From an uncultured Flavobacteriaceae bacterium (lineage in GTDB: Bacteria > Bacteroidota > Bacteroidia > Flavobacteriales > Flavobacteriaceae), in assembly GCA_947504035.1 (NCBI GenBank), contig CANNGA010000003.1:62001-126000 (forward strand): 64,000 bases of DNA, written 5' to 3'. Shown here piece by piece: positions 1-64,000 of this stretch. The notes beneath the pieces are model-generated. The model saw nothing but the letters and a program-made list of their open reading frames with translations, searched no databases and had not been told where the DNA came from. The translations under genes and the position numbers were made by a program. Position 1 is the first letter of the stretch. Each line of letters starts with the position of its first letter.

Positions 1-423
1 TTTACGTGCTACTTTAGCATATAAGCCTTTAGGATCTCTACGTTTACAGGTTTCCAAACTCGTATTTATAAACACCTCTATATAGTGTTTGGAACCAACA
101 ATAGACTTTATTAGAGCTCTGCTGTCTTTATAAGGGGCTATATAAGCGGCTAAAACAACTGTACCCGTACTCATAAATAGTTTCGCAATTTCAGCCATAC
201 GTCTTAAATTTTCTTTTCGGTCGGGTTCTGTAAATTTAAGATCTTTATTTATACCCTTTCTAAGATGATCGCCGTCTAAAACATATGTATTAATCTGTGC
301 TTTAATGAGTCTCTCATACACGCTTTGCGCCATTGTGGACTTTCCCGCTCCAGATAATCCCGTAAACAAAACAAATACAGGTGTTTTAGTGTTCTTAGCT
401 TCCAAACTAGCAGTATTGATCAT
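1..423 (-). CDS. cysC: Adenylyl-sulfate kinase (APS kinase), 5' part only
   Basis: Phosphorylates adenylyl sulfate (APS) to PAPS, the sulfate donor for sulfotransferases and for sulfate reduction. The reverse strand reads an ATG start at 423 and 141 open codons to the window edge, so the C-terminus is missing. The P-loop GLSGAGKST lies at about residues 23-31, followed by the CysC hallmarks YVLDGDHLRKGINKDLKF, DRKENLRR and the VVLAAYIAPY stretch. No CysN-like domain precedes the P-loop, so this is a stand-alone kinase. The same window encodes two sulfotransferase-fold proteins that could use PAPS; that link is inference. The family call is secure. Confidence 0.95.
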   Translation of the reverse strand, partial: MINTASLEAKNTKTPVFVLFTGLSGAGKSTMAQSVYERLIKAQINTYVLDGDHLRKGINKDLKFTEPDRKENLRRMAEIAKLFMSTGTVVLAAYIAPYKDSRALIKSIVGSKHYIEVFINTSLETCKRRDPKGLYAKVARK

Positions 424-839
424 AGAAAAGACTTTAATTTAATCTCCAAAAAGAAAGTTTTCATTTTTATTAGGCGTCTCAAATGTAACTTTTTCTTTTG
501 TATTCCCATAGAGCCCCCCTAAAAACCTAATGCAAGTCCTTTAAATCAACTTTAATCTTTAACTAAATGTTAAAAATGTTCTCTTTTTCATGGTATTCAA
601 GTTACAGGTGCAAAATATGACACCTTTCTTAGTTCAACTTCAACGCTATAAAACTAAACAAAAGTAGGTTTTTAACTACATAAATATATCATATTACCTT
701 TAATGTATACCATATTAACTTCACATTAATCTAACATTAATTTAACGGATAATATTGCATACAAATTGGTCAATTTCAATGTTTTACAGACTGTAGTGCT
801 GCACTACCTTTGTAGTGTCGAACGTTAATACCTAAGACT
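424..839. other. Divergent intergenic region between cysC and the secreted protein at 840
   Basis: These 416 bases hold no clear gene. On the minus strand a 33-codon open frame (439-540) lies just upstream of cysC. Its C-terminal half reads like protein (ending ENFLFGD), but it has no ATG/GTG/TTG start, only an ATT at 529-531 with AAAGGA just upstream. At 606-625 the arms AGGTG and CACCT are separated by 10 bases. The stretch at 640-780 is very AT-rich and featureless apart from short direct repeats of the type ACATTAAT. The promoter for the 840 gene is listed separately. Confidence 0.5.
793..812 (+). promoter_or_regulatory. -7 box overlapped by a perfect inverted repeat
   Basis: The sequence GTAGTGC-T-GCACTAC (793-807) is a perfect 7-bp inverted repeat around one base. 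It runs into TACCTTTG (805-812), which matches the Bacteroidota TAnnTTTG -7 box. A further GTAGTG follows at 812-817. The next gene starts at 840. An inverted repeat covering the -7 box suggests a repressor operator; the regulator is unknown. Confidence 0.6.
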
Positions 840-1448
840 ATGAGAAATGTAACACACACTTTCAAAAAAGTATTTTTAATGGTAGCCTTGTTAGCTACGG
901 TTATGGGATACGCCAACGATGGATCTTTTTTTATCAGTAAAAAAGATGCTAAGAGAACTGTACTTACTTTAAAAGATGTTAAAGTAGGTCATCTTTTTAC
1001 AATTAAGGACGCGAACAACCTTGTATTGTTTAAAGAAGCAATTCAAAAATCTGGATTCTACATGAAAGGTTTCAACTTAACGTCATTACCTAATGGTGTA
1101 TATTTCTTTGAACTTGATAAGGACATGGAAATAGAAACAATTCCATTTTATATTAAAGATGGTAAAGTTGAATATAACGAAACAGTCTCAAAAACGATTT
1201 TTAAACCGTCTACGATTGTAAAAGATAATATGGTATATGTGTCTAAACTGTCTTTAAACAAGGCACCACTTGAAATAGCAATTTACAGAGATCAAGGCAA
1301 ATATGCGCCTTTCAAATTAGTCTTCTCTGAAGTTTTAAAAGGTGATTTCAAAAAATACGAACGTATCTACAAATTAGAGGAGAACTCTAAAGGTAAATAC
1401 AAAATCATCTACAAAACAGAAGGCAAAGAGTTTACCGAGTTTTTGTAA
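840..1448 (+). CDS. Secreted protein of unknown function
   Basis: I do not recognise a named family. The protein has 202 residues with a Sec-type signal peptide: basic start, hydrophobic stretch at about 9-23, and probable cleavage after the GYA near residue 25. The first mature half (about 30-100) has a beta-rich pattern ending FNLTSLPNGVYFFELDKDME, resembling the LxxGxYxxxL pattern of Ig-like and T9SS C-terminal sandwiches. However, the protein continues for another 100 lysine-rich residues, so it is not a standard T9SS tail. It is a single-gene unit with its own promoter (TACCTTTG at 805) and a strong terminator directly after the stop. Probably periplasmic or surface; function open. Confidence 0.75.
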   Translation: MRNVTHTFKKVFLMVALLATVMGYANDGSFFISKKDAKRTVLTLKDVKVGHLFTIKDANNLVLFKEAIQKSGFYMKGFNLTSLPNGVYFFELDKDMEIETIPFYIKDGKVEYNETVSKTIFKPSTIVKDNMVYVSKLSLNKAPLEIAIYRDQGKYAPFKLVFSEVLKGDFKKYERIYKLEENSKGKYKIIYKTEGKEFTEFL

Positions 1449-1473
1449 TAACTCACCAATTTAGTTTAAGAGA

Positions 1474-1499
1474 AGCGAGCCCAAAGGCTCGCTTTTTTT
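1474..1499 (+). terminator. Rho-independent terminator
   Basis: Perfect 8-bp GC-rich stem AGCGAGCC / GGCTCGCT with loop CAAA, followed by seven T. It lies 26 bases after the stop of the secreted-protein gene and separates it from rmuC. Confidence 0.9.
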
Positions 1500-1605
1500 G
1501 TGGCCGAAAAAGCCGTTCTAAAAATTCAAAAATTGAAATGCACTTCTATAAACTTAGAACCTCTATTTGTTTTTATAAGATACTGCTGCTTTTCAATTTC
1601 TATCC

Positions 1606-1646
1606 TATCTTTGCAGCATATTACCTATAACACAAATTGTGTTATA
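1606..1646 (+). promoter_or_regulatory. rmuC promoter with downstream 21-bp palindrome
   Basis: TATCTTTG (1606-1613) matches the TAnnTTTG -7 box; no clear -33 box is seen. Just downstream, at 1626-1646, TATAACACAA-A-TTGTGTTATA forms perfect 10-bp arms around a single base. This would fall at about +6 to +26 of the transcript, 47 bases before the rmuC start. It could be an operator or a 5'-UTR hairpin. Confidence 0.55.
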
Positions 1647-1693
1647 AGGTGTCACACTAATGTCGCTAAACCTAATACACGCTTTATTTCATC

Positions 1694-3079
1694 ATGAACG
1701 CTACCATCTTAATAGTCTTAGTTGCCTTAATCTTCTCTATATTAGGTTTTGTTTTAGGCAATTATGTTTCAAAACTTAAAACTAAAAGTGCAGCAAGTAC
1801 CTTAGAAGAACGCAATTCTAATTTAGAAATGCAACTGGAACAAGTCAAGCAAGAGCGTATTAATGAGAAGCATATTCAGCAAGACGCTTTTGAGGCACAA
1901 ATTAAAGAGTTAAAAACCTCTATAACTAAAATAGAAGCTGAACGCGAAGCCATTCGTCGCGAAAAAGAGTTTTTGAATTCGGAATTAGCACGTAAAAACA
2001 CCGAATTAGAAAATTTACAACAGCTCAATCAGAAACGTGATAAAGAGCTAGAGCAGCGCCAGGAACAGTTACGAAAAGATTTCGAGCTTTTAGCCAGTAA
2101 GATATTAGAAGAGAAATCTACTAAATTTACCGAACAAAATAAGGAAAACATAAAAAACATATTGCATCCCTTACAGGAGAAAATTCAAGGGTTTGAGAAA
2201 AAAGTAGAAGCTTCCCAAAAAGAAAGTATTAGCATGCATTCTGCTTTAAAAGAACAGTTACTGGGTTTAAAGGATTTAAACCAACAAATGACAAAAGAGG
2301 CGACCAACCTTACCCGTGCTTTAAAGGGCGACAGCAAGATGCAGGGAAACTGGGGCGAGTTGGTTTTAGAACGTGTTTTAGAAAAATCGGGCTTAGAAAA
2401 AGACCGCGAGTATTTTGTACAACAAAGCTTTACAAGAGAAGACAACTCTCGTGTTATGCCAGATGTTGTATTGCATTTACCCGATGGTAAAAAAATGATT
2501 ATTGATGCTAAAGTGTCTTTAACCGATTACGAACGTTTTGTAAATGCTGAAGACCATGAAAAAGCAGTATTTTTAAAAGCGCATGTCAACTCGATAAAAC
2601 GCCATGTAGACCAACTCTCTGAAAAAAACTATCAAGATTTATACGACATCGCTTCTCCAGACTTTGTATTGCTATTCATCCCTATAGAACCCGCTTTCGC
2701 TGTTGTTGTTAACGAAGATAATGCCATATACAATAAAGCATTCGAGAAAAATATCGTTATTGTAACCCCTGCAACTTTGTTAGCCACACTGCGTACTATA
2801 GATACCATGTGGAATAACGAAAAACAACAACGAAATGCTATCGATATCGCCAAACAAGCTGGAGCGCTTTATGATAAATTCGAGGGCTTAGTTCGCGATC
2901 TTACAGGAGTTGGGAAAAAAATAGATGCGGCCAAAACAGATTATTCTGCTGCTATGAATAAATTAGTTACAGGTAGAGGTAACCTTATTACTAGCGTTGA
3001 AAAGCTTAAAAAAATGGGTGCCAAAGCAAAAAAAGCATTACCCGAAGCTATTATTAAACGTGCAGGAGAAGACGATTAA
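1694..3079 (+). CDS. rmuC: DNA recombination protein RmuC
   Basis: RmuC-family proteins limit rearrangements at inverted repeats and are thought to be membrane-tethered nucleases. Visible here: one N-terminal transmembrane helix (about residues 3-23), a long charged coiled coil (about 30-200), then the RmuC domain with GNWGELVLERVLEKSGLE. A PD-(D/E)xK-type core is present, with P256-D257 in VMPDVVLHLPDG and D271-A272-K273 in IIDAKVS. The length of 461 aa is normal for the family. The gene is transcribed alone from the TATCTTTG promoter, with a palindrome in its leader. The start at 1694 puts the membrane helix at the very N-terminus, as in homologues. Confidence 0.95.
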   Translation: MNATILIVLVALIFSILGFVLGNYVSKLKTKSAASTLEERNSNLEMQLEQVKQERINEKHIQQDAFEAQIKELKTSITKIEAEREAIRREKEFLNSELARKNTELENLQQLNQKRDKELEQRQEQLRKDFELLASKILEEKSTKFTEQNKENIKNILHPLQEKIQGFEKKVEASQKESISMHSALKEQLLGLKDLNQQMTKEATNLTRALKGDSKMQGNWGELVLERVLEKSGLEKDREYFVQQSFTREDNSRVMPDVVLHLPDGKKMIIDAKVSLTDYERFVNAEDHEKAVFLKAHVNSIKRHVDQLSEKNYQDLYDIASPDFVLLFIPIEPAFAVVVNEDNAIYNKAFEKNIVIVTPATLLATLRTIDTMWNNEKQQRNAIDIAKQAGALYDKFEGLVRDLTGVGKKIDAAKTDYSAAMNKLVTGRGNLITSVEKLKKMGAKAKKALPEAIIKRAGEDD

Positions 3080-3407
3080 ATAAGGCCTATTATGTGATTC
3101 GTAGGTAGTTCTTGGTTTTACAAGCCATTTATTAGGAATCCATTTTTTTAAAGCCTATACTTTAAAAACTTACTAAAAATATCAAATCCATTAGGTACAC
3201 TGCAAAATATATTGGTATTTTTGAAGGTTTATTTGATGGTTGTAAAGCGTCTAATTGTTTTTTATGCCTCTATGTCTACCTTCAAATTTGTATTGAGTAC
3301 GTGAAGCAAATCGGTAACAATACTTAAAAGACAAGTATTTAACTTATGTTGTTATACCTTTTAAAATAAAAGCTTGATGTGCTCCTAATTAAAATTTAAG
3401 TCATAAT
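3080..3407. other. Intergenic region rmuC - thioesterase
   Basis: 328 AT-rich bases without a convincing gene. A 9-bp inverted repeat, TTTGAAGGT (3220-3228) and ACCTTCAAA (3278-3286), brackets about 50 bases. A weak -7-like box, TACCTTTT (3355-3362), precedes the thioesterase start. No terminator after rmuC is obvious. Confidence 0.4.
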
Positions 3408-3944
3408 ATGTTTAAGCATCCTAAAGAATCGCAAGTTACCATCACAGAATTAATGCTACCATCGCACTCTAATTTTAGTGGCAAAATACATGGGGGTCAT
3501 ATTCTAAATTTAATGGATCAAATTGCCTTTGCTTGTGCCTCTAAACATTCGCAACATTATTGTGTTACGGCTTCTGTAAATAGAGTAGATTTTTTAAATC
3601 CTATTGAAGTTGGCGAATTAGTGACCTTAAAAGCTTCTGTAAATTATACAGGACGTACCTCTATGGTTATAGGTTTACGTGTGGAATCTGAAAATATTAG
3701 AACAGGTGCCATTAAACACTGTAATTCCTCTTATTTTACGATGGTCGCTAAAGATGATAATGGTAAAAACGTAGAAGTCCCTGGTATTATTTTAGATACC
3801 GAACAAGCCGTTCGCCGTTTCTCTAGAAGTATTGCCAGACAAGATCAAGCGAGAAAACGCTCTACCAAATTTAATGCTTCTGAATTTAAAATAGACGATT
3901 ATCTTGAGGCCTTAAAATCTCAAAATGCTAAAGTTGAACTTTAG
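3408..3944 (+). CDS. Acyl-CoA thioesterase (hotdog fold, YciA/ACOT type)
   Basis: Hydrolyses acyl-CoA to free fatty acid and CoA, in the cytosol. The 178-aa protein carries the family hallmark GKIHGGHILNLMDQIAFACA, with the conserved Asp at residue 37 in the LNLMD segment. It continues with the hotdog strands CVTASVNRVDFLNPIEVGE and TGRTSMVIGLRVESEN. A polar C-terminal tail (about 135-178) is longer than in the E. coli YciA form. The gene stands alone, so the preferred acyl chain cannot be guessed from its context. Confidence 0.9.
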   Translation: MFKHPKESQVTITELMLPSHSNFSGKIHGGHILNLMDQIAFACASKHSQHYCVTASVNRVDFLNPIEVGELVTLKASVNYTGRTSMVIGLRVESENIRTGAIKHCNSSYFTMVAKDDNGKNVEVPGIILDTEQAVRRFSRSIARQDQARKRSTKFNASEFKIDDYLEALKSQNAKVEL

Positions 3945-4078
3945 TTTTAAGACGCACCTATTTTGTTAAAATAGAAAGATTTCCTTTTTATTTTGTTAGG
4001 TTTCTATTTTCACACGACTACTCTCTCTTATCGTAAGTTATAACTAAACGACAATAGGTAAGAACACCTTATGAAATG

Positions 4079-4124
4079 TGCTTATAAAGTTATATTTTAA
4101 AATAAACATATAACTTTATAAGCA
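4079..4124. repeat. Perfect 17-bp inverted repeat (hairpin)
   Basis: The left arm (4079-4095, TGCTTATAAAGTTATAT) and the right arm (4108-4124) are exact reverse complements, separated by 12 AT bases. It lies between the thioesterase and the DUF5777 gene, 31 bases before the latter's start. A smaller inverted repeat, AAAATAGAAA / TTTCTATTTT (3968-3977 and 4001-4010), lies upstream and may serve as a weak terminator. The large hairpin could be a terminator, an attenuator or a protein site; its role is unknown. Confidence 0.7.
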
Positions 4125-4155
4125 AATACCTTGATTAATACTAAAACTAAACGCA

Positions 4156-5004
4156 ATGCGACATAGACTACTATTACTAATCGCTTTACCCTTTTTAGGT
4201 TTCGCTCAAAATAGTGCTTTAGACCTTACAGAAGCTGAAACATCAACAAAAACCTACGCTAGCGAAGCTTTTGAAGGTTTAAAAATTGTTAATTTTGAAT
4301 CGACAAAATTAGTTGACCACAAAGAGTTAGCTTTTATCGTTTCGCATCGATTCGGGAATTTAAAAAACGGCATTGATACCTTCTTTGGATTAGACGATGC
4401 GGTTACAAGACTTAATTTTGTTTATGGGCTTACAGATGCTATAAACATTGGCCTTTCTAGAAGTTCATTTCTTAAGATTTATGAAGGTTCTCTAAAATAT
4501 AAAATTGTACGACAAGCCGAAAACGGTTTCCCTGTTACCATAGTTGGTTTTAATGCTATTTTAGTAAACACTTCTCTATCTGAAGATAACTTCCCAGGTA
4601 TAGAGTTTAGTAATAAATTAGGCTATACTTCACAATTATTAATTTCTAGAACATTAAATCCTAATATATCCCTTCAATTAGCGCCTACTGTATTCCATGA
4701 AGGTTTGGTTAATATAGAAGCTCAAGATAATACGCAATTTGCTTTAGGGTTTGGAGGCCGCTATAGAATCACAAAGCGTTGGTCTTTCAACGCAGATTAT
4801 GGGTGGCACTTAAATAGAGCCAGTAGCTCTATCTTAAAAAACCCTTTATCTGTTGGTTTCGATTTACAAACTGGAGGTCATGTTTTTCAATTGCATTTTA
4901 GCAATTCTAGAGGTATTAATACCAATTCTTTTCTAGGTCGTACTGAAGGAGACTGGACAGATGGCGATGTCTTTTTTGGATTTAACTTAAGTAGAACATT
5001 TTAA
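4156..5004 (+). CDS. DUF5777-like outer-membrane beta-barrel protein
   Basis: The 282-aa protein has a short signal peptide (about residues 1-17, ending GFA) and then alternating amphipathic strands ending in an aromatic residue (FFGFNLSRTF), typical of outer-membrane barrels. Segments such as LAFIVSHRFGNLKNGIDTFF and FGLDDAVTRLNFVYGLTDAI match what I know of the DUF5777 family, which usually lies beside c-type cytochrome lipoproteins and YceI proteins in Bacteroidota. The next gene, 16 bases on, is such a cytochrome. No YceI gene is present here. A role in surface redox or transport is only inferred from this pairing. Confidence 0.8.
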   Translation: MRHRLLLLIALPFLGFAQNSALDLTEAETSTKTYASEAFEGLKIVNFESTKLVDHKELAFIVSHRFGNLKNGIDTFFGLDDAVTRLNFVYGLTDAINIGLSRSSFLKIYEGSLKYKIVRQAENGFPVTIVGFNAILVNTSLSEDNFPGIEFSNKLGYTSQLLISRTLNPNISLQLAPTVFHEGLVNIEAQDNTQFALGFGGRYRITKRWSFNADYGWHLNRASSSILKNPLSVGFDLQTGGHVFQLHFSNSRGINTNSFLGRTEGDWTDGDVFFGFNLSRTF

Positions 5005-5020
5005 TGTAAAATATAATATT

Positions 5021-5398
5021 ATGAATAATTTTAAAGCTTTATTTTATATACTAGCCTTTAGCTTATTTAGTCTGAGCTGTGCCAATGACAGTCAAGAAGA
5101 CTTTCAAGAAATCATAGAAATAGATGTTGATGAGGACATGATACCTGTACCCGTTACATATAATAACCAAGTTAGTGCTATAATGATGGACAATTGTACC
5201 CGATGTCATGGTATTCCTTTAACGAATGGTGCCCCTTTTCCTCTATTAACATTCGACCAAGTAAATAATAGAAGAGATCGCATAATTTCAAGAATGAATA
5301 ACGCTGCCAACCCTATGCCTCCAACGGGTTTACTAAGTAATTCTGTTAGAGCTCAGGTACAACAATGGATCGATATGGGTGCTTTAGAAGGCGAATAA
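5021..5398 (+). CDS. c-type cytochrome lipoprotein (single heme)
   Basis: A 125-aa protein with a lipoprotein signal: hydrophobic segment followed by FSLSC, lipidated Cys at residue 20. An acidic linker (DVDEDM) follows, then one c-type heme site, C59-T-R-C62-H63, with a likely axial methionine at M99 in NPMPP. It ends with VQQWIDMGALEGE, the usual C-terminal helix of this short cytochrome type. It lies 16 bases after the DUF5777 barrel gene and is probably co-transcribed. It is expected on the periplasmic or outer side of a membrane, passing electrons; partners are not visible. Confidence 0.85.
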   Translation: MNNFKALFYILAFSLFSLSCANDSQEDFQEIIEIDVDEDMIPVPVTYNNQVSAIMMDNCTRCHGIPLTNGAPFPLLTFDQVNNRRDRIISRMNNAANPMPPTGLLSNSVRAQVQQWIDMGALEGE

Positions 5399-5670
5399 AA
5401 TAGCAGCCTTTGTTACTTTTAAAGTTTTATAATGAAGATGTAGTTCTTCAAGTAAAAAATAAACGACATATCACTTAAATTACATTTATGTCTGTTATAG
5501 AGTATAATTTATAAAAAAAACGACAACTAAGCCTTCGTTTATATGTATTAGTCAAAATCTTTCAAAATTTAACACTTTTATTTCTAAAACCACAGGTATA
5601 TCTGGCTAAGAATTTTTAAATTTAACTGCATAAATAACTATAGCTATTACAGCATAAGCCCCAAGAACGT

Positions 5671-6570
5671 TTGAGCGCATTAAAAACAATATTATACTTT
5701 TCTATCTTTAAATATCCCATTACTAAAGAGGAAATTTATAAATTTTCTAAGGGCACTTCCACAGCCCATATTGAAAAAGAATTAGAACTTTTAATTGCTA
5801 AAAAAATCATTTATAAGCATGGTGAATTTTACACTACAACGAATGATGACAAATTAATTTCAAGACGGCTAAAGGGTAATGAAATGGCTCAAAAAATGAT
5901 GCCAAAAGCTAAAAAAGTAGCGCGGCTAATTGCTAAGTTTCCCTATGTTGAAAGTGTTTGTGTTTCAGGCTCTCTTTCCAAAGGCTATTATGATGCTGCC
6001 AATGGAGATATCGATTTTTTTGTAATTACCAAGAAAGACCGCCTATGGGTGTCTAGAACTCTTCTAATTTTGTACAAAAAAATATTCTTACTCAACTCTA
6101 AAAAATACTTTTGCGTTAACTATTTTATAAGTACAAATAATCTAGAAATATCAGAAAAAAACAGATTTACGGCTACAGAAATGGTGACTTTAATACCGCT
6201 TTATGGCAAAGCAACTTATCAAGAATTTATGCAACATAACCCATGGCCTAAACAGTATTTCCCCAACATTTTGCCATTTGATACGTCGCTAATAGAAGAT
6301 ACCAATAAGGCTTTTTTATCTAAAACCATAGAGGCTTTTTTTAATACCAAAATAGGCCCCACTTTCGATACGTTTTTTAGATACCTTACCTTAAAAAAAT
6401 GGCAGAAAAAATTTGATCATTTACAGTCAGATGATTTTAATATTGCTATGAAAAGTACTAAAAATGTATCAAAACACCATCCACAAAATTTTCAGCGAAG
6501 GGTTATTGATAAACTCAACGACGACTATAATAAAATCAACCTCAAATACAATTTAGAAATTGTTCACTAA
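5671..6570 (+). CDS. Winged-helix plus nucleotidyltransferase-domain protein
   Basis: The 299-aa protein opens with a winged-helix-like segment (about 1-60: FKYPITKEEIYKFSKG, then a basic hairpin). A minimal nucleotidyltransferase core follows: G100-S101 in VSGSLSKGYYD and the metal pair D113/D115 in GDIDFFVI. The C-terminal part is basic and helical. The substrate is unknown. The start is a TTG at 5671, chosen because the frame covers the whole N-terminal domain and no ATG lies close by. The gene heads the island and is 3 bases from a B12-radical SAM gene, so it is probably the first gene of that operon. It may be enzymatic (NMP transfer to a small molecule or lipid carrier) or regulatory. 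Confidence 0.7.
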   Translation: MSALKTILYFSIFKYPITKEEIYKFSKGTSTAHIEKELELLIAKKIIYKHGEFYTTTNDDKLISRRLKGNEMAQKMMPKAKKVARLIAKFPYVESVCVSGSLSKGYYDAANGDIDFFVITKKDRLWVSRTLLILYKKIFLLNSKKYFCVNYFISTNNLEISEKNRFTATEMVTLIPLYGKATYQEFMQHNPWPKQYFPNILPFDTSLIEDTNKAFLSKTIEAFFNTKIGPTFDTFFRYLTLKKWQKKFDHLQSDDFNIAMKSTKNVSKHHPQNFQRRVIDKLNDDYNKINLKYNLEIVH

Positions 6571-6573
6571 ACT

Positions 6574-8037
6574 ATGACAGATATTGTATTTTCTCATTCG
6601 TATTATTATAAATTCGATCCTAAACAATGGAAAAACCAAACGCCTTACCCCCCTTTGGGCACACTTTATGCTGCGTCCTACCTTAGGGCTAATGCGTATG
6701 AGGTTTCTGTTTTCGATGCCAATCTTATAGAAGATCCTAAACTTATAAAACCCTATTTAGAAGCTAAAAAACCCTCTCTATTTGTCATATATGACGATGG
6801 TTTTAACTACCTCACAAAAATGTGTTTAACCACAATGCGTGAAGCTGCTTTTAAAATGATCGCTATTGCGAAACAATTAAATTGCAAAACTATTGTTTGC
6901 AGTTCTGATGCTACAGACCATTATGAAAAATACTTAAATGCGGGTGCCGATTTTGTAATTAAAGGTGAAGGCGAACTCACCCTAAAGGCCCTTGCAGATG
7001 CTTTAAAACAGGGGCATGATACATCGCAAATAAGCGGTATCATGTACCGAAAACACAATGAAACTGTAAAAAATCCACCTCGAAAAGTCCTTCGTGATTT
7101 AGACGAATTACCGCTTCCTGCTTGGGATTTAATAGATATAGAACCTTACAGAGCCATTTGGGAAGCTGCTGGTCATAAATTCACCCTTAATATTGCAACA
7201 ACCAGAGGTTGTCCCTTTAAATGTAATTGGTGTGCCAAGCCTATTTATGGCAACCGTTACAACTCGCACTCTCCCGAATATATTGCAAAGCACATTCAAT
7301 ACTTATCCGAGACGTATAACGTGAACCGCTTTTGGATGTGTGATGATATTTTTGGATTAAAACCGGGTTGGGTACAACAATTTAACACCGCTTTAAAAGA
7401 AAAGCACCTATCCATTGTATACTACATACAAAGTCGGGTAGATTTATTATTAAAAGAAGATACTATAGAGGCCCTTGCAGAAAGTGGTCTTGAAGAGGTC
7501 TGGGTGGGTGCAGAAAGTGGTTCTCAAGCCATTTTAGACGCTATGGATAAGGAAACTAAAGTAGAACAAATTTACGAAGCCACAAGACTTCTTAAACTTA
7601 AACAGATAAAAGTGGCCTTTTTTATTCAGTTTGGTTACCTTGGAGAAACCAAAGCAGATATTAATAAGACCATTAAAATGATAAAAGAATTAGTTCCAGA
7701 CAATATAGGCATATCTGTATCCTACCCTTTGCCAGGCACTAAATTTTATGATAAGGTTAAAGACGATCTTAAACTTAAAGCAAATTGGACAGACTCAGAC
7801 GATTTAGCCATGATGTTTAAAGGAACGTTCAACTCTAAATTCTATAAAAAATTGCACCGCTATGCACATAAGGAATATAGAAAAAGTCAAGGACTTTCAA
7901 TGCTTAAACTCCTTTTAAAGAATCCTTTAAAAATCTCTAAGCATCATCTTAAAAGAATAGCGTACTTAGCGTATTATTTTCCAAGTGCGTTTATAGATGC
8001 CAGAATTTTACAAAAAATGGCGCATGTTAATGACTGA
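6574..8037 (+). CDS. B12-binding-domain radical SAM protein (first of three)
   Basis: Residues 1-160 form a cobalamin-binding Rossmann domain (PYPPLGTLYAASYLRAN near the start, GADFVIKGEGELTLKAL later). The radical SAM core carries the CxxxCxxC cluster motif C213-x3-C217-x2-C220 in RGCPFKCNWC, then VWVGAESGSQAILDAM, typical of the BchE/Elp3-like SAM barrel. At 487 aa it has the usual family length. Members do methylation of unactivated carbon or ring chemistry; the substrate here is unknown. The gene overlaps the next methyltransferase start by a few bases. It resembles the protein encoded at 8818 in layout and wording (PYPPLG, GAESGSQ), suggesting an old duplication. Confidence 0.9.
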   Translation: MTDIVFSHSYYYKFDPKQWKNQTPYPPLGTLYAASYLRANAYEVSVFDANLIEDPKLIKPYLEAKKPSLFVIYDDGFNYLTKMCLTTMREAAFKMIAIAKQLNCKTIVCSSDATDHYEKYLNAGADFVIKGEGELTLKALADALKQGHDTSQISGIMYRKHNETVKNPPRKVLRDLDELPLPAWDLIDIEPYRAIWEAAGHKFTLNIATTRGCPFKCNWCAKPIYGNRYNSHSPEYIAKHIQYLSETYNVNRFWMCDDIFGLKPGWVQQFNTALKEKHLSIVYYIQSRVDLLLKEDTIEALAESGLEEVWVGAESGSQAILDAMDKETKVEQIYEATRLLKLKQIKVAFFIQFGYLGETKADINKTIKMIKELVPDNIGISVSYPLPGTKFYDKVKDDLKLKANWTDSDDLAMMFKGTFNSKFYKKLHRYAHKEYRKSQGLSMLKLLLKNPLKISKHHLKRIAYLAYYFPSAFIDARILQKMAHVND

Positions 8038-8821
8038 AAGTTTTGATACCGCTGCTTCGGCTTATGATACTATTTTTACAAATAGTCCTATTGGGAAATT
8101 ACAAAGGGCATTTGTTTACGACTTTTTATCCAAACACATTTTAAAAGACGAACCTCTTCGTATTTTAGAAATAAACTGTGGCACGGGTCATGATGCGTTG
8201 TGGTTGTCTGATAAGGGTCATAACGTTATTGCAACTGATATTTCACCTAAAATGGTTGCTGTTGCAAGCGCTAAAAACACCTCGAATTCCCCTCGAGTCT
8301 CATTTTCAAGACTAGATATCAATGCTCTAGACCAGACTTCTTTTGATGAATCTTTCGATCTTATATTTTCAAATTTTGGAGGCTTAAACTGTCTCTCACC
8401 CGCACAGTTAAAACTTTTTTTAGCCGCTGCGGCTCGAAAACTAAAGCCGCAGGGCAAAATCGCCGCTGTTATTATGCCTAAAGCCTGTGTTCTTGAAAGC
8501 CTTTATTTTATAGCAAAAGGGCATCTAAAACAAGCTTTTAGACGCCGTACAAAGACTTCTGTTATTGCAAATGTTGACGGTGTTGGCGTTAAAACATGGT
8601 ACTACGCACCCAAAGATATCATTCAATTTGGTAAAGCAGATTTTAAATACAACCGTAAAAGTCCTATCGGGTTTTGTATCCCGCCCTCTTATCTGGATCC
8701 CTTTTTTAAAAATAAATTGTCACTTTTAAATGCCTTAAAACGATTAGAGCGCTTATGCTATCGCCTTCCTTTTCTAGCCCAGTACAGTGACCATTACATT
8801 ATCTCTATTTCTAAACTATGA
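8030..8821 (+). CDS. Class I SAM-dependent methyltransferase
   Basis: Transfers a methyl group from SAM to an unknown acceptor. The N-terminus MTESFDTAASAYDTIF and motif I ILEINCGTGHDALWL (about residues 45-59), followed by VIATDISPKMV, are standard for the UbiE-like class. The reading frame is open from an ATG at 7997, but a start at 8030 (8 bases of overlap with the previous gene) gives the normal N-terminus, so I prefer 8030; 8024 is also possible. The stop overlaps the next start as ATGA. Its place between two B12-radical SAM genes suggests the three act on one substrate (inference). Confidence 0.85.
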   Translation: MTESFDTAASAYDTIFTNSPIGKLQRAFVYDFLSKHILKDEPLRILEINCGTGHDALWLSDKGHNVIATDISPKMVAVASAKNTSNSPRVSFSRLDINALDQTSFDESFDLIFSNFGGLNCLSPAQLKLFLAAAARKLKPQGKIAAVIMPKACVLESLYFIAKGHLKQAFRRRTKTSVIANVDGVGVKTWYYAPKDIIQFGKADFKYNRKSPIGFCIPPSYLDPFFKNKLSLLNALKRLERLCYRLPFLAQYSDHYIISISKL

Positions 8822-10203
8822 GTATCGTTCTAACACATGCCTATTACTTAAATGATGATCCTAAAGAACAACGGATCATGAAACCCTATCCCCCTTTAGG
8901 CTTGCTCTATGTTTCTGCATACTTAAAACAAAAAAACATTAAAAATGATGTGTTTGATACGACATTTAGTTCTTTAAAAAAACAACTGCATTTTATAGCT
9001 AGCAAAACCCCTAAGATTGTTGCTATTTATGCCAACTTAATGACAAAAGTAGATGTTATTAAACTTATTCGCATCTTAAAAACAGAGCCGCATTATGGCT
9101 TTCCTAAAATTGCCTTAGGGGGTCCTGATGTGACTTATAACTGTGAAAATTACCTACAAGCAGGCGCTGAGTATCTGGTACTTGGAGAAGGTGAGGAAAC
9201 ATTTTTCGAATTATACAATGCGATTATCGCAAAAAAGGACATTACCGCTGTTACTGGTATTGCATACTTAAAAGATAATGTCGTTCATAAAACGGCGCCC
9301 AGAGTGAAAATGAAAGCGTTAAATGCTTTGCCATTACCTAATAGAGGCGCTATAGATATGCAACATTATTTAGACACTTGGAAAAAAAATCACGGCCAAA
9401 GTTCTATGACCGTAAGTACGCAACGTGGCTGTCCTTATACTTGTAAATGGTGCAGTACAGCTGTTTATGGGCAAAGTTATCGCCGAAGACCTGCCCAACA
9501 AGTCGCTGAAGAATTGGCACTTTTAAAAAAAACATACCAACCAGATAGCATATGGTTTGTAGATGATGTGTTTACTGTAAGTCATAAATGGTTAACCGAT
9601 TTTCATAAAGAAGTGTTACAACAAGATGCAGTGATTCCTTTTGAATGCATTACTAGAGCAGAACGCTTAAACGACCATGTACTCCAGCTTTTAAAAGAAG
9701 CAGGCTGCTATCGTATTTGGATTGGCGCAGAAAGTGGTTCACAAAAAATAATAGATGCCATGGACCGCCGTGTTGATGTTGATGTTGTAAAAGAAGCCAT
9801 TCAAAAAACAAATGCGCTTGACATGGAAACAGGAACTTTTATCATGGTAGGGTATCCAGGAGAAGATCTCGAAGATATTGATACCACTATACAGTATTTA
9901 AAAGATGCTAACCCTACGCATTTCACCATAACAGTGGCTTACCCTATAAAAGGGACTTCACTATATGATGACATCGAAGATAAAATTACTGTCCAGCCCA
10001 ATTGGGAAACCTCTACAGATAGAGATATTGATTTTAAACGCACCTATCCTCGTAAATTTTATGATTATGCTGTAAAACGCGTGGTAAACGAAGTAAATTA
10101 TCATAAGGAAATTACAAAACAACAAGATAGAAATCTAAAGAAAGCATTTAAACATAAAATAAAGTCTATTTTAGCTCATGGCTTAATGTCTGTTCATAAG
10201 TAA
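8818..10203 (+). CDS. B12-binding-domain radical SAM protein (second of three)
   Basis: A 461-aa protein with the same two-domain layout as its neighbour at 6574. The cobalamin-binding half (about 1-150) has PYPPLGLLYVSAYLKQK, PKIALGGPDVTYN and GAEYLVLGEGEETFFELY. The radical SAM core has C205-x3-C209-x2-C212 in RGCPYTCKWC and IWIGAESGSQKIIDAM further on. The start ATG overlaps the previous stop (ATGA), so translation is probably coupled. The next gene begins 1 base after its stop. The reaction is unknown; C-methylation, or rearrangement of a lipid or sugar precursor, is plausible from the family. Confidence 0.9.
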   Translation: MSIVLTHAYYLNDDPKEQRIMKPYPPLGLLYVSAYLKQKNIKNDVFDTTFSSLKKQLHFIASKTPKIVAIYANLMTKVDVIKLIRILKTEPHYGFPKIALGGPDVTYNCENYLQAGAEYLVLGEGEETFFELYNAIIAKKDITAVTGIAYLKDNVVHKTAPRVKMKALNALPLPNRGAIDMQHYLDTWKKNHGQSSMTVSTQRGCPYTCKWCSTAVYGQSYRRRPAQQVAEELALLKKTYQPDSIWFVDDVFTVSHKWLTDFHKEVLQQDAVIPFECITRAERLNDHVLQLLKEAGCYRIWIGAESGSQKIIDAMDRRVDVDVVKEAIQKTNALDMETGTFIMVGYPGEDLEDIDTTIQYLKDANPTHFTITVAYPIKGTSLYDDIEDKITVQPNWETSTDRDIDFKRTYPRKFYDYAVKRVVNEVNYHKEITKQQDRNLKKAFKHKIKSILAHGLMSVHK

Positions 10204-10204
10204 C

Positions 10205-11743
10205 ATGGAGACCAACTCAAACGCTTACACCTTATCCCCCTTTTTCAGGTATAGCCTAACCGTTCTTTTTTTTAGTCTAAGTTTTATAGGTATTTGCCAT
10301 CATGAATTATGGCTCGATGAGGCGCACCATTATCTCTTAGGTAGAGACAGTCATTCTTTTAGAAACCTTATCGCAAACACCCGTTACGATGGCCACCCTA
10401 TTCTTTGGAATCTATTAATGCATTATATAACAAGGTTTACTGTTAACCCTTTCTACATGCAATTGTTACATATTAGCATAAGCACTATAAGTATAAGCAT
10501 TTTTTTTAAAAAAGCACCCTTTTCATGGGTTTTTAAAGTATTGTTTATATTCGGTTATTTTATGTTTTTTGAATATAATATTTTAAGTAGAAATTATAGT
10601 ATTGGTGTCTTATTTACTTTCTTAGCTTGTAGTTTTTATTCAAAAAGAATATTCAAGTTCATAACAATATCCACTTTTTTAGGTGTAGCTTGTAATAGTC
10701 ACGCTGTATTTTTAATATTAGCCTCAACAATTATGCTCATTCTAACATGGGAAAGGTTATTTTCCTTGAAGAAAATTAAGTATGCACAAACTTATTATGG
10801 CATCTTTATTTTTAGTGCTTTAGCTGGCTTAAGCATCTTACAAATTATACCTCCAGGTGACAATACGTTTTTCGATAACGATGCTGGTTCTACGCTGCTT
10901 CAAAAAATCCCTAAAAGTATAGCGCCCTTTTTTAAAGCCTTATGCCTTATCCCTAATATTACACTGCATTCGTTTTGGAATGAAAACCTTATCGTAAGTA
11001 CCAGTAAATCCATCGCAGGACTTTTATCTTTATTAGCACTTACTTCGCCTTACTTTTTGTTTAAAAATAATAAAATGGTACAGGCACTTATTTACATAGG
11101 CATCTGTGCCGCTGGTTTATTTTTTTATATAACAAACCTCAATGCTGCTCGTTATTACGGCATTCTATACTTGCTTTTTTGTATTGGTTTATGGTTTCAC
11201 AACACATCTCCTAATATACAACGAGACACTATAAGGGATAAAAAAATAAGACACTTTTTTGTTTATACTGTACTCATCATACATTTTTCGTCTGGCATAT
11301 ATGCCTATACGATGGATATTATTTATCCATTTACCACATCTAAACAAGCCGCAGATTATATTAAGAAGCATGTTCCTAACGAAACCATTATAGCATCTTT
11401 AGCCTGTAATGGTAGCGCATTTAGTGCTTATATTGAAGAGCCAATATTCTTTACAAAAACAAATAACTATGGAAGTTTTTGTATTTTTAACAAATCAGTC
11501 ATAAATTTTAAAACGCCACGAAAAGATATTATAAAATCCCTTGAAACACTACGTCTTGAATCTGAGGAAAAAACAATTATTTTTATAACATACGCACCTT
11601 TTTTTGATACCGATGAAAATAAAGAATGTATTTTACCTAACAGCGCCCTTAAAATTAAACTACTTCAACAATTTAACGGCAGTATCTTAAAAAAAGGCAA
11701 CCATTATCTTTATGAAATTTCTGAATATAAAACACCCATTTAA
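10205..11743 (+). CDS. GT-C type membrane glycosyltransferase (polyprenyl-phosphate sugar dependent)
   Basis: A 512-aa protein with about ten or more predicted membrane helices. The first lumenal loop carries the GT-C signature HELWLDEAHHYLLG, with acidic pair D38-E39, followed by RYDGHPILWNLLMHY. Such ArnT/PMT-like enzymes move a sugar from a polyprenyl-phosphate carrier to a lipid, protein or glycan outside the cytoplasm. A soluble C-terminal part (about 400-512) follows the helices. The gene is 1 base from the radical SAM gene and its end overlaps the following lipoprotein start by 32 bases, so it belongs to the same operon. Confidence 0.8.
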   Translation: METNSNAYTLSPFFRYSLTVLFFSLSFIGICHHELWLDEAHHYLLGRDSHSFRNLIANTRYDGHPILWNLLMHYITRFTVNPFYMQLLHISISTISISIFFKKAPFSWVFKVLFIFGYFMFFEYNILSRNYSIGVLFTFLACSFYSKRIFKFITISTFLGVACNSHAVFLILASTIMLILTWERLFSLKKIKYAQTYYGIFIFSALAGLSILQIIPPGDNTFFDNDAGSTLLQKIPKSIAPFFKALCLIPNITLHSFWNENLIVSTSKSIAGLLSLLALTSPYFLFKNNKMVQALIYIGICAAGLFFYITNLNAARYYGILYLLFCIGLWFHNTSPNIQRDTIRDKKIRHFFVYTVLIIHFSSGIYAYTMDIIYPFTTSKQAADYIKKHVPNETIIASLACNGSAFSAYIEEPIFFTKTNNYGSFCIFNKSVINFKTPRKDIIKSLETLRLESEEKTIIFITYAPFFDTDENKECILPNSALKIKLLQQFNGSILKKGNHYLYEISEYKTPI

Positions 11744-12881
11744 AACCCTCCATTTGCTGCTTATTCCTTTAGTATGCATCTTATTACATTCTTGTTCTAA
11801 ACTAAAATTTTGGGAAACAGAACCTAATAACCTCATCAATTTAAAATGGAATAAAGCCTATAATAACGACAACTTAGAACTCCATAAGGCAGGATTAAAA
11901 TGGGCGCTATCGTTTTTAGGATCTAAAATAGCCTTAGATACAAGTTATAGCGGTATTACTTACTCTAAAAACACCATTCTATTAGATGTTGACCATGTAG
12001 GGTTTTCCCAAAAAGCAATAACGCATTTAAAAGCCTTAAATAAAACCATTAAAACCTCTGACGAATACCAAAAAAAAGGCCATATTGATATTGGCAGGTA
12101 TTTGGCGCTTACTATCGGCAGTCCACTTCATTACTACAAAATTGTTGATGTTCCTATAACTTTAAAAGATTTAGAATCTAATTACAATTTTGATACATTA
12201 ACGGCATATATTAATAACAGTAGCATTTCTAAAATAGATCGAAATATAAAAACATCTAAAACGGGTACGAGTTATAAAAAAGCCTTTATTTCTTCTGAAA
12301 TAGATACACTTACGCAAAAAATTTTAGAATATGAAAGTGTAGAATTAATGGAAAACGGGTTATCTCGATTTGCGCTTTATGATAGTATTGGAAATTTAAA
12401 AAGTGCAGGAGATTTAAATGTCACAAGAGCAGGTAAACCTGGTAAATGTATGTGGTGCCATGAATCTGGGATACAACCTCTTTTTAGAGTTCAAAAAGAA
12501 ATACCACATTATATGTCTCCTAAAAATTTTCTTGATTCATTAATTACCTATAATAGTCGTCTACAGGACTATCAAGCTAAAATCTGGCAGGATTCTCTAA
12601 TAATAAATAAAAGACAGCACACCAATATGGAGCTTACCTACATTACCTTTATGGAACCTTCTATAGAACAACTATCCAATGAATGGGGGTTACCTCCTGA
12701 AAAAGTAAGACAAAAAGTAAAACACTTAACCCCACATACTCACGAGGAGTTTAAATTTTTAGGGGATTCTCTATATCATAGAAAAAATATTGATATTCTG
12801 GCGCCTTATAAGGTTATTGCAGTTCCTGAAAGTATTAGAGAATCTTCTACTCTTAAAAGTCCTGTCAACTACCTAAAATGA
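11712..12881 (+). CDS. Lipoprotein with a c-type heme motif, family unknown
   Basis: 389 aa. The lipoprotein signal ends ILLHSC with the lipidated Cys at residue 28. I recognise no domain, but C246-M-W-C249-H250 in PGKCMWCHESGIQPLF is a CxxCH covalent heme-binding motif, preceded by the strand LSRFALYDSIGNLKSAGDLN. The C-terminus (about 300-389) is helical and basic. The start at 11712 lies inside the end of the GT-C gene; the signal peptide supports this start. A heme lipoprotein in a cluster of glycan and radical SAM genes is unusual. It may be an exported oxidoreductase or electron carrier. Function unproven. Confidence 0.7.
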   Translation: MKFLNIKHPFKTLHLLLIPLVCILLHSCSKLKFWETEPNNLINLKWNKAYNNDNLELHKAGLKWALSFLGSKIALDTSYSGITYSKNTILLDVDHVGFSQKAITHLKALNKTIKTSDEYQKKGHIDIGRYLALTIGSPLHYYKIVDVPITLKDLESNYNFDTLTAYINNSSISKIDRNIKTSKTGTSYKKAFISSEIDTLTQKILEYESVELMENGLSRFALYDSIGNLKSAGDLNVTRAGKPGKCMWCHESGIQPLFRVQKEIPHYMSPKNFLDSLITYNSRLQDYQAKIWQDSLIINKRQHTNMELTYITFMEPSIEQLSNEWGLPPEKVRQKVKHLTPHTHEEFKFLGDSLYHRKNIDILAPYKVIAVPESIRESSTLKSPVNYLK

Positions 12882-12887
12882 GACGTC

Positions 12888-13709
12888 TTATTTTATCCAC
12901 CTTTTATACAAGGCTAACTTTTCTTCTGTTGTAAAAAAATGATTGGTATATTGTGATTCCAATTGATCTTCTAAATATGATTTCGAAAAACGCATATGTG
13001 CTTTAAAAGCAGCATATAATTTAGCACTTTTCTTAGCTTCTGTAACATTCATATTTTTAAGAAAAAATTGATCTACATTACAAAAGTCCCCCACTAAATC
13101 AGCCTTTAACGCATCATTAAGGCTGCTTTTAACTAATAAAATATCGGCCTTATCTGTAGAAATTGTATCATAACCTTTGGTCTTATCGAAAGGATGTGCA
13201 TAAATATCTACTCCAATACCTGTTCTAAAATGATTATCAAACCAATCTTTACAATACGAATGGTCTAACTTATCAAAAAATGACATTTCTAAGTTTTGAA
13301 GGCTCCCTTTATAACGATGGGCTGGCATCCCCATATGGATCTCAAAGGCTTCAAAAAAAGCAGAAAGATTACGTTCTATAGGATTTCGAAATAACGAAAT
13401 GACTTTATACTTGTGGTTCGTTTCTAAAAAATAAGCATTCAATATAAAAACAGGGCTTCTACTTCCTGGATAAACGCCATTTTTTTGACATAGAGCCTTC
13501 GCATTTAAAGCTTCTATTTCACTAAGGCTATGTATGTGAAAACAAGGCATATCGATTCTATGCCTTAAGGAGTGGTAAACACTAGAAGACCCTACTTTAG
13601 CCATTGTAAAAATTAATACAGGGGCTTCTTTAGTCTTTTTTAATTGTTGGGTTTGTTTCCACAGCTGCCAACGGTCCTTTATATGGTATTTTATAAACGG
13701 TTTTATCAA
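12888..13709 (-). CDS. Sulfotransferase-fold protein, capsular-polysaccharide-synthesis (NKWYS-like) family
   Basis: The 273-aa protein has a PAPS-loop-like segment, LIFTMAKVGSSSVYHSL (K38-V-G-S-S-S at 38-43), and a later SLFRNPIERNLSAFFEAF resembling the 3'-phosphate-binding part of sulfotransferases. This combination matches the family named putative capsular polysaccharide synthesis protein, which I place in the sulfotransferase clan. The donor and acceptor are unknown; sulfation of a glycan with PAPS is the best guess. It faces the plus-strand lipoprotein gene tail to tail and is probably co-transcribed with the GT87 gene upstream, whose stop lies 2 bases before its start. Confidence 0.65.
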   Translation of the reverse strand: MIKPFIKYHIKDRWQLWKQTQQLKKTKEAPVLIFTMAKVGSSSVYHSLRHRIDMPCFHIHSLSEIEALNAKALCQKNGVYPGSRSPVFILNAYFLETNHKYKVISLFRNPIERNLSAFFEAFEIHMGMPAHRYKGSLQNLEMSFFDKLDHSYCKDWFDNHFRTGIGVDIYAHPFDKTKGYDTISTDKADILLVKSSLNDALKADLVGDFCNVDQFFLKNMNVTEAKKSAKLYAAFKAHMRFSKSYLEDQLESQYTNHFFTTEEKLALYKRWIK

Positions 13710-13710
13710 A

Positions 13711-15324
13711 CTAGTCTATTTTGTGATTAATGGTAATACATTTTAATGTAAAAGCAGCTCTTCTAGAACGGTGATCTGTTAAAAAATATATCTTTGAGTT
13801 ATCCACTAATACAGGCTTTTTCTTTAGCGCCGTAGCTGTTGGTATTAATTGTCCATTTAAATATAAGTCATGGTCTTTTAAAACAACAGATGTGGTATCA
13901 AAACGCGTCACAGGATATGCTGTTACATTAATTTCATCACCATTTTTTCCTAATGTCTTATAGGCTAGCTTTCCATTTTGATTAAAAAAATCGTAAATCA
14001 TAAAATGTTTTTTTTCAGAGAGAACATAAGTTGATCCATCTTCTGTTCTCGCTTTTAATGCTACAACTATAGTGGGTAACATAAGCACTAAAATCAATAT
14101 AATAGGTTTAAGGTAAATTGTACGACTTACTACACGGTAACAATAGATACTAAACAAAAGTACTAACCACAATCTCGAAAATTGAATATACAGTGGCATA
14201 CTTTGCAATTTATGAAAGGGGAAATTACAGATACATACAATACATACAATTCCTAAGATTTTATAGCCTAAAGTCATTTTTGGCTGAGCCAAGACTACGA
14301 AGAGTGGTATAACCCATAGTATCTGAGCATAAGTAGCTGTTCTACTTTGTATTAAAAACAATACCGTAACCCATATGGCTAACAACATGGGGGTATGCTT
14401 TCTTTTCTGTAGTGATATTGCAATAGCACTGCCTATAACAATTGCTTTAAACAGACTTTTTAAAATTATAAAAATACGTTCATTCGCAACCCATGCTCTA
14501 GGGTTGTAATACGCATCTTCTACAAACAAATATTTAAAAAATACTTCTAACGATTGGTAATTAACCCTGTAATCTGTAGTTGTTTTACTTAAAAATGTAT
14601 GAGGTAAAATATCTGTAAAATACAATTCCCATAATGGATAACCTGTGATAGAAATTCCTATACCTATAATACAAAGTCCAGACACGCTACTTAATATCAC
14701 AAGTTTCCATCGCTTCTGAACTAACAAAGGAATGGCGTAAAAAACAGGGAAAAATTTAAATAACGCTGCAAAGCCTAAAAACAAACTCCCCCCCAACATC
14801 TTCTTCTTTTCCCAGAAATAAAACCCCATTACAACGCAAAAAAGCACACAAAAATAAGATTGCCCAAAAAGAATTTGATTTCTAATGGGAACATAAAATA
14901 AAACAGGAATGCATAGTAATACCCATTTTTCATGAGCCAATGTCCATTTTGCCAGTATATAGAGGCTCGTTAAGAAAAAAATAATACTGAAACTATTAAA
15001 AACAAACTTTGCGACATAAGGATTTTCTATATACGCTAAAGGGTAAAAGGCCGCTAACGTGAAAGGGCTATTTACATAAAAATCTACAAAAACATTTTTA
15101 TAGCCCAGATCCCATATATACGTATTAAAGGCATGTATATCAAAAATAACAGTTTCTGGGGCAATACCTTCATGTAATAATCTTGCCGAAAAATAACTAT
15201 TTGAAAAATCATGTAAGGGTGCAGTATATGATCCTACCAAAACGTAAAGACAGAGTATTAAGGTTGGCAGTAAATACAGTAAAAGAGTACGGTTTGCTTT
15301 GATATAGTTTTGCATGACACACAA
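13711..15324 (-). CDS. GT87-like polyprenyl-phosphate mannosyltransferase (DUF2029), membrane protein
   Basis: A 537-aa polytopic protein with about ten helices. Segments HDFSNSYFSARLLHEG and FYVNSPFTLAAFYPLAYI near the N-terminus and SLFLGFAALFKFFPVFY mid-protein are typical of DUF2029/GT87 (alpha-mannosyltransferase, GT-C fold). A soluble C-terminal extension of about 110 residues follows the last helix. The first ATG is at 15324; a second at 15315 gives a start nearer to the usual length. It is divergent from the GT2 gene at 15437, and the pair could work as carrier-sugar synthase plus GT-C transferase (inference). Confidence 0.8.
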   Translation of the reverse strand: MCVMQNYIKANRTLLLYLLPTLILCLYVLVGSYTAPLHDFSNSYFSARLLHEGIAPETVIFDIHAFNTYIWDLGYKNVFVDFYVNSPFTLAAFYPLAYIENPYVAKFVFNSFSIIFFLTSLYILAKWTLAHEKWVLLCIPVLFYVPIRNQILFGQSYFCVLFCVVMGFYFWEKKKMLGGSLFLGFAALFKFFPVFYAIPLLVQKRWKLVILSSVSGLCIIGIGISITGYPLWELYFTDILPHTFLSKTTTDYRVNYQSLEVFFKYLFVEDAYYNPRAWVANERIFIILKSLFKAIVIGSAIAISLQKRKHTPMLLAIWVTVLFLIQSRTATYAQILWVIPLFVVLAQPKMTLGYKILGIVCIVCICNFPFHKLQSMPLYIQFSRLWLVLLFSIYCYRVVSRTIYLKPIILILVLMLPTIVVALKARTEDGSTYVLSEKKHFMIYDFFNQNGKLAYKTLGKNGDEINVTAYPVTRFDTTSVVLKDHDLYLNGQLIPTATALKKKPVLVDNSKIYFLTDHRSRRAAFTLKCITINHKID

Positions 15325-15349
15325 AAATAACTTTATTTAGAACAAATAA

Positions 15350-15359
15350 TGACATGTCA
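15350..15359. promoter_or_regulatory. Palindrome between divergent genes
   Basis: TGACATGTCA is a perfect 10-bp palindrome in the 112-base gap between the divergent GT87 and GT2 genes. It may be an operator shared by both, but a 10-bp site alone is weak evidence. A TAnnTTTG match on the minus strand (CAAAAATA on plus, 15322-15329) lies too close to the GT87 start to be sure of. Confidence 0.3.
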
Positions 15360-15436
15360 ATTCTATTCTTTTTAATATATTAACGGCGTTTACTGTTGCC
15401 CTAAAACAAGGCTCTTAAAAAGCAATACACTAATAG

Positions 15437-16183
15437 ATGATTAATACAAAGAAAGTAGTAGTTGTATTACCGGCATACAACGCCGCTCTTACCCTAAAAC
15501 AAACCTACAACGAGATTCCTTTTGATATTGTTGATGATGTCATTCTTACAGACGATTTCAGCACAGACAACACTGTAGCTGTAGGCAATGCTTTAGGTAT
15601 TAAACACATCATAACGCACGAGTCCAATAGAGGTTATGGTGGCAATCAAAAATCATGTTACAACAAAGCACTCGAACTTGAAGCAGATATTGTTATTATG
15701 CTACATCCTGACTATCAATATACACCAAAGCTTATTCCTTCCATGGTTTATCTTATTGCGAATAACGTATATGACGTCGTTTTGGGATCACGAATTTTAA
15801 ACAAAGGTGCCCGAAAAGGGGGTATGCCTCTCTATAAATATATAGCGAATAGGATGCTAACACTGTTTCAAAATATATTAATGGGACAAAAACTATCGGA
15901 GTATCATACTGGGTATCGTGCTTTTAGCAAAAAGGCATTATTAGCCATTTCCTACCAAGACAATTCGGAAGACTTTGTATTTGATAATCAAATGTTAGGT
16001 CAACTGTGTTATGCAGGAATGGAAATAGGTGAAGTATCTTGCCCTACGAAATACTTCCCTGAAGCCTCTTCTATTAATTTTTCAAGAAGTGTCACTTACG
16101 GTTTAGGAGTATTAGGCGTTTCTATAAAATACTTTTTACATAAAAACACGTTCTTTAGATTTAAACTTTTTAGAGCCAAATAA
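15437..16183 (+). CDS. Glycosyltransferase family 2 (polyprenyl-phosphate-mannose synthase type)
   Basis: 248 aa. The N-terminal GT-A motifs are clear: VVLPAYNAALTLKQTYNEI, then ILTDDFSTDNTV, the NRGYGGNQKSCYNKAL stretch and IVIMLHPDYQYTP, with the metal site in the HPD position rather than the usual DAD. Later VLGSRILNKGARKGGMP and YHTGYRAFSKKAL match the DPM1-like GT2 subfamily. There is no C-terminal membrane pair, unlike the GT2 at 61652. It probably loads a sugar onto a carrier or growing chain. The flippase gene follows after 2 bases. Confidence 0.85.
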   Translation: MINTKKVVVVLPAYNAALTLKQTYNEIPFDIVDDVILTDDFSTDNTVAVGNALGIKHIITHESNRGYGGNQKSCYNKALELEADIVIMLHPDYQYTPKLIPSMVYLIANNVYDVVLGSRILNKGARKGGMPLYKYIANRMLTLFQNILMGQKLSEYHTGYRAFSKKALLAISYQDNSEDFVFDNQMLGQLCYAGMEIGEVSCPTKYFPEASSINFSRSVTYGLGVLGVSIKYFLHKNTFFRFKLFRAK

Positions 16184-16185
16184 GA

Positions 16186-17376
16186 ATGTCTTTAAAAAGA
16201 TCTAAACTACTAAATCGTATTCAAATAGCGTCTTTATATGGATTAGGGCAAACCATTCCAATGATTGCACAGCTTGTCATCTCTCTAATTATTATTAAAA
16301 AACATTCTACAGCGCTTTGGGGAGCGTACGTCACATTGCTTTTATGGGTCAACTTTATTATTATATTTTCTTTTTTTGGAAATAAAAACTACCTTTTAAA
16401 ACAGTTTAGTTTAGAGCCTAGAAAAATTTACACCACTTGGCTTTCTAACTTTTATACACGTTTTTTGGTGTTTCTTATTATTGGAGGAATCTCCCTTTAT
16501 ATTCCTCTTTTTAAACCTCATAGAATAGCCATTTTAATTTGGATGTTTCTATTATTTTACAATCAGTCTTATGAAGTTATTATACTGTATCAAAAAGCAT
16601 TTAAATTCAACTTTTATGTAGAACTGTTTAGAAATGTAATCGTCGTATTTCTTTTAGTATTCGCCTCAGAAACATTTAAACTTCATGAATTTCTATACTG
16701 TATTATAATAGGTCTCATATTTAAAGCCTTATGTTATTCTTTTTACTACAGAAAACTATTATTTACAGCGCCACCTTCTATAGACAAAGGTGGTTTGTTA
16801 GCTGCTATTCCCTTTCTTATTCCAATGGTATTAGGAACACTGAGGACTAAAATTGATAGTTATTATGGTACAATTTATTTCTCTAAGGAAATACTAAGTG
16901 AATATCAAATTTTCATTAGCTTAATAGCTATAGTACAATTAGGAATTGCTTATATGATTAATCCATTCATTAAAATTTTCTATAGAATTTCTAAAACGAC
17001 CAGAATGGTTATAGAAACACAGTTTCTATATTTGGGCCTAGTTTTAGGCCTTGGCGCTATTTTAACTATTTATGGAATACTAACCTATGTCTACGGTTTT
17101 TATTTTAGCATGATACATTACATTTTAGGGTATTTATTTATTGTTACTTTATGTGTACATCTGTTGCTTATTAATGAATTTTATAAAAACGGCAAACAAG
17201 TACAGGTTGCCTATATTATTGGAGGCATAGCGCTTCTACAAATCATTTTAGGTTACTTCATTATAGACTCTTACCAATCTATCGGCGCTTTACTTGTTAA
17301 AGTTATAGGGCAATGGTTAGTTCTTTTAGCTTTAATGCGCTTCAGAAAACAGTTTTTAATACCTTTAAAGCACTAA
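16186..17376 (+). CDS. Oligosaccharide flippase-like membrane protein
   Basis: A 396-aa protein with about twelve hydrophobic helices and no large soluble domain. The N-terminus (YGLGQTIPMIAQLVISLIII) resembles polysaccharide-export flippases of the MOP superfamily (Wzx-like), though no short motif is diagnostic. Its position between a GT2 and a carbamoyltransferase gene suggests that it moves a lipid-linked glycan or similar product across the inner membrane. It is a little shorter than most Wzx proteins. Confidence 0.7.
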   Translation: MSLKRSKLLNRIQIASLYGLGQTIPMIAQLVISLIIIKKHSTALWGAYVTLLLWVNFIIIFSFFGNKNYLLKQFSLEPRKIYTTWLSNFYTRFLVFLIIGGISLYIPLFKPHRIAILIWMFLLFYNQSYEVIILYQKAFKFNFYVELFRNVIVVFLLVFASETFKLHEFLYCIIIGLIFKALCYSFYYRKLLFTAPPSIDKGGLLAAIPFLIPMVLGTLRTKIDSYYGTIYFSKEILSEYQIFISLIAIVQLGIAYMINPFIKIFYRISKTTRMVIETQFLYLGLVLGLGAILTIYGILTYVYGFYFSMIHYILGYLFIVTLCVHLLLINEFYKNGKQVQVAYIIGGIALLQIILGYFIIDSYQSIGALLVKVIGQWLVLLALMRFRKQFLIPLKH

Positions 17377-17403
17377 TTTCACAAACCCATATACACATTA
17401 GAT

Positions 17404-19269
17404 ATGACTAAAATTCTAGGGATTGCTGCTTTTTATCATGATGCCGCTGCAGCTGTTGTAATAGACGGAAAAATTAGTGCTGCCGCTCAAGAAGAGCGAT
17501 TTACAAGAATTAAACATACCCCCGACTTTCCTGAGCATGCAATAACATATTGTTTGGAAGAAACTGGTTTATCTATAGACGAATTAGATGCTGTTATTTT
17601 TTATGACAAACCATTACTCACTTTTGAACGTCTTTTACAAACTTATTATGCGTTTGCGCCAAAAGGTATCCGCTCTTTTTTAAAGGCCATTCCCATTTGG
17701 CTCGAGCAAAAGTTATTTCTAAAAAAACAAATCCGCGACGGGCTTCATAAAGTCATGCCTTACGATAAAAAGAAGCTTAAACTCCTTTTCACAGACCATC
17801 ACTTATCACATGCCGCAAGCACTTTTTTTGCATCGCCTTACAATCATGCAGCTATATTAACTATAGATGGCGTAGGAGAATGGGCTACAGCAACCATTAG
17901 TGAAGGAAAAGGAAATAACATTGTTATAAAAAAGGAAATGGCATTCCCGCATTCTGTAGGGCTGTTGTACAGCGCTTTTACTTACTATCTTGGATTTACA
18001 GTAAACTCAGGGGAATACAAACTTATGGGGTTAGCCCCTTATGGCCACCCTAAATCGAAACAAACCCTTAACTATATTAACCAAATTAAAAATCATCTTA
18101 TTTCTATAAAAGAAGATGGTTCCATATGGCTAGATCAATCCTATTTCAATTATGCTACTGGCCTTACCATGACCAACGACAATGCATGGCTACAGCTATT
18201 TAATTTAAAACGGCGAGAGCCTGAATCAGACTTACGCCAAGAGCATTGTAATCTCGCTTATGCCATTCAAAATGTTACAGAAGAAATTGTCTTAAAAATG
18301 GCTGCTTTTGCGAAAACTGTAACAGGAGCTAATCATCTATGTCTCGCTGGTGGGGTTGCTCTAAATTGTGTAGCAAACGGTAAATTATTACAACAACAAA
18401 CATTTAAAGACCTCTATATACAACCCGCTTCTGGAGATGCTGGAGGTGCTCTTGGAGCTGCCCTTGCGGCTTACTATATGTATTATAATAAGCCGCGGAA
18501 AATAGAGGGGGAAAAAGACGAGATGCAGGGTACATATTTAGGCCCTTATTTTTCTAATAAAGAAATTATAAAAATTAATAAACGCTACAAAGCCGTCGCC
18601 TCTCACATTCCTACATTTAATGATTTATCAAAAAAAATAGCTAAAGAAGTTGCTAAAGGCGCCATTGTTGGTTGGTTTCAAGGACGAATGGAATTTGGTC
18701 CAAGAGCTTTAGGGAATCGTAGCATTATTGGAGACCCTTCTAATGCAGAGATGCAAAAAAAGCTAAATCTTAAAATAAAGAAAAGAGAAAGTTTCAGACC
18801 TTTTGCTCCTGCTGTTTTAGCCTCAGATGCTTCTACTTTTTTTAATTTAGAAACAGCATCACCTTATATGACCTTGGTTGCAGACATCAAAAAAAAGATA
18901 CAAAACGATTTGCCTTCTAATTATCATGAATTACCTTTACTGGATAAATTATATTACAAGAGGAGCCATTTACAAGCAATTACACATTTAGACTATTCTG
19001 CAAGGATACAAACAGTACACCAAGATACCAATCCAAAATTTTGGCAATTACTACAAGATGTGAAACAAGAAACTGGAGTTGGAATTTTAATTAATACGAG
19101 TTTTAATGTAAGAGGAGAACCTATTGTTTGTACGCCCGAAGATGCATATTCTTGCTTTATGAATACCGAAATGGACATTCTTGTTATGGAAAATTTCGTG
19201 TATTATAAAACAGATCAATACGAGTGGGATAATAAAGAACGATGGGCAACCGTATTTAAAAAAGATTAA
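17404..19269 (+). CDS. O-carbamoyltransferase (NodU/CmcH/SxtI family)
   Basis: Transfers the carbamoyl group of carbamoyl phosphate, through an ATP-dependent carbamoyl-adenylate, to a hydroxyl of the acceptor. Both domains are present in 621 aa. The Kae1-like N-terminal half has ILGIAAFYHDAAAAVV and the metal/ATP histidines in H132-H133-L-S-H136, then AILTIDGVGEWATA and YKLMGLAPYGHP. The YrdC-like C-terminal half has GRMEFGPRALGNRSIIGDP (427-445) and INTSFNVRGEPIVCTPEDA. The acceptor is unknown. The next two small genes are its usual companions (DUF5989 and SxtJ types), 1 base apart each, so this is a tight three-gene unit. Confidence 0.92.
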   Translation: MTKILGIAAFYHDAAAAVVIDGKISAAAQEERFTRIKHTPDFPEHAITYCLEETGLSIDELDAVIFYDKPLLTFERLLQTYYAFAPKGIRSFLKAIPIWLEQKLFLKKQIRDGLHKVMPYDKKKLKLLFTDHHLSHAASTFFASPYNHAAILTIDGVGEWATATISEGKGNNIVIKKEMAFPHSVGLLYSAFTYYLGFTVNSGEYKLMGLAPYGHPKSKQTLNYINQIKNHLISIKEDGSIWLDQSYFNYATGLTMTNDNAWLQLFNLKRREPESDLRQEHCNLAYAIQNVTEEIVLKMAAFAKTVTGANHLCLAGGVALNCVANGKLLQQQTFKDLYIQPASGDAGGALGAALAAYYMYYNKPRKIEGEKDEMQGTYLGPYFSNKEIIKINKRYKAVASHIPTFNDLSKKIAKEVAKGAIVGWFQGRMEFGPRALGNRSIIGDPSNAEMQKKLNLKIKKRESFRPFAPAVLASDASTFFNLETASPYMTLVADIKKKIQNDLPSNYHELPLLDKLYYKRSHLQAITHLDYSARIQTVHQDTNPKFWQLLQDVKQETGVGILINTSFNVRGEPIVCTPEDAYSCFMNTEMDILVMENFVYYKTDQYEWDNKERWATVFKKD

Positions 19270-19270
19270 C

Positions 19271-19420
19271 ATGGACATACTTAAAGACCTGTGGCTATTT
19301 ATGAAGGAACGAAAAAAATTCTGGTTATTTCCTATCATAATTATATTGTTAGTATTAGGCGTTCTTATTGTATTTGGAGGTAGTAGCGCACTTGCGCCTT
19401 TTGTATATTCACTTTTCTAA
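19271..19420 (+). CDS. DUF5989 (SxtK-like) small membrane protein
   Basis: A 49-aa protein: MDILKDLWLFMKERKKFW, one transmembrane helix (PIIIILLVLGVLIVF), then GGSSALAPFVYSLF. This length and the FMKERKKFWL...GSSALAPFVY pattern are characteristic of DUF5989, which typically sits beside carbamoyltransferase genes; SxtK of saxitoxin clusters is of this type. The frame is open further upstream inside the carbamoyltransferase gene, but the ATG at 19271, 1 base after that stop, gives the family's normal start. Role unknown; perhaps it anchors the carbamoyltransferase at the membrane. Confidence 0.85.
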   Translation: MDILKDLWLFMKERKKFWLFPIIIILLVLGVLIVFGGSSALAPFVYSLF

Positions 19421-19421
19421 A

Positions 19422-19796
19422 ATGACTACTAAGCATACACATACTAGCCCTAATAAAACCTTATTAGCAATTGTTATTGGCTTTATAAGCATTGCCCTAA
19501 TCTTTAAAACATCTTGGACTTTGTGGATCGCTTTAAGCTTAGGTGCTTTAGGTTTGATTTCAAATACTATCGCACTTAAAATTCATGTTTTATGGACACG
19601 CTTAGGTCTCGTATTAGGTCATATCATCCCACCTATTTTACTTTCACTTATCTTTTTTATAGTCCTTTTCCCTTTAGCGCTATTATCAAGATTATTTGGC
19701 GATAAAGACCCTTTACTTTTAAAAAAAACCGATAAAAGTCTTTTTAAAACTGTCGATAAAACATTTGAAAAAGAAACGTTTGAAAAAACCTGGTAG
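19422..19796 (+). CDS. SxtJ-family membrane protein
   Basis: 124 aa with two to three membrane segments: LLAIVIGFISIALIF, LWIALSLGALGLIS and LGHIIPPILLSLIFFIVLF. It ends with a lysine-rich tail containing LSRLFGDKDPLLLKK, a pattern I associate with SxtJ-family proteins. It starts 1 base after the DUF5989 stop; a longer in-frame start exists inside that gene but would add a non-family N-terminus. Conserved next to O-carbamoyltransferases across distant bacteria; biochemical role unknown. Confidence 0.8.
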   Translation: MTTKHTHTSPNKTLLAIVIGFISIALIFKTSWTLWIALSLGALGLISNTIALKIHVLWTRLGLVLGHIIPPILLSLIFFIVLFPLALLSRLFGDKDPLLLKKTDKSLFKTVDKTFEKETFEKTW

Positions 19797-19801
19797 GCCG
19801 C

Positions 19802-20890
19802 TTATTTAGTTCTGTTTTCTAAATACTCACATAGCACTTTAGCCACCAATACATTTCCTTCCGCTGTCCAGTGTTGCTCTTTAATATTATACATAGAAAT
19901 CCCTTTGTTTTGAGCATGACGCAAACTGGGCATTAAATCTATCATTTCAATAGCATGAGTCTTAGCAAAATTAAGGAGTTCTCTATTAGGTAAATCGCGT
20001 TGTAAACTTATACTTTTATCGGCCTCTTGAAGTTTTAACCATAACTCATCGTTAACTTGAACTAGTGATGGAGCTAAAGCAAAAACGACAGGTATATCCA
20101 AAGTTTTTCCATAAGCATTTATTTCCAGCACCAACCGTTTCATAGTTTCATACATAAGTGCTGTTTCTTTTGAGAAGGGTGTTCTACAGATATAGTGTTC
20201 TGGCGGTAAGTCTCCTAATGAAAAATCTTTAGTAGTTTTCTGTTTTATGTTGGCAATGCCTTGTTTAAGCAGTCTAAAAATGTGCGATTTATAATAATAA
20301 GGCAGGGCTTCCTTCTTCTTATAGTTTTGTGAAGGTGGGCTAATTTGCAAACCACCTTCTGTATTAAAAGCGACAGAAGGTCTAGGGTACAACCACTGCG
20401 TTTTATATGTATTATCTGTAAAATCATTTCTAAGATAAATAAGTACTAGAGCAATATCGGGTTTTAATTGGGGAGCCCATTTTTTTAGTACCAAAAGCTC
20501 TTGAACTTGTCCATAGCCGTTTACTCCAAAGTTATACACAGAAGTAGTTTCAAGTTGTTCTTCCATTAGTCTTGTAAAAACGGTTGCGCTATTTACAGAA
20601 ATATTACTCACAAACGAATCTCCCAATACCATAATTTTAACATTTTCATTTTTAGAGTCGAAAGGCACATCTCTGTAGCCCTCAGTATTGGTTTGAATGG
20701 TATGTCTTATACCTCCTTCATAAATAATATTCCCCCGTTTATTTGGAATAAATGTCCACCCTAAATCCTTGTCTACCTGAAACATTAAGTCATGCTCATT
20801 AATTTGAGGCATAAAAAAACGTACTCCTAATTCACATAATACTAAAGTACATACCGTTGAAATTAATAACAGTAAAAAATTTGTTCTCAT
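19802..20890 (-). CDS. SGNH/GDSL hydrolase family protein
   Basis: A 362-aa membrane-anchored or exported protein. It has an N-terminal hydrophobic helix (about 4-22), then VDKDLGWTFIPNKRG, NTEGYRDVPF and the GDS block I, G90-D91-S92 in IMVLGDSFVSN. Further on come FGVNGYGQVQELLVL and DIALVLIYLRND (oxyanion blocks), and a C-terminal block V with the catalytic His in EQHWTAEGN. Such proteins act as glycan O-acetyl esterases or acetyltransferase partners in polysaccharide loci. The start at 20890 (MRTNFLLLL) gives the helix at the N-terminus; 36 further codons are open upstream. It is tail to tail with the SxtJ gene and divergent from the sulfotransferase gene. Confidence 0.8.
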   Translation of the reverse strand: MRTNFLLLLISTVCTLVLCELGVRFFMPQINEHDLMFQVDKDLGWTFIPNKRGNIIYEGGIRHTIQTNTEGYRDVPFDSKNENVKIMVLGDSFVSNISVNSATVFTRLMEEQLETTSVYNFGVNGYGQVQELLVLKKWAPQLKPDIALVLIYLRNDFTDNTYKTQWLYPRPSVAFNTEGGLQISPPSQNYKKKEALPYYYKSHIFRLLKQGIANIKQKTTKDFSLGDLPPEHYICRTPFSKETALMYETMKRLVLEINAYGKTLDIPVVFALAPSLVQVNDELWLKLQEADKSISLQRDLPNRELLNFAKTHAIEMIDLMPSLRHAQNKGISMYNIKEQHWTAEGNVLVAKVLCEYLENRTK

Positions 20891-20981
20891 AATGGATACA
20901 ATAATAAAATTTAATGTACTATTAAAAATCCAATATGCCATGAAGAACTTATTCTTTATATTTACACGTATTAGTAAAACA

Positions 20982-21737
20982 ATGTCAAAGAAAAACATAA
21001 TTATCGTTGGTTATCCTAAAAGTGGCACTACTTGGTTAAGTCGTTTGGTTGCAGAATTAGCATCTTGTCCTTTAATTGGAGATTGGGGGTTTGATCATGT
21101 AAAAGCTTTGTATAAAGAAGGAGAAGAAAGAATATCTACATATAACTGTTATAAAACTCACTATACGTATAACGCTATTTTTTCAGCTAAAGCAGAAACT
21201 GTTTTTAAAATTATTCATGTCATTAGAGACCCTAGAGATGTTGTGATATCTGGAAGTTACTATTTTAAATTTTCAAGTTTATTTCAAAAAATTTTACAAA
21301 AATTTGGATTGATCACTAATCATTCTTCTATTTTCAATGTGTCATATAAAAAAAGAAAAAGAAGAATGATCCATGCCATATTACATGGAGATGCTTCTAT
21401 TAACTCTTGGCTTTCACTATCTTGGTTAGACCACTTAGCATCTTTTAAAGATAAAGATGTACTTACAATTAAATATGAAGATATGCTCATTCGTCCAAAA
21501 GAAGAATGCATAAAAATAATGTCCTTTTTAAATTTAAAAACAGATGACACCCATATACTTAACAGCATAAAAAATCAATCTATTAATACTCGAAAAAAAG
21601 CTTCTTTGGATTCTAAAAACGTTCAATTACAAAAATTAATAAGAGAAGGAAAGCAAGGGTACTGGAAAAATAATTTCACGAAACAAGAAAAAGTAAAGTT
21701 CGAATTGTATTTAAAAAACACCTCTTTTTATAACTAA
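20982..21737 (+). CDS. Sulfotransferase domain protein
   Basis: Transfers sulfate from PAPS to an unknown hydroxyl. The 251-aa protein has a textbook 5'-phosphosulfate loop, P12-K-S-G-T-T-W18 in IIIVGYPKSGTTWLSRLV, and a 3'-phosphate-binding segment, IHVIRDPRDVVISGSYYF. Later VLTIKYEDMLIRPKEEC and a C-terminal GKQGYWKNNFTKQEK complete the fold. The frame is open from 20892, but the ATG at 20982 directly precedes the first strand and is preferred. It is the second sulfotransferase-fold protein of the island; PAPS could come from cysC at the window's left end. Confidence 0.88.
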   Translation: MSKKNIIIVGYPKSGTTWLSRLVAELASCPLIGDWGFDHVKALYKEGEERISTYNCYKTHYTYNAIFSAKAETVFKIIHVIRDPRDVVISGSYYFKFSSLFQKILQKFGLITNHSSIFNVSYKKRKRRMIHAILHGDASINSWLSLSWLDHLASFKDKDVLTIKYEDMLIRPKEECIKIMSFLNLKTDDTHILNSIKNQSINTRKKASLDSKNVQLQKLIREGKQGYWKNNFTKQEKVKFELYLKNTSFYN

Positions 21738-21746
21738 TTGTTAAAG

Positions 21747-22439
21747 ATGTACGAGAAACTAAAAAAAATACTAAAGTGGAACTATTATCAGAATAAAAAA
21801 TTTTATAAGAGTCTCATTAATAAAGATGATCTTTGCTTTGATATTGGCGCTAACGTAGGGACAAAAAGCAAACTATTTCTATCTTTAAACGCTAGAGTTA
21901 TCGCTTTTGAACCTCAATCGACTTGTATTGAACACTTAAAAAAAATTAAACATCCTCAATTTTCTTATTTTAAATGGGGTGTAGGTGCTATAAATGGGGT
22001 ACAGAAATTACAGTTAGCAAATCATATAGAAGTAGCAACTTTTTCCCAGAACTTTATAGATTTCTTTAAAAATGAAAATCTACAATGGAATCAAAATGAA
22101 GATGTTACTATTAAAAAAATAGATACTCTCATTGATGAATTTGGTATACCCGATTATTGTAAGATAGATGTTGAAGGCTATGAGTATAATATTTTATCTC
22201 ATCTAAATCATCAAATTCCAATTATTGAATTTGAGTTTACAGAAGCTTTTTTTTCTGAAACAATAAAATGCATAAAACTCTTAGATACAAGCAATAGAGT
22301 TTACAACTATAATTTAAACGAATGTCCTAAATTCGAATTAGAATCATGGGTGTCTGCGAAAGAAATAATCACTATTTTTAAAAAATTACCAAAAACTAGA
22401 CTTCATGGTAATATTTTTGTAAAACAATGTCCAATTTGA
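21747..22439 (+). CDS. FkbM family methyltransferase
   Basis: 230 aa. Motif I, LCFDIGANVGTKSKLFLSL, is followed by VIAFEPQSTCIEHLKKI; later VTIKKIDTLIDEFGIPDYCKIDVEGYEY is the FkbM signature. It transfers a methyl from SAM, usually to a sugar or polyketide oxygen. The ATG at 21747 is preferred over a TTG at 21738. It overlaps the next radical SAM gene by 13 bases, so the two are translated from one message. Confidence 0.85.
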   Translation: MYEKLKKILKWNYYQNKKFYKSLINKDDLCFDIGANVGTKSKLFLSLNARVIAFEPQSTCIEHLKKIKHPQFSYFKWGVGAINGVQKLQLANHIEVATFSQNFIDFFKNENLQWNQNEDVTIKKIDTLIDEFGIPDYCKIDVEGYEYNILSHLNHQIPIIEFEFTEAFFSETIKCIKLLDTSNRVYNYNLNECPKFELESWVSAKEIITIFKKLPKTRLHGNIFVKQCPI

Positions 22440-23956
22440 AAAATAAAGTTCTCATATTCAACCCTAGAAGTGCCAACCAAAAGCACCGTATTCCAAATTC
22501 CATATTACAAGTAGGCGCTGCTATTTACGGTATTTTCGACTTTGCGTTTGTTGATGGCAATCTAGAAGAAAATCCTTGGTTAAAAATACAATCTTACTTT
22601 AATACAGGAGAGTATAAATATTTTTGCAGTACAGTAATGCCAGGTCCTCAATTAAGACAAGCTATTCCTTTTACTCGCAAAATCAAAGAAGAATTTCCTA
22701 ATACCATAACCATATGGGGGGGCTATTTTGCATCCAACCAATACAAAGTATCTATAGAGGCACCCTATGTAGATTATATCGTGAATGGCCCTGGAGATGT
22801 TACATTTCCTGAATTATTAAAAACATTAGAATCAGGGCACATAGAAGAATTACCTCAACTAAAAAACCTCATCTATCTAGATACTAATGGAAACATCATT
22901 AGAACTAAAAAAGAAGCGCTTCTAGATCAAGATACATTACCTCAACTCCCTTATACGCATCTTAATACCTTCTATAATTTAGAGAATTACTTAAGTCGTA
23001 CCTTTTTAGGAGAGAAAACATTTTCCTATCATTCTAGTTTAGGCTGTCCATTTACATGTTCGTTTTGTGCAGTTGTTCCCATTTATCAAGGGCGTTGGAA
23101 AGCTAAATCTGCACAAACCGTTTATAACGATGTTAAGTACTTTAAAGACAATTTTAATATTGACGCCATAGAGTTTCACGACAATAATTTTTTTACCTCT
23201 AAAAAACGCGTTGTAGAGTTTTCAAAACTCATTAAAGATGACGGAATTACATGGTGGGGCGAAGGCCGCATAGATACCATTAATAAATATGAAGATGAGG
23301 ACTTAAAGCTTATGAAAGCGGCAGGCTGTAAAATGATTTTTTTAGGAGCTGAAACAGGTAATGACGATATCCTGAAGCAAATGAATAAAGGTGGTACCCA
23401 AACCGGTCAAGGCATTAAAGACTTTGCTGCACGTTTATACCCTATTGGTATTATTCCTGAATTTTCGTTTGTATTAGGCATGCCTGCCGATACGCCAGAG
23501 CAAGTTATGGCGCAAATTGAGTGGGACATCAATTTTATCAAAGAAATAAAAGAAATTAACCCAGACGCAGAAATTATAATCTATTTATACAGTCCTGTAG
23601 CTACTGAAGGGTCTGAGTTATATGAGCAAATTCAAAAAGCAGGGTTTAGCTTCCCTAAAAAGTTAGACGATTGGTTAGACCCAAGTTGGGAAAATTTCGA
23701 TTTACGTAAAAATCCGTTAACGCCTTGGCTTACACCAAAAATGGTAGATCGCATTATGAATTTTGAAACCGTATTGAATGGGTACTACCCTACTGCTTCC
23801 GACTTTAGAATTAAAGGCGTGAAAAAAACACTTTTACGCTCCATTTCAAAAATACGTTATAAAACAGGGGTTTACAAATACCCTTACGAAATTAAAGCTT
23901 TGCACAAAATTTGGAAATACAGGCAACCTGAAATACAAGGCTTTTATTCAGAATAA
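22427..23956 (+). CDS. B12-binding-domain radical SAM protein (third of three)
   Basis: A 509-aa protein. The N-terminal half (about 1-150) looks like a cobalamin-binding fold (VLIFNPRSANQKHRIPNSIL, TITIWGGYFASNQY, YVDYIVNGPGDVTFPELL). The radical SAM cluster is C207-x3-C211-x2-C214 in LGCPFTCSFC, followed by FHDNNFFTSKKRVVEFSKL and FLGAETGNDDILKQMNKG. It is only distantly like the pair at 6574 and 8818 and probably does a different step. It overlaps FkbM by 13 bases and the next methyltransferase by 1 base. Substrate unknown. Confidence 0.88.
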   Translation: MSNLKNKVLIFNPRSANQKHRIPNSILQVGAAIYGIFDFAFVDGNLEENPWLKIQSYFNTGEYKYFCSTVMPGPQLRQAIPFTRKIKEEFPNTITIWGGYFASNQYKVSIEAPYVDYIVNGPGDVTFPELLKTLESGHIEELPQLKNLIYLDTNGNIIRTKKEALLDQDTLPQLPYTHLNTFYNLENYLSRTFLGEKTFSYHSSLGCPFTCSFCAVVPIYQGRWKAKSAQTVYNDVKYFKDNFNIDAIEFHDNNFFTSKKRVVEFSKLIKDDGITWWGEGRIDTINKYEDEDLKLMKAAGCKMIFLGAETGNDDILKQMNKGGTQTGQGIKDFAARLYPIGIIPEFSFVLGMPADTPEQVMAQIEWDINFIKEIKEINPDAEIIIYLYSPVATEGSELYEQIQKAGFSFPKKLDDWLDPSWENFDLRKNPLTPWLTPKMVDRIMNFETVLNGYYPTASDFRIKGVKKTLLRSISKIRYKTGVYKYPYEIKALHKIWKYRQPEIQGFYSE

Positions 23957-24639
23957 TGGGAGATTTTCGCAATTTTTTAAAGAAGATAACACATCCATTT
24001 TTAAAAAAGGGATTAACGTATTACTATAGAAAGCCAAGACCTTATACTTATAAAGGCATCACTGTTACCGTACATCCAGATGTGTTTCCACCGCAATTGA
24101 CTTTAAGCACAAAAATTCTTTTAGATTTTATGACGTCTCTACCTCTTAAAACTAAAACGTTTTTAGAACTTGGATGTGGTTCTGGTATAGTCGCACTTTA
24201 TGCCAGACAGAAGGGCGCCATTGTTACCGCCAGTGATATTAATGATACCGCTTTAGAGTATTTAAAAACAGCTTCTAAAAAAAACAATCTTGATATTCGC
24301 TGTACCCATTCTAATTTATTTGAAGCCTTTTCTAAAAAAGCCTTCAATTATATTTTCATTAACCCGCCTTACTACCCTAAAACTCCTGAAAACACCAAAC
24401 AAAAGGCATGGTTTTGTGGTCCTAATTTCGAGTATTTTGAAGCGCTTTTTCAGCAATTACCATCCTATCTAGGTAAAGAGAACAAGACCTATATGATACT
24501 TTCTGAAGATTGTGCCATTCAAAACATTAAAACTATTGCCTTAAAGCACCACGTCCATCTAGAACTCATCCATAAAGAAAAAAAAGTAGGGGAAGAGAAT
24601 TATATTTATAGCATACAATCCAATTCCCCTAATACTTAA
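23956..24639 (+). CDS. Class I methyltransferase with NPPY motif (MTS/HemK-like)
   Basis: 227 aa. Motif I, FLELGCGSGIVALYARQKG, then VTASDINDTALEYLK, and an N136-P-P-Y139 motif in YIFINPPYYPKTPEN. NPPY marks methyltransferases acting on a planar nitrogen (adenine, glutamine amide). Here the partner is a B12-radical SAM gene with which its start overlaps (TAATG), so it more likely serves the island than ribosomes or DNA (inference). It is the last plus-strand gene of the island; a convergent metalloprotease gene follows. Confidence 0.8.
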   Translation: MGDFRNFLKKITHPFLKKGLTYYYRKPRPYTYKGITVTVHPDVFPPQLTLSTKILLDFMTSLPLKTKTFLELGCGSGIVALYARQKGAIVTASDINDTALEYLKTASKKNNLDIRCTHSNLFEAFSKKAFNYIFINPPYYPKTPENTKQKAWFCGPNFEYFEALFQQLPSYLGKENKTYMILSEDCAIQNIKTIALKHHVHLELIHKEKKVGEENYIYSIQSNSPNT

Positions 24640-24655
24640 CTCCAATTATTGGGTA

Positions 24656-26824
24656 TTATATCTTCACAAATTTCTTAATTGATCTGATGTTGGTCTCACT
24701 CATCAACTCTAAAAAATAAAAGCCTTTCGATAAGTTTGAAATATCTATACGACCAGATTGAAGCATCGGTTTTGCTTCGGTAATTTGTTTACCGTTAATA
24801 TCAAAAATAGCATACGATGTTATGGTAGTCGTAGCATTTGATATTAGTGTTAATTGTGTTGTTCCTGGGTTAGGGTACAATGCTAATCCTTCAATAGCAT
24901 CTACAGTACTACGTCTTAACGTTTCATCTTCTGAAACATAAATCCCATAATCATCAGCACGCTGTACAATCTCTTCTCCACATACATTCGGTCTTCTAAG
25001 CACATTAGAGATGACACGCATCGTTATTAATTGATCTTGTACTGCAGATTCTGGAACTGTTATTTCTGCTAGAGCTGTACTTATAAGGTTTGGATCTATA
25101 CGATCTTCTAAAACCCGCTCATTTATACCATTCGAATTAAATGTTTCAAACAGACCATTACCGTCCCAATCGATCCATGCTTCCAAAAACTGAGGATCGC
25201 GCCTAGAGCGGTATGAAATCTCTAAATTATAGGTAACATCGAAATTTAATATCGTATTTCTAGAACATAAAAAATTTAATCTTGCACCATCTGGAATAAA
25301 AGTAGAGGTTAGACTATTTAACGATCTTAATTTAACGTTTGTAACACCTAGTCCAAAATTACCATCATCATTAAAACTAGATACATCACAAACTGTTTGT
25401 TCGTTTTCAGGAACGACTACTAAATTTCTAGGTTTTGTTAAGGTTTGTGTCCCTTCTAAAGTTGTTACAGCCAAAGTAACATCGTATATACCCTCTGTTG
25501 TAAAAGCTAACGAAGGATTTTGCAATGTTGATGTTATAGGCGTATCAACACCATTATCGAACGTCCATAAAAAAGAAATACCTTCATAGCCACTATTAGT
25601 AAAGGTATTAGGGATACAAGCAGATACATCAACAAACGAGACATTACTTCCAACACACGCAATATTTGTTGATCTCAGAAAGTCTACCCCCACGCTACCA
25701 TTAGGTACAAGACCAAGGCTGTTAAGGAATGAACTTCTTTGATTAGATAATGCATTATCTACTCTAACACGTTGTCCCCCTGTAAATTCATTACGACAGC
25801 CATTATTAGAGTTCATATAATTGAATAAATGGTCTTGATGTGTTCCCGTATTTCTTCTAAAGCCTGTCTCTGGATTTATCACAGCATCAAAATTAGGATC
25901 ACAAGCATTTACATCTGTACTCCCACAATTTCCAAAACTAATAGCCCTACTAAAATGCATTGGTGTATCTGCAACACCATCATCACTGCAGGTATCTGGT
26001 TCACCATCATCATCTGTATCATCGCCTTGAAATGTATGAAATAAATTAAAGGCATGCCCTAATTCATGTGCTAGTGTGGAAGAGGCTTGACTTAAAAATG
26101 CGCCAATTCGTATTACTGTTCCATCAAAAGGTCTGCCATGTGCTCCTGCTAAAAAGGCAAAACCTGCGACACCACCCGTACCTATTCTATTTACAACCCA
26201 TATATTGTAATACTGCGTTGGATCCCAAATACTAATTTCTTTTAACGAATTAATAGGCGCATCTGGTACGAAACTTGGAATTCCAGGATCATCTCTCTCG
26301 CTTTGTACACCACCCGCAACATACTCTGGAATACCACTCAAGTCTACTCTTTCTATACCATTGGTGCAATTACCATTTTCATCTCGTATGGCTAATGCAA
26401 ATTCAATATGCATGTCTACCCCTTCTCCATCACCTATTGTACCTTCTAAAGCACGCCAAGCACCATTTAATTGCTCTATGGCACTACGTATTTCTAAATC
26501 AGATGCATTAGTACCAGTACCTACTGGCTCACCTAAGTGCATAATGTGCACAACAACCGGTATTTGAAATACACCCTCTGTAGCACTTAACTGTTGGGCA
26601 ATAGTAATCTGATCATTAGCACTGTTTAACTCGCTCTGGGCTGCAGCGTTTTTATACCCTACGTCTTTAGCCATCATTTCTTTATGAAATAGATCTGTAG
26701 CACAGACTTCTTTTAATAGAGTTTCGTCTTGCGACAAACGCTCGTATGTATTTTGACCAATGGTTACAGAACTTGTTATAAGTGCTATGCAAAAGCACAA
26801 AATGCGCGTATAATTTTTTATCAT
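24656..26824 (-). CDS. Secreted M43-type zinc metalloprotease with PKD, GEVED and T9SS sorting domains
   Basis: 722 aa. Signal peptide (about 1-23). The metalloprotease domain has the extended zinc motif H253-E-L-G-H257-x5-H263 in LAHELGHAFNLFH and a Met-turn region DHLFNYMNSNNGCRNEF, fitting the pappalysin-type M43 family. Then come a PKD-like domain (VSFVDVSACIPN ... FLWTFDNGVDTPIT, about 385-475), a GEVED domain (LEISYRSRRDPQFLEAWIDW) and a type A T9SS C-terminal domain (about 650-722, GLALYPNPGTTQLTL to KKFVKI). It should be exported by Sec, carried across the outer membrane by the type IX system and attached or released. The gene is single and convergent with the island. Confidence 0.92.
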   Translation of the reverse strand: MIKNYTRILCFCIALITSSVTIGQNTYERLSQDETLLKEVCATDLFHKEMMAKDVGYKNAAAQSELNSANDQITIAQQLSATEGVFQIPVVVHIMHLGEPVGTGTNASDLEIRSAIEQLNGAWRALEGTIGDGEGVDMHIEFALAIRDENGNCTNGIERVDLSGIPEYVAGGVQSERDDPGIPSFVPDAPINSLKEISIWDPTQYYNIWVVNRIGTGGVAGFAFLAGAHGRPFDGTVIRIGAFLSQASSTLAHELGHAFNLFHTFQGDDTDDDGEPDTCSDDGVADTPMHFSRAISFGNCGSTDVNACDPNFDAVINPETGFRRNTGTHQDHLFNYMNSNNGCRNEFTGGQRVRVDNALSNQRSSFLNSLGLVPNGSVGVDFLRSTNIACVGSNVSFVDVSACIPNTFTNSGYEGISFLWTFDNGVDTPITSTLQNPSLAFTTEGIYDVTLAVTTLEGTQTLTKPRNLVVVPENEQTVCDVSSFNDDGNFGLGVTNVKLRSLNSLTSTFIPDGARLNFLCSRNTILNFDVTYNLEISYRSRRDPQFLEAWIDWDGNGLFETFNSNGINERVLEDRIDPNLISTALAEITVPESAVQDQLITMRVISNVLRRPNVCGEEIVQRADDYGIYVSEDETLRRSTVDAIEGLALYPNPGTTQLTLISNATTTITSYAIFDINGKQITEAKPMLQSGRIDISNLSKGFYFLELMSETNIRSIKKFVKI

Positions 26825-27169
26825 ATCGATTTTTTTGAGAGGCCTAAAATAATAATTTTTAGATACTTAAAGATAAGTATGATTACAATTTTTTAATATT
26901 ATACTACACCTAAACTAAATATGATTTACTTTCTTATACACGTGAAAATATCATCTTACAAAACACTAAGTGCTTCTTAGTTATAGTACTATATAGTGTC
27001 CTCTCTTTAAAGATCACTTTTAAAAAGCGAGAAACTTATTGTAATCCTAAAGTGAAAAACGTCTTGTGCTTCAACGCCTTGTTAACTTATCTTAGAATTA
27101 AATTTCAAAAAAAAACCGACAGTAGACACTACTATCGGTTTTCATATAAATCATGCGTGTTTAAGCGCT
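26825..27169. other. Intergenic region metalloprotease - carB
   Basis: 345 bases with no gene. It holds the carB terminator (27107-27142) and, near the metalloprotease start, a short inverted repeat ATACTT / AAGTAT (26863-26868 and 26875-26880). That repeat overlaps TAAAGATA, a near -7 box on the minus strand. The rest is AT-rich without visible structure. Confidence 0.5.
27107..27142 (-). terminator. Rho-independent terminator of carB
   Basis: Arms at 27112-27124 and 27130-27142 pair over 13 bp with one G-U type mismatch around the loop GACAC. Read on the minus strand, the stem is followed by a run of T (the A run at 27107-27115). It lies 28 bases after the carB stop. Confidence 0.85.
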
Positions 27170-30022
27170 TTATTTACTCAAATACATCTTACGTCTTGAG
27201 TACAGATCGTAAAATTGATCATCTTTAAGACTATCTATAAATAAGATACTTTCTCCTGTACTCTTCATTTCTGGCCCTAGTGTTTTATCTACATTAGGGA
27301 ATTTATTGAATGAGAACACAGGTTGCTTAATAGCATAGCCTTCCAGTTTAGGATTAAAATTAAAATCTTTTACCTTCTTCTCTCCTAGCATTAGTTTCGT
27401 CGCGTAGTTTACATAAGGTTCTCCATAAGCTTTAGCAATAAAAGGCACTGTTCTAGAGGCTCTTGGATTGGCTTCTATGATATAAACAATATCATCTTTA
27501 ATAGCAAACTGTATGTTTATTAAACCTACCGTGTTTAGAGCCAAGGCAATTTTCTTGGTATGCTCTTTAATTTGCTGCATAACAAACTCTCCGAGGTTAA
27601 ATGGCGGTAAGGTAGAGTTGCTATCACCAGAATGGATACCACAAGGTTCTATATGCTCCATAATACCTATAATGTACACATCTTCTCCATCACAGATCGC
27701 ATCGGCTTCTGCTTCTATAGCGCCTTCTAAGTAATGGTCTAGTAGTAATTGATTGCCTGGCATCTGGCTTAATAAATCAACAACGTGCTTCTCTAACTCT
27801 TCTTTGTTGATTACAATTTTCATACCCTGTCCTCCTAAAACATAAGATGGACGTACTAGTATTGGAAAATCTAACACATCAGCTATAGCAGAAGCTTCGT
27901 CTGCCGTCGTTGCAATATCAAACTGAGGGTAAGGGATGTTATTCTCTTTTAAAAGATTTGAAAAACGCCCTCTATCTTCGGCTAAATCTAAAGCATCATA
28001 ACTTGTACCTATAATTTTTATACCGTAGCGGTCTAATTTTTCAGCCAATTTAAGCGCTGTTTGCCCTCCTAATTGTACAATAACACCTTCTGGTTTCTCA
28101 TGTTTGATAATGTCGTAAATATGCTCCCAAAATACAGGCTCAAAATACAATTTATCGGCTGTATCGAAATCTGTTGATACCGTTTCGGGATTACAGTTAA
28201 TCATAATCGTTTCATAACCACATTCGGCAGATGCCAAAACCCCGTGTACACAACAGTAATCAAACTCAATACCTTGGCCTATTCTATTCGGTCCAGATCC
28301 TAATACAATAATTTTCTTTTTGTCGGATACAACACTTTCATTATCGGCATAACGCGTTCCATCTGCGGTTTCCATATCACTTTCAAAAGTAGAGTAATAA
28401 TATGGTGTTTTTGCTTCAAATTCGGCAGCACAAGTGTCTACCAATTTATAAACACGATTTATACCTAAGGTTTCACGTTTGTTATAAACTGCGCTTTCTA
28501 AACAGCCCAACATGTGTGCTATTTGTCTATCGCCATAGCCTTTTTGCTTCGCTTCTAACAATAACTCTTTATCTATGGTATCTATAGTAAAGGTTGAGAT
28601 TTCTTTTTCTAAGAAATATAATTCTTCGTATTGTCTTAAGAACCACATATCGATCTTAGTAATTTCAAAAATTCTACTAAGAGGGATTCCCATTTTAATC
28701 GCATCGTAAATGATAAAGACACGGTCCCAAGATGCAAATTTTAATTTCTCTAAAATTTGTTCATAATTGGTGTTTTCTTTGCCATCGGCTCCTAAACCGT
28801 TACGCTTAATCTCTAAAGATTGCGTTGCTTTGTGTAATGCTTCTTGGAACGAACGTCCAATCCCCATAACCTCTCCTACAGCTTTCATTTGAAGTCCTAA
28901 AGTTCTATCAGACCCTTCAAATTTATCAAAATTCCAACGTGGTATTTTTACAATCACATAATCTAAGGTAGGCTCGAATAAAGCAGACGTAGATTTTGTA
29001 ATTTGGTTATTGAGTTCATCCAAATGGTAACCCATAGCTAACTTGGCTGCAATTTTAGCAATAGGGTATCCTGTTGCTTTACTTGCTAATGCCGAAGATC
29101 GCGATACACGTGGATTAATTTCAATAGCGATAATCTCTTCATTTTCGTCTGGGCTTACCGCAAATTGTACGTTACATCCACCTGCAAAATCACCAATACT
29201 ACGCATCATATGGATGGCCATATCACGCATTTTCTGGTACGTTTTATCACTTAAAGTCATTGCAGGGGCTACTGTAATAGAATCTCCTGTATGAATCCCC
29301 ATAGGGTCCATATTTTCTATAGAACAAATGATAACAACGTTATCATTAGAATCTCTAAGCAACTCTAATTCGTATTCTTTCCAACCCAAAAGTGCTTTAT
29401 CTATCATAACCTCATGAATAGGAGATATCTCTAACCCACGACGTAATAATTTATCAAAATCGGCTTCATCGTATACAATTGCTGCTCCTGCACCGCCAAG
29501 TGTAAAAGACGACCGGATACATAATGGAAAACCAAACTCTTGAGCGATTTCTTTTCCTTTCAAGAATGATGTTGCTGTAGCTTGAGGCGCCATCCCAACA
29601 CCAATTTTACCCATCAATTCTCTAAACTGTTCTCTATCTTCAGTAATGTTTATAGCGTCTATATCAACACCTATAATCTCTACATCAAAATCTTTCCAAA
29701 TCCCTTTCTCGTCAGCCTCAATACACAAATTAAGTGCGGTCTGTCCTCCCATTGTTGGTAGTACAGCATCTATTTGTGGATGATCTTTTAAAATCTTAAT
29801 AATAGATTTAGTCGTTAATGGCAACAAGTACACATGGTCGGCCATTGAAGGGTCGGTCATGATGGTTGCTGGATTAGAATTAATTAAAATGGTTTCTATT
29901 CCGTCTTCTCTTAACGATCTTAACGCTTGCGACCCTGAATAATCAAACTCACATGCTTGCCCAATAATAATAGGTCCTGAACCAATAATTAGGATAGATT
30001 TTAATTTAGGATTTTTTGGCAT
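27170..30022 (-). CDS. carB: Carbamoyl-phosphate synthase large subunit
   Basis: Makes carbamoyl phosphate from bicarbonate, ammonia (from glutamine via CarA) and two ATP, for pyrimidines and arginine. 950 aa, with the internal duplication intact: SILIIGSGPIIIGQACEFDYSG and later IIVLGSGPNRIGQGIEFDYCC, each followed by an ATP-grasp domain (CIRSSFTLGGAGAAIVYDEA; LVRPSYVLGGQGMKIVINKE). The allosteric C-terminal domain seems very short compared with the E. coli enzyme, as in many Bacteroidota. The frame is open to a TTG at 30070, but ATG at 30022 (MPKNPKLKS) is the family start. carA is not adjacent. It could feed the O-carbamoyltransferase, as in any cell. Confidence 0.97.
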   Translation of the reverse strand: MPKNPKLKSILIIGSGPIIIGQACEFDYSGSQALRSLREDGIETILINSNPATIMTDPSMADHVYLLPLTTKSIIKILKDHPQIDAVLPTMGGQTALNLCIEADEKGIWKDFDVEIIGVDIDAINITEDREQFRELMGKIGVGMAPQATATSFLKGKEIAQEFGFPLCIRSSFTLGGAGAAIVYDEADFDKLLRRGLEISPIHEVMIDKALLGWKEYELELLRDSNDNVVIICSIENMDPMGIHTGDSITVAPAMTLSDKTYQKMRDMAIHMMRSIGDFAGGCNVQFAVSPDENEEIIAIEINPRVSRSSALASKATGYPIAKIAAKLAMGYHLDELNNQITKSTSALFEPTLDYVIVKIPRWNFDKFEGSDRTLGLQMKAVGEVMGIGRSFQEALHKATQSLEIKRNGLGADGKENTNYEQILEKLKFASWDRVFIIYDAIKMGIPLSRIFEITKIDMWFLRQYEELYFLEKEISTFTIDTIDKELLLEAKQKGYGDRQIAHMLGCLESAVYNKRETLGINRVYKLVDTCAAEFEAKTPYYYSTFESDMETADGTRYADNESVVSDKKKIIVLGSGPNRIGQGIEFDYCCVHGVLASAECGYETIMINCNPETVSTDFDTADKLYFEPVFWEHIYDIIKHEKPEGVIVQLGGQTALKLAEKLDRYGIKIIGTSYDALDLAEDRGRFSNLLKENNIPYPQFDIATTADEASAIADVLDFPILVRPSYVLGGQGMKIVINKEELEKHVVDLLSQMPGNQLLLDHYLEGAIEAEADAICDGEDVYIIGIMEHIEPCGIHSGDSNSTLPPFNLGEFVMQQIKEHTKKIALALNTVGLINIQFAIKDDIVYIIEANPRASRTVPFIAKAYGEPYVNYATKLMLGEKKVKDFNFNPKLEGYAIKQPVFSFNKFPNVDKTLGPEMKSTGESILFIDSLKDDQFYDLYSRRKMYLSK

Positions 30023-30135
30023 TTTCTTAAAGTATTCTGTTGTATATAAATCAGTTGCAAAATTAATCAATTGTTGACATAAAAAAAGGCGTTACACTTA
30101 AGCAACACCTTTAAAATATCAACAATTGTTAATCA

Positions 30136-30297
30136 TTATTTTTTATGTCTTGTTTCAGATGATACAGACAATTTCTTTCTTCCTTTTGCTCTTCTTCTAG
30201 CAAGTACTTTTCTACCATTGGCAGAAGCCATTCTTTCTCTGAAACCATGTTTGTTTCTTCTCTTTCTTTTTGATGGCTGAAACGTTCTTTTTGGCAT
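30136..30297 (-). CDS. rpmH: 50S ribosomal protein L34
   Basis: The minus strand encodes 53 residues starting [20 protein letters not shown], then [20 protein letters not shown]: the invariant L34 sequence, with the C-terminal extension [13 protein letters not shown] common in Bacteroidota. The preceding promoter (TATATTTG with a TTTG -33 box) is one of the best in the window. In this group rpmH is often followed by rnpA or stands alone; here carB follows on the same strand after 113 bases. Confidence 0.97.
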
Positions 30298-30366
30298 TGT
30301 CTTATGTTTTTAAATCTGAATTGTATGTTTCTGAAATATTTTTTTGACCTCTGTCAAAACTGGGGG

Positions 30367-30396
30367 CAAATATACAAAGCTTTTTTATTTTACAAA
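30367..30396 (-). promoter_or_regulatory. rpmH: rpmH promoter
   Basis: On the minus strand TTTG (30396-30393) is separated by 18 bases from TATATTTG (30374-30367), a full match to the Bacteroidota -33/-7 consensus. The expected start of transcription is near 30360, giving a leader of about 60 bases. Confidence 0.8.
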
Positions 30397-30698
30397 CCTA
30401 TTTTATTATTTTTTTTAAAGGTTTTTTATTTTCAATCGCATCGTAGTCTTTGTTTTAGAGCGTTATTTACTTTTTTTAAAGCTACTTTATCCCTAAAAAT
30501 TAACAACAGTGCTTTGTGTAGCGTCTACATTTCAATTTGTATCAAATTGTATACCGTCTTCTTTTATGACCATGGCAAGCTCTTATTTGAAAACATAGAA
30601 TACGATAAACCAACCTATAGCTTTAAAACTTAATATTACTATAGTAACTTTTAATGTATTTTACTAAATTCTAGCCTCTATTTAGGACTGTAAACAAA

Positions 30699-30723
30699 AA
30701 GGCTTTCCTAATAGGAAAGCCTT
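30699..30723 (-). terminator. Rho-independent terminator of the yajC unit
   Basis: Perfect 11-bp stem AAGGCTTTCCT / AGGAAAGCCTT with a 3-base loop, followed on the minus strand by TTTG. It lies 28 bases after the yajC stop. Confidence 0.9.
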
Positions 30724-30751
30724 CTTAAAACATACGTCTTTTGGTGTATGT

Positions 30752-31048
30752 CTATTTTTTAGCTGCTACTGCAGGTGTATTTAGTTTAGAACTCATCTCC
30801 ATTGAAATGGCTGTGCGATCAAACTTTAATTTTCCTGCTAAAGTTTCAATAACACAAGAATTATCTTTATCATTTAATTCTACAACTTTCCCATGTAAAC
30901 CACTTTTGGTTACAATTCTATCCCCTTTCTTCAGTTCTGCAGCAAACTTTTTTTCTTTCTTTGCACGTTTCATTTGTGGTGCAATCATAAAAAAGTATAC
31001 GACTACAAACATCAATACAAACGGCAATAAACTTCCCATTTCTCCCAT
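30752..31048 (-). CDS. yajC: Preprotein translocase subunit YajC
   Basis: A 98-aa accessory subunit of the SecDF-YajC complex in the inner membrane. One N-terminal helix (SLLPFVLMFVVVYFFMI), then the conserved APQMKRAKKEKKFAAELKKG and DRIVTKSGLHGKVVELND, with a variable Ala/Lys tail. It follows the DUF1573 lipoprotein gene by 10 bases, a usual arrangement in Bacteroidota, and ends at a strong terminator. Confidence 0.95.
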   Translation of the reverse strand: MGEMGSLLPFVLMFVVVYFFMIAPQMKRAKKEKKFAAELKKGDRIVTKSGLHGKVVELNDKDNSCVIETLAGKLKFDRTAISMEMSSKLNTPAVAAKK

Positions 31049-31058
31049 CTGGTATAAT

Positions 31059-31538
31059 TTAGCTTTTAGCTGTTGCTGGTTTTGGTGCGTTAGGATCTGG
31101 CTTTACAAAGGCCTTAATCTTAACCGTTTCTGTTCCTTTTTCTGTGTTAGCTGTTACAGTAATGGTTTTAGAAACGTTGTTTTTTCCGCTACCGTTATAC
31201 TTTACTGTAAACTTTCCTTCTGCACCTGGTGCTAAAGGTTCTCTACTCCAATCTTTAGGCACTGTACATCCACAAGTACTTTTTATGTTAGTAATAACCA
31301 AAGGTGCTTCTCCTGTGTTTTTGTATGTAAACACAGTTTCAACTGGTGTTTTGGCTTCAATCTCACCAAAATCGTGTTCTTTTTTATCAAATTGTAATAT
31401 AGGAAATTTAGAGGCTACAGCATCTCTAGCCGCTGCGGCTTCCACATTGCCTTCATTTATTTTCTTGGTTGCATCTTCTTTACAGCTTGTAAAAGCGATC
31501 ATACATAAGGCAGTCACGCCTAAAATTAGTTTTTTCAT
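31059..31538 (-). CDS. DUF1573 domain lipoprotein
   Basis: 159 aa. Lipoprotein signal ending AFTSC, lipidated Cys at residue 19. The DUF1573 domain follows: FPILQFDKKEHDFGEIEAKT, then FTYKNTGEAPLVITNIKSTC and GCTVPKDWSREPLAPGAEG, an Ig-like (ASH/PapD-like) fold. Expected on the outer face of the inner membrane or in the outer membrane; function unknown. Its conserved place between nusB and yajC suggests a link to envelope biogenesis. The leader contains TATTTTTA, a near -7 box, about 40 bases upstream. Confidence 0.9.
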   Translation of the reverse strand: MKKLILGVTALCMIAFTSCKEDATKKINEGNVEAAAARDAVASKFPILQFDKKEHDFGEIEAKTPVETVFTYKNTGEAPLVITNIKSTCGCTVPKDWSREPLAPGAEGKFTVKYNGSGKNNVSKTITVTANTEKGTETVKIKAFVKPDPNAPKPATAKS

Positions 31539-31707
31539 ATTTTCCGTGTTATATAAAATAGGTTTGTAAAAATAACAATATTTTTAGTGTTTAAAAACTT
31601 TTATGCCTTTGTTAAGAGACAGATATCACGATTAAGGGGGCGTAAAATTGTAAAACAGGTTGTAAAATTTCTTAGGACTAAATTACAAGACACTGTTTAA
31701 AAACACA

Positions 31708-32655
31708 TTACATCAATCCTCTTCCTACTTTGTTGAGTTTATTCTCTTCTTTATACTCTCTCACCAATTTATCAAGTATTCCGTTAATAAATATACTACT
31801 TTTAGGTGTAGAGTACTCTTTAGCAATTTCTAAGAACTCATTTATAGTCACCTTAACAGGTATTGATGGAAAATGTTGCAATTCACATACACCCATTTGC
31901 AATAAGACATAATCTAAGCTCGCTATACGTTCTGCATCCCAGTTTTTTGTCTTTTGTGCAATTTCGGTATTAATGCTTCCCACATTTAAAATTGTTTTGC
32001 GAAACAAATTTATAGCATACTGTTTGTCTTCAATATCTTTATATAATTTTGGAACAAAATGCGCTTCGCTAGACTTCGGCTTTAACTTTCTAAACAACTT
32101 TAAAAGTGTTGTATTTACGGTAGGCATATCATCTACCCAAGTTAAGTTTTTGTCCTCAATATAATCGCACAATTTTTCATTAGGCGCCACAATATCTTTA
32201 AACATATCTACAAAAAAGTCTTTATCTTCTTTAAAGTCCGATGTTCGTGTTTGCATGTACTCTTGGTACAGATCACTTTTTATAATGGCCTTAAAAATAA
32301 TGTCGACATATTCACTGTCTAATTCCCAGTTTATAGCAGGATTAGATTTAAGTTTATCGCGAAGTTCTTCATTGTCTTTCAACATTTGAAATACTTGATT
32401 ATTGACAAACTTTCTGTTAGGATTTTTATCTTCAGAAGTTGCTAAATGCTTGTTTTGCTTTTTTTGAAGGTCTTCAGCTGCACGTTCTCGTACGGCTAAA
32501 AGCAGCGCGACTATCAATAGGTACAAATTGTACATATTATCGATACTAAACAACAAGAATTTCTGATCTTTACTCAAATCATCGCTTGCACTTCCTTTAA
32601 AAGCGTATATAGTTTGCATTACTTTTACACGAATATGTCTTCTATTTAGCATCAT
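31708..32655 (-). CDS. nusB: Transcription antitermination protein NusB
   Basis: NusB binds boxA RNA with NusE (S10) in rRNA antitermination. At 315 aa this is the long Bacteroidota form. The N-terminus MLNRRHIRVKVMQTIYAF is typical, there is a helical insertion in the middle, and the NusB core lies at the C-terminal end (about 200-300: WDAERIASLDYVLLQMGVCE, VKVTINEFLEIAKEYSTPKS, FINGILDKL). Two ATGs, at 32655 and 32652, are adjacent. A minus-strand TATTTTTG (CAAAAATA on plus, 32711-32718) is its likely -7 box. It is divergent from the ABC transporter gene. Confidence 0.93.
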   Translation of the reverse strand: MMLNRRHIRVKVMQTIYAFKGSASDDLSKDQKFLLFSIDNMYNLYLLIVALLLAVRERAAEDLQKKQNKHLATSEDKNPNRKFVNNQVFQMLKDNEELRDKLKSNPAINWELDSEYVDIIFKAIIKSDLYQEYMQTRTSDFKEDKDFFVDMFKDIVAPNEKLCDYIEDKNLTWVDDMPTVNTTLLKLFRKLKPKSSEAHFVPKLYKDIEDKQYAINLFRKTILNVGSINTEIAQKTKNWDAERIASLDYVLLQMGVCELQHFPSIPVKVTINEFLEIAKEYSTPKSSIFINGILDKLVREYKEENKLNKVGRGLM

Positions 32656-32831
32656 GGTAAAGAACTTAAGTTAAAACGTTGGGTTATGTTTTTTCTCTAT
32701 TTTGTGACGGCAAAAATAAACTATTTTAATAAAAAAGATCTCTTATTAAGATTTTGTTTCTGTTAATTTTATTTAGGCATTATTTAACAGCTACTGCTCC
32801 TGTGCTTCTCTTAAATTCTATTTTATTACTT

Positions 32832-32839
32832 TATATTTG
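32832..32839 (+). promoter_or_regulatory. -7 box of the ABC transporter gene
   Basis: TATATTTG matches TAnnTTTG exactly and lies 22 bases before a GTG start at 32862 with AAAGGA just ahead of it. It falls inside the longer open frame that begins at 32754, which argues against the upstream start. A -33 box is not clear. Confidence 0.65.
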
Positions 32840-32861
32840 CATCACATTTTTAAAGGACTAC

Positions 32862-34622
32862 GTGAAGGAACTAAAACATTTAAATAAATATTTTCTAAAA
32901 TATAAAACACATTTGTTGGTTGGTATTGTAATCACAATCATAGCCCGAATTTTTTTATTATTTACCCCTAGATATATTAGACGTATTTTCGAAATCATTG
33001 AAAATAAAGCAGGACTCTCTCCTACAGCTATGAAATCTGAACTTCTTGAAGCCATTCTTTATATTGTTGGTGCTGCCATAGTTGCTGGTATTTTTACATT
33101 TTTAATGCGCCAAACAATCATTAACGTATCTCGCTATATCGAGTACGATCTAAAAAATGAAATTTATGCACAGTACCAAAAACTATCGCTTAACTTTTAC
33201 AAGCAAAATAGAACTGGGGATTTAATGAATAGAATTAGTGAGGATGTTGGACGTGTACGTATGTATGCTGGCCCCGCCATCATGTATAGCATCAATACCA
33301 TTACCTTATTTGTTATTGCATTAATTTACATGTTTAAGGAAGCGCCTATTTTAACACTTTATACCATACTTCCACTTCCAGTGCTTTCTATTATTATTTA
33401 CAAGCTAAGCAAAGAAATACATAAACGCAGTACTGTCGTTCAAGAATACCTTTCCAAACTCTCTACCTATACCCAAGAGTCGTTTAGTGGTATTTCTGTA
33501 ATTAAAGCCTATGGTATAGAACCCAAGACATCGGCTAATTTTAATGCACTATCTACAACAAGTAAAGAGAAACAACTGCACTTGGTAAAAGTACAGGCCT
33601 TGTTTTTTCCTATGATGATTCTACTTATAGGTGCCAGTAACCTCTTAGTGATATATATTGGTGGCAGGCAATATATAAATGGAGAGATTGAAAGTTTAGG
33701 CACGATAGCAGAATTCATTATTTACGTAAACATGCTTACATGGCCTGTGGCTACAGTAGGTTGGGTAACTTCTATAGTACAGCAAGCCGAAGCATCACAG
33801 AAACGTATTAATGAGTTTTTAAAAATAGAACCTGAAATTAAAAACGAGGTTGAAGAACGCACAGACATCACTGGGGACATTACATTTAAAGACGTTTCCT
33901 TTGTTTACGACGACACTAATATTGAAGCACTTAAACACGTTTCTTTTGACATAAAAACAGGAGAAACGCTTGCCATTTTAGGCAAAACAGGTTCTGGTAA
34001 GTCTACATTATTAGATTTAATAGGACGCCTTTACGACACAAAACAAGGCACTATTCTAATAAACAACAAAACCATACGAACACATAATTTAATAGACCTT
34101 AGAGAAAATATTGGTTATGTACCTCAAGATGCTTTTTTATTTTCAGATTCTATAAAACAGAATATACAGTTTGGAAAGGAAGACGCTACAGACGAGGAGG
34201 TTATTACTGCCGCTAAAAATGCTCAAGTTCATAAAAACATCATTAAATTTAATAAAGGCTACGATACGGTTTTAGGGGAACGTGGGATCACTCTTTCTGG
34301 CGGACAAAAACAACGTGTCTCTATTGCTAGAGCACTTATTAAGTCTCCTAAGATTTTACTGTTTGATGACTGTCTCTCTGCTGTTGATACCGAAACTGAA
34401 GAAAAAATCTTAAAAAACCTTTTTAAGATCTCTAAAGGTAAAACAACAATTATTGTAAGCCATCGTATTTCGTCTGCAAAGAACGCCGATAAGATTATTG
34501 TTCTAGATAAAGGCCAAATTGTACAGAAAGGCACACATAGTACGCTTATCGAAACAGAGGGCTATTACAAAGATTTATATCTTAAACAGTTAACTGAAAC
34601 TACCGAAAACAAGTCATACTAA
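32862..34622 (+). CDS. ABC transporter, fused permease and ATPase (exporter type)
   Basis: A 586-aa half-transporter with six membrane helices (about 10-300) and a C-terminal ATPase: Walker A GKTGSGKST, Q-loop YVPQDAFLF, signature LSGGQKQR, Walker B ILLFDDCLSAVD (Asp in the position of the usual Glu, as in MdlA-type halves) and the H-loop VSHR. It resembles lipid/multidrug exporters; substrate unknown. I chose the GTG at 32862 because the promoter -7 box lies just upstream and VKELKHLNKYFLKYK is the usual N-terminus. The frame is open to 32754, but the extra stretch looks like intergenic DNA. Transcribed alone. Confidence 0.88.
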   Translation: MKELKHLNKYFLKYKTHLLVGIVITIIARIFLLFTPRYIRRIFEIIENKAGLSPTAMKSELLEAILYIVGAAIVAGIFTFLMRQTIINVSRYIEYDLKNEIYAQYQKLSLNFYKQNRTGDLMNRISEDVGRVRMYAGPAIMYSINTITLFVIALIYMFKEAPILTLYTILPLPVLSIIIYKLSKEIHKRSTVVQEYLSKLSTYTQESFSGISVIKAYGIEPKTSANFNALSTTSKEKQLHLVKVQALFFPMMILLIGASNLLVIYIGGRQYINGEIESLGTIAEFIIYVNMLTWPVATVGWVTSIVQQAEASQKRINEFLKIEPEIKNEVEERTDITGDITFKDVSFVYDDTNIEALKHVSFDIKTGETLAILGKTGSGKSTLLDLIGRLYDTKQGTILINNKTIRTHNLIDLRENIGYVPQDAFLFSDSIKQNIQFGKEDATDEEVITAAKNAQVHKNIIKFNKGYDTVLGERGITLSGGQKQRVSIARALIKSPKILLFDDCLSAVDTETEEKILKNLFKISKGKTTIIVSHRISSAKNADKIIVLDKGQIVQKGTHSTLIETEGYYKDLYLKQLTETTENKSY

Positions 34623-34767
34623 AGCAGTGTTTTTATGTTTAGGTCCTATTTTAGTTTAGAAGATAAAAAATAATATTTTAAAAATAAATTCTAAAAATTG
34701 TTGCTTAATTTATGTTTTTTTTTCACTTTTGAAGAACACAACAGTGTTTAATTAATTAGATTGTACA

Positions 34768-35151
34768 ATGAGCAACCACGGAATGATGGAGAAAGAGGAG
34801 ATTTTTTCAAAAGTATTAAGAGCAGGAAGACGCACCTATTTTTTTGATGTTAGAGCAACAAAAGCTGATGATTATTACTTAACAATCACAGAGAGTAAAA
34901 AATTCACAAACGACGACGGTTCTTACCATTACAAAAAACACAAAATTTACATTTACAAAGAAGATTTTTCTGAGTTTAAAGAGATTTTATCTGAAATGAC
35001 AGATTACATCATTAGAGAAAAAGGAGACGAAGTTATTAGTGAACGCCACCAAAAGGATTTCAAAAAAGAATACGATGTTCCTGTTAACCAAACTGCTTCT
35101 GATTCTGGTACCACAGAAAATTTTACAGATATTAGTTTTGATGACATCTAA
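34768..35151 (+). CDS. PUR-family DNA/RNA-binding protein (DUF3276)
   Basis: A 127-aa cytosolic protein with the bacterial PUR-alpha-like repeat: EEIFSKVLRAGRRTYFFDVR, then DDYYLTITESKKF, and HKIYIYKEDFSEFKEILSEM. Known family structures bind single-stranded nucleic acids with this Whirly-like fold. The C-terminal 35 residues are acidic and disordered. It is common and single-copy in Bacteroidota. A bidirectional terminator separates it from csaA. ATG at 34768 is the first in frame. Confidence 0.9.
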   Translation: MSNHGMMEKEEIFSKVLRAGRRTYFFDVRATKADDYYLTITESKKFTNDDGSYHYKKHKIYIYKEDFSEFKEILSEMTDYIIREKGDEVISERHQKDFKKEYDVPVNQTASDSGTTENFTDISFDDI

Positions 35152-35184
35152 AACTTAGTACAAACACTACGTTTTAATACATTT

Positions 35185-35230
35185 AAAAAAGTGAAACTGT
35201 TTTTAGAACAAAAATAGTCTCACTTTTTTT
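35185..35230. terminator. Bidirectional terminator between convergent genes
   Basis: A long hairpin: AAAAAAGTGA / TCACTTTTTT outer stem, ACT / AGT and TTTTT / AAAAA inner stem, loop AGAAC. T-runs are on both strands. It lies 34 bases after the PUR-like gene and 15 bases after the stop of csaA, so it serves both. Confidence 0.88.
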
Positions 35231-35244
35231 TATGAAATAGCATT

Positions 35245-35580
35245 TTATTTCAATACCCTTCCATTCTTCACACGCATCTCTGGTTGCAATATGGATACTC
35301 CTGCCTTAGTAGTAGCACCTAGTACCAAACATTCACTCATGAAATTAGCAATTTGTTTCGGCGGGAAATTTACAACAGCGATAATTTGTTTACCAACTAA
35401 TTCTTCTTTACTATACAAATCAGTAATCTGAGCCGAGGTTTTTTTAAGCCCTAAATCTCCAAAATCTATATACAATTGGTAGGCAGGTTTATGCGCCTTT
35501 GGAAAATCTAACACCTTTAGTACTGTACCAACACGCAGGTCTATTTTGGTAACATCTTGTAAAGTAATATCTGTTTTCAT
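35245..35580 (-). CDS. csaA: tRNA-binding domain protein CsaA
   Basis: The 111-aa protein is a single EMAP-II/OB-fold tRNA-binding domain. DVTKIDLRVGTVLKVLDFPK, AYQLYIDFGDLGLKKTSAQI, VVNFPPKQIANFMSECLVLG and a final VSILQPEMRVKNG are the family marks. CsaA acts as a chaperone-like homodimer that can bind tRNA and has been linked to protein export in Bacillus. Single gene, divergent from the peroxiredoxin-like gene, convergent with the PUR-like gene. Confidence 0.93.
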   Translation of the reverse strand: MKTDITLQDVTKIDLRVGTVLKVLDFPKAHKPAYQLYIDFGDLGLKKTSAQITDLYSKEELVGKQIIAVVNFPPKQIANFMSECLVLGATTKAGVSILQPEMRVKNGRVLK

Positions 35581-35907
35581 GCCTTAAAATTAATCATTTA
35601 CGTGCATTTACCCCATTAAAATTTTATAAAGCCAATTGGATATCTAAAACGAGGGGCTTTTATGCTCTAGCATAAATTTACTAGTATTGAATTGAAATAG
35701 ACGTTCTATAGTCGCATTCAAAACATCGATTTACCCCCTATAGAATTTAAGTTTAAAATTATAAAATGCGCTATCTTTACCTGTATTATGTTAAGCTATT
35801 GAAACAGCTATGCGCTTTTATACAAGTCTGTACAGGAGTTTCATAACCCAGTAGATCTTTTAATGTATAATTGGTCTAAAATTCCGATCTTTAAAAAAAA
35901 TAAAACC
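35581..35907. promoter_or_regulatory. Divergent intergenic region csaA - peroxiredoxin-like gene
   Basis: 327 bases. TTTATGCT-CT-AGCATAAA (35659-35676) is an inverted repeat with perfect 8-bp arms, a possible operator. TATCTTTA (35772-35779) is a near -7 box pointing to the plus-strand gene at 35908. An in-frame ATG at 35863 (15 more codons) exists but adds a non-family N-terminus. No small gene is seen. Confidence 0.45.
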
Positions 35908-36465
35908 ATGGCAAGAACACCTTCAAATATGCTTCCTTTAGGTACAGAAGCGCCTCAATTTTCACTTTTAGACACCGTATCTGATACTACTTTAAGCTTA
36001 AGCGACTTAAAAGGAAAAAATGGAACGGTTATTCTATTTATTTGTAACCACTGCCCCTTTGTTATTCATGTTAACGCAGAGCTTACACGCCTTGCTAATG
36101 CTTATATTTCAAAAGGCATTGGGTTTATCGCTATTTCGAGTAACGATGCTATAAATTACCCGCAAGATGCCCCAGATAAAATGAAATCCCACGCCATCGC
36201 AGAAGCGTACCCATTCCCTTACCTTTATGATGGCTCGCAAGAGGTTGCTAAGGCTTATGATGCTGCTTGTACACCAGACCTGTTTATGTTTGATGCTGAT
36301 TTAAAATTAACATATAGAGGGCAATTAGATGATTCTAGACCAGGTAATGGTTTACCTGTTACAGGCACAGATTTAAGACATGCTTTAGACTGTTTGTTAG
36401 AAGGCAAAAAAAATACGGCTACGCAAAAACCTAGTATTGGTTGTAATATTAAATGGAAATCTTAA
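35908..36465 (+). CDS. Thioredoxin-like / AhpC-TSA family protein
   Basis: A 185-aa cytosolic protein. LGTEAPQFSLLDTVSDTTLS and LSDLKGKNGTVILFICNHCP form the start of the AhpC/TSA fold, with the redox pair C-N-H-C in ICNHCPF. IAISSNDAINYPQDAPDKM and PDLFMFDADLKLTYRGQLDD follow. The family is widespread and usually described as thioredoxin-family peroxiredoxin-like; its substrate is not known. The ATG at 35908 (MARTPSNMLPLG) is the natural start. A terminator follows. Confidence 0.9.
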   Translation: MARTPSNMLPLGTEAPQFSLLDTVSDTTLSLSDLKGKNGTVILFICNHCPFVIHVNAELTRLANAYISKGIGFIAISSNDAINYPQDAPDKMKSHAIAEAYPFPYLYDGSQEVAKAYDAACTPDLFMFDADLKLTYRGQLDDSRPGNGLPVTGTDLRHALDCLLEGKKNTATQKPSIGCNIKWKS

Positions 36466-36480
36466 GTGATTTAAAAACAT

Positions 36481-36510
36481 AAAAAAACTGTTTGAAATGA
36501 ACAGCTTTTT
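36481..36510 (+). terminator. Rho-independent terminator
   Basis: AAAAACTGTT pairs with AACAG-C-TTTTT (one bulged C) around the loop TGAAATG, with a T-run at the 3' end. It lies 16 bases after the stop of the peroxiredoxin-like gene. Confidence 0.7.
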
Positions 36511-36540
36511 TATTCCTTCTAACGCTCCTTTAGGTTACGC

Positions 36541-36740
36541 AAAAAAGCACCTCAACTACTTTTTAATTTGCTTTAAGTGCTCAAAGTTATTTAAGAGTAC
36601 ACGTGAAGTGTGATAAGACGTTATTTTTTGCTCATAAACTAACCCCATACCCTATTGTTCCTTCCGAACACGCAGCATCTCTATTAGTCATGCTTCCTGA
36701 CCAGATTTCGATTTTGCTATCAATACCGAAATAATTACTG
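36541..36740 (-). ncRNA. Candidate small RNA, about 200 nt
   Basis: On the minus strand TACCTTTG (36754-36747) is a full -7 match without a clear -33 box. About 200 bases further, AGCACTT pairs with GAGGTGCT (36581-36575 with 36553-36546) and is followed by six T, a good terminator. The DNA between is richer in G and C than the surrounding gap and contains two local hairpins: TGGTCA[GGAAGCA]TGACTA and TGTTC[GGAAG]GAACA. It sits between the ends of two genes and needs no protein to explain it. A 41-codon open frame in it lacks a start. It does not look like tmRNA, SRP RNA or RNase P RNA. A 6S-type or other Flavobacteria RNA class is possible, not shown. Confidence 0.4.
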
Positions 36741-36814
36741 CATACACAAAGGTAAATCCATAGCTTTTAAATTAGTTACACAACAAACATTATAGAGCTA
36801 TTGAAAAAAGCGCG

Positions 36815-37237
36815 CTATTTTTCACTTACTTCTGCTTTTCTGCACCAATTTACCGCAGAGTACAACGAGTTAAATGTTTTTATCTTATTGTTAAAGAAAA
36901 GATTCTCTATCATTATATTTAACCTACTACTTGGGGACTCTGAAACAATATAGTAGCCTTTAAGTGTATAACTACTACTAAAAAACTTTACCCAATCTAA
37001 AGCAACAACAGAATAAGAATGCACTCTATTAGATATATATACAATATCTTTACCATCAGTCCCTAAAAAATGTACTACATCATCTACAATACGTTTTCCA
37101 TGATTCGTCCAGGTCACATTAATGCCGTTTTTAATCTCGGACACAACAAACGTTTCAAAAATAAATACATCTCCGAAATCGTAGTTAAGCTCCATAAGAA
37201 CCTCATGGTATAATTCTGTTTCTTTTATACTTTTCAC
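36815..37237 (-). CDS. Hypothetical protein
   Basis: A 140-aa protein with no signal peptide or membrane helix, and no family that I recognise. It is rich in aromatic and beta-prone segments (YDFGDVFIFETFVVSEIKNG, DIVYISNRVHSYSVVALDWV), with a helical end (FNSLYSAVNWCRKAEV). It was probably not recently acquired, since base use matches its neighbours. The reading frame is plausible as a gene because it is open over 140 codons with a natural ATG and lies in an otherwise empty stretch on the strand of its neighbours. Confidence 0.6.
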   Translation of the reverse strand: MKSIKETELYHEVLMELNYDFGDVFIFETFVVSEIKNGINVTWTNHGKRIVDDVVHFLGTDGKDIVYISNRVHSYSVVALDWVKFFSSSYTLKGYYIVSESPSSRLNIMIENLFFNNKIKTFNSLYSAVNWCRKAEVSEK

Positions 37238-37324
37238 TTTATTTGATAGATAAGAGGGATGGCGTTTTCTTAAAGTTCGTGAAAATTTTTGTAACAGATC
37301 ATTTTTATAACACTTAGTAGGGTA

Positions 37325-37357
37325 TAAAAAACAGAAAAGCGCTCAAATTGAGCGCTT
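37325..37357 (-). terminator. Rho-independent terminator of the isomerase gene
   Basis: AAGCGCTCAA / TTGAGCGCTT (37337-37357) is a perfect 10-bp inverted repeat. On the minus strand it is followed by TTCTGTTTTTT. It lies 30 bases after the isomerase stop. Confidence 0.85.
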
Positions 37358-37387
37358 CGTCGATTAACATGTATTTATTTGTAATCC

Positions 37388-38320
37388 TTACTTTACATCC
37401 ATTAACTCTACATCAAATATTAAATTTGCGTCTGGGGGAATCACACCTCCTGCTCCTTGACTTCCATAAGCTAAATGGCTTGGGATTACTAAACGGGCTT
37501 TATCTCCAACATTTAATAAACCAATACCTTCATCCCATCCTGGAATAACCTGACCTACTCCTAATGGAAAATCTATAGGTTGGTTTCTCTTGTATGAAGA
37601 ATCAAAAACAGTACCATCTAACAATTGTCCTTTATAGTGTACTGAAACGGTTTTACCTTTCTCTGCCTTAGTACCTGTACCTTTTTGTATAATTTGGTAA
37701 CGTAGACCACTTTCGGTTTGATCAAAACCTGCAGCTACTTTATCTAATTCTGCTTCTTGTTTTGCTTTTTCTTCTGCTAATCGTGTTGCTCTAGACCCTT
37801 CAAAGGTTCTAAATGCTTCTATAGCATTAAATGCTTCTGCATCTGCACCTACTCTAACAATGGTTACGCTTTCTATAGCATCACCTTGTGCAATAGCATC
37901 TACTACATCCTGCCCTTCTTTCACTTTTCCAAAAACCGTATGCTTCCCATCTAACCATGCTGTTTCTGTATGCGTGATAAAGAACTGACTTCCATTCGTT
38001 CCTGGTCCTGCATTTGCCATAGACAATACACCTGGGCCATCATGTTTTAAATCAGGGTGAAATTCGTCGTCGAATTTATAGCCTGGATTTCCTGCTCCAG
38101 AGCCTTGAGGACAACCACCTTGTACCATAAAGTCAGGAATAACTCTATGAAATTTTAACCCGTCATAATAAGGCGTCCCTTGCGGTTTGGCCGAATTCTC
38201 TAAGTTACCTTCTGCTAAAGCTACAAAGTTCCCTACTGTTCCTGGTGTTTTTTGATATTCCAAAGTGACTAGTATTTCTCCCTTTGGCGTATTAAATTTT
38301 GCGTATAATCCGTCTTGCAT
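37388..38320 (-). CDS. Cyclophilin-FKBP fusion peptidyl-prolyl isomerase
   Basis: Catalyses cis-trans isomerisation of prolyl bonds in protein folding. Two different isomerase folds are joined in 310 aa. Residues about 1-165 are a cyclophilin ([39 protein letters not shown]), a charged linker helix follows ([15 protein letters not shown]), and about 200-310 are an FKBP ([60 protein letters not shown]). No signal peptide, so it is cytosolic. Fusions of this type occur in Bacteroidota. Single gene with its own terminator. Confidence 0.95.
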
Positions 38321-38509
38321 TGTTCTAATTTTTAAGAAAGTGCAAATATAGGAAAGTTCGCTTGAAGTTACCGCGATTTGCCATTTAAAGGCTATACCTA
38401 AAATGAATACGATAGGTTACCGTACAGCAAAGCCTTAGTCTAGACTGTATATTAAAGGTATACCACAAAAAAATCATGAATCATACCATAAAAAACGCTG
38501 CGATACTAT

Positions 38510-40714
38510 CTAATTTGCGACTTCACTAATAAACTTTATACGGTACAAACGTAATTCTTCATCATCATAATCGCCATCGAATTCCTCTATTGCATCTTCG
38601 ATACTATCGGTTTCAGACTCCATAAAATAATCATGAATTTCTTCTTGTTGGTCTTCATCTAAAACATCCTCTAGCCAATAGTCTATATTTAATTTGGTAC
38701 CTGAAAACACAATGACTTCCATTTCCTTGATAAAATCGTCCATAGACATTCCCTTAGAGGCTGCGATGTCATCTAGTGGTAATTTTCGATCTACATTTTG
38801 TATAATGTAAAGTTTATTAGCCGAATTGGTGCCTGTAGATTTCACCACCAAATCGTCTGGTCTCATGATATCATTGTCTTCTACATACTTAGCAATAAGT
38901 GCCACGAAATCTTTTCCGTATTTTTTGGCCTTACCATCGCCTACACCGTGTACATTACTCAATTCTTCAAGACTAACAGGATATTTTAAAGCCATATCCT
39001 CTAAAGAAGGGTCTTGAAAAATCACAAATGGAGGTACACCTAATTTTTTTGCATTTTTTTTGCGCAAATCCTTAAGCATGCCCATTAATACATTATCTGC
39101 TGCTGCTGCTGCTCGTTTTGCGGCTGTAATGATACCAGAATCTTCATTTACTACATCAAAGGTATGATCTTCAGTCATTTGAAATGTTGTAGGTTGTTCT
39201 ATGAATGCTTCGCCTTCTGGTTTTAACTTTATAACACCGTAGGTTTCAATATCCTTTTTTAAATAACCGGCTACCAATACTTGTCGTAATAAAGCCATCC
39301 AGTATTTAGCATCTTCATGCTTTCCATTACCAAAAAAAGGTTGGTCATTGGTTTTATGAGAATTGATCAAGGCATTTTCTTTTCCTATTATCACATTAAC
39401 CAAATCCTTAGATTTATACTTGGCATTTGTACGTTTTACTATTTCTAGAAGCAACTTAGCATTAGCTGTAGCTTCTGTTTGTTTTTTAGGGTGTCGTACA
39501 TTGTCATCCATATCTCCTCCTTCGCCAGTAGCCGTATCGAATGCTTCTCCAAAGTAGTGCAATATAAACTTACGTCTAGAGATGGAGGTTTCTGCAAAGG
39601 CAACTACCTCTTGTAATAAAGCATGCCCTATTTCTTGCTCGGCAACAGGCTTACCAGACATAAATTTCTCTAATTTTTCTATATCCTTATAGGCATAAAA
39701 GGCTAAACAGTGACCTTCACCACCATCGCGTCCAGCACGTCCTGTTTCTTGGTAATAACTTTCTATACTTTTAGGAATGTCATGATGGATTACAAAACGT
39801 ACATCGGGCTTATCAATTCCCATACCAAATGCAATCGTCGCCACAACAACCTCTACATCTTCCATCAAAAATTTATCTTGATGGCTAGATCTTGTTTTCG
39901 CATCTAATCCTGCATGGTAGGGTACCGCATTAATCCCATTAACTTGTAATACCTGCGCTAATTCCTCTACACGTTTTCGACTCAAACAGTATATAATACC
40001 TGATTTGCCTTCGTTTAGTTTTACAAAACGAATAATATCGGCATCGACATTCTTTGTTTTTGGCTTTACCTCGTAATATAAATTTGGTCTATTAAAAGAG
40101 GCTTTAAATGTTGTTGCACCAGATATTCCCAAATTTTTGATGATGTCTTCTTGTACTTTAGGAGTCGCTGTTGCCGTTAAGCCAATAATAGGGATATGAT
40201 CACCTATACGTCCAATAATATGTCTTAAATTACGGTATTCTGGCCTAAAATCATGCCCCCACTCGCTAATACAGTGTGCCTCATCAATAGCCATAAAAGA
40301 AATTTTCACAGAACGTAAAAATTCTACATTCTCTTCTTTGGTTAAAGACTCGGGAGCGACATAAAGCAATTTAGTAATACCTGTGGTGATATCTTCCTTA
40401 ACACGCTTTACTTCTGTTTTATTGAGAGATGAATTTAAAACATGTGCGATACCGTCGTTACTTGAGATACCACGTATGGCATCTACCTGATTTTTCATTA
40501 AAGCAATTAAAGGTGATACCACAATGGCCGTACCTTCTTGCATTAATGCTGGCAATTGGTAACAGAGTGATTTTCCTCCTCCCGTAGGCATAATTACAAA
40601 GGTATGATCTCCTTGGAGGATACTTTTAATAACACTTTCCTGAAGTCCTTTAAATTTATTAAACCCGAAATACTTTTTTAAAGCTTCGTGTAAGTCGGTT
40701 TTTACGTTAGACAT
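38510..40714 (-). CDS. recQ: ATP-dependent DNA helicase RecQ
   Basis: A 3'-5' DNA helicase in recombination and repair. 734 aa with the superfamily 2 motifs: Walker A MPTGGGKSLCYQLP (K48), the DEAH box D144-E-A-H147, IGLTATATPKVQEDI, and motif VI YYQETGRAGRDGGEG. A zinc/RQC region follows; its cysteines are not obvious. An HRDC domain (YPVSLEELSNVHGVGDGKAK) lies at about 575-640. The C-terminal 100 residues add an acidic tail typical of the long Bacteroidota forms. Divergent from kpsF. Confidence 0.96.
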   Translation of the reverse strand: MSNVKTDLHEALKKYFGFNKFKGLQESVIKSILQGDHTFVIMPTGGGKSLCYQLPALMQEGTAIVVSPLIALMKNQVDAIRGISSNDGIAHVLNSSLNKTEVKRVKEDITTGITKLLYVAPESLTKEENVEFLRSVKISFMAIDEAHCISEWGHDFRPEYRNLRHIIGRIGDHIPIIGLTATATPKVQEDIIKNLGISGATTFKASFNRPNLYYEVKPKTKNVDADIIRFVKLNEGKSGIIYCLSRKRVEELAQVLQVNGINAVPYHAGLDAKTRSSHQDKFLMEDVEVVVATIAFGMGIDKPDVRFVIHHDIPKSIESYYQETGRAGRDGGEGHCLAFYAYKDIEKLEKFMSGKPVAEQEIGHALLQEVVAFAETSISRRKFILHYFGEAFDTATGEGGDMDDNVRHPKKQTEATANAKLLLEIVKRTNAKYKSKDLVNVIIGKENALINSHKTNDQPFFGNGKHEDAKYWMALLRQVLVAGYLKKDIETYGVIKLKPEGEAFIEQPTTFQMTEDHTFDVVNEDSGIITAAKRAAAAADNVLMGMLKDLRKKNAKKLGVPPFVIFQDPSLEDMALKYPVSLEELSNVHGVGDGKAKKYGKDFVALIAKYVEDNDIMRPDDLVVKSTGTNSANKLYIIQNVDRKLPLDDIAASKGMSMDDFIKEMEVIVFSGTKLNIDYWLEDVLDEDQQEEIHDYFMESETDSIEDAIEEFDGDYDDEELRLYRIKFISEVAN

Positions 40715-40917
40715 AAAATCTATAAATTTTAATAACTAGTTTATAATATTGTACGTTTCCATACATCTCCCACTTAATTTAGTGGTAGTAATGGAGAGCC
40801 CTCTTTCTTTTTTTCGTTAGTTTTGTAACGAAATTTGAATTTACAACAAATATTTAAATTGTAAGTATAAAGATAATAAAATCATTAAAAGAGTTAACAT
40901 TGTAAACTTAAAAGCGT

Positions 40918-41883
40918 TTGAACACGAAGAATACTAGCATAGAGATCGCAAAACAAACCCTAGAAATGCAAGCTAAAGCTATTTTTAATTTAGCCTCGTT
41001 ACTTAACGATAATTTCTCTAATAGTGTAGCACTTATTTTTAATTCTAAAGGCCGTGTTATCATAACTGGTATTGGTAAAAGTGCTATTATAGCCAGTAAA
41101 ATAGTAGCGACCTTAAATTCTACGGGAACTCCTGCTGTTTTTATGCATGCTGCCGATGCTATACATGGCGACTTGGGGCTTATTTTAAAAGACGATATTG
41201 TTATTTGTATTTCTAAAAGTGGTAATACACCAGAGATTAAAGTTCTTGTGCCTTTAATTAAGAGTGCAAACAACAAAATGATTGCAATAACGGGCAATCC
41301 CGAATCTTTTCTGGGACAGCAAGCCGATTATCTATTAAATGCCTACGTTGAAAAAGAAGCTTGCCCTAATAACTTAGCACCTACTACAAGTACGACTGCC
41401 CAATTGGTCTTGGGAGATGCTCTTGCTGTAGCCTTATTAGAAAAACGTGGTTTTTCCAGTAAAGATTTTGCAAAGTACCATCCTGGTGGGGCTTTAGGTA
41501 AAAAATTATATTTAAGAGTTAGCGCCATCGCTGCTGTAAATAAAAAACCAAAAGTACAAACCAATGCGAGCATCAAAGATGTTATTATAGAAATCTCTGA
41601 AAACCTTTTAGGGGTTACCGCTGTACTTGACAATACAACTATTGTTGGTGTGATTACTGATGGTGATTTACGTAGAATGCTTCGTAAAACTGATAATTTT
41701 AAAAATCTCACAGCAAAAGACATTATGAGTAAAACACCTAAACGCATTCACAGTGACGCTATGGCTGTTGATGCTAAAGAGCTTATGGAAACCAATGGGA
41801 TCTCTCAGCTTTTAGTTGAAGATAACGGGCACTATAAAGGCGTAATACATATACACGATTTAGTTAAAGAAGGAATTATATAA
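40918..41883 (+). CDS. kdsD: Arabinose-5-phosphate isomerase (KpsF/GutQ/KdsD family)
   Basis: Interconverts ribulose 5-phosphate and arabinose 5-phosphate, the first step to Kdo of lipopolysaccharide. 321 aa: a SIS domain (about 25-175, VIITGIGKSAIIASKIVATL and IVICISKSGNTPEIKVLVPL), the connecting YHPGGALGKKLYLRV, and two CBS domains (about 205-321, TAVLDNTTIVGVITDGDLRR). The start is TTG at 40918. It overlaps tatC by one base (TAATG) and lptB follows, so the unit links LPS precursor and LPS export genes. Confidence 0.93.
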   Translation: MNTKNTSIEIAKQTLEMQAKAIFNLASLLNDNFSNSVALIFNSKGRVIITGIGKSAIIASKIVATLNSTGTPAVFMHAADAIHGDLGLILKDDIVICISKSGNTPEIKVLVPLIKSANNKMIAITGNPESFLGQQADYLLNAYVEKEACPNNLAPTTSTTAQLVLGDALAVALLEKRGFSSKDFAKYHPGGALGKKLYLRVSAIAAVNKKPKVQTNASIKDVIIEISENLLGVTAVLDNTTIVGVITDGDLRRMLRKTDNFKNLTAKDIMSKTPKRIHSDAMAVDAKELMETNGISQLLVEDNGHYKGVIHIHDLVKEGII

Positions 41884-42704
41884 TGGCAAATAAAAATGTA
41901 AATGAGATGTCTTTTTTAGACCATCTTGAAGAGTTACGTTGGCACCTTATTCGAATTGTAATAGCAATAGTTGTTATTGGAAGTATCGCATTTATATCTA
42001 GTCGATTCATTTTTGATGAGATTATATTTGCGCCCCTAGACATGGGCTTTCCAACCTATGATTTTTTATGTAAAACGGCTAATTTTATTGCTATTGAAAC
42101 AACGTTCTGCAATGATAGTATTCCACTTATTTTGCAAAACAGAACTATGGCGGGTCAGTTTTCTGCCGATATTTGGACTGCAATTCTTGGTGGTTTTATT
42201 CTAGCCTTTCCCTATATCATTTTCGAATTATGGCGTTTTATAAGCCCTGCAATGCATAGTAATGAACGTAAACACTCTAGAGGCTTTATTGTAATTTCCT
42301 CATTCCTGTTTTTCCTTGGTGTTTTATTTGGGTACTATATTATATGTCCGCTTTCTATAAACTTTTTAGCCAATTACAATATTTCTGCTAAAGTTGACAA
42401 TCAAATAGATATTAGCTCTTATATTGGTTTGGTAAGGGCATCTGTATTAGCTTCTGGTCTCATTTTCGAACTGCCTATTATTATATATTTCTTGACTAAA
42501 GTGGGTCTAGTTACTCCAGAATTTTTGAAGACGTATCGAAAATATGCCTTAGTAATTGTATTGATCCTTTCGGCCATTATTACGCCTCCAGATATTGCGA
42601 GTCAAATTATTGTTTCAATTCCAATTTTAGTATTATATCAAGTGAGTATTTATATTTCGAAGTTAGTGGTTAGAGGTCAGCGAAAAAAAGCTGAAATCGG
42701 ATAA
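41883..42704 (+). CDS. tatC: Sec-independent protein translocase TatC
   Basis: Core receptor of the twin-arginine export system. A 273-aa inner-membrane protein with six helices. The N-terminal MSFLDHLEELRWHLIRI is the signal-peptide recognition site of the family; FELWRFISPAMHSNERKHSR and FELPIIIYFLTKVGLVTPEF are further marks. A cysteine-containing insertion (about 58-85: DFLCKTANFIAIETTFCN) in the first periplasmic region is larger than in E. coli TatC. tatA is not in the window. Confidence 0.94.
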   Translation: MANKNVNEMSFLDHLEELRWHLIRIVIAIVVIGSIAFISSRFIFDEIIFAPLDMGFPTYDFLCKTANFIAIETTFCNDSIPLILQNRTMAGQFSADIWTAILGGFILAFPYIIFELWRFISPAMHSNERKHSRGFIVISSFLFFLGVLFGYYIICPLSINFLANYNISAKVDNQIDISSYIGLVRASVLASGLIFELPIIIYFLTKVGLVTPEFLKTYRKYALVIVLILSAIITPPDIASQIIVSIPILVLYQVSIYISKLVVRGQRKKAEIG

Positions 42705-42791
42705 TATAACCCTATAGAAACTTGGTGCATGTCCTGTAAAGACCACTTGTAAACTTAGTAATAATTCATATTTTTTTACGTTATTGCAATT

Positions 42792-43532
42792 ATGATTTTA
42801 AGAGCAGAACATTTAATGAAGTCCTACAATGGACGGAAAGTCGTAAAAGACGTTTCTTTAGAAGTTAATCAAGGAGAAATTGTTGGACTTTTAGGGCCTA
42901 ATGGCGCAGGAAAAACGACTTCATTTTATATGACTGTAGGTTTGGTAAAACCGAATAGTGGCCATATTTTCTTAGATGATACTGAAATCACTAAATTCCC
43001 TATGTACAAAAGAGCTCAGAATGGTATTGGCTATTTAGCCCAAGAAGCGTCTGTGTTTAGGAAATTGAGTATTGAAGATAATATTTTAAGTGTGTTGCAA
43101 CTTACAAAGTTGAGTAAGAAGGAACAGGTCATGAAAATGGAATCTTTAATAGAAGAATTTAGCCTTGGCCATATTCGAAAAAGCAGAGGCGACTTATTAT
43201 CTGGAGGTGAACGTCGTCGTACTGAAATAGCACGTGCCTTAGCTACTGACCCTAGTTTTATACTCCTCGATGAACCTTTTGCGGGTGTGGATCCTGTGGC
43301 TGTAGAAGACATACAACGTATTGTTGCACAGCTTACCAAAAAGAATATTGGTATTCTCATTACCGATCATAACGTACAAGAAACTTTAGCCATTACAGAC
43401 AGAACGTATTTAATGTTTGAAGGTAGTATTCTTAAAGCTGGAGAGCCTGAAGAACTGGCTAATGATGAAATGGTTCGCAAGGTATACTTAGGGCAAAACT
43501 TTGAGCTAAGAAAAAAGAAAATACGAGATTAA
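42792..43532 (+). CDS. lptB: LPS export ABC transporter ATP-binding protein
   Basis: The ATPase of LptB2FG, which extracts lipopolysaccharide from the inner membrane. 246 aa with Walker A G35-P-N-G-A-G-K-T-T43, Q-loop [17 protein letters not shown], signature [15 protein letters not shown], Walker [14 protein letters not shown] and [20 protein letters not shown], all diagnostic of LptB rather than other ABC ATPases. It follows tatC by 87 bases and is probably in the same transcript as kdsD. Confidence 0.95.
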
Positions 43533-43707
43533 TAATTCCCTATAAACGTTTTATAGCGTTTGAAATCATTGTACTATAGTCGCACTTTGTATTCTATTTC
43601 AATACGAAAAAAAGTGTAGTTATGACGCTTTTTCAGATATCTCTGCCCACTAAAGAAAGAAGAAGCAGTCTTAATTTGTGTTTTAGTAATTACAACCTAC
43701 ATTAGTA

Positions 43708-44865
43708 TTAGTTAACATTTGCAGCAGCATCTGCTAGTGTTGGAAAGTTCCAAGACAATCCTACTCTACTGATTAAACCAAACTCATTCGCATTGCCATT
43801 ATCCCAAACTATAGGTACAATCCCCTTACTAAGACAGGCTTGTGTGTAATATGAAGCATGTTTTAGACGTTCTGAAGCTATAGCAAGCGTCCCTACACTC
43901 CCCCATTCACCCATCACTACTGGACGATCTTTAGTTATAAACTCTGCTTCTATACGATTCATTAGGGCGTCTACAGCCTGTTTATCGGCATCTGAACCCC
44001 AATCGGGGTCACTACCCTCTAAAGCGAAAGGAAAAGGGAAATATGCATGTAATGAGATGATAACATCTTTATCTTCATTAGGAATTTCAAAGTCATCCCA
44101 AGCTACTTTTAATGTAGAAGCGGCATAGGGCGCTATCATTATTTTTCTTAGCGCATTATTGCCCCCTGTTGCTCTAACAGCATCTAATGCGGTTTGGTAA
44201 TATGTATTTAAAACACGTCTACCTTCTTCTGTTCCCCCAGTCCACTCTTCTGGCGTACCGACATGTCGAGGTTCATTTAAGAGTTCAAAAATTAAATAAT
44301 CACTGTAGTTTTTAAAATGTTCGGCTATTTGAGTCCAAACCCTACTCAGCCTAAGTCTTGTAGTCGCAGCATTGGCCGCTGTAGGAACAATCCATTCGTC
44401 ATCATGGTGGCTATTAATTATCACATACATACCTTTTTCTATGGCGTGTTGTACAATGCTATTAATTCTTGAAAGGTAGGCACTTTGAATTTCAAAACCT
44501 GGGGCGTCTCCCATATTATATCCCCAAGTTATGGGTAATCGCAAGGTTCTAAAGCCCCGGTTGTAAACAGCATCTACTAGCGCTGTTGTTGGCAAAGGAT
44601 TTCCCCATAGGGTTTTATCACTACTTCTAACATCAAAAGAATTTCCTAGGTTCCAACCTGGTTTCATATCGGCAACCAAAGCCTTTGCTGTAATGTTTCG
44701 AATCACACCAATATCTTGTAACGCTTCAGGTGCTTCGCCCTCAGGTACCTCGTCTTCACGTTCAATTTTCTCAATACCATCAGCATCGTCTGTATCTGAA
44801 GTCGAACAACTGTACATTACTAAAAACAATACGAGTAGGCCTGTTAATCGTGATATGTGTTTCAT
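43708..44865 (-). CDS. Glycoside hydrolase family 5 lipoprotein (cellulase-like)
   Basis: A 385-aa lipoprotein: signal ending LVMYSC (Cys about residue 20), an acidic linker, then a GH5 TIM barrel. The acid/base is E198 in FELLNEPRHVG and the nucleophile is E320 in PVVMGEWGSVG. Other marks are GWNLGNSFDVR and RGFRTLRLPITWGYN at the start of the barrel and IINSHHDDEW. Activity on beta-1,4-glucans or mannans is likely from the family. It is a lone gene: no SusC/SusD pair lies near, so it is not part of a polysaccharide utilisation locus here. Confidence 0.92.
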   Translation of the reverse strand: MKHISRLTGLLVLFLVMYSCSTSDTDDADGIEKIEREDEVPEGEAPEALQDIGVIRNITAKALVADMKPGWNLGNSFDVRSSDKTLWGNPLPTTALVDAVYNRGFRTLRLPITWGYNMGDAPGFEIQSAYLSRINSIVQHAIEKGMYVIINSHHDDEWIVPTAANAATTRLRLSRVWTQIAEHFKNYSDYLIFELLNEPRHVGTPEEWTGGTEEGRRVLNTYYQTALDAVRATGGNNALRKIMIAPYAASTLKVAWDDFEIPNEDKDVIISLHAYFPFPFALEGSDPDWGSDADKQAVDALMNRIEAEFITKDRPVVMGEWGSVGTLAIASERLKHASYYTQACLSKGIVPIVWDNGNANEFGLISRVGLSWNFPTLADAAANVN

Positions 44866-44995
44866 AGTTCGGCAATTTTAAATAGGGCATTCCCTCTAAA
44901 TTTACCACTATTTTAGCAATTACACGAATTTTAACCTTTTGAATTTCAAAAAATTAGACACTTATAACCTTTACACAGTTTCTAAAATCTAAGGC

Positions 44996-45823
44996 TTAAA
45001 GCTCCTTTTGACCTGTAGTTTTGGTTTTACTTTGTTCTAACAATAATTTTTTCTGATAGCGCCCTTGTACAACATCGACAACCACTAAAACTGCAATTAC
45101 AAAATAAAATGTGGTCTTACTCATCGGTACAATTTCGTTACCAAATATTTTCAAGTGGGCTAGATGTCCACCTTCAGTGATAAGCATAATACCAACAATA
45201 AAAAGGATAAAAAGTCCCAATACTTCGTACATTCTATTTTTTGCCAAAAACACAGATATTCTATCAGCAAGAAACAACATTAACAGCCCACTAATTACGA
45301 TGGCAATGGCCATTATAATAAACGCTGTAGTTTCGCTTTCTATAGAACTGGTAAGTCCTATCGCTGCCAGAATAGAATCGAAAGAAAATACCAAATTCAT
45401 TAAAACGATACTTACAACTACCGCATTAGAGGACTTTGATCTCGAATTTTCTTCGCCTTCAACATCATGCGATAAATCTCCTAGAGAAATCATATGCCAG
45501 ATTTCTTTTATAGCAGTATAGATGATAAATCCACCACCTACTAAAACAATTATGCTGTGTCCATTAAAAGCAAACTTTAAAACATCATCTATTCCTCCTG
45601 TTAAGAATGAAAAAGGCTCTTGAAACAAATCAATAATAGATACTAAGACAAACAACAACACAATACGCAAGCCTATGGCGATAAGTATACCTACTTTTCT
45701 AACGCGTTTTCTATCTTCTACAGGTGCTTTTTTACTTTCTAAAGAAATGTATAAAAGATTATCGAAACCTAATACAGCTTGTAAAAGCACTAACATTATT
45801 AATGTAAAAATATTTTCTAACAT
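44996..45823 (-). CDS. TerC family integral membrane protein
   Basis: A 275-aa protein with about seven helices. VLLQAVLGFDNLLYISLESK near the N-terminus and VVVSIVLMNLVFSFDSILAA mid-protein carry the conserved Asp residues in membrane segments (FDN and FDS) of TerC proteins, linked to metal ion homeostasis, notably manganese export, and tellurite resistance. It starts 10 bases after the stop of pssA on the same strand. Confidence 0.92.
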   Translation of the reverse strand: MLENIFTLIMLVLLQAVLGFDNLLYISLESKKAPVEDRKRVRKVGILIAIGLRIVLLFVLVSIIDLFQEPFSFLTGGIDDVLKFAFNGHSIIVLVGGGFIIYTAIKEIWHMISLGDLSHDVEGEENSRSKSSNAVVVSIVLMNLVFSFDSILAAIGLTSSIESETTAFIIMAIAIVISGLLMLFLADRISVFLAKNRMYEVLGLFILFIVGIMLITEGGHLAHLKIFGNEIVPMSKTTFYFVIAVLVVVDVVQGRYQKKLLLEQSKTKTTGQKEL

Positions 45824-45832
45824 GATCTTGTT

Positions 45833-46591
45833 TTATTTAGTTTTAATAGTGTCTATAACAGACATTAATATATAGATTATAATGATGAGAGGAATGGCCG
45901 CAAAATGTAATATTACAAGTAATACCAAACACAGTATGATGAATATATATCGTGTTGCATTGGCTTTAAAGCTAAAATCCTTAAATTTTAAAGCGAACAA
46001 TTTTACCTTGGCGTTTAAGATCCAACAACTAAACCCTGTTAATAGCACTAAGAACCACGTGTTTAAAATAACGGCATTAATAGCATCATTGTTTTGGTAC
46101 TCTAAGATGAGAGGTAATGCTAAAATTAAAAGGGCATTGGCAGGTGTGGGTAATCCTTTAAAAAAGGTTTGCTGATCGGTATCTATATTAAACTTAGCAA
46201 GCCTATAAGCAGATGCTAGTGTTATTAATAGCCCTAATAAAGGCACTGCTGTATTTGTAATGCTATACCCCGATTGCTGTCCTAAAATATTAGCCTGTGT
46301 TTCCCAAGTTATTCCTGTAGCATCTGTTACGCTTAGGCTTAATAATTTAAACATAATAATACCTGGCACTAAGCCACTAGTAACCATATCTGCAAGAGAA
46401 TCTAATTGCAAACCTAAGTCGCTTTGTACGTTTAATTTTCGCGCTGCAAAACCATCAAAAAAATCGAAGAATATTCCTGAGAAAACGAAGCATGCAGCTG
46501 CAACAAAAGCATTATTTACAGCAGCGAGTACGGCAATGCACCCACAAAATAAATTGAGTAAGGTTAATGCATTAGGAATGTGTGTCTTCAT
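45833..46591 (-). CDS. pssA: CDP-diacylglycerol-serine O-phosphatidyltransferase
   Basis: Makes phosphatidylserine, the precursor of phosphatidylethanolamine, from CDP-diacylglycerol and serine. 252 aa, membrane-embedded. The CDP-alcohol phosphatidyltransferase motif is complete: D-G-x2-A-R-x8-G-x3-D-x3-D in FFDGFAARKLNVQSDLGLQL followed by DSLAD. The N-terminal IPNALTLLNLFCGCIAVLAA is typical. ATG at 46591 is preferred; ten more codons are open upstream. It shares a strand with terC and is divergent from the PorV-like gene. Confidence 0.93.
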   Translation of the reverse strand: MKTHIPNALTLLNLFCGCIAVLAAVNNAFVAAACFVFSGIFFDFFDGFAARKLNVQSDLGLQLDSLADMVTSGLVPGIIMFKLLSLSVTDATGITWETQANILGQQSGYSITNTAVPLLGLLITLASAYRLAKFNIDTDQQTFFKGLPTPANALLILALPLILEYQNNDAINAVILNTWFLVLLTGFSCWILNAKVKLFALKFKDFSFKANATRYIFIILCLVLLVILHFAAIPLIIIIYILMSVIDTIKTK

Positions 46592-46779
46592 CAAAAAAAT
46601 TTTGGTAAAAATAAAAAACAATTTGTCTTATGCGCTATTAATAGATAATATCTCTTTTTTTTGTCGCATTTCAAACAATATGTGCCCTCTATTACCGTTA
46701 TAACTGCATGTAATGTGCTATGGTTTTACCTCAAAATGCTATGAAAAAAGACCTATTATGTGCATCTTTGTAAAAAAAA

Positions 46780-47856
46780 TTGCGATTGAGACTATATATA
46801 TTTACTTTTTTAAGTGTAATCTCGCTCTCCTCATTTAGTCAAGCTGCTAGAAAATATTCTAATGAATTTTTGAATATTGGGGTAGATGCTGCGGCACTAG
46901 GTATGAGCAGTGCTGTTACAGCACATACCAGCGATGTAAACTCTGGCTATTGGAACCCTGCAGGTTTAGTGCATGTAGAAGACAGCCAATTAGCACTTAT
47001 GCACTCTAGCTATTTTGCCAATATTGCTAATTATGACTATGCGGCGTTCGCAAAACCTTTAGATGATAGAAGCGTTATCGGTATCTCTCTAATTCGTTTT
47101 GCTGTGGACGACATTTTAAACACCACGCAACTTATAGATTCCCAAGGCAACATTAACTTCGATCGTATTAGTTTGTTTTCTACAGCCGATTATGGACTTA
47201 CATTTTCTTATGCCAGAAAATTACCTCTTGATGGTTTAAACTATGGTGTAAATGCAAAAGTAATAAGACGTATTATTGGTGATTTTGCATCGGCTTGGGG
47301 TGTTGGGTTAGATTTTGGAATTCAATTTGAATCTGGTAATAATTGGAAATTTGGTGTTATGGCCAGAGATATTACAACAACGTATAATTCTTGGTCTATC
47401 AACGAAGAAGCATTCGAAACGATACGAAACGCTGTTGAGGGGCAAAACCAAGATTTACCTGAAACTACAGAAATTACCATTCCTAAATTACAAGTAGGCA
47501 TCTCTAAACTTATCGAGTTTCATTACGACTATACGCTTTTAGCTTCTGCCAATTTAAATGTTCGTTTTTCTGAAAACAATGATATTGTGTCTACCTCTTT
47601 TGCCAGTGTTAATCCTGCTGCTGGTTTTGAATTTGCATACAACAGTCTCGTATACCTTAGGGGTGGTGTTGGTAATTTTCAAAATGAATTGCAGATAGAC
47701 AATTCTGAGCAGTTAACCTTTCAACCTAGTTTAGGTTTAGGGTTTAAGTACAAGGGTATTCATGTTGATTATGCGTTTACCGATATTGGAGACCAAAGTA
47801 TAGCTCTATATTCTAATGTTTTTTCCTTAAAACTCGATTTTAGTATTTTTAGATAG
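46780..47856 (+). CDS. PorV/PorQ-like outer-membrane protein of the type IX secretion family
   Basis: A 358-aa protein with a signal peptide (about 1-20, ending FSQA) and a FadL/PorV-like barrel. EFLNIGVDAAALGMSSAVTA followed by NSGYWNPAGLVHVEDSQLAL is the hallmark of the PorV/PorQ group, to which the shuttle protein PorV of T9SS belongs. I take it as the PorV2 type rather than PorV itself (length, sequence and neighbours), but cannot tell for sure. The start is TTG at 46780. The next gene is the Lnb-like protein after 131 bases. Confidence 0.8.
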   Translation: MRLRLYIFTFLSVISLSSFSQAARKYSNEFLNIGVDAAALGMSSAVTAHTSDVNSGYWNPAGLVHVEDSQLALMHSSYFANIANYDYAAFAKPLDDRSVIGISLIRFAVDDILNTTQLIDSQGNINFDRISLFSTADYGLTFSYARKLPLDGLNYGVNAKVIRRIIGDFASAWGVGLDFGIQFESGNNWKFGVMARDITTTYNSWSINEEAFETIRNAVEGQNQDLPETTEITIPKLQVGISKLIEFHYDYTLLASANLNVRFSENNDIVSTSFASVNPAAGFEFAYNSLVYLRGGVGNFQNELQIDNSEQLTFQPSLGLGFKYKGIHVDYAFTDIGDQSIALYSNVFSLKLDFSIFR

Positions 47857-47987
47857 TCTTAGTACGCACCTAATGCTTCGTAAAAACGTCTAGCACTTTT
47901 CTATGGCTATAGAATAAGGCTTTAGCGTTTATGCGTTATTCATAAAAAAACACTATTTTCACCTCTACACAAAACGCAAAAACTAAT

Positions 47988-49166
47988 TTGATGCGATTAC
48001 GAGTTACCCTTCTTATAGTTTTCCTTTGTTTGACGCAAGCTTACGCACAAACCCTTTCTCCTAAAGCAGAAATAAGCGTTTTAACAGTAGGTCCCGGCAA
48101 TTCTTTAAATGACGCCTTTGGCCATAGTGCCTTTAGAGTTAAAGATCCCCATTTAGGTATAGATGTCGTATACGGGTATGGCGCTTACGATTTTGACACT
48201 CCTAATTTCTACTTAAAATTTACACAAGGCAAATTAAACTATATGATGAGTAAGACGGACTTTAGTCGGTTTTATCGCATTTATGCCTATTACAATAGAA
48301 GTATTAACGCGCAAACACTAAACCTTGATCCTTCTCAAAAACAAACGCTTTATAACTTTTTAATTTCCAATTACAAACCAGAAAACAGGGCCTATCTGTA
48401 CGATTTCTTTTTTGATAATTGTGCGACTAGAATTAAAGATGTTTTAGCGACAGTAAGTCACAATTCTATAAATTTCAATCCGCCTAACACGTATAAGGAT
48501 GCTACTTTTAGAACTTTAATTCAAAACAATTTAAGTCAAAATTCTTGGGGCAGCGTGGGTATAGACATCGCCTTAGGTGCAGTAATTGATACCATGGCAT
48601 CTCCAGAGGAGCATATGTTTTTACCTGAAAATATTTATGCCTTTTTTAAAAACACAACCTTTGGTGCTACTAAAGCACCACTAATTACATCTAGTACCTC
48701 ACTTCTTGAAGCCAAACCTGCTAAAAGCGAATTACATTTTTTATTGAGGCCTTTTTTTATACTAAGCCTCTTAGCGTTTCTTATTCTATTTATAACTTAC
48801 AGAGATTATCAATATTATAAAAGAACAAAATTATTAGATGGTATTATCTTCCTAGTTACAGGAATTACTGGGGTGGTTATTTTATTACTTTGGTTTGCGA
48901 CAGACCATGAAGCGACTCATAACAACTATAACGTACTATGGGCTAATGCTTTAAATATACTGTCATTATTTCAAATCTCTAAAGCAAAAGTAAGTCCTTG
49001 GTTTCCGCGTTATTTAAAATTTAATTTAATACTATTAGCGCTGTTGGCCTTTCATTGGATAAGCGGTGTACAAGTTTTTGCTACGGCTTTAGCGCCTCTA
49101 TTCCTAGCTCTAGCTATTCGTTATGCGTACCTAACAAAATACTTTAGCAACACTACTGTCCTCTAA
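47988..49166 (+). CDS. DUF4105 protein, Lnb-like lipoprotein N-acyltransferase candidate
   Basis: A 392-aa protein with a signal peptide (about 1-21, ending AYAQ). The N-terminal periplasmic domain has VGPGNSLNDAFGHSAFRVKD and YDFFFDNCATRIKDVL, with a conserved His and Cys that fit a cysteine-type hydrolase/transferase. After it, four to five membrane helices (about 255-392). This layout is that of DUF4105, which includes Lnb, described as a lipoprotein N-acyltransferase in Bacteroides. The assignment to that activity is by family only. Its end overlaps the convergent sugar transferase gene by 14 bases. Confidence 0.8.
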   Translation: MMRLRVTLLIVFLCLTQAYAQTLSPKAEISVLTVGPGNSLNDAFGHSAFRVKDPHLGIDVVYGYGAYDFDTPNFYLKFTQGKLNYMMSKTDFSRFYRIYAYYNRSINAQTLNLDPSQKQTLYNFLISNYKPENRAYLYDFFFDNCATRIKDVLATVSHNSINFNPPNTYKDATFRTLIQNNLSQNSWGSVGIDIALGAVIDTMASPEEHMFLPENIYAFFKNTTFGATKAPLITSSTSLLEAKPAKSELHFLLRPFFILSLLAFLILFITYRDYQYYKRTKLLDGIIFLVTGITGVVILLLWFATDHEATHNNYNVLWANALNILSLFQISKAKVSPWFPRYLKFNLILLALLAFHWISGVQVFATALAPLFLALAIRYAYLTKYFSNTTVL

Positions 49167-50544
49167 AAAAGATAACTGTGCTTAATGTTTTTACTAAAAT
49201 ATTCACATCTAGAGCAAAACTACGGTGTTTTATATAATACAAATCATGCTGTAACTTTAACAAACTATCATCTACAGAAGATCCGTAACGTGTTTTTACT
49301 TGTGCCCAACCTGTTAATCCGGGTTTAATGATGTGGCGCGTTTCATAAAAAGGCAATACCTCAGACAATTCTTTTACAAAATAAGGACGTTCAGGCCTTG
49401 GCCCTATTAAACTCATCTCGCCTTTTAAAACATTAATAAACTGAGGCATTTCATCTATTCGTGAACTTCTCATAAATTTGCCAAAAGGTGTTATTCTAGA
49501 ATCGTTCTTTTCTGCCCATACAGCTCCATTTTTTTCGGCATCGGTGACCATTGTTCTGTATTTTATAATTTTAAATACCTTTCCGTTTTTACCAATACGT
49601 TCTTGGACATAAAATAAAGGCCCTCTATTGCCCAGTAGATTACCTAAAAGTATAAATGGAACAAATAGCACACTAAATACTCCTCCCAGTACAGAAATTA
49701 AAATATCAAAAAGCCTATAAAAAAACAGGTACATTTTATTTTGGTTAGTCCTACTAAAGGGAAAATACTTGTAAAAATCCTTACCTACAAATTGTACAGG
49801 TATCCGCTGTGTTAATTCTTCATAAACCTGAGTGTACTCCTTTATAGGGATACCGCGTTCTAACAGTGTTATAAGATCTTTATAGAGTGTAGGCGTTATA
49901 TTTTCAGAATTGTAACTCGCGATTACAACTTCGGAGACGTTTTCATCTTTAATAACTTTAAAAATGTGCTTAGGCTGATACTCTACGACATCTTTATGAT
50001 TTAATTTCTCTCCCTTTTTAAGCTCACAATTAATGAACCCCATAACTTTATAATTAGGATCTGCATCTTTAAAAGTTTCTATTATTGCTCTAATATTTGA
50101 AGTCTCACCAACCAGTAGTACCTTCTTATAAAAACGCGGCGAGAATATAAAATGCGTATACGCAAATCGCCATATAAGTATTGCTACGAATACAGATAGA
50201 AAAAAATAGACAATTTGAAGTCTATTAGCGGGTAATACAGGAGTTAAATATGGGGTTAACATATAAAACAGTACCGTTGCCGAAGACGTGAGTAATACAT
50301 TAATCCATACTTTATCAAATTTACTTGACTTTTGTAAATCGTACAATTCGAAAATAGATCCAAAAATAGAAATGTAAAGTATTAGCACTAATATCCATGT
50401 GCAATTTTCTTGAGTAATGTAAAAATAACTAAACTCAAAAAGGTGTCCCACAACATATAATACCATCAGAACAAACAAGATATCAACTATTCTTAAAAGC
50501 ACTTTTCGTTCTGATATATTGAAATGTATAGAGCTTTTAGGCAT
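49153..50544 (-). CDS. Polyprenyl glycosyl-phosphotransferase (initiating sugar transferase)
   Basis: Starts a repeat unit by moving a sugar-1-phosphate from UDP-sugar to undecaprenyl phosphate. A 463-aa WbaP/WcaJ-like protein: four helices, a CoA-binding-like cytosolic domain (VLLVGETSNIRAIIETF), a reentrant helix, then the catalytic domain with FKIIKYRTMVTDAEKNGAVW, SRIDEMPQFINVLKGEMSLI, GPRPERPYFVKEL and the end GLTGWAQVKTRYGSSVDDSL. The last gene of the minus-strand capsule locus. Confidence 0.94.
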   Translation of the reverse strand: MPKSSIHFNISERKVLLRIVDILFVLMVLYVVGHLFEFSYFYITQENCTWILVLILYISIFGSIFELYDLQKSSKFDKVWINVLLTSSATVLFYMLTPYLTPVLPANRLQIVYFFLSVFVAILIWRFAYTHFIFSPRFYKKVLLVGETSNIRAIIETFKDADPNYKVMGFINCELKKGEKLNHKDVVEYQPKHIFKVIKDENVSEVVIASYNSENITPTLYKDLITLLERGIPIKEYTQVYEELTQRIPVQFVGKDFYKYFPFSRTNQNKMYLFFYRLFDILISVLGGVFSVLFVPFILLGNLLGNRGPLFYVQERIGKNGKVFKIIKYRTMVTDAEKNGAVWAEKNDSRITPFGKFMRSSRIDEMPQFINVLKGEMSLIGPRPERPYFVKELSEVLPFYETRHIIKPGLTGWAQVKTRYGSSVDDSLLKLQHDLYYIKHRSFALDVNILVKTLSTVIFFRGQ

Positions 50545-50607
50545 CTTGGTTTTGAGTTAAGTTATATGGGCATTCAAATATAACAAGTAAATTTTTATTT
50601 ACAAGTA

Positions 50608-51621
50608 TTAAGACAATACAGATCGCCATTTTTCCTTGACAGTATCCCAATCGAAGGCTTCTACTTTTCGCCTCGCCTTTTTTACCATAGTGTGTAACGA
50701 GGCTTGATTCTGAGTCAATTTTAATATCGCAATTTTAAAGGCCTCTACATTATTAGAGGGTACTAAAAGCCCATCTGTACCATCATTGATTAGAAAGGGA
50801 ATACCTCCTACATCTGTAGATATTACAGGTAAGCCTAATGCCATGGCTTCTACAACGCTTACAGGTGTATTATCTATTGTTGTTGTATTGATAAATACAT
50901 TAAAATCTTCTGCTTTTTTATGCCATTGCGTTTTAGTTAATTTCCCTGTAAATTCAACAGGTACTCCTAATGATGCTGCAAGCGCTTTTGTACTTAGCAT
51001 ACTCCCATCATTATCTGGTCCTATCATACATAAACGCGCATCTATATGTACTTCTTTTAATGCCTTTACTAATTTAACGGCTAACTGCGGGTTATACATA
51101 TTTGAAAACGATCTTACCCATAATAGTTTTATATCATCTATTTGACGAGGTTTAAAACTGTAATTTTTAATTTCAATGCTGTTCGGTATGTATTCTAAAT
51201 TAGAATAACCCAAATCTTTAAATCGCGACATTAAATAATGGGATGGCGCGACATTAACATAAGCATTACTAAAAATACGGCGCGAGTATTTAGGTGATTT
51301 TAGTAAACGCTCTGGTAAATTACCTCCGTGTAGAATAGGAATGTATTTGATATGGCACCTATAGCACAGCCTACTTACCAGATAAGCGTAATAGAAATTT
51401 AACGTGCTATAAGTATCAATTAATACATAATCTACAGTTTTTCTATGTTTAAATACCGTAAAAAGCATATCTAAACATCGTAGTAGTACATTTTTGTAAC
51501 TAGAAGCATAAGAGAGGGTAAACCCTGTGTCCTCTAGCTGTTTCCCTAAAGTATCTATGGTCGTCTGTGTTTTATGCTTTTGCGCTAACCGGTTCCCTAT
51601 GTAAACAAGATGTTTCATCAA
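50608..51621 (-). CDS. Glycosyltransferase family 4
   Basis: 337 aa, GT-B fold. The N-terminal domain starts LVYIGNRLAQKHKTQTTIDT. The C-terminal donor-binding part has IKLLWVRSFSNMYNPQLAVK and VVEAMALGLPVISTDVGGIP, the E-x7-E type segment of GT4. Sugar donor unknown. Cytosolic or peripheral membrane. 63 bases separate it from the sugar transferase gene. Confidence 0.88.
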   Translation of the reverse strand: MMKHLVYIGNRLAQKHKTQTTIDTLGKQLEDTGFTLSYASSYKNVLLRCLDMLFTVFKHRKTVDYVLIDTYSTLNFYYAYLVSRLCYRCHIKYIPILHGGNLPERLLKSPKYSRRIFSNAYVNVAPSHYLMSRFKDLGYSNLEYIPNSIEIKNYSFKPRQIDDIKLLWVRSFSNMYNPQLAVKLVKALKEVHIDARLCMIGPDNDGSMLSTKALAASLGVPVEFTGKLTKTQWHKKAEDFNVFINTTTIDNTPVSVVEAMALGLPVISTDVGGIPFLINDGTDGLLVPSNNVEAFKIAILKLTQNQASLHTMVKKARRKVEAFDWDTVKEKWRSVLS

Positions 51622-51658
51622 AATACACTTTGGTTATAGTCTCTTAAATTAGGTTTCT

Positions 51659-53020
51659 CTAAACTGCTAAGGTTAAATTTTCATCAACGGTTTCTATCAC
51701 CTTATCGTTATCGCTAACAAATAATAAACTCAAGGCATATATAAAACCAGGTGCAGCTATTCGCATTGCAGAATGATTAATCGTAAGCAACCAAAAAAAA
51801 TAGAATGAAAAAAACAAGATATTACTACGGTTCTCTACCCTCAAACTAAGGGGGGTTATTAATAATATAGAGAACGCTAATATTCCTAATAAACCGTGTT
51901 CTGCGATTATTCTACTTATTTCATTGTGTGATGCCGCATGGATTCCTGTACGTTGAAACCTTAAATCTTTAACTCTACCTACACCTACGCCTAAAAAAGG
52001 ACTATTTACAAACTCTTCAAACTCCAATAAAAACAAATCTTTACGTCCTGTTGTTATGTCTTTTTTAACATGTCCAACAGCGTTTTTATTAGTATATCTT
52101 TTCTCTATGAATCCATTAGTTTGTACCGTAGATACTACCCATGAGAGTCCTCCCACTAAAACAAAGAGCACAACAGACACTAACATTTTACTTTTATCTA
52201 ACTTATTCATAGACCTGTAACGCATAAGAATAAAAACTCCTATCATTAAAAGTGCCGTAAAAACACCTCCCCTACTAAAGGTTACAATAGCTCTAAATGA
52301 GAACAATAAAATAAGAATTAAATCTAAATAACGAACAAACTTCACTTTACTAAAATAGAAAAATCGAGTTGTGACTAAGAAAGCTCCTAAACCTAATACT
52401 GTAGAAACTTGATTAGGACCAAACCCGCCTGAAGCTGTAAAATTAGACACCGTCCCCGTAGCAACTTCAGATACGTTAGGATTATATGCATATATATATA
52501 CTAAAGTACTAACTAAAGGAAAAATGGCATGATTAACAATGGATTCTAATTGTTCCTTAGTGACTTTAATGCCATAACAATACAATGCAGAAAGCCCAAG
52601 ACAAACAGGGCCACTTAAATTAAATGCTATGGCTTTACGAATATTGTCTCCTACATCTAAAGCATTTAAAGACACATAAATACTAGGTACTAAAAGTAAA
52701 ATATAAAAAAAATAAGAGATTGCTTTTTTACTAAACCCGCTATAAAAAAAACCAATAACAACAAATACAATCACAAGGTATTTATTGGCTTCATAAAATA
52801 CCAATCCTCCTTGCATTCGCAAAAGCACTTCAACACCTAAAACATAGGCACAAGCTTTTATAATTTCTACATGTTTTAGGCGTTTAGGCGCATTGATAGT
52901 CTTGATAAAAAAGAAAAGAACTATACCTAAAAAATAAAGATTTACAAGTCCTTTAAATAGATATATCCCCCCTCCTATTACAACATGTAACATTAATATT
53001 TTTAAATATTTTTCCCGCAT
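51659..53020 (-). CDS. O-antigen ligase/polymerase-like membrane protein (Wzy/WaaL family)
   Basis: A 453-aa protein with about twelve helices and a large periplasmic loop. GRKDLFLLEFEEFVNSPFLG followed by GVGRVKDLRFQR and IHAASHNEISRIIAEHGLLG match the O-antigen ligase domain, where Arg and His of such loops are functional. It may polymerise repeat units or ligate them; these cannot be separated by sequence. It shares one base with the following GT4 gene. Confidence 0.85.
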   Translation of the reverse strand: MREKYLKILMLHVVIGGGIYLFKGLVNLYFLGIVLFFFIKTINAPKRLKHVEIIKACAYVLGVEVLLRMQGGLVFYEANKYLVIVFVVIGFFYSGFSKKAISYFFYILLLVPSIYVSLNALDVGDNIRKAIAFNLSGPVCLGLSALYCYGIKVTKEQLESIVNHAIFPLVSTLVYIYAYNPNVSEVATGTVSNFTASGGFGPNQVSTVLGLGAFLVTTRFFYFSKVKFVRYLDLILILLFSFRAIVTFSRGGVFTALLMIGVFILMRYRSMNKLDKSKMLVSVVLFVLVGGLSWVVSTVQTNGFIEKRYTNKNAVGHVKKDITTGRKDLFLLEFEEFVNSPFLGVGVGRVKDLRFQRTGIHAASHNEISRIIAEHGLLGILAFSILLITPLSLRVENRSNILFFSFYFFWLLTINHSAMRIAAPGFIYALSLLFVSDNDKVIETVDENLTLAV

Positions 53021-54090
53021 TATAATGCTTTATATTTATTAAGTAATGTTCTTAGAACAGCGTCTTTAGAATACTCTTTTTTAACCTCCTTATGAAGGTG
53101 CTCTCCCATTTTAATTCTAAGAGTTTCATTTTCTATTAAACGTTCTATTGCATTTGCTAAATCTTCTGAAGATTCAGCCTTAACAACTAAACCGTTTACC
53201 TTATGCTTTACAACAATTCCACAATATCCAACTTCTGTTACTACTACAGGCAAGCCTGTCAAACCATATTCTAACAAAGCCAAAGGTAAACCTTCTGATC
53301 GGGATGAAAGCACGCCTATATCACAAACATTTAGAATAGCTGAAGTATCTGAACAGCTGCCATGTATAAAAACACTATTTTGCAACTTATTTCGCTTTAC
53401 AAAATTATGAATTGATTTCGAATACGTATCGTTAAAGTCTTTACCTACCAAATGTAAAGTCCAATCTGGATATTTCTCTTGTATTTTAATAAAAGCACTC
53501 AAGAGATTAATGTGGTCTTTTTGTTCTCGTAAATTGGCTAAGCATACTATACGTTTCCCTTTCGTGCTTTTTAATTGTGTACGCAGTTTGGTGGTATTTA
53601 TCGTTGCAAAATTGGGAAAATAATTTACATTTTTAATTTTTAAGTACTTTTTGCACCACGCTACTAATTTTGAATTGACACAAAGCACTTGATTAAAACT
53701 AAAAGAACACAAACGGAGTACAAGTTTAGACCGTTGGTCCAAAAATTCACTCTTACCATAATGGTCATGCCATACTAATTTAATACTAGGATTTAAACAC
53801 TTTATAAGTGTTGCTAAAAAGTAAGACGAAGCATGTGCATGAACCACTGTAATATGGTGTCGATTTACATATTTATGCAGTTTGATAATCGCCTTAACAT
53901 CTAATGTGCTTCTTTTTTCTAAAAAAAAATACCCTACCTCTTTTTCTACAGTTTGTTTTAAAATCCCTTCGGCTCGTGTTACACACAAAAAAGAATGATC
54001 TATATGCGTAACCAATGCATTGGCATAATTTACTGCTACACGCTCTGCTCCACCAGCTTCTAAACTGTCTATAAGTTGTATCACATTCAT
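53020..54090 (-). CDS. Glycosyltransferase family 4
   Basis: 356 aa. VIQLIDSLEAGGAERVAVNY is a classic GT4 opening. GKRIVCLANLREQKDHINLL and SRSEGLPLALLEYGLTGLPV show the nucleotide-sugar site (E-x7-E). Overlaps both flanking genes by a few bases, so it is part of one transcript. Donor and acceptor unknown. Confidence 0.9.
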   Translation of the reverse strand: MNVIQLIDSLEAGGAERVAVNYANALVTHIDHSFLCVTRAEGILKQTVEKEVGYFFLEKRSTLDVKAIIKLHKYVNRHHITVVHAHASSYFLATLIKCLNPSIKLVWHDHYGKSEFLDQRSKLVLRLCSFSFNQVLCVNSKLVAWCKKYLKIKNVNYFPNFATINTTKLRTQLKSTKGKRIVCLANLREQKDHINLLSAFIKIQEKYPDWTLHLVGKDFNDTYSKSIHNFVKRNKLQNSVFIHGSCSDTSAILNVCDIGVLSSRSEGLPLALLEYGLTGLPVVVTEVGYCGIVVKHKVNGLVVKAESSEDLANAIERLIENETLRIKMGEHLHKEVKKEYSKDAVLRTLLNKYKAL

Positions 54091-55208
54091 TGGGGAGCGT
54101 AAATTAATTGTTTTATTTCTGCTTCAAAATAATCTAACGTATAGGTTTGAGACCATTTTTGGGCCAATTTTGACATTACATGTAAATCGTTTTCCATTAT
54201 GATCTTCATTATTTTAGATACTGCCTTTTCTAAATCTAAAGAAATTAGTATCCCTCTACTGCCATTTCCAAGCATTTCGGCGACACATGAGACTGTTGTT
54301 GCAATAGGAATAACACCAAAAAACATGGCTTCTGCTACAGCTTTTGGCCAACCTTCTGATTTTGAGGCCAATATTAAAAAGTGTGCATTTAGTAGCGCCT
54401 GTTTTACCACGTCTAAGGGTTGGTTTCCCTTAAAATGTATATTCTTACTTAATCTGTTTTTTTGTACATAAACTTCCAGTTCTTTCCTTAAAATACCATC
54501 TCCATAAAGCTCTAAATTTGCATCTATATTATTTTTGAGTAATTTTTCTATAATTTTTATAGCTATTAGTGGACGTTTTCCCTTCACCAAGCTTCCCACA
54601 AATACAAATTTTAAAGCTTTGGCATAAGATCTGCCTTTAAAACTCACCTTATCTGTCTCTGTAAATGATGCTGTAAAGAAAGGTGTAATATTTTTAGATT
54701 GGTTTTTCCAGTCGCCATACACCAAAACGGATATGTTTTTGGTTAAAAATGTATTTCCCAATACCCATTTTTGAAATCTATAGCTTAAGGGTTGTTTGGA
54801 CTTAGGATCCCAATTGCCTGCATATTTTGCTGTTTTAGGTGTTTTGGGAAAGCAAACTTGTATAATACACCCTAAAAGCCCCATATTCCCTGGACATCTT
54901 AAATGGATATGATCTGCTTTTTGAAACGCTTTAAATATCTGAAAACAAATTCTAGGTAATGCTAATACTGATTTCAATACATGTAATACCGATGTAAACT
55001 GTATTGATCTCACAGCATTTACCGCTATATTCTCATGTTTATAAACCGTTTCTATTGGTGTTGCTATCCTTTCTGTTACTGGTGCTATTATAGTCGTTTG
55101 ACTTACATACTTCAACCAAATATTCATCTCTCTTACGTAAGGCTCGTAGGCATAAATGCCATCCTGTTGAAGCTTATGAACAACGTGAGATACTATTACA
55201 AAATTCAT
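54087..55208 (-). CDS. Glycosyltransferase family 4
   Basis: 373 aa. The N-terminal domain is less typical (FVIVSHVVHKLQQDGIYAYE). The C-terminal half is a clear GT4: KFVFVGSLVKGKRPLIAIKI, LILASKSEGWPKAVAEAMFF and GVIPIATTVSCVAEMLGNG. It overlaps its upstream and downstream neighbours by 4 bases each. Sugar unknown. Confidence 0.87.
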   Translation of the reverse strand: MNFVIVSHVVHKLQQDGIYAYEPYVREMNIWLKYVSQTTIIAPVTERIATPIETVYKHENIAVNAVRSIQFTSVLHVLKSVLALPRICFQIFKAFQKADHIHLRCPGNMGLLGCIIQVCFPKTPKTAKYAGNWDPKSKQPLSYRFQKWVLGNTFLTKNISVLVYGDWKNQSKNITPFFTASFTETDKVSFKGRSYAKALKFVFVGSLVKGKRPLIAIKIIEKLLKNNIDANLELYGDGILRKELEVYVQKNRLSKNIHFKGNQPLDVVKQALLNAHFLILASKSEGWPKAVAEAMFFGVIPIATTVSCVAEMLGNGSRGILISLDLEKAVSKIMKIIMENDLHVMSKLAQKWSQTYTLDYFEAEIKQLIYAPQ

Positions 55209-56200
55209 GATTCTACTTTTGGCTTATTAAATATTAAGCTCCACCAACCTACAACACGTCCTAAACTTTCCTGAAATGCTGCTTTACGCTGCGTTGTGGT
55301 AAACACATTAGTGAAACGTATTAAGGTTAACAACACTGCAGTTGCATGCCATTTAAATTTAGCCTTCCTATTGGGCTTAGAGTACTTTACTCGCCATACA
55401 TACCAACCGTTTCGTATCACCATTTTACCATATTTATATTGATTTGGTCTTCCTTCCGCATCATGATAATGCTGCAATTCTGCCGAAGTATTTATATAAA
55501 GGTTTCCTTTTTTAGCGATTCTTAATGAAAAATCGGCATCTTCATACAAACCATAACCTTCAAAATATGATGAAAACTGTAATACTTCAAAAACTTCTTT
55601 TTTGTAACTGGAAACACCCCCCATAATAAGTTCTACAGGATAAATTTCGCCTGTAGGCGGTATAAACCCTATGGAACGTGCATGGGAAAACGTTGGTAAG
55701 AATCCTGGAGGGACATCTGGTAATAACCCAAACTTCTTTCTAAATTTCATACGTGAAGGTTCTGCGCGCATCCATCCTTCTGCATAAAATTTTGAGGGCG
55801 TATTTAAGAGATCTGATACTTCCCATTTCACTTCATTGGTAATATATCCTCCTATCGCTAAAGCTGAAGGTTGCTTATAATATGAAGCTATCAAGTTTTT
55901 AAAATAATTTAAGTTTAACACAATATCATCATCTAAAAAACATATAATTTCACTATTCTCAGAAACCTTATTTATGCCATAATTACGTTGTTTCGTTAAT
56001 CCCCTATCATTAGTTCCTACTTTAAAATAGAACAAATCCTTAAAATGAGTTTTCGTTAACAAAACTTCTGTTTTAGCATCTAAAGATCCATCTACAACAA
56101 TAATTTCATTAGGGTATAGTGTTTGTTCCTCAACCGATTTAAGTAATCTTAAAAGCGACTCAGGTCTCATGTATGTACAAATTATTAAACTAAAATTCAT
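55205..56200 (-). CDS. Glycosyltransferase family 2
   Basis: 331 aa, GT-A fold. SLIICTYMRPESLLRLLKSV, then IIVVDGSLDAKTEVLL and IICFLDDDIVLNLNYFKNLI with a D-D-D metal site; GYGLYEDADFSLRIAKKG has the catalytic Asp (ED) of GT2. No membrane helices. It follows the exostosin-like gene by 2 bases. Confidence 0.9.
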   Translation of the reverse strand: MNFSLIICTYMRPESLLRLLKSVEEQTLYPNEIIVVDGSLDAKTEVLLTKTHFKDLFYFKVGTNDRGLTKQRNYGINKVSENSEIICFLDDDIVLNLNYFKNLIASYYKQPSALAIGGYITNEVKWEVSDLLNTPSKFYAEGWMRAEPSRMKFRKKFGLLPDVPPGFLPTFSHARSIGFIPPTGEIYPVELIMGGVSSYKKEVFEVLQFSSYFEGYGLYEDADFSLRIAKKGNLYINTSAELQHYHDAEGRPNQYKYGKMVIRNGWYVWRVKYSKPNRKAKFKWHATAVLLTLIRFTNVFTTTQRKAAFQESLGRVVGWWSLIFNKPKVES

Positions 56201-56202
56201 TT

Positions 56203-57231
56203 CTATGACATTTCAATAAATTTATCATGTATGTGCTTAAAAAAAGAATCTCGTCTAAGGTAATTGCTCCAAAGTGCTCTATTCTCTTTTTGGATATTTT
56301 CAATTTCATTGGTGCTTTTTGATTCATGAAATTCTAAAATTTGTTCTTCAACAGTTTTATGTTCTGAAAGCTCTACAATTACAATATGGTTTTCCCAATC
56401 AATTTCATCACTTAACGGCAACCTACAATCTGTATTTAAAAGTATTGGTATCCTACCAACTGCTAATGTCTCGTAAAATCTAACCGAAAAGTTTCCAACA
56501 CCACGCAAACAAAAAGTATATAAATTATCATAAATATTTGCATAAAATTGCTCTGAACTTTCTTTTTGTGTTAATTCATGATGCAATCCAGCTCTATACT
56601 GATCTCTTAAGATAAAATTAGTTTTTAATTGATTACTATTTTCTAGAATGGCTAAATATTTTGCGCGTTTATTACTTGATGGATAAAACCCTTGTTTGTC
56701 TTCTTTTATCGTATTGGTTAATCGTTTTACAACATATTTAAAATGATTAATATATTCCTTAATATATTTAATGCTTCCAGATTTAGCATGTCCAACAAAC
56801 CCCACTGTAGGCTGCTCTGTTTTTGATAATACTTTAAATGTTGTTTTTAAAAAAGTAGTATACGGATCATTTATAAAAGATGGTATTGTTAAGGTCTTTG
56901 CTCCTAATTCACTATGAAAACCACCTAATCTAAATGTGTAAACATTTTCGATAGACACTGTTAATCCGTAGTCTCCAGCTGTGTATATCCATAAAGGCTT
57001 ATTGTATTTTTTAGCACCTTCTACTAAAGATAACAATGCTGTATTATGTTTAAAAAAGGCACTATAATTTATAGGACATACTACAATATCTGCCTCTTGT
57101 AATACCGTAACTAGTTTATATATGCTTTGTAGTTTTTCATCTTTTATAAATATTAAATCAAATAATAAAGGAAACACCATGCGCCTATAACTATCATTTA
57201 AAAAACCTAAGTCGGTATAAAGTTTAAGCAT
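56203..57231 (-). CDS. Exostosin-like (GT47-type) glycosyltransferase
   Basis: A 342-aa protein whose C-terminal half has FCLRGVGNFSVRFYETLAVG and RIPILLNTDCRLPLSDEIDW, the exostosin-domain signature (R-G-x-G..S-x-R-F-E..G-x-I-P). Such GT-B enzymes are known from heparan sulfate and plant cell wall synthesis and occur in some bacterial capsule loci. The N-terminal half is not recognised. A 190-base gap upstream may hold a promoter of this part of the locus. Confidence 0.82.
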   Translation of the reverse strand: MLKLYTDLGFLNDSYRRMVFPLLFDLIFIKDEKLQSIYKLVTVLQEADIVVCPINYSAFFKHNTALLSLVEGAKKYNKPLWIYTAGDYGLTVSIENVYTFRLGGFHSELGAKTLTIPSFINDPYTTFLKTTFKVLSKTEQPTVGFVGHAKSGSIKYIKEYINHFKYVVKRLTNTIKEDKQGFYPSSNKRAKYLAILENSNQLKTNFILRDQYRAGLHHELTQKESSEQFYANIYDNLYTFCLRGVGNFSVRFYETLAVGRIPILLNTDCRLPLSDEIDWENHIVIVELSEHKTVEEQILEFHESKSTNEIENIQKENRALWSNYLRRDSFFKHIHDKFIEMS

Positions 57232-57421
57232 TATTTCTTCTTATAAAAAGCATATTAAACTCATGCTTTATTGTAATTATTAAAATAGACTGCTTTTTTA
57301 GCATGCTAGATAAAAAATGGTGGCAAGTCATTAAAAACTCTTGAAATTAAATCTAAATTGATTTTTAATCATAGTATGACATACTTTATAGTATTTTATT
57401 AATTTTGATACTTTCATCATT

Positions 57422-58951
57422 TTACAATTTAGTACTCCAATACAAACTTTTTTGCCATTGCTTCGTCATAAGTCTTATGTAGGTGATCGGATTTTTTTTC
57501 CTTTGTTTCTTGAAAAACTTAACAAACAATAAAAATTTAATTCCTTTTAACTGTATCTCATTACAGTATTTCTTATAACCAAGCATGAGTGTTGGAGAAG
57601 GTTTAGGTTGAATCTTTTCTTTATACCACGGCATCTTATGCTCTGTTCTAAAACCACCAATTGGAGCTTTAAGATGGGTTATGTTTAAATGTGGCGTATA
57701 TATTATATCGGTTCCTAGATGTCGTAACTGCATCCCAAAATCGGTATCTTCTCCAAAGCCATGCTCAAACCTCATATCAAAATTTATTGTTTTAAGACTT
57801 TCTGAATGCACTAAACTTGCTCCTGATGCGAATATAGTCGTTTGATGTATAGTGTTGAACGTTTGTTTTTGCCCTGCCTGTAAACAAGAAAACATTACAG
57901 CTTTAGCTCCTAACGTATTAACGGTATAAAACGCATCACTTAAAAATGTTTGGTTAAATCTTATATCATCATCTGCTAAAAAATACCATTTGCTTTCTAC
58001 TAAACGCAAAGCTACATTTCTCGCATTACAAGCTCCTGTTTGTTTAATTACCTGGTGCTTAATATTAAAAGGCCATTGTGCGTTGTAAAGATAGTCCAAC
58101 TCTGTTTTTTCGGTGGTTGGATTTTGTTCTACTATAATAACAGTCTTGGGCAAAACTGTTTGCGCTGCTAAATCCTTTAAAACATCTAATAAGTACCGCT
58201 TACGTCCTAACGTAGGTATGACAACATCTACAGTATTTTCATTGTTAGCATTTGTGCTTGATTTATGTAAAATAGGATTTAAATAATTACACTTGCTAAT
58301 TTTTTTATCAAATAATGATTTCAGAAATGCCATCATAGGCCATTTACCTTCAAATATGATAAAACATAAAAACAAGTTAACCCCCCAAATCCATTTGTAA
58401 TGTTGTTTTACAAATTTGAATAATAGTGTACGAGACAATTCTATATCGTTACACTTTATATCATTTGGCGATAGTAAGTCTGGATTAGAGTAACAAAATA
58501 ACCCTAAAGCCATATTATGCTTCGCTAAGCCCGTTAAATAAAGTGCAAAATTATCAATTACAGGAACTGTCTTTGCAATTTCTAAAAATGTTTCTGCCCA
58601 TATACCACCAACATAACTACTCATTAACCACGTTGGAAAATTAACCTTTTTATTTATATGGGTAAAGGGAGTTTTCTCTACATAACCTATGCTTTTAGGA
58701 ATAGTACATTTTTCAGAAACTTGATAACTACTTAATATATTTTTATGATGAAAAATTTTATAAAGATTACCAGTCTTCAAATGATCCTTTAAACTCTTAT
58801 AAACCCAAATTAATAGTTCTGTAGGATAGCGTTTTGCAACTGCAAACAACACTTCTGCTATATTTCTTTTGTCATTAACACGGATTTGCTCTGAGGTTTC
58901 TAAGACATAAGCCTTAATAACGTTTCGATTATCATGAACAATGATTATCAT
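57422..58951 (-). CDS. Two-part glycosyltransferase family 2 protein
   Basis: A 509-aa protein. From about residue 243 it is a GT2: VDVVIPTLGRKRYLLDVLKD, QTGACNARNVALRLVESKWY, FLADDDIRFN (metal site) and FEHGFGEDTDFGMQLRHLGT (catalytic ED). The first 240 residues are mixed alpha/beta, include MIIIVHDNRNVIKAYVLETS and a pattern repeated in related flavobacterial transferases, and are of unknown role. It overlaps the next gene by 4 bases. Confidence 0.82.
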   Translation of the reverse strand: MIIIVHDNRNVIKAYVLETSEQIRVNDKRNIAEVLFAVAKRYPTELLIWVYKSLKDHLKTGNLYKIFHHKNILSSYQVSEKCTIPKSIGYVEKTPFTHINKKVNFPTWLMSSYVGGIWAETFLEIAKTVPVIDNFALYLTGLAKHNMALGLFCYSNPDLLSPNDIKCNDIELSRTLLFKFVKQHYKWIWGVNLFLCFIIFEGKWPMMAFLKSLFDKKISKCNYLNPILHKSSTNANNENTVDVVIPTLGRKRYLLDVLKDLAAQTVLPKTVIIVEQNPTTEKTELDYLYNAQWPFNIKHQVIKQTGACNARNVALRLVESKWYFLADDDIRFNQTFLSDAFYTVNTLGAKAVMFSCLQAGQKQTFNTIHQTTIFASGASLVHSESLKTINFDMRFEHGFGEDTDFGMQLRHLGTDIIYTPHLNITHLKAPIGGFRTEHKMPWYKEKIQPKPSPTLMLGYKKYCNEIQLKGIKFLLFVKFFKKQRKKNPITYIRLMTKQWQKSLYWSTKL

Positions 58952-60093
58952 TTCAACACTTCTTTATAAAACTGCAAATTTTTATCTGCATTTTTTTTAA
59001 TATCAAAATTTAATGCCACTTTTTGACGTGCTGCAAATCCTATCTTTGCACATCGTGTTTTATCCTGAAACAGTTCGACAATTCTAGAGGCATATGTTTC
59101 TATATCCGATGGATGTACCAGATATCCATTTACACCATCATCTATAAGTTCTTGTGCCCAGCCCAAATTTGTATTTACTACTGGTTTTTGTAATGCCATA
59201 CTTTCTATTGTAACCATACCTAAAGTTTCTGCAAAACTTGGAAACGCGCATACATGTGCATTTTTTATATGTGCTTTAACCTGATTGTAAGGCAACTTAC
59301 CTAAATACTCGACTTGAGCTTTCGCTTTCTTAGAGAAGAGTTTTTGCATTAAAGCAAATGTAGATGGTTCTCCTGTTTTTATATCTACTGCATCTGCTCC
59401 TATAAGTATTAGCTTTGCCTTTGGTTGCAGCGTTACAATTTTATTAAACATTTTCGCCAGTTCTAAAACGCCTTTCTTTCTAATTAAAGTACCTATATAA
59501 AGCAATACATTTTCGTTGTAAACATTAGGACTTTCATTTTCAAAATGCTGTAATTCTAAACCATAATGAATGGTTTTAATAGTTTCAATCTTTAAGCCAA
59601 AAATTTTAGCCGTTTCTATACCTGCGTAAGTCGTTGGTGCTATAAAAGCTTTAGCGTTTTTTAACGCTAATTTTTCAAATACATAGTTTTTAAGCTTTTG
59701 CTTTCTTTTATCTAACTTACAAAAATAAGCATCACTTCCATGAAATCTAATAACTAGGGGCATCTTAAAATTCATAAAAGCTGTTATTCCTGTCCAATCA
59801 GGTGCTTCTATAATATCCAAAGGTGTCTGAAAATGAATATCTTCTAGATAACCTTGAATATGTTTTCTATAAAAATACCATGTTAAAAAACGAAATCGTT
59901 TTGTTTTCAATATATGAATACTTACGCCTTCATCCTCTACCACTTCTTGTGTTGCTTGCTGATATACAAATACGGTTACACGTATCCCTTTAGCCACTAA
60001 AGCTCGTGCTAAATTCTTAATACTAGTACCTATTCCTGCTGCATGAGCTATTTTGGGATGTGGGTATTCTGATGTTATAAAACCTATATGCAA
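58948..60093 (-). CDS. Glycosyltransferase family 4
   Basis: 381 aa. HIGFITSEYPHPKIAHAAGI and GTSIKNLARALVAKGIRVTV open the GT4 acceptor domain. VLLYIGTLIRKKGVLELAKM and AFPSFAETLGMVTIESMALQ with KPVVNTNLGWAQELI form the donor-binding part. Sugar unknown. It overlaps the downstream GT2 gene by 4 bases. Confidence 0.9.
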   Translation of the reverse strand: MHIGFITSEYPHPKIAHAAGIGTSIKNLARALVAKGIRVTVFVYQQATQEVVEDEGVSIHILKTKRFRFLTWYFYRKHIQGYLEDIHFQTPLDIIEAPDWTGITAFMNFKMPLVIRFHGSDAYFCKLDKRKQKLKNYVFEKLALKNAKAFIAPTTYAGIETAKIFGLKIETIKTIHYGLELQHFENESPNVYNENVLLYIGTLIRKKGVLELAKMFNKIVTLQPKAKLILIGADAVDIKTGEPSTFALMQKLFSKKAKAQVEYLGKLPYNQVKAHIKNAHVCAFPSFAETLGMVTIESMALQKPVVNTNLGWAQELIDDGVNGYLVHPSDIETYASRIVELFQDKTRCAKIGFAARQKVALNFDIKKNADKNLQFYKEVLK

Positions 60094-60126
60094 TTTTTAA
60101 AATTTAAGTGTATTTTAATCTTATTT

Positions 60127-60615
60127 TCAATCTTCAAAATTTAGACGGCTAACAACCTTTGCAGGATTACCAGCAACAATTGTATTTGCTTGAACATTTT
60201 TTGTGACTACCGACCCTGCAGCTACAACAGCGTTTTTCCCAATACTTATGGGTTTTACGATTAAACTATTCATGCCTATAAAAACATTGTCTTCGATAGT
60301 TATATTTCCTACATCATACTCTGAAACTCCATTTTTTGTAAAAATAGGATAGTGACATATCATTTTAACTCCAGAGGTTATAAGCACATTTTGTCCTATG
60401 CTAATGGTCGTATTTTCAATAATATCGAACAACACATCTGTACCAATAAACACATTTTTAGCATCTTTAAATTTTATACCACATAACTTCAGGAAAAAAG
60501 GTCTAATTTTAGGAGGAATAAAAAATTGTCTAGACGTATGTAACAATAAAAAATAAAATACCTTTTTAAAAAATCTTATCGAGAAAAAAGTATTCCAAAT
60601 TGGTTTATGAGTCAT
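60127..60615 (-). CDS. Hexapeptide-repeat acyltransferase
   Basis: A 162-aa left-handed beta-helix protein of the LbetaH type. Hexapeptide repeats are visible from about residue 55 on (IENTTISIGQNVLITSGVKM, ITIEDNVFIGMNSLIVKPIS), ending VVAAGSVVTKNVQANTIVAG and NPAKVVSRL, as in sugar O-acetyltransferases of the WcaF/NodL type. It is likely to add an acetyl group to a sugar of the polymer. It lies 6 bases from the GtrA-like gene's stop. Confidence 0.88.
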   Translation of the reverse strand: MTHKPIWNTFFSIRFFKKVFYFLLLHTSRQFFIPPKIRPFFLKLCGIKFKDAKNVFIGTDVLFDIIENTTISIGQNVLITSGVKMICHYPIFTKNGVSEYDVGNITIEDNVFIGMNSLIVKPISIGKNAVVAAGSVVTKNVQANTIVAGNPAKVVSRLNFED

Positions 60616-60621
60616 GATATT

Positions 60622-61026
60622 CTATTCCTTGTAATTAAAAACAAACAACTTACTAGCTAAAAACCTAATAGGCATTACTAAGATTATAGTAAATATAGAT
60701 GCTAGCATATAATTTATATTTAATTTTAAACATAAATTATAAACAATATTCGCTATAGCAAAAAAGAATAGCGTGGTAATAATGAATCTAAAAAACTTTC
60801 CTTTATCATGTTTCGCTTTAAAAAGATATTTCAATTGTATTCCATAAAGCAATACATAATTAATTCCATATGTGATTAGAAAAGAGGTACTTTTATTGAT
60901 TCCTAAAATATCAACTGAAATAAATAGCATTACAAAAATTAATGAATATCCAATTAGACTGATAAGTATATACTTAGAAAAAAGTACTTTATTCGTATTT
61001 ATATATTTTATAAGTTTATGTTTCAA
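60622..61026 (-). CDS. GtrA family membrane protein
   Basis: A 134-aa protein with four helices. LIGYSLIFVMLFISVDILGI and the closing IFTIILVMPIRFLASKLFVF follow the GtrA-like pattern (PF04138). GtrA-type proteins flip polyprenyl-phosphate sugars. Together with the polyprenyl-phosphate GT2 at 61652 and the GT-C-like protein at 62620, it could form a three-component glycan modification unit (inference). Confidence 0.75.
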   Translation of the reverse strand: MKHKLIKYINTNKVLFSKYILISLIGYSLIFVMLFISVDILGINKSTSFLITYGINYVLLYGIQLKYLFKAKHDKGKFFRFIITTLFFFAIANIVYNLCLKLNINYMLASIFTIILVMPIRFLASKLFVFNYKE

Positions 61027-61032
61027 TATAAA

Positions 61033-61662
61033 TTATATCTTTTCTGCTAATACGATAGTCCAAGGGATTGGAGATTCTACAGCGATAACCTTTCCAAAAT
61101 GCTTTTCTACAAACGTAATTAACGATGATTTAGACCAATGATTTAAATGCCCTGGTGTATTACCTAAGTCTTTCATATATTTAAACCTACAAAAATTAAG
61201 TATACGCCATAAAGGTTCATTAGGCACTCCTAATATTAAATATTTTTTTGATATGCGTTTTATTTCCTTTAAGGCTATTTCTGGATAATCCAAGTGCTCT
61301 AATACTTCTAAAAGAAATACTAAATCTACAGCGTGGTCTTCATAGCGCAATTCGTATACACTTTCTTGAAAGAAAGTAATATCCTTATTATTTTGCTTTG
61401 CAATAGGCACTAGTTTTTCGACAAACTCAGAAGCACTTAAATGGGGAACCATTTGCTTAAGCCTAGCTGTAGATCGGCCTTCACCAGCTCCTATCTCATG
61501 GGCAGTATTTACTTCATTTTCGCTTATTTTATCTAAAAGCAGTTTAACCGATTTAAAATAATTCTTTACCAAATACTTGGCCACAAAACCTGTGTTTTCG
61601 TATTTCCCTGAAAAATCTTCATCTTCTGGAGTTGCTACTAAATTATCATAATTAATTTTCAT
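61033..61662 (-). CDS. Class I SAM-dependent methyltransferase
   Basis: 209 aa. Motif I AHEIGAGEGRSTARLKQM, then VDLVFLLEVLEHLDYPEIAL and YLILGVPNEPLWRILNFCRF, and GHLNHWSKSSL, a pattern of methyltransferases in polysaccharide loci. Target unknown. It overlaps the GT2 gene by 11 bases. Confidence 0.85.
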   Translation of the reverse strand: MKINYDNLVATPEDEDFSGKYENTGFVAKYLVKNYFKSVKLLLDKISENEVNTAHEIGAGEGRSTARLKQMVPHLSASEFVEKLVPIAKQNNKDITFFQESVYELRYEDHAVDLVFLLEVLEHLDYPEIALKEIKRISKKYLILGVPNEPLWRILNFCRFKYMKDLGNTPGHLNHWSKSSLITFVEKHFGKVIAVESPIPWTIVLAEKI

Positions 61663-62611
61663 CGAAATGCGCTTTCTTTGTTAGGTACAATAATTTTTCT
61701 TGGTTCATTCTAATTCTATTCAACATATCGGCTATAAATGCGAGCACACCTACCATCACTGCCATACCACAAAGTGCTAAAGCTATAAACCCTAAGCCTT
61801 TATAGGGCGTAATTTTACCTGAATTGAGCCAATGTAAGTATACAAAACCTCCCAATAACACGCCTATAAACAAAATAAATAATGCTATAGTAGAGAAAAA
61901 AGGAAACGGTCTATAGTCTTTAAAACATTTTACAATAATTTTAAGCGTTTTAAAACCATAGGTTATTACATTATTAGCAACGCGTGAGACACGATTTTCA
62001 AAGTAGGTTACTTTAACAGGAACCTGTGCAACCCTATAACCTTTGTTTAATAAATCTAATATGGTTTCATGGGTATATGTAAAGTTTCCTTGAAGGTTTA
62101 AGTTCAACAAACATGCTCTAGAATAAGCTCTAAAACCACACGAAGCATCTTTTATTTTTGCTTTACCTACAAAACTAATAATCGTACTTACTAGGGCGTT
62201 ACCACGATACTTCAATTTAGACATGATCTTAGGCTTGCCTTCGGCAAATCTATTCCCTATAGCAAAATCGGCAGTTTTAGATACGATTGGTTGTAGCATC
62301 TTAGGTATATCATTAACATCAAATTGCCCATCTGCATCTATACTTAATAGAACACTAGCTTTATTTTCTAAAGCATAATTAAGAGCGGTATGAAAAGCGC
62401 CTCCCACGCCTTTATTTGTAATATGGCTTACAACAGTAGCCCCAGAGGCAATAGCTATAGTTTTAGTATCATCTTCACTACCATCATCTACTACTAAAAT
62501 CTCTACATCATCAAAATTACGGATAGTTTTAGGCATAGATTCTATAACACGTTTTATGGTTTCAGCCTCATTTAAAGCTGGCATGTAAACTATTACTTTG
62601 TTTAATTTCAT
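61652..62611 (-). CDS. Polyprenyl-phosphate glycosyltransferase (GtrB/DPM1-like GT2)
   Basis: 319 aa. VIVYMPALNEAETIKRVIES, ILVVDDGSEDDTKTIAIASG and VLLSIDADGQFDVNDIPKML (D-A-D metal site), GNRFAEG, then two C-terminal helices (about 235-255 and 270-300), which is the architecture of GtrB and dolichyl-phosphate mannose synthases. It loads a sugar on undecaprenyl phosphate on the cytosolic face. Confidence 0.9.
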   Translation of the reverse strand: MKLNKVIVYMPALNEAETIKRVIESMPKTIRNFDDVEILVVDDGSEDDTKTIAIASGATVVSHITNKGVGGAFHTALNYALENKASVLLSIDADGQFDVNDIPKMLQPIVSKTADFAIGNRFAEGKPKIMSKLKYRGNALVSTIISFVGKAKIKDASCGFRAYSRACLLNLNLQGNFTYTHETILDLLNKGYRVAQVPVKVTYFENRVSRVANNVITYGFKTLKIIVKCFKDYRPFPFFSTIALFILFIGVLLGGFVYLHWLNSGKITPYKGLGFIALALCGMAVMVGVLAFIADMLNRIRMNQEKLLYLTKKAHFDEN

Positions 62612-62619
62612 GATATATG

Positions 62620-63777
62620 TTATAGAATTTTGCTTAAAACTAATACATCTAACCTAAATTCATTCACAATATAAACGAATGCTACGATTTGTACAATTCT
62701 AACAAAGTATATTTCTTTAAAATTTAAACGCTTAAAAAGGTAATAATATCCCAAACAAAAACTAGGTAACAATATAAGCCAGTACCTACTAAATCCCGTA
62801 CCAGCAAACATTAAACCTAACATAGGTAAAAGTGTTGCTATAAGAAGTATTTTTATTTCTTTTAGCTTTACATGGAGGAGCAAACCATAGACAAATGCTA
62901 AAATTAAAATAACACTTATTAGGTAATTTCGAAACCCAGTTATTGGTATAAATAATGATGCAAAGGCGGGGATTCCATTAATTTTATCAACCTCATGATG
63001 TTTTTCTAATCCTAAACCACATTTTAAATTATAAAGTATAGGGCTATCGGTAGATTGAAATCTTTTAAAATAACTTATTCGCGGCTTGTCTTGAGTTCCG
63101 TATTCGACATTAAACATATATTTCCCCCACAAAAAAATAGGCAGTGCGAATACAATGCAGTACTTAAATAGTACCAGTCTATATTTTTTATAATCTGTTT
63201 TTAAATATCCAATAAAAACAGATACTAAAATTACACCTAAAACCGCATACAAGTATCTTGTAAGCACTAAAATCACGAAAAAAGCTAATATTTTAGGGAT
63301 ATTACTTATCTGTTTCGGACTAACGCTATAATATATAAATCCCCAAAAAGAAAAAAACAAAATGGCTTCTGGATATAAATTTGCAAACCAAGCTACAGCA
63401 ATTGGATTCGCAGCGACCAATGCGAGTAATGCTAATATTATTTTTTTACTTAATCCTAATTGAAAAAAGAAAAGATAAGCATATCTTCCTCCTAAAATCG
63501 CCAACGCGAAATGGAATAGTTTATGTAAAACATAACCTAATAGTGGTAAGCTTTTAATTTTAAAAATCGCATAAAGCAATGGAATTATAGGGGTTACAGT
63601 AGAAGCTGCGCCTCTCAAATAGTATTTTCCTTTTAATAGTTCTTCTCCTATTTGAGAATAGGTGATTTCATCTGCTGCTAAAGGCAATAAAAATGAACGC
63701 ATTGCAGAAACTAAACTTAATAGTATTATCGCCCAAAAAATGGTATTATCTCTTATTTTTAATTTAGCTTTTGTCAT
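62620..63777 (-). CDS. Polytopic GT-C-like membrane protein
   Basis: A 385-aa protein with about nine to ten helices. LPLAADEITYSQIGEELLKG after the first helix has the D-E pair of GT-C glycosyltransferases, though the family signature is weaker than in the 10205 protein. I prefer the ATG at 63777 (MTKAKLKIRDN); a start at 63822 would overlap the preceding gene by 28 bases. It is probably the acceptor-specific transferase that uses the sugar made by the GT2 at 61652. Confidence 0.65.
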   Translation of the reverse strand: MTKAKLKIRDNTIFWAIILLSLVSAMRSFLLPLAADEITYSQIGEELLKGKYYLRGAASTVTPIIPLLYAIFKIKSLPLLGYVLHKLFHFALAILGGRYAYLFFFQLGLSKKIILALLALVAANPIAVAWFANLYPEAILFFSFWGFIYYSVSPKQISNIPKILAFFVILVLTRYLYAVLGVILVSVFIGYLKTDYKKYRLVLFKYCIVFALPIFLWGKYMFNVEYGTQDKPRISYFKRFQSTDSPILYNLKCGLGLEKHHEVDKINGIPAFASLFIPITGFRNYLISVILILAFVYGLLLHVKLKEIKILLIATLLPMLGLMFAGTGFSRYWLILLPSFCLGYYYLFKRLNFKEIYFVRIVQIVAFVYIVNEFRLDVLVLSKIL

Positions 63778-63794
63778 AGGCTTTAAATGGTTTT

Positions 63795-64000
63795 CTAAAT
63801 AAATGTATTGATGGCTTCCCATATGTTTCGGGATGCATCTTTAGGCGTCTTGCCTACTATAACCTCATACCATTTTTTCCCTTCTTCTACATTAGACAAT
63901 GTACCATCTAATATAGCCTTGACAGTAGCTTCTAAATCTTTTTTATCGGTACAAAATACAGCCGCTTTAGGACTAGGCATACTCCTAAAGTGCACATACT
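63795..64000 (-). CDS. 3' end of a glycosyltransferase-like gene (partial)
   Basis: The minus strand reads open from the window edge and stops at 63795, giving 68 C-terminal residues. An internal GTG at 63995 is not thought to be a start. KAAVFCTDKKDLEATVKAIL and WEAINTFI look like the C-terminal helix region of a GT4-type transferase, but too little is present to be sure. It continues the capsule locus to the right. Confidence 0.45.
   Translation of the reverse strand, partial: YVHFRSMPSPKAAVFCTDKKDLEATVKAILDGTLSNVEEGKKWYEVIVGKTPKDASRNIWEAINTFI

Follow-up and report, generated by a model that had tools for sequence, protein, structure and literature searches.

Moenomycin synthesis brings together a B12-dependent radical SAM methylase, a carbamoyltransferase and glycosyltransferases that act on a lipid, and it includes a prenyl ether synthase of the MoeO5 type. 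MoeK5, from this pathway, is counted among the B12-radical-SAM methylases in PMC8992657. In fosfomycin synthesis, nucleotidyl transfer comes ahead of the B12-radical-SAM step, and Fom3 works on CMP-bound 2-HEP, according to PMC8158854. BchE, HpnJ, PhpK and the ladderane radical SAM proteins, as modelled in NCBIfam, unite B12-binding and radical SAM domains with a CxxxCxxC motif. Among loci for surface glycans, the Wzx/Wzy O-antigen loci of Flavobacteriia, such as those for the O-polysaccharide of Flavobacterium psychrophilum, carry a flippase, glycosyltransferases and genes that vary among strains (PMC6519341). The LFG locus for protein O-glycosylation is described in PMC12871550 as having a flippase and a middle that varies between constant ends; it opens with metG and wzx and closes with two conserved glycosyltransferases.

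Here we describe an island in a 64,000-nucleotide stretch of DNA from an uncultured Flavobacteriaceae bacterium (the window). We propose, at a probability of roughly 55%, that this island is a locus for variable surface glycoconjugates and that its core is so far undescribed; a fixed lipid-linked unit would be combined with interchangeable decorating and exporting cargo. The proposal builds on a gene set that co-occurs, its insertion at a conserved junction, its fixed ends and its swapped middle.

Gene content of the island

The genes of the island are as follows, with Pfam accessions for matches over the family cut-off.

5671..6570, + strand: winged-helix plus ANT-like nucleotidyltransferase (NTase), Pfam NTase domain over cut-off; core gene
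6574..8037, + strand: B12-binding radical SAM protein rs1; core gene
7997..8821, + strand: class I methyltransferase (MT), PF13649; core gene
8818..10203, + strand: B12-binding radical SAM protein rs2, an rs1 paralogue (34% identical)
10205..11743, + strand: probable GT-C glycosyltransferase, from a motif and hydrophobic segments
11712..12881, + strand: lipoprotein with one c-type heme motif, CxWCH
12888..13709, - strand: NKWYS family (capsule synthesis; sulfotransferase-like), PF10364
13711..15324, - strand: GT87 glycosyltransferase, PF09594
15437..16183, + strand: GT2, polyprenyl-phosphate-sugar synthase-like, PF00535
16186..17376, + strand: probable Wzx-type flippase, 11 hydrophobic segments
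17404..19269, + strand: O-carbamoyltransferase, PF02543 and PF16861 (N and C)
19271..19420, + strand: 49-aa membrane protein, from its sequence, which we take to be DUF5989/SxtK-like
19422..19796, + strand: SxtJ family membrane protein, PF19588 (searched with a longer start, 19368)
19802..20998, - strand: SGNH/GDSL hydrolase, PF00657
20892..21737, + strand: sulfotransferase, PF00685 (Sulfotransfer_1); the listed start overlaps the hydrolase, and the real one is probably further in
21738..22439, + strand: FkbM methyltransferase, PF05050
22427..23956, + strand: B12-binding radical SAM protein rs3; right-end core
23956..24639, + strand: class I methyltransferase (MTS), PF05175; right-end core

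The inventory given in a preliminary description of this DNA is borne out, because the two class I methyltransferases, FkbM, GT87, GT2, Sulfotransfer_1, NKWYS, GDSL, both carbamoyltransferase domains, SxtJ and the NTase domain all score over their Pfam cut-offs. Its GT-C and flippase calls have no Pfam match and stand as probable assignments, the first from a WLDE(A/S)HH motif with 6-7 hydrophobic segments in 3/3 homologues and the second from its hydrophobic segments. The heme-motif lipoprotein that it named is likewise without a Pfam match and is confirmed by CxWCH in 11/11 homologues, the window's included, with an invariant N-terminal Cys. Further motifs are conserved in the NKWYS protein (VGS, 5/5) and the sulfotransferase (PKSGTTW, 4/4). 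The GT2 has 0 hydrophobic segments, and its presumed substrate is a polyprenyl-phosphate sugar.

All three proteins singled out earlier for a CxxxCxxC motif and a B12-binding half carry the motif in every aligned row (12/12 for rs1, 12/12 for rs2 and 15/15 for rs3; 39/39 in total) and match Pfam Radical_SAM. The B12-binding profile (PF02310; cut-off 32.1 bits) is passed by rs2 alone (41.4 bits), with rs1 (30.8) and rs3 (25.8) below. The three proteins thus fit the B12-dependent radical SAM superfamily, and their cobalamin- and SAM-dependent activity is predicted from sequence. Identity is 63-77% between rs1 and 11 homologues and 71-88% between rs3 and 14, and rs3 has an invariant C-terminal GFYSE. 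Although they share domains and motif with BchE, HpnJ, PhpK and the ladderane proteins, they fall far under the curated NCBIfam cut-offs for these (for example, rs1 scores 155 against 481 bits for BchE). The best NCBIfam match of MT is CpaM, below cut-off.

The GS...DxD active-site motif of ANT-like O-nucleotidyltransferases is present in the NTase in 10/10 rows. Its fold is probably nearest to aminoglycoside nucleotidyltransferases, in rows that cover mainly residues 1-64 and 72-196 and barely reach the C-terminal third; against PDB sequences, its profile found nothing below E 0.05. Fosfomycin synthesis (PMC8158854) could serve as a model for the order of nucleotidyl transfer and radical chemistry, but the island NTase is of the pol-beta/ANT kind and no phosphonate genes were seen in the island.

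A fixed core recurs across Bacteroidota

The core is kept together across Flavobacteriaceae, so that the scattering of genes that would have refuted the preliminary description does not apply to it. Among 397 genomes of the family, 27 have rs1, and precisely these 27 also have the NTase, adjoining rs1; a member of the MT cluster is present in 27/27 neighbourhoods, the window included, and rs2 in 22 of the 27 genomes. The 20 genomes with rs3 all lie within these 27, with rs3 on the same contig in 19 (hypergeometric 4e-28, a value that ignores relatedness). In 80 named loci, for which rs1, NTase and rs2 were recounted by identity, we found rs1 in 80, MT in 80, the NTase in 79 (directly before rs1 in 79) and rs2 in 73, so that the left core of NTase-rs1-MT, usually with rs2, is fixed. 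At the scale of the phylum, rs1 was present in 27/395 genomes, and 20 loci fetched from these contained a recognisable NTase in 18, MT in 19 and rs3 in 11. The cassette thus recurs patchily across several families of Bacteroidota, with a core of NTase, rs1 and MT, usually joined by rs2 and by rs3 with MTS.

The middle of the island is interchangeable

The preliminary description treated the 19 kb as one specific pathway. This is not supported, because the carbamoyl, sulfate and glycosyltransferase parts are interchangeable cargo. Loci can differ in their middle (glycosyltransferases, transporter, sulfo-, carbamoyl- and methyltransferases) even when they share rs1, MT and rs2 at 96-98% identity, as in the Winogradskyella loci L100 and L105 (NTase 79%); cargo also differs between a Gaetbulibacter locus (L106) and a Flaviramulus locus (L107) that share the RmuC site and have core proteins 85-94% identical. 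On the rs1 tree (76 loci), cargo type, a rough label based on profile presence within 10 kb, changes 33 times, against a mean of 38.5 in shuffles, 4/200 of which were as low.

Downstream of rs1, 49/80 named loci (10-kb flanks) encode a near-full-length transporter that belongs to one of four flippase-like families of Wzx or ABC type. This is the strict count; a looser one of 64/80 is too high, because the ABC profile also took short ATPases. One of five flippase-like transporter clusters is found in 21/27 Flavobacteriaceae neighbourhoods (mostly 20-kb flanks), other loci having c17, c40 or the ABC transporters c54/c247 in place of the window's candidate flippase.

This gene content could also describe a conventional O-antigen or capsule locus of the Wzx/Wzy type with incidental radical SAM tailoring enzymes, which we consider unlikely. 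A flippase-like protein, glycosyltransferases and a serotype-like swapped middle would all be expected of such a locus, F. psychrophilum O-polysaccharide loci also vary among strains (PMC6519341), and the middles of two loci (G148 and G193) do carry epimerase, kinase/cytidylyltransferase and heptosyltransferase-type genes. The window's island, however, has no initiating sugar-phosphate transferase, Wzy polymerase (PF04932), chain-length regulator or nucleotide-sugar synthesis genes among its Pfam matches at E 0.01, and what is fixed in it is a set of B12-radical-SAM enzymes with an ANT-like NTase. The genome has five Bac_transf proteins, 0 of them in the island, and a separate locus of the Wzx/Wzy kind, with Bac_transf and Wzy_C, lies at 49-62 kb of the window. 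Moreover, in the short versions of the island (5/27 neighbourhoods), NTase-rs1-MT is adjoined by one GT2, along with a phosphorylase and a protein resembling flippases.

It is improbable that the island makes the outer part of a Bacteroidota protein O-glycan from an LFG-like locus. Both kinds of locus keep their ends constant while the middle varies, with a flippase in LFG and a probable one here; LFG O-glycans bear methyl groups, and LFG is reportedly not conserved phylum-wide, which leaves room for other layouts (PMC12871550). By contrast with the LFG arrangement, metG lies on a different contig (G000:C9) from the island and is followed by a gene for a 513-aa protein with 1 hydrophobic segment and no Pfam match; the island's right end is rs3-MTS, not two glycosyltransferases; and its presence in just 27/397 Flavobacteriaceae genomes is patchy.

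Equally doubtful is a secreted natural product of the phosphoglycolipid class, akin to moenomycin, for which radical SAM C-methylation, carbamoylation and several glycosyltransferases would be the same enzyme classes. A MoeO5-type prenyl ether synthase is absent from the Pfam matches of the island proteins (the proteins searched), and the island has a flippase-like protein, cargo that close relatives swap and a core spread over several families of the phylum.

A model for the island product

From gene content we infer the product, substrate, reactions and export of the surface-glycoconjugate locus that we favour, which would depend on a flippase. The core (an ANT-like NTase, one to three B12-radical-SAM enzymes and one or two class I methyltransferases) would build a lipid-linked unit in the cytoplasm. 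The NTase may attach an NMP to a hydroxyl group, either on a small precursor or on the head group of a lipid, for which the CMP-bound substrate of Fom3 is a precedent, and rs1, followed by rs2 and rs3, would then C-methylate or rearrange the NMP-tagged intermediate. Methyltransferases, sulfotransferases and the carbamoyltransferase, whose chemistry is predicted from their families, would decorate it in the cytoplasm from SAM, PAPS and carbamoyl phosphate, presumably in that phase of the pathway. A Wzx-type or ABC flippase could carry the decorated unit across the membrane, where periplasmic GT-C and GT87 enzymes would add sugars, the GT2 supplying polyprenyl-phosphate sugars as donors. The earlier suggestion, synthesis and export of a heavily decorated product linked to the membrane, is consistent with the transporters (49/80; 21/27), the GT87 and GT-C proteins and the PAPS- and carbamoyl-dependent enzymes, but its export and chemistry stay at the level of inference.

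More tentatively, and with low confidence, the product might be a new class of surface glycolipid, with an anchor or first residue made without a sugar-phosphate transferase, an NMP tag, up to three B12-radical-SAM enzymes forming C-C bonds (a C-methyl branch or carbocycle), phosphorylase- or deaminase-type enzymes processing a purine-bearing intermediate in some versions, and an outer part swapped like a serotype. No description of such a locus was found in the titles and visible abstracts listed by searches of the open-licence PMC literature. If the surface-glycoconjugate reading is correct, it would connect the surface structure of Bacteroidota with their supply of B12 and place three conserved B12-radical-SAM families, so far uncharacterised, in one biological setting. 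Natural strain pairs with rs1, MT and rs2 96-98% identical and different cargo would allow the core and cargo parts of the product to be distinguished by mass spectrometry.

A phosphorylase (c38) and an amidohydrolase (c110; HxH in 2/2) are found among the versions of the island. They suggest a parallel with adenosylhopane processing; by analogy, the two may carry out hopanoid-type processing or may simply dispose of 5'-deoxyadenosine.

Insertion site and surroundings

The genes from 5671 to 24639 were placed correctly in the preliminary description, but the inserted segment is wider, at about 3946-27169.

3946..27169: full extent of the insert, flanked by ACOT (3408-3944) and carB (27170-30070)
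4156..5398, + strand: DUF5777 beta-barrel (PF19089) and small cytochrome-c-like protein (PF13442, below cut-off); left part of the insert
24656..26824, - strand: M43 peptidase with a Por secretion tail; inside the insert

In a genome of the same genus (G321), the counterparts of window positions 3938 and 27169 are about 45 bp apart, compared with 23.2 kb in the window, and in a second genome (G132) those of 3946 and 27171 are about 690 bp apart. The island is therefore an insertion at a conserved ACOT/carB junction. The DUF5777/cytochrome-c-like pair also adjoins the island in several other genera. Across 81 loci, 25 are at RmuC/carB, 37 at polA/c18 and 19 unassigned; on the rs1 tree (62 loci) the site changes 11 times, against a mean of 20.0 in 200 shuffles, 0 of which were as low. 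Although these two recurrent neighbourhoods, and an M43 peptidase with 0 matches in 26 other neighbourhoods at E 1e-5, would suit a chromosomal hotspot collecting unrelated genes, this explanation is highly improbable and is contradicted for the core, which co-occurs in the same genomes and keeps its gene order at either site as well as in other families; it may apply to single cargo genes.

Linkage of integration to a tRNA was considered and dropped, because ARAGORN finds no tRNA in the window. A plasmid carrier of window-type rs1 was not seen among 22 matching plasmid records, all of which are below 60% identity; the ten listed share 25-28%.

Upstream of the island, a riboswitch accompanies genes for B12 uptake. 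The idea that these genes belong to the island was rejected, because BtuB- and BtuFCD-like genes sit beside RmuC in both empty-site genomes as well. CobU/T/S/C are absent from that interval in the two empty-site genomes but also in three island-bearing loci (G024, G148 and G346), and so do not simply accompany it. The sole APS kinase of the genome is encoded about 5 kb upstream.

A coherent core that stays together across the family

The island proves real, with a coherent core: the NTase gene, the B12-binding radical SAM gene rs1 and a class I methyltransferase gene (MT), usually joined by a second radical SAM gene (rs2), form the left end, with a third (rs3) and the gene MTS at the right end. 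Among 397 Flavobacteriaceae genomes drawn evenly out of a larger group, rs1 (6574) was found in 27 and the NTase, placed adjacent to rs1 by its coordinates, in exactly those 27; rs3 (22427) occurred in 20, all bearing rs1. In 19 of the 20 genomes rs3 shares a contig with rs1, 6.5–51 kb away; in the twentieth, G177, it is found on a different contig, close to the contig end, with an FkbM piece on one side and MTS on the other. rs2 was present in 22 of the 27 genomes. Its distance from rs1 is 2.2–2.6 kb in 20 of them, 3.2 kb in G148 and 26 kb in G353; in loci L036 and L086 (G353), MT and rs2 are separated by about 24 kb of other genes. A radical SAM/SPASM protein (L076:2535-3611; cluster c11, 9 of 27 neighbourhoods) lies directly before rs3 in several loci.

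A profile scan with rs1 reached at least 593 stretches in at least 576 relatives. The best 80 loci, from Kordia, Winogradskyella, Lacinutrix, Aquimarina, Dokdonia, Flavobacterium, Tenacibaculum, Polaribacter and other or unclassified Flavobacteriia, all carried rs1 and MT, with NTase in 79 (unrecognised in L127) and rs2 in 73. Because flanks extended only 10 kb, right-end genes are undercounted (rs3, 23/80; heme lipoprotein, 28/80). One record (L153), titled Bifidobacterium breve, has neighbours that match flavobacterial clusters and is probably a mislabelled metagenome bin. Window genes E–J (GT-C to flippase) occurred all together in four of the best 80 loci: two Dokdonia, one Ulvibacter and one unclassified, whose contig is, by its length of 473,088 bases, that of genome G337, which has every gene from E to R (MTS) in window order except the FkbM gene.

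Across Bacteroidota, rs1 was found in 27 of 395 genomes, among them the genome of the window and two more from the same family. In 20 of these taken for inspection, every one outside that family, NTase was recognised in 18, rs3 in 11 and MT, a generic family and thus weak evidence, in 19 (in L177 a called antisense ORF masked rs1); amidohydrolase c110 and methyltransferase c244 adjoin rs3 in six.

Extent and chromosomal site

The preliminary description had the gene inventory right and drew the limits (5671..24639) too narrowly. ACOT and carB, about 45 bp apart in same-genus genome G321 and about 690 bp apart in G132, are separated by 23.2 kb in the window (3946-27169); the insert therefore also takes in a DUF5777 beta-barrel, a small cytochrome-like protein and an M43 peptidase. 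NTase, rs1 and rs3 had no match in G132 or G321 in the 397-genome searches. Loci in other genera occupy the RmuC-ACOT...carB place or lie next to c4 (DNA polymerase I by NCBIfam) or c18, which has no name; 25 and 37 of 81 loci were so assigned, leaving 19 unplaced.

Exchangeable cargo and a putative surface product

We favour, with a probability of about 0.55, a flippase-dependent variable surface glycoconjugate locus with a core putatively built by B12-radical chemistry; aimed searches of open papers returned no published description of such a locus. Cargo was sorted into four rough types (heme, PMT, PNP and GT4; 76 of 81 loci typed). Cargo type changed 33 times on the rs1 tree of 76 loci (mean of 200 shuffles 38.5, four equally low) and chromosomal site 11 times in 62 loci (shuffle mean 20.0, none equally low). 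In two pairs chosen from this tree the cargo differs: Gaetbulibacter L106 versus Flaviramulus L107, both at the RmuC site with core proteins 85–94% identical, and Winogradskyella L100 versus L105, with rs1, MT and rs2 96–98% and NTase 79% identical. Surface-antigen loci show the same pattern of fixed core and exchanged middle, and the island's product may likewise be surface-exposed.

The flippase-dependent reading keeps this probability because 21 of the 27 wider family neighbourhoods carry a flippase-like transporter, from one of five clusters. The clusters are missing from six: G168, G148, G346, G328 and G193, which have 25–28% matches to the window's flippase, and G112, a short contig. In 49 of the best 80 loci, a flippase-like protein of near full length (Wzx-type J, c17, c40 or ABC c54) is encoded downstream of rs1. 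Alternative locus versions also carry nucleoside-type enzymes, an amidohydrolase and a DeoD-like phosphorylase (L057:4374-5612, L050:646-1389), in 11 and 2 of these 80 loci and never both in one.

Cofactor genes and other surroundings

Directly upstream of the window (L087:8597-19795) lie a cobalamin riboswitch, a BtuB-like receptor, CobUTSC and a BtuFCD-like transporter. CobT, CobS and CobC scored over model cut-offs, CobU just under, and the receptor and BtuC-like permease below; the binding-protein and ATPase partners were identified by Pfam. The riboswitch (Rfam) was found in all seven other loci chosen for having BtuFCD-like genes and in both empty-site genomes, so the island settled beside the B12 operon and did not bring it. 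CobUTSC was not found in that interval in two island-free same-genus genomes or in three island-bearing ones. The genome holds two other B12-binding proteins, encoded in open frames 905 and 724 aa long; their sizes suggest MetH and methylmalonyl-CoA mutase.

The genome's only match to APS kinase (PAPS supply) is at window 1-381, minus strand, about 5 kb away from the sulfotransferase-bearing island; none was found in 26 neighbourhoods (E 1e-30) or in the empty-site stretches (E 1e-20). The window also contains:

49153-60093 (about 49–62 kb), minus strand, separate Wzy-type polysaccharide locus encoding Bac_transf and Wzy_C proteins along with several glycosyltransferases
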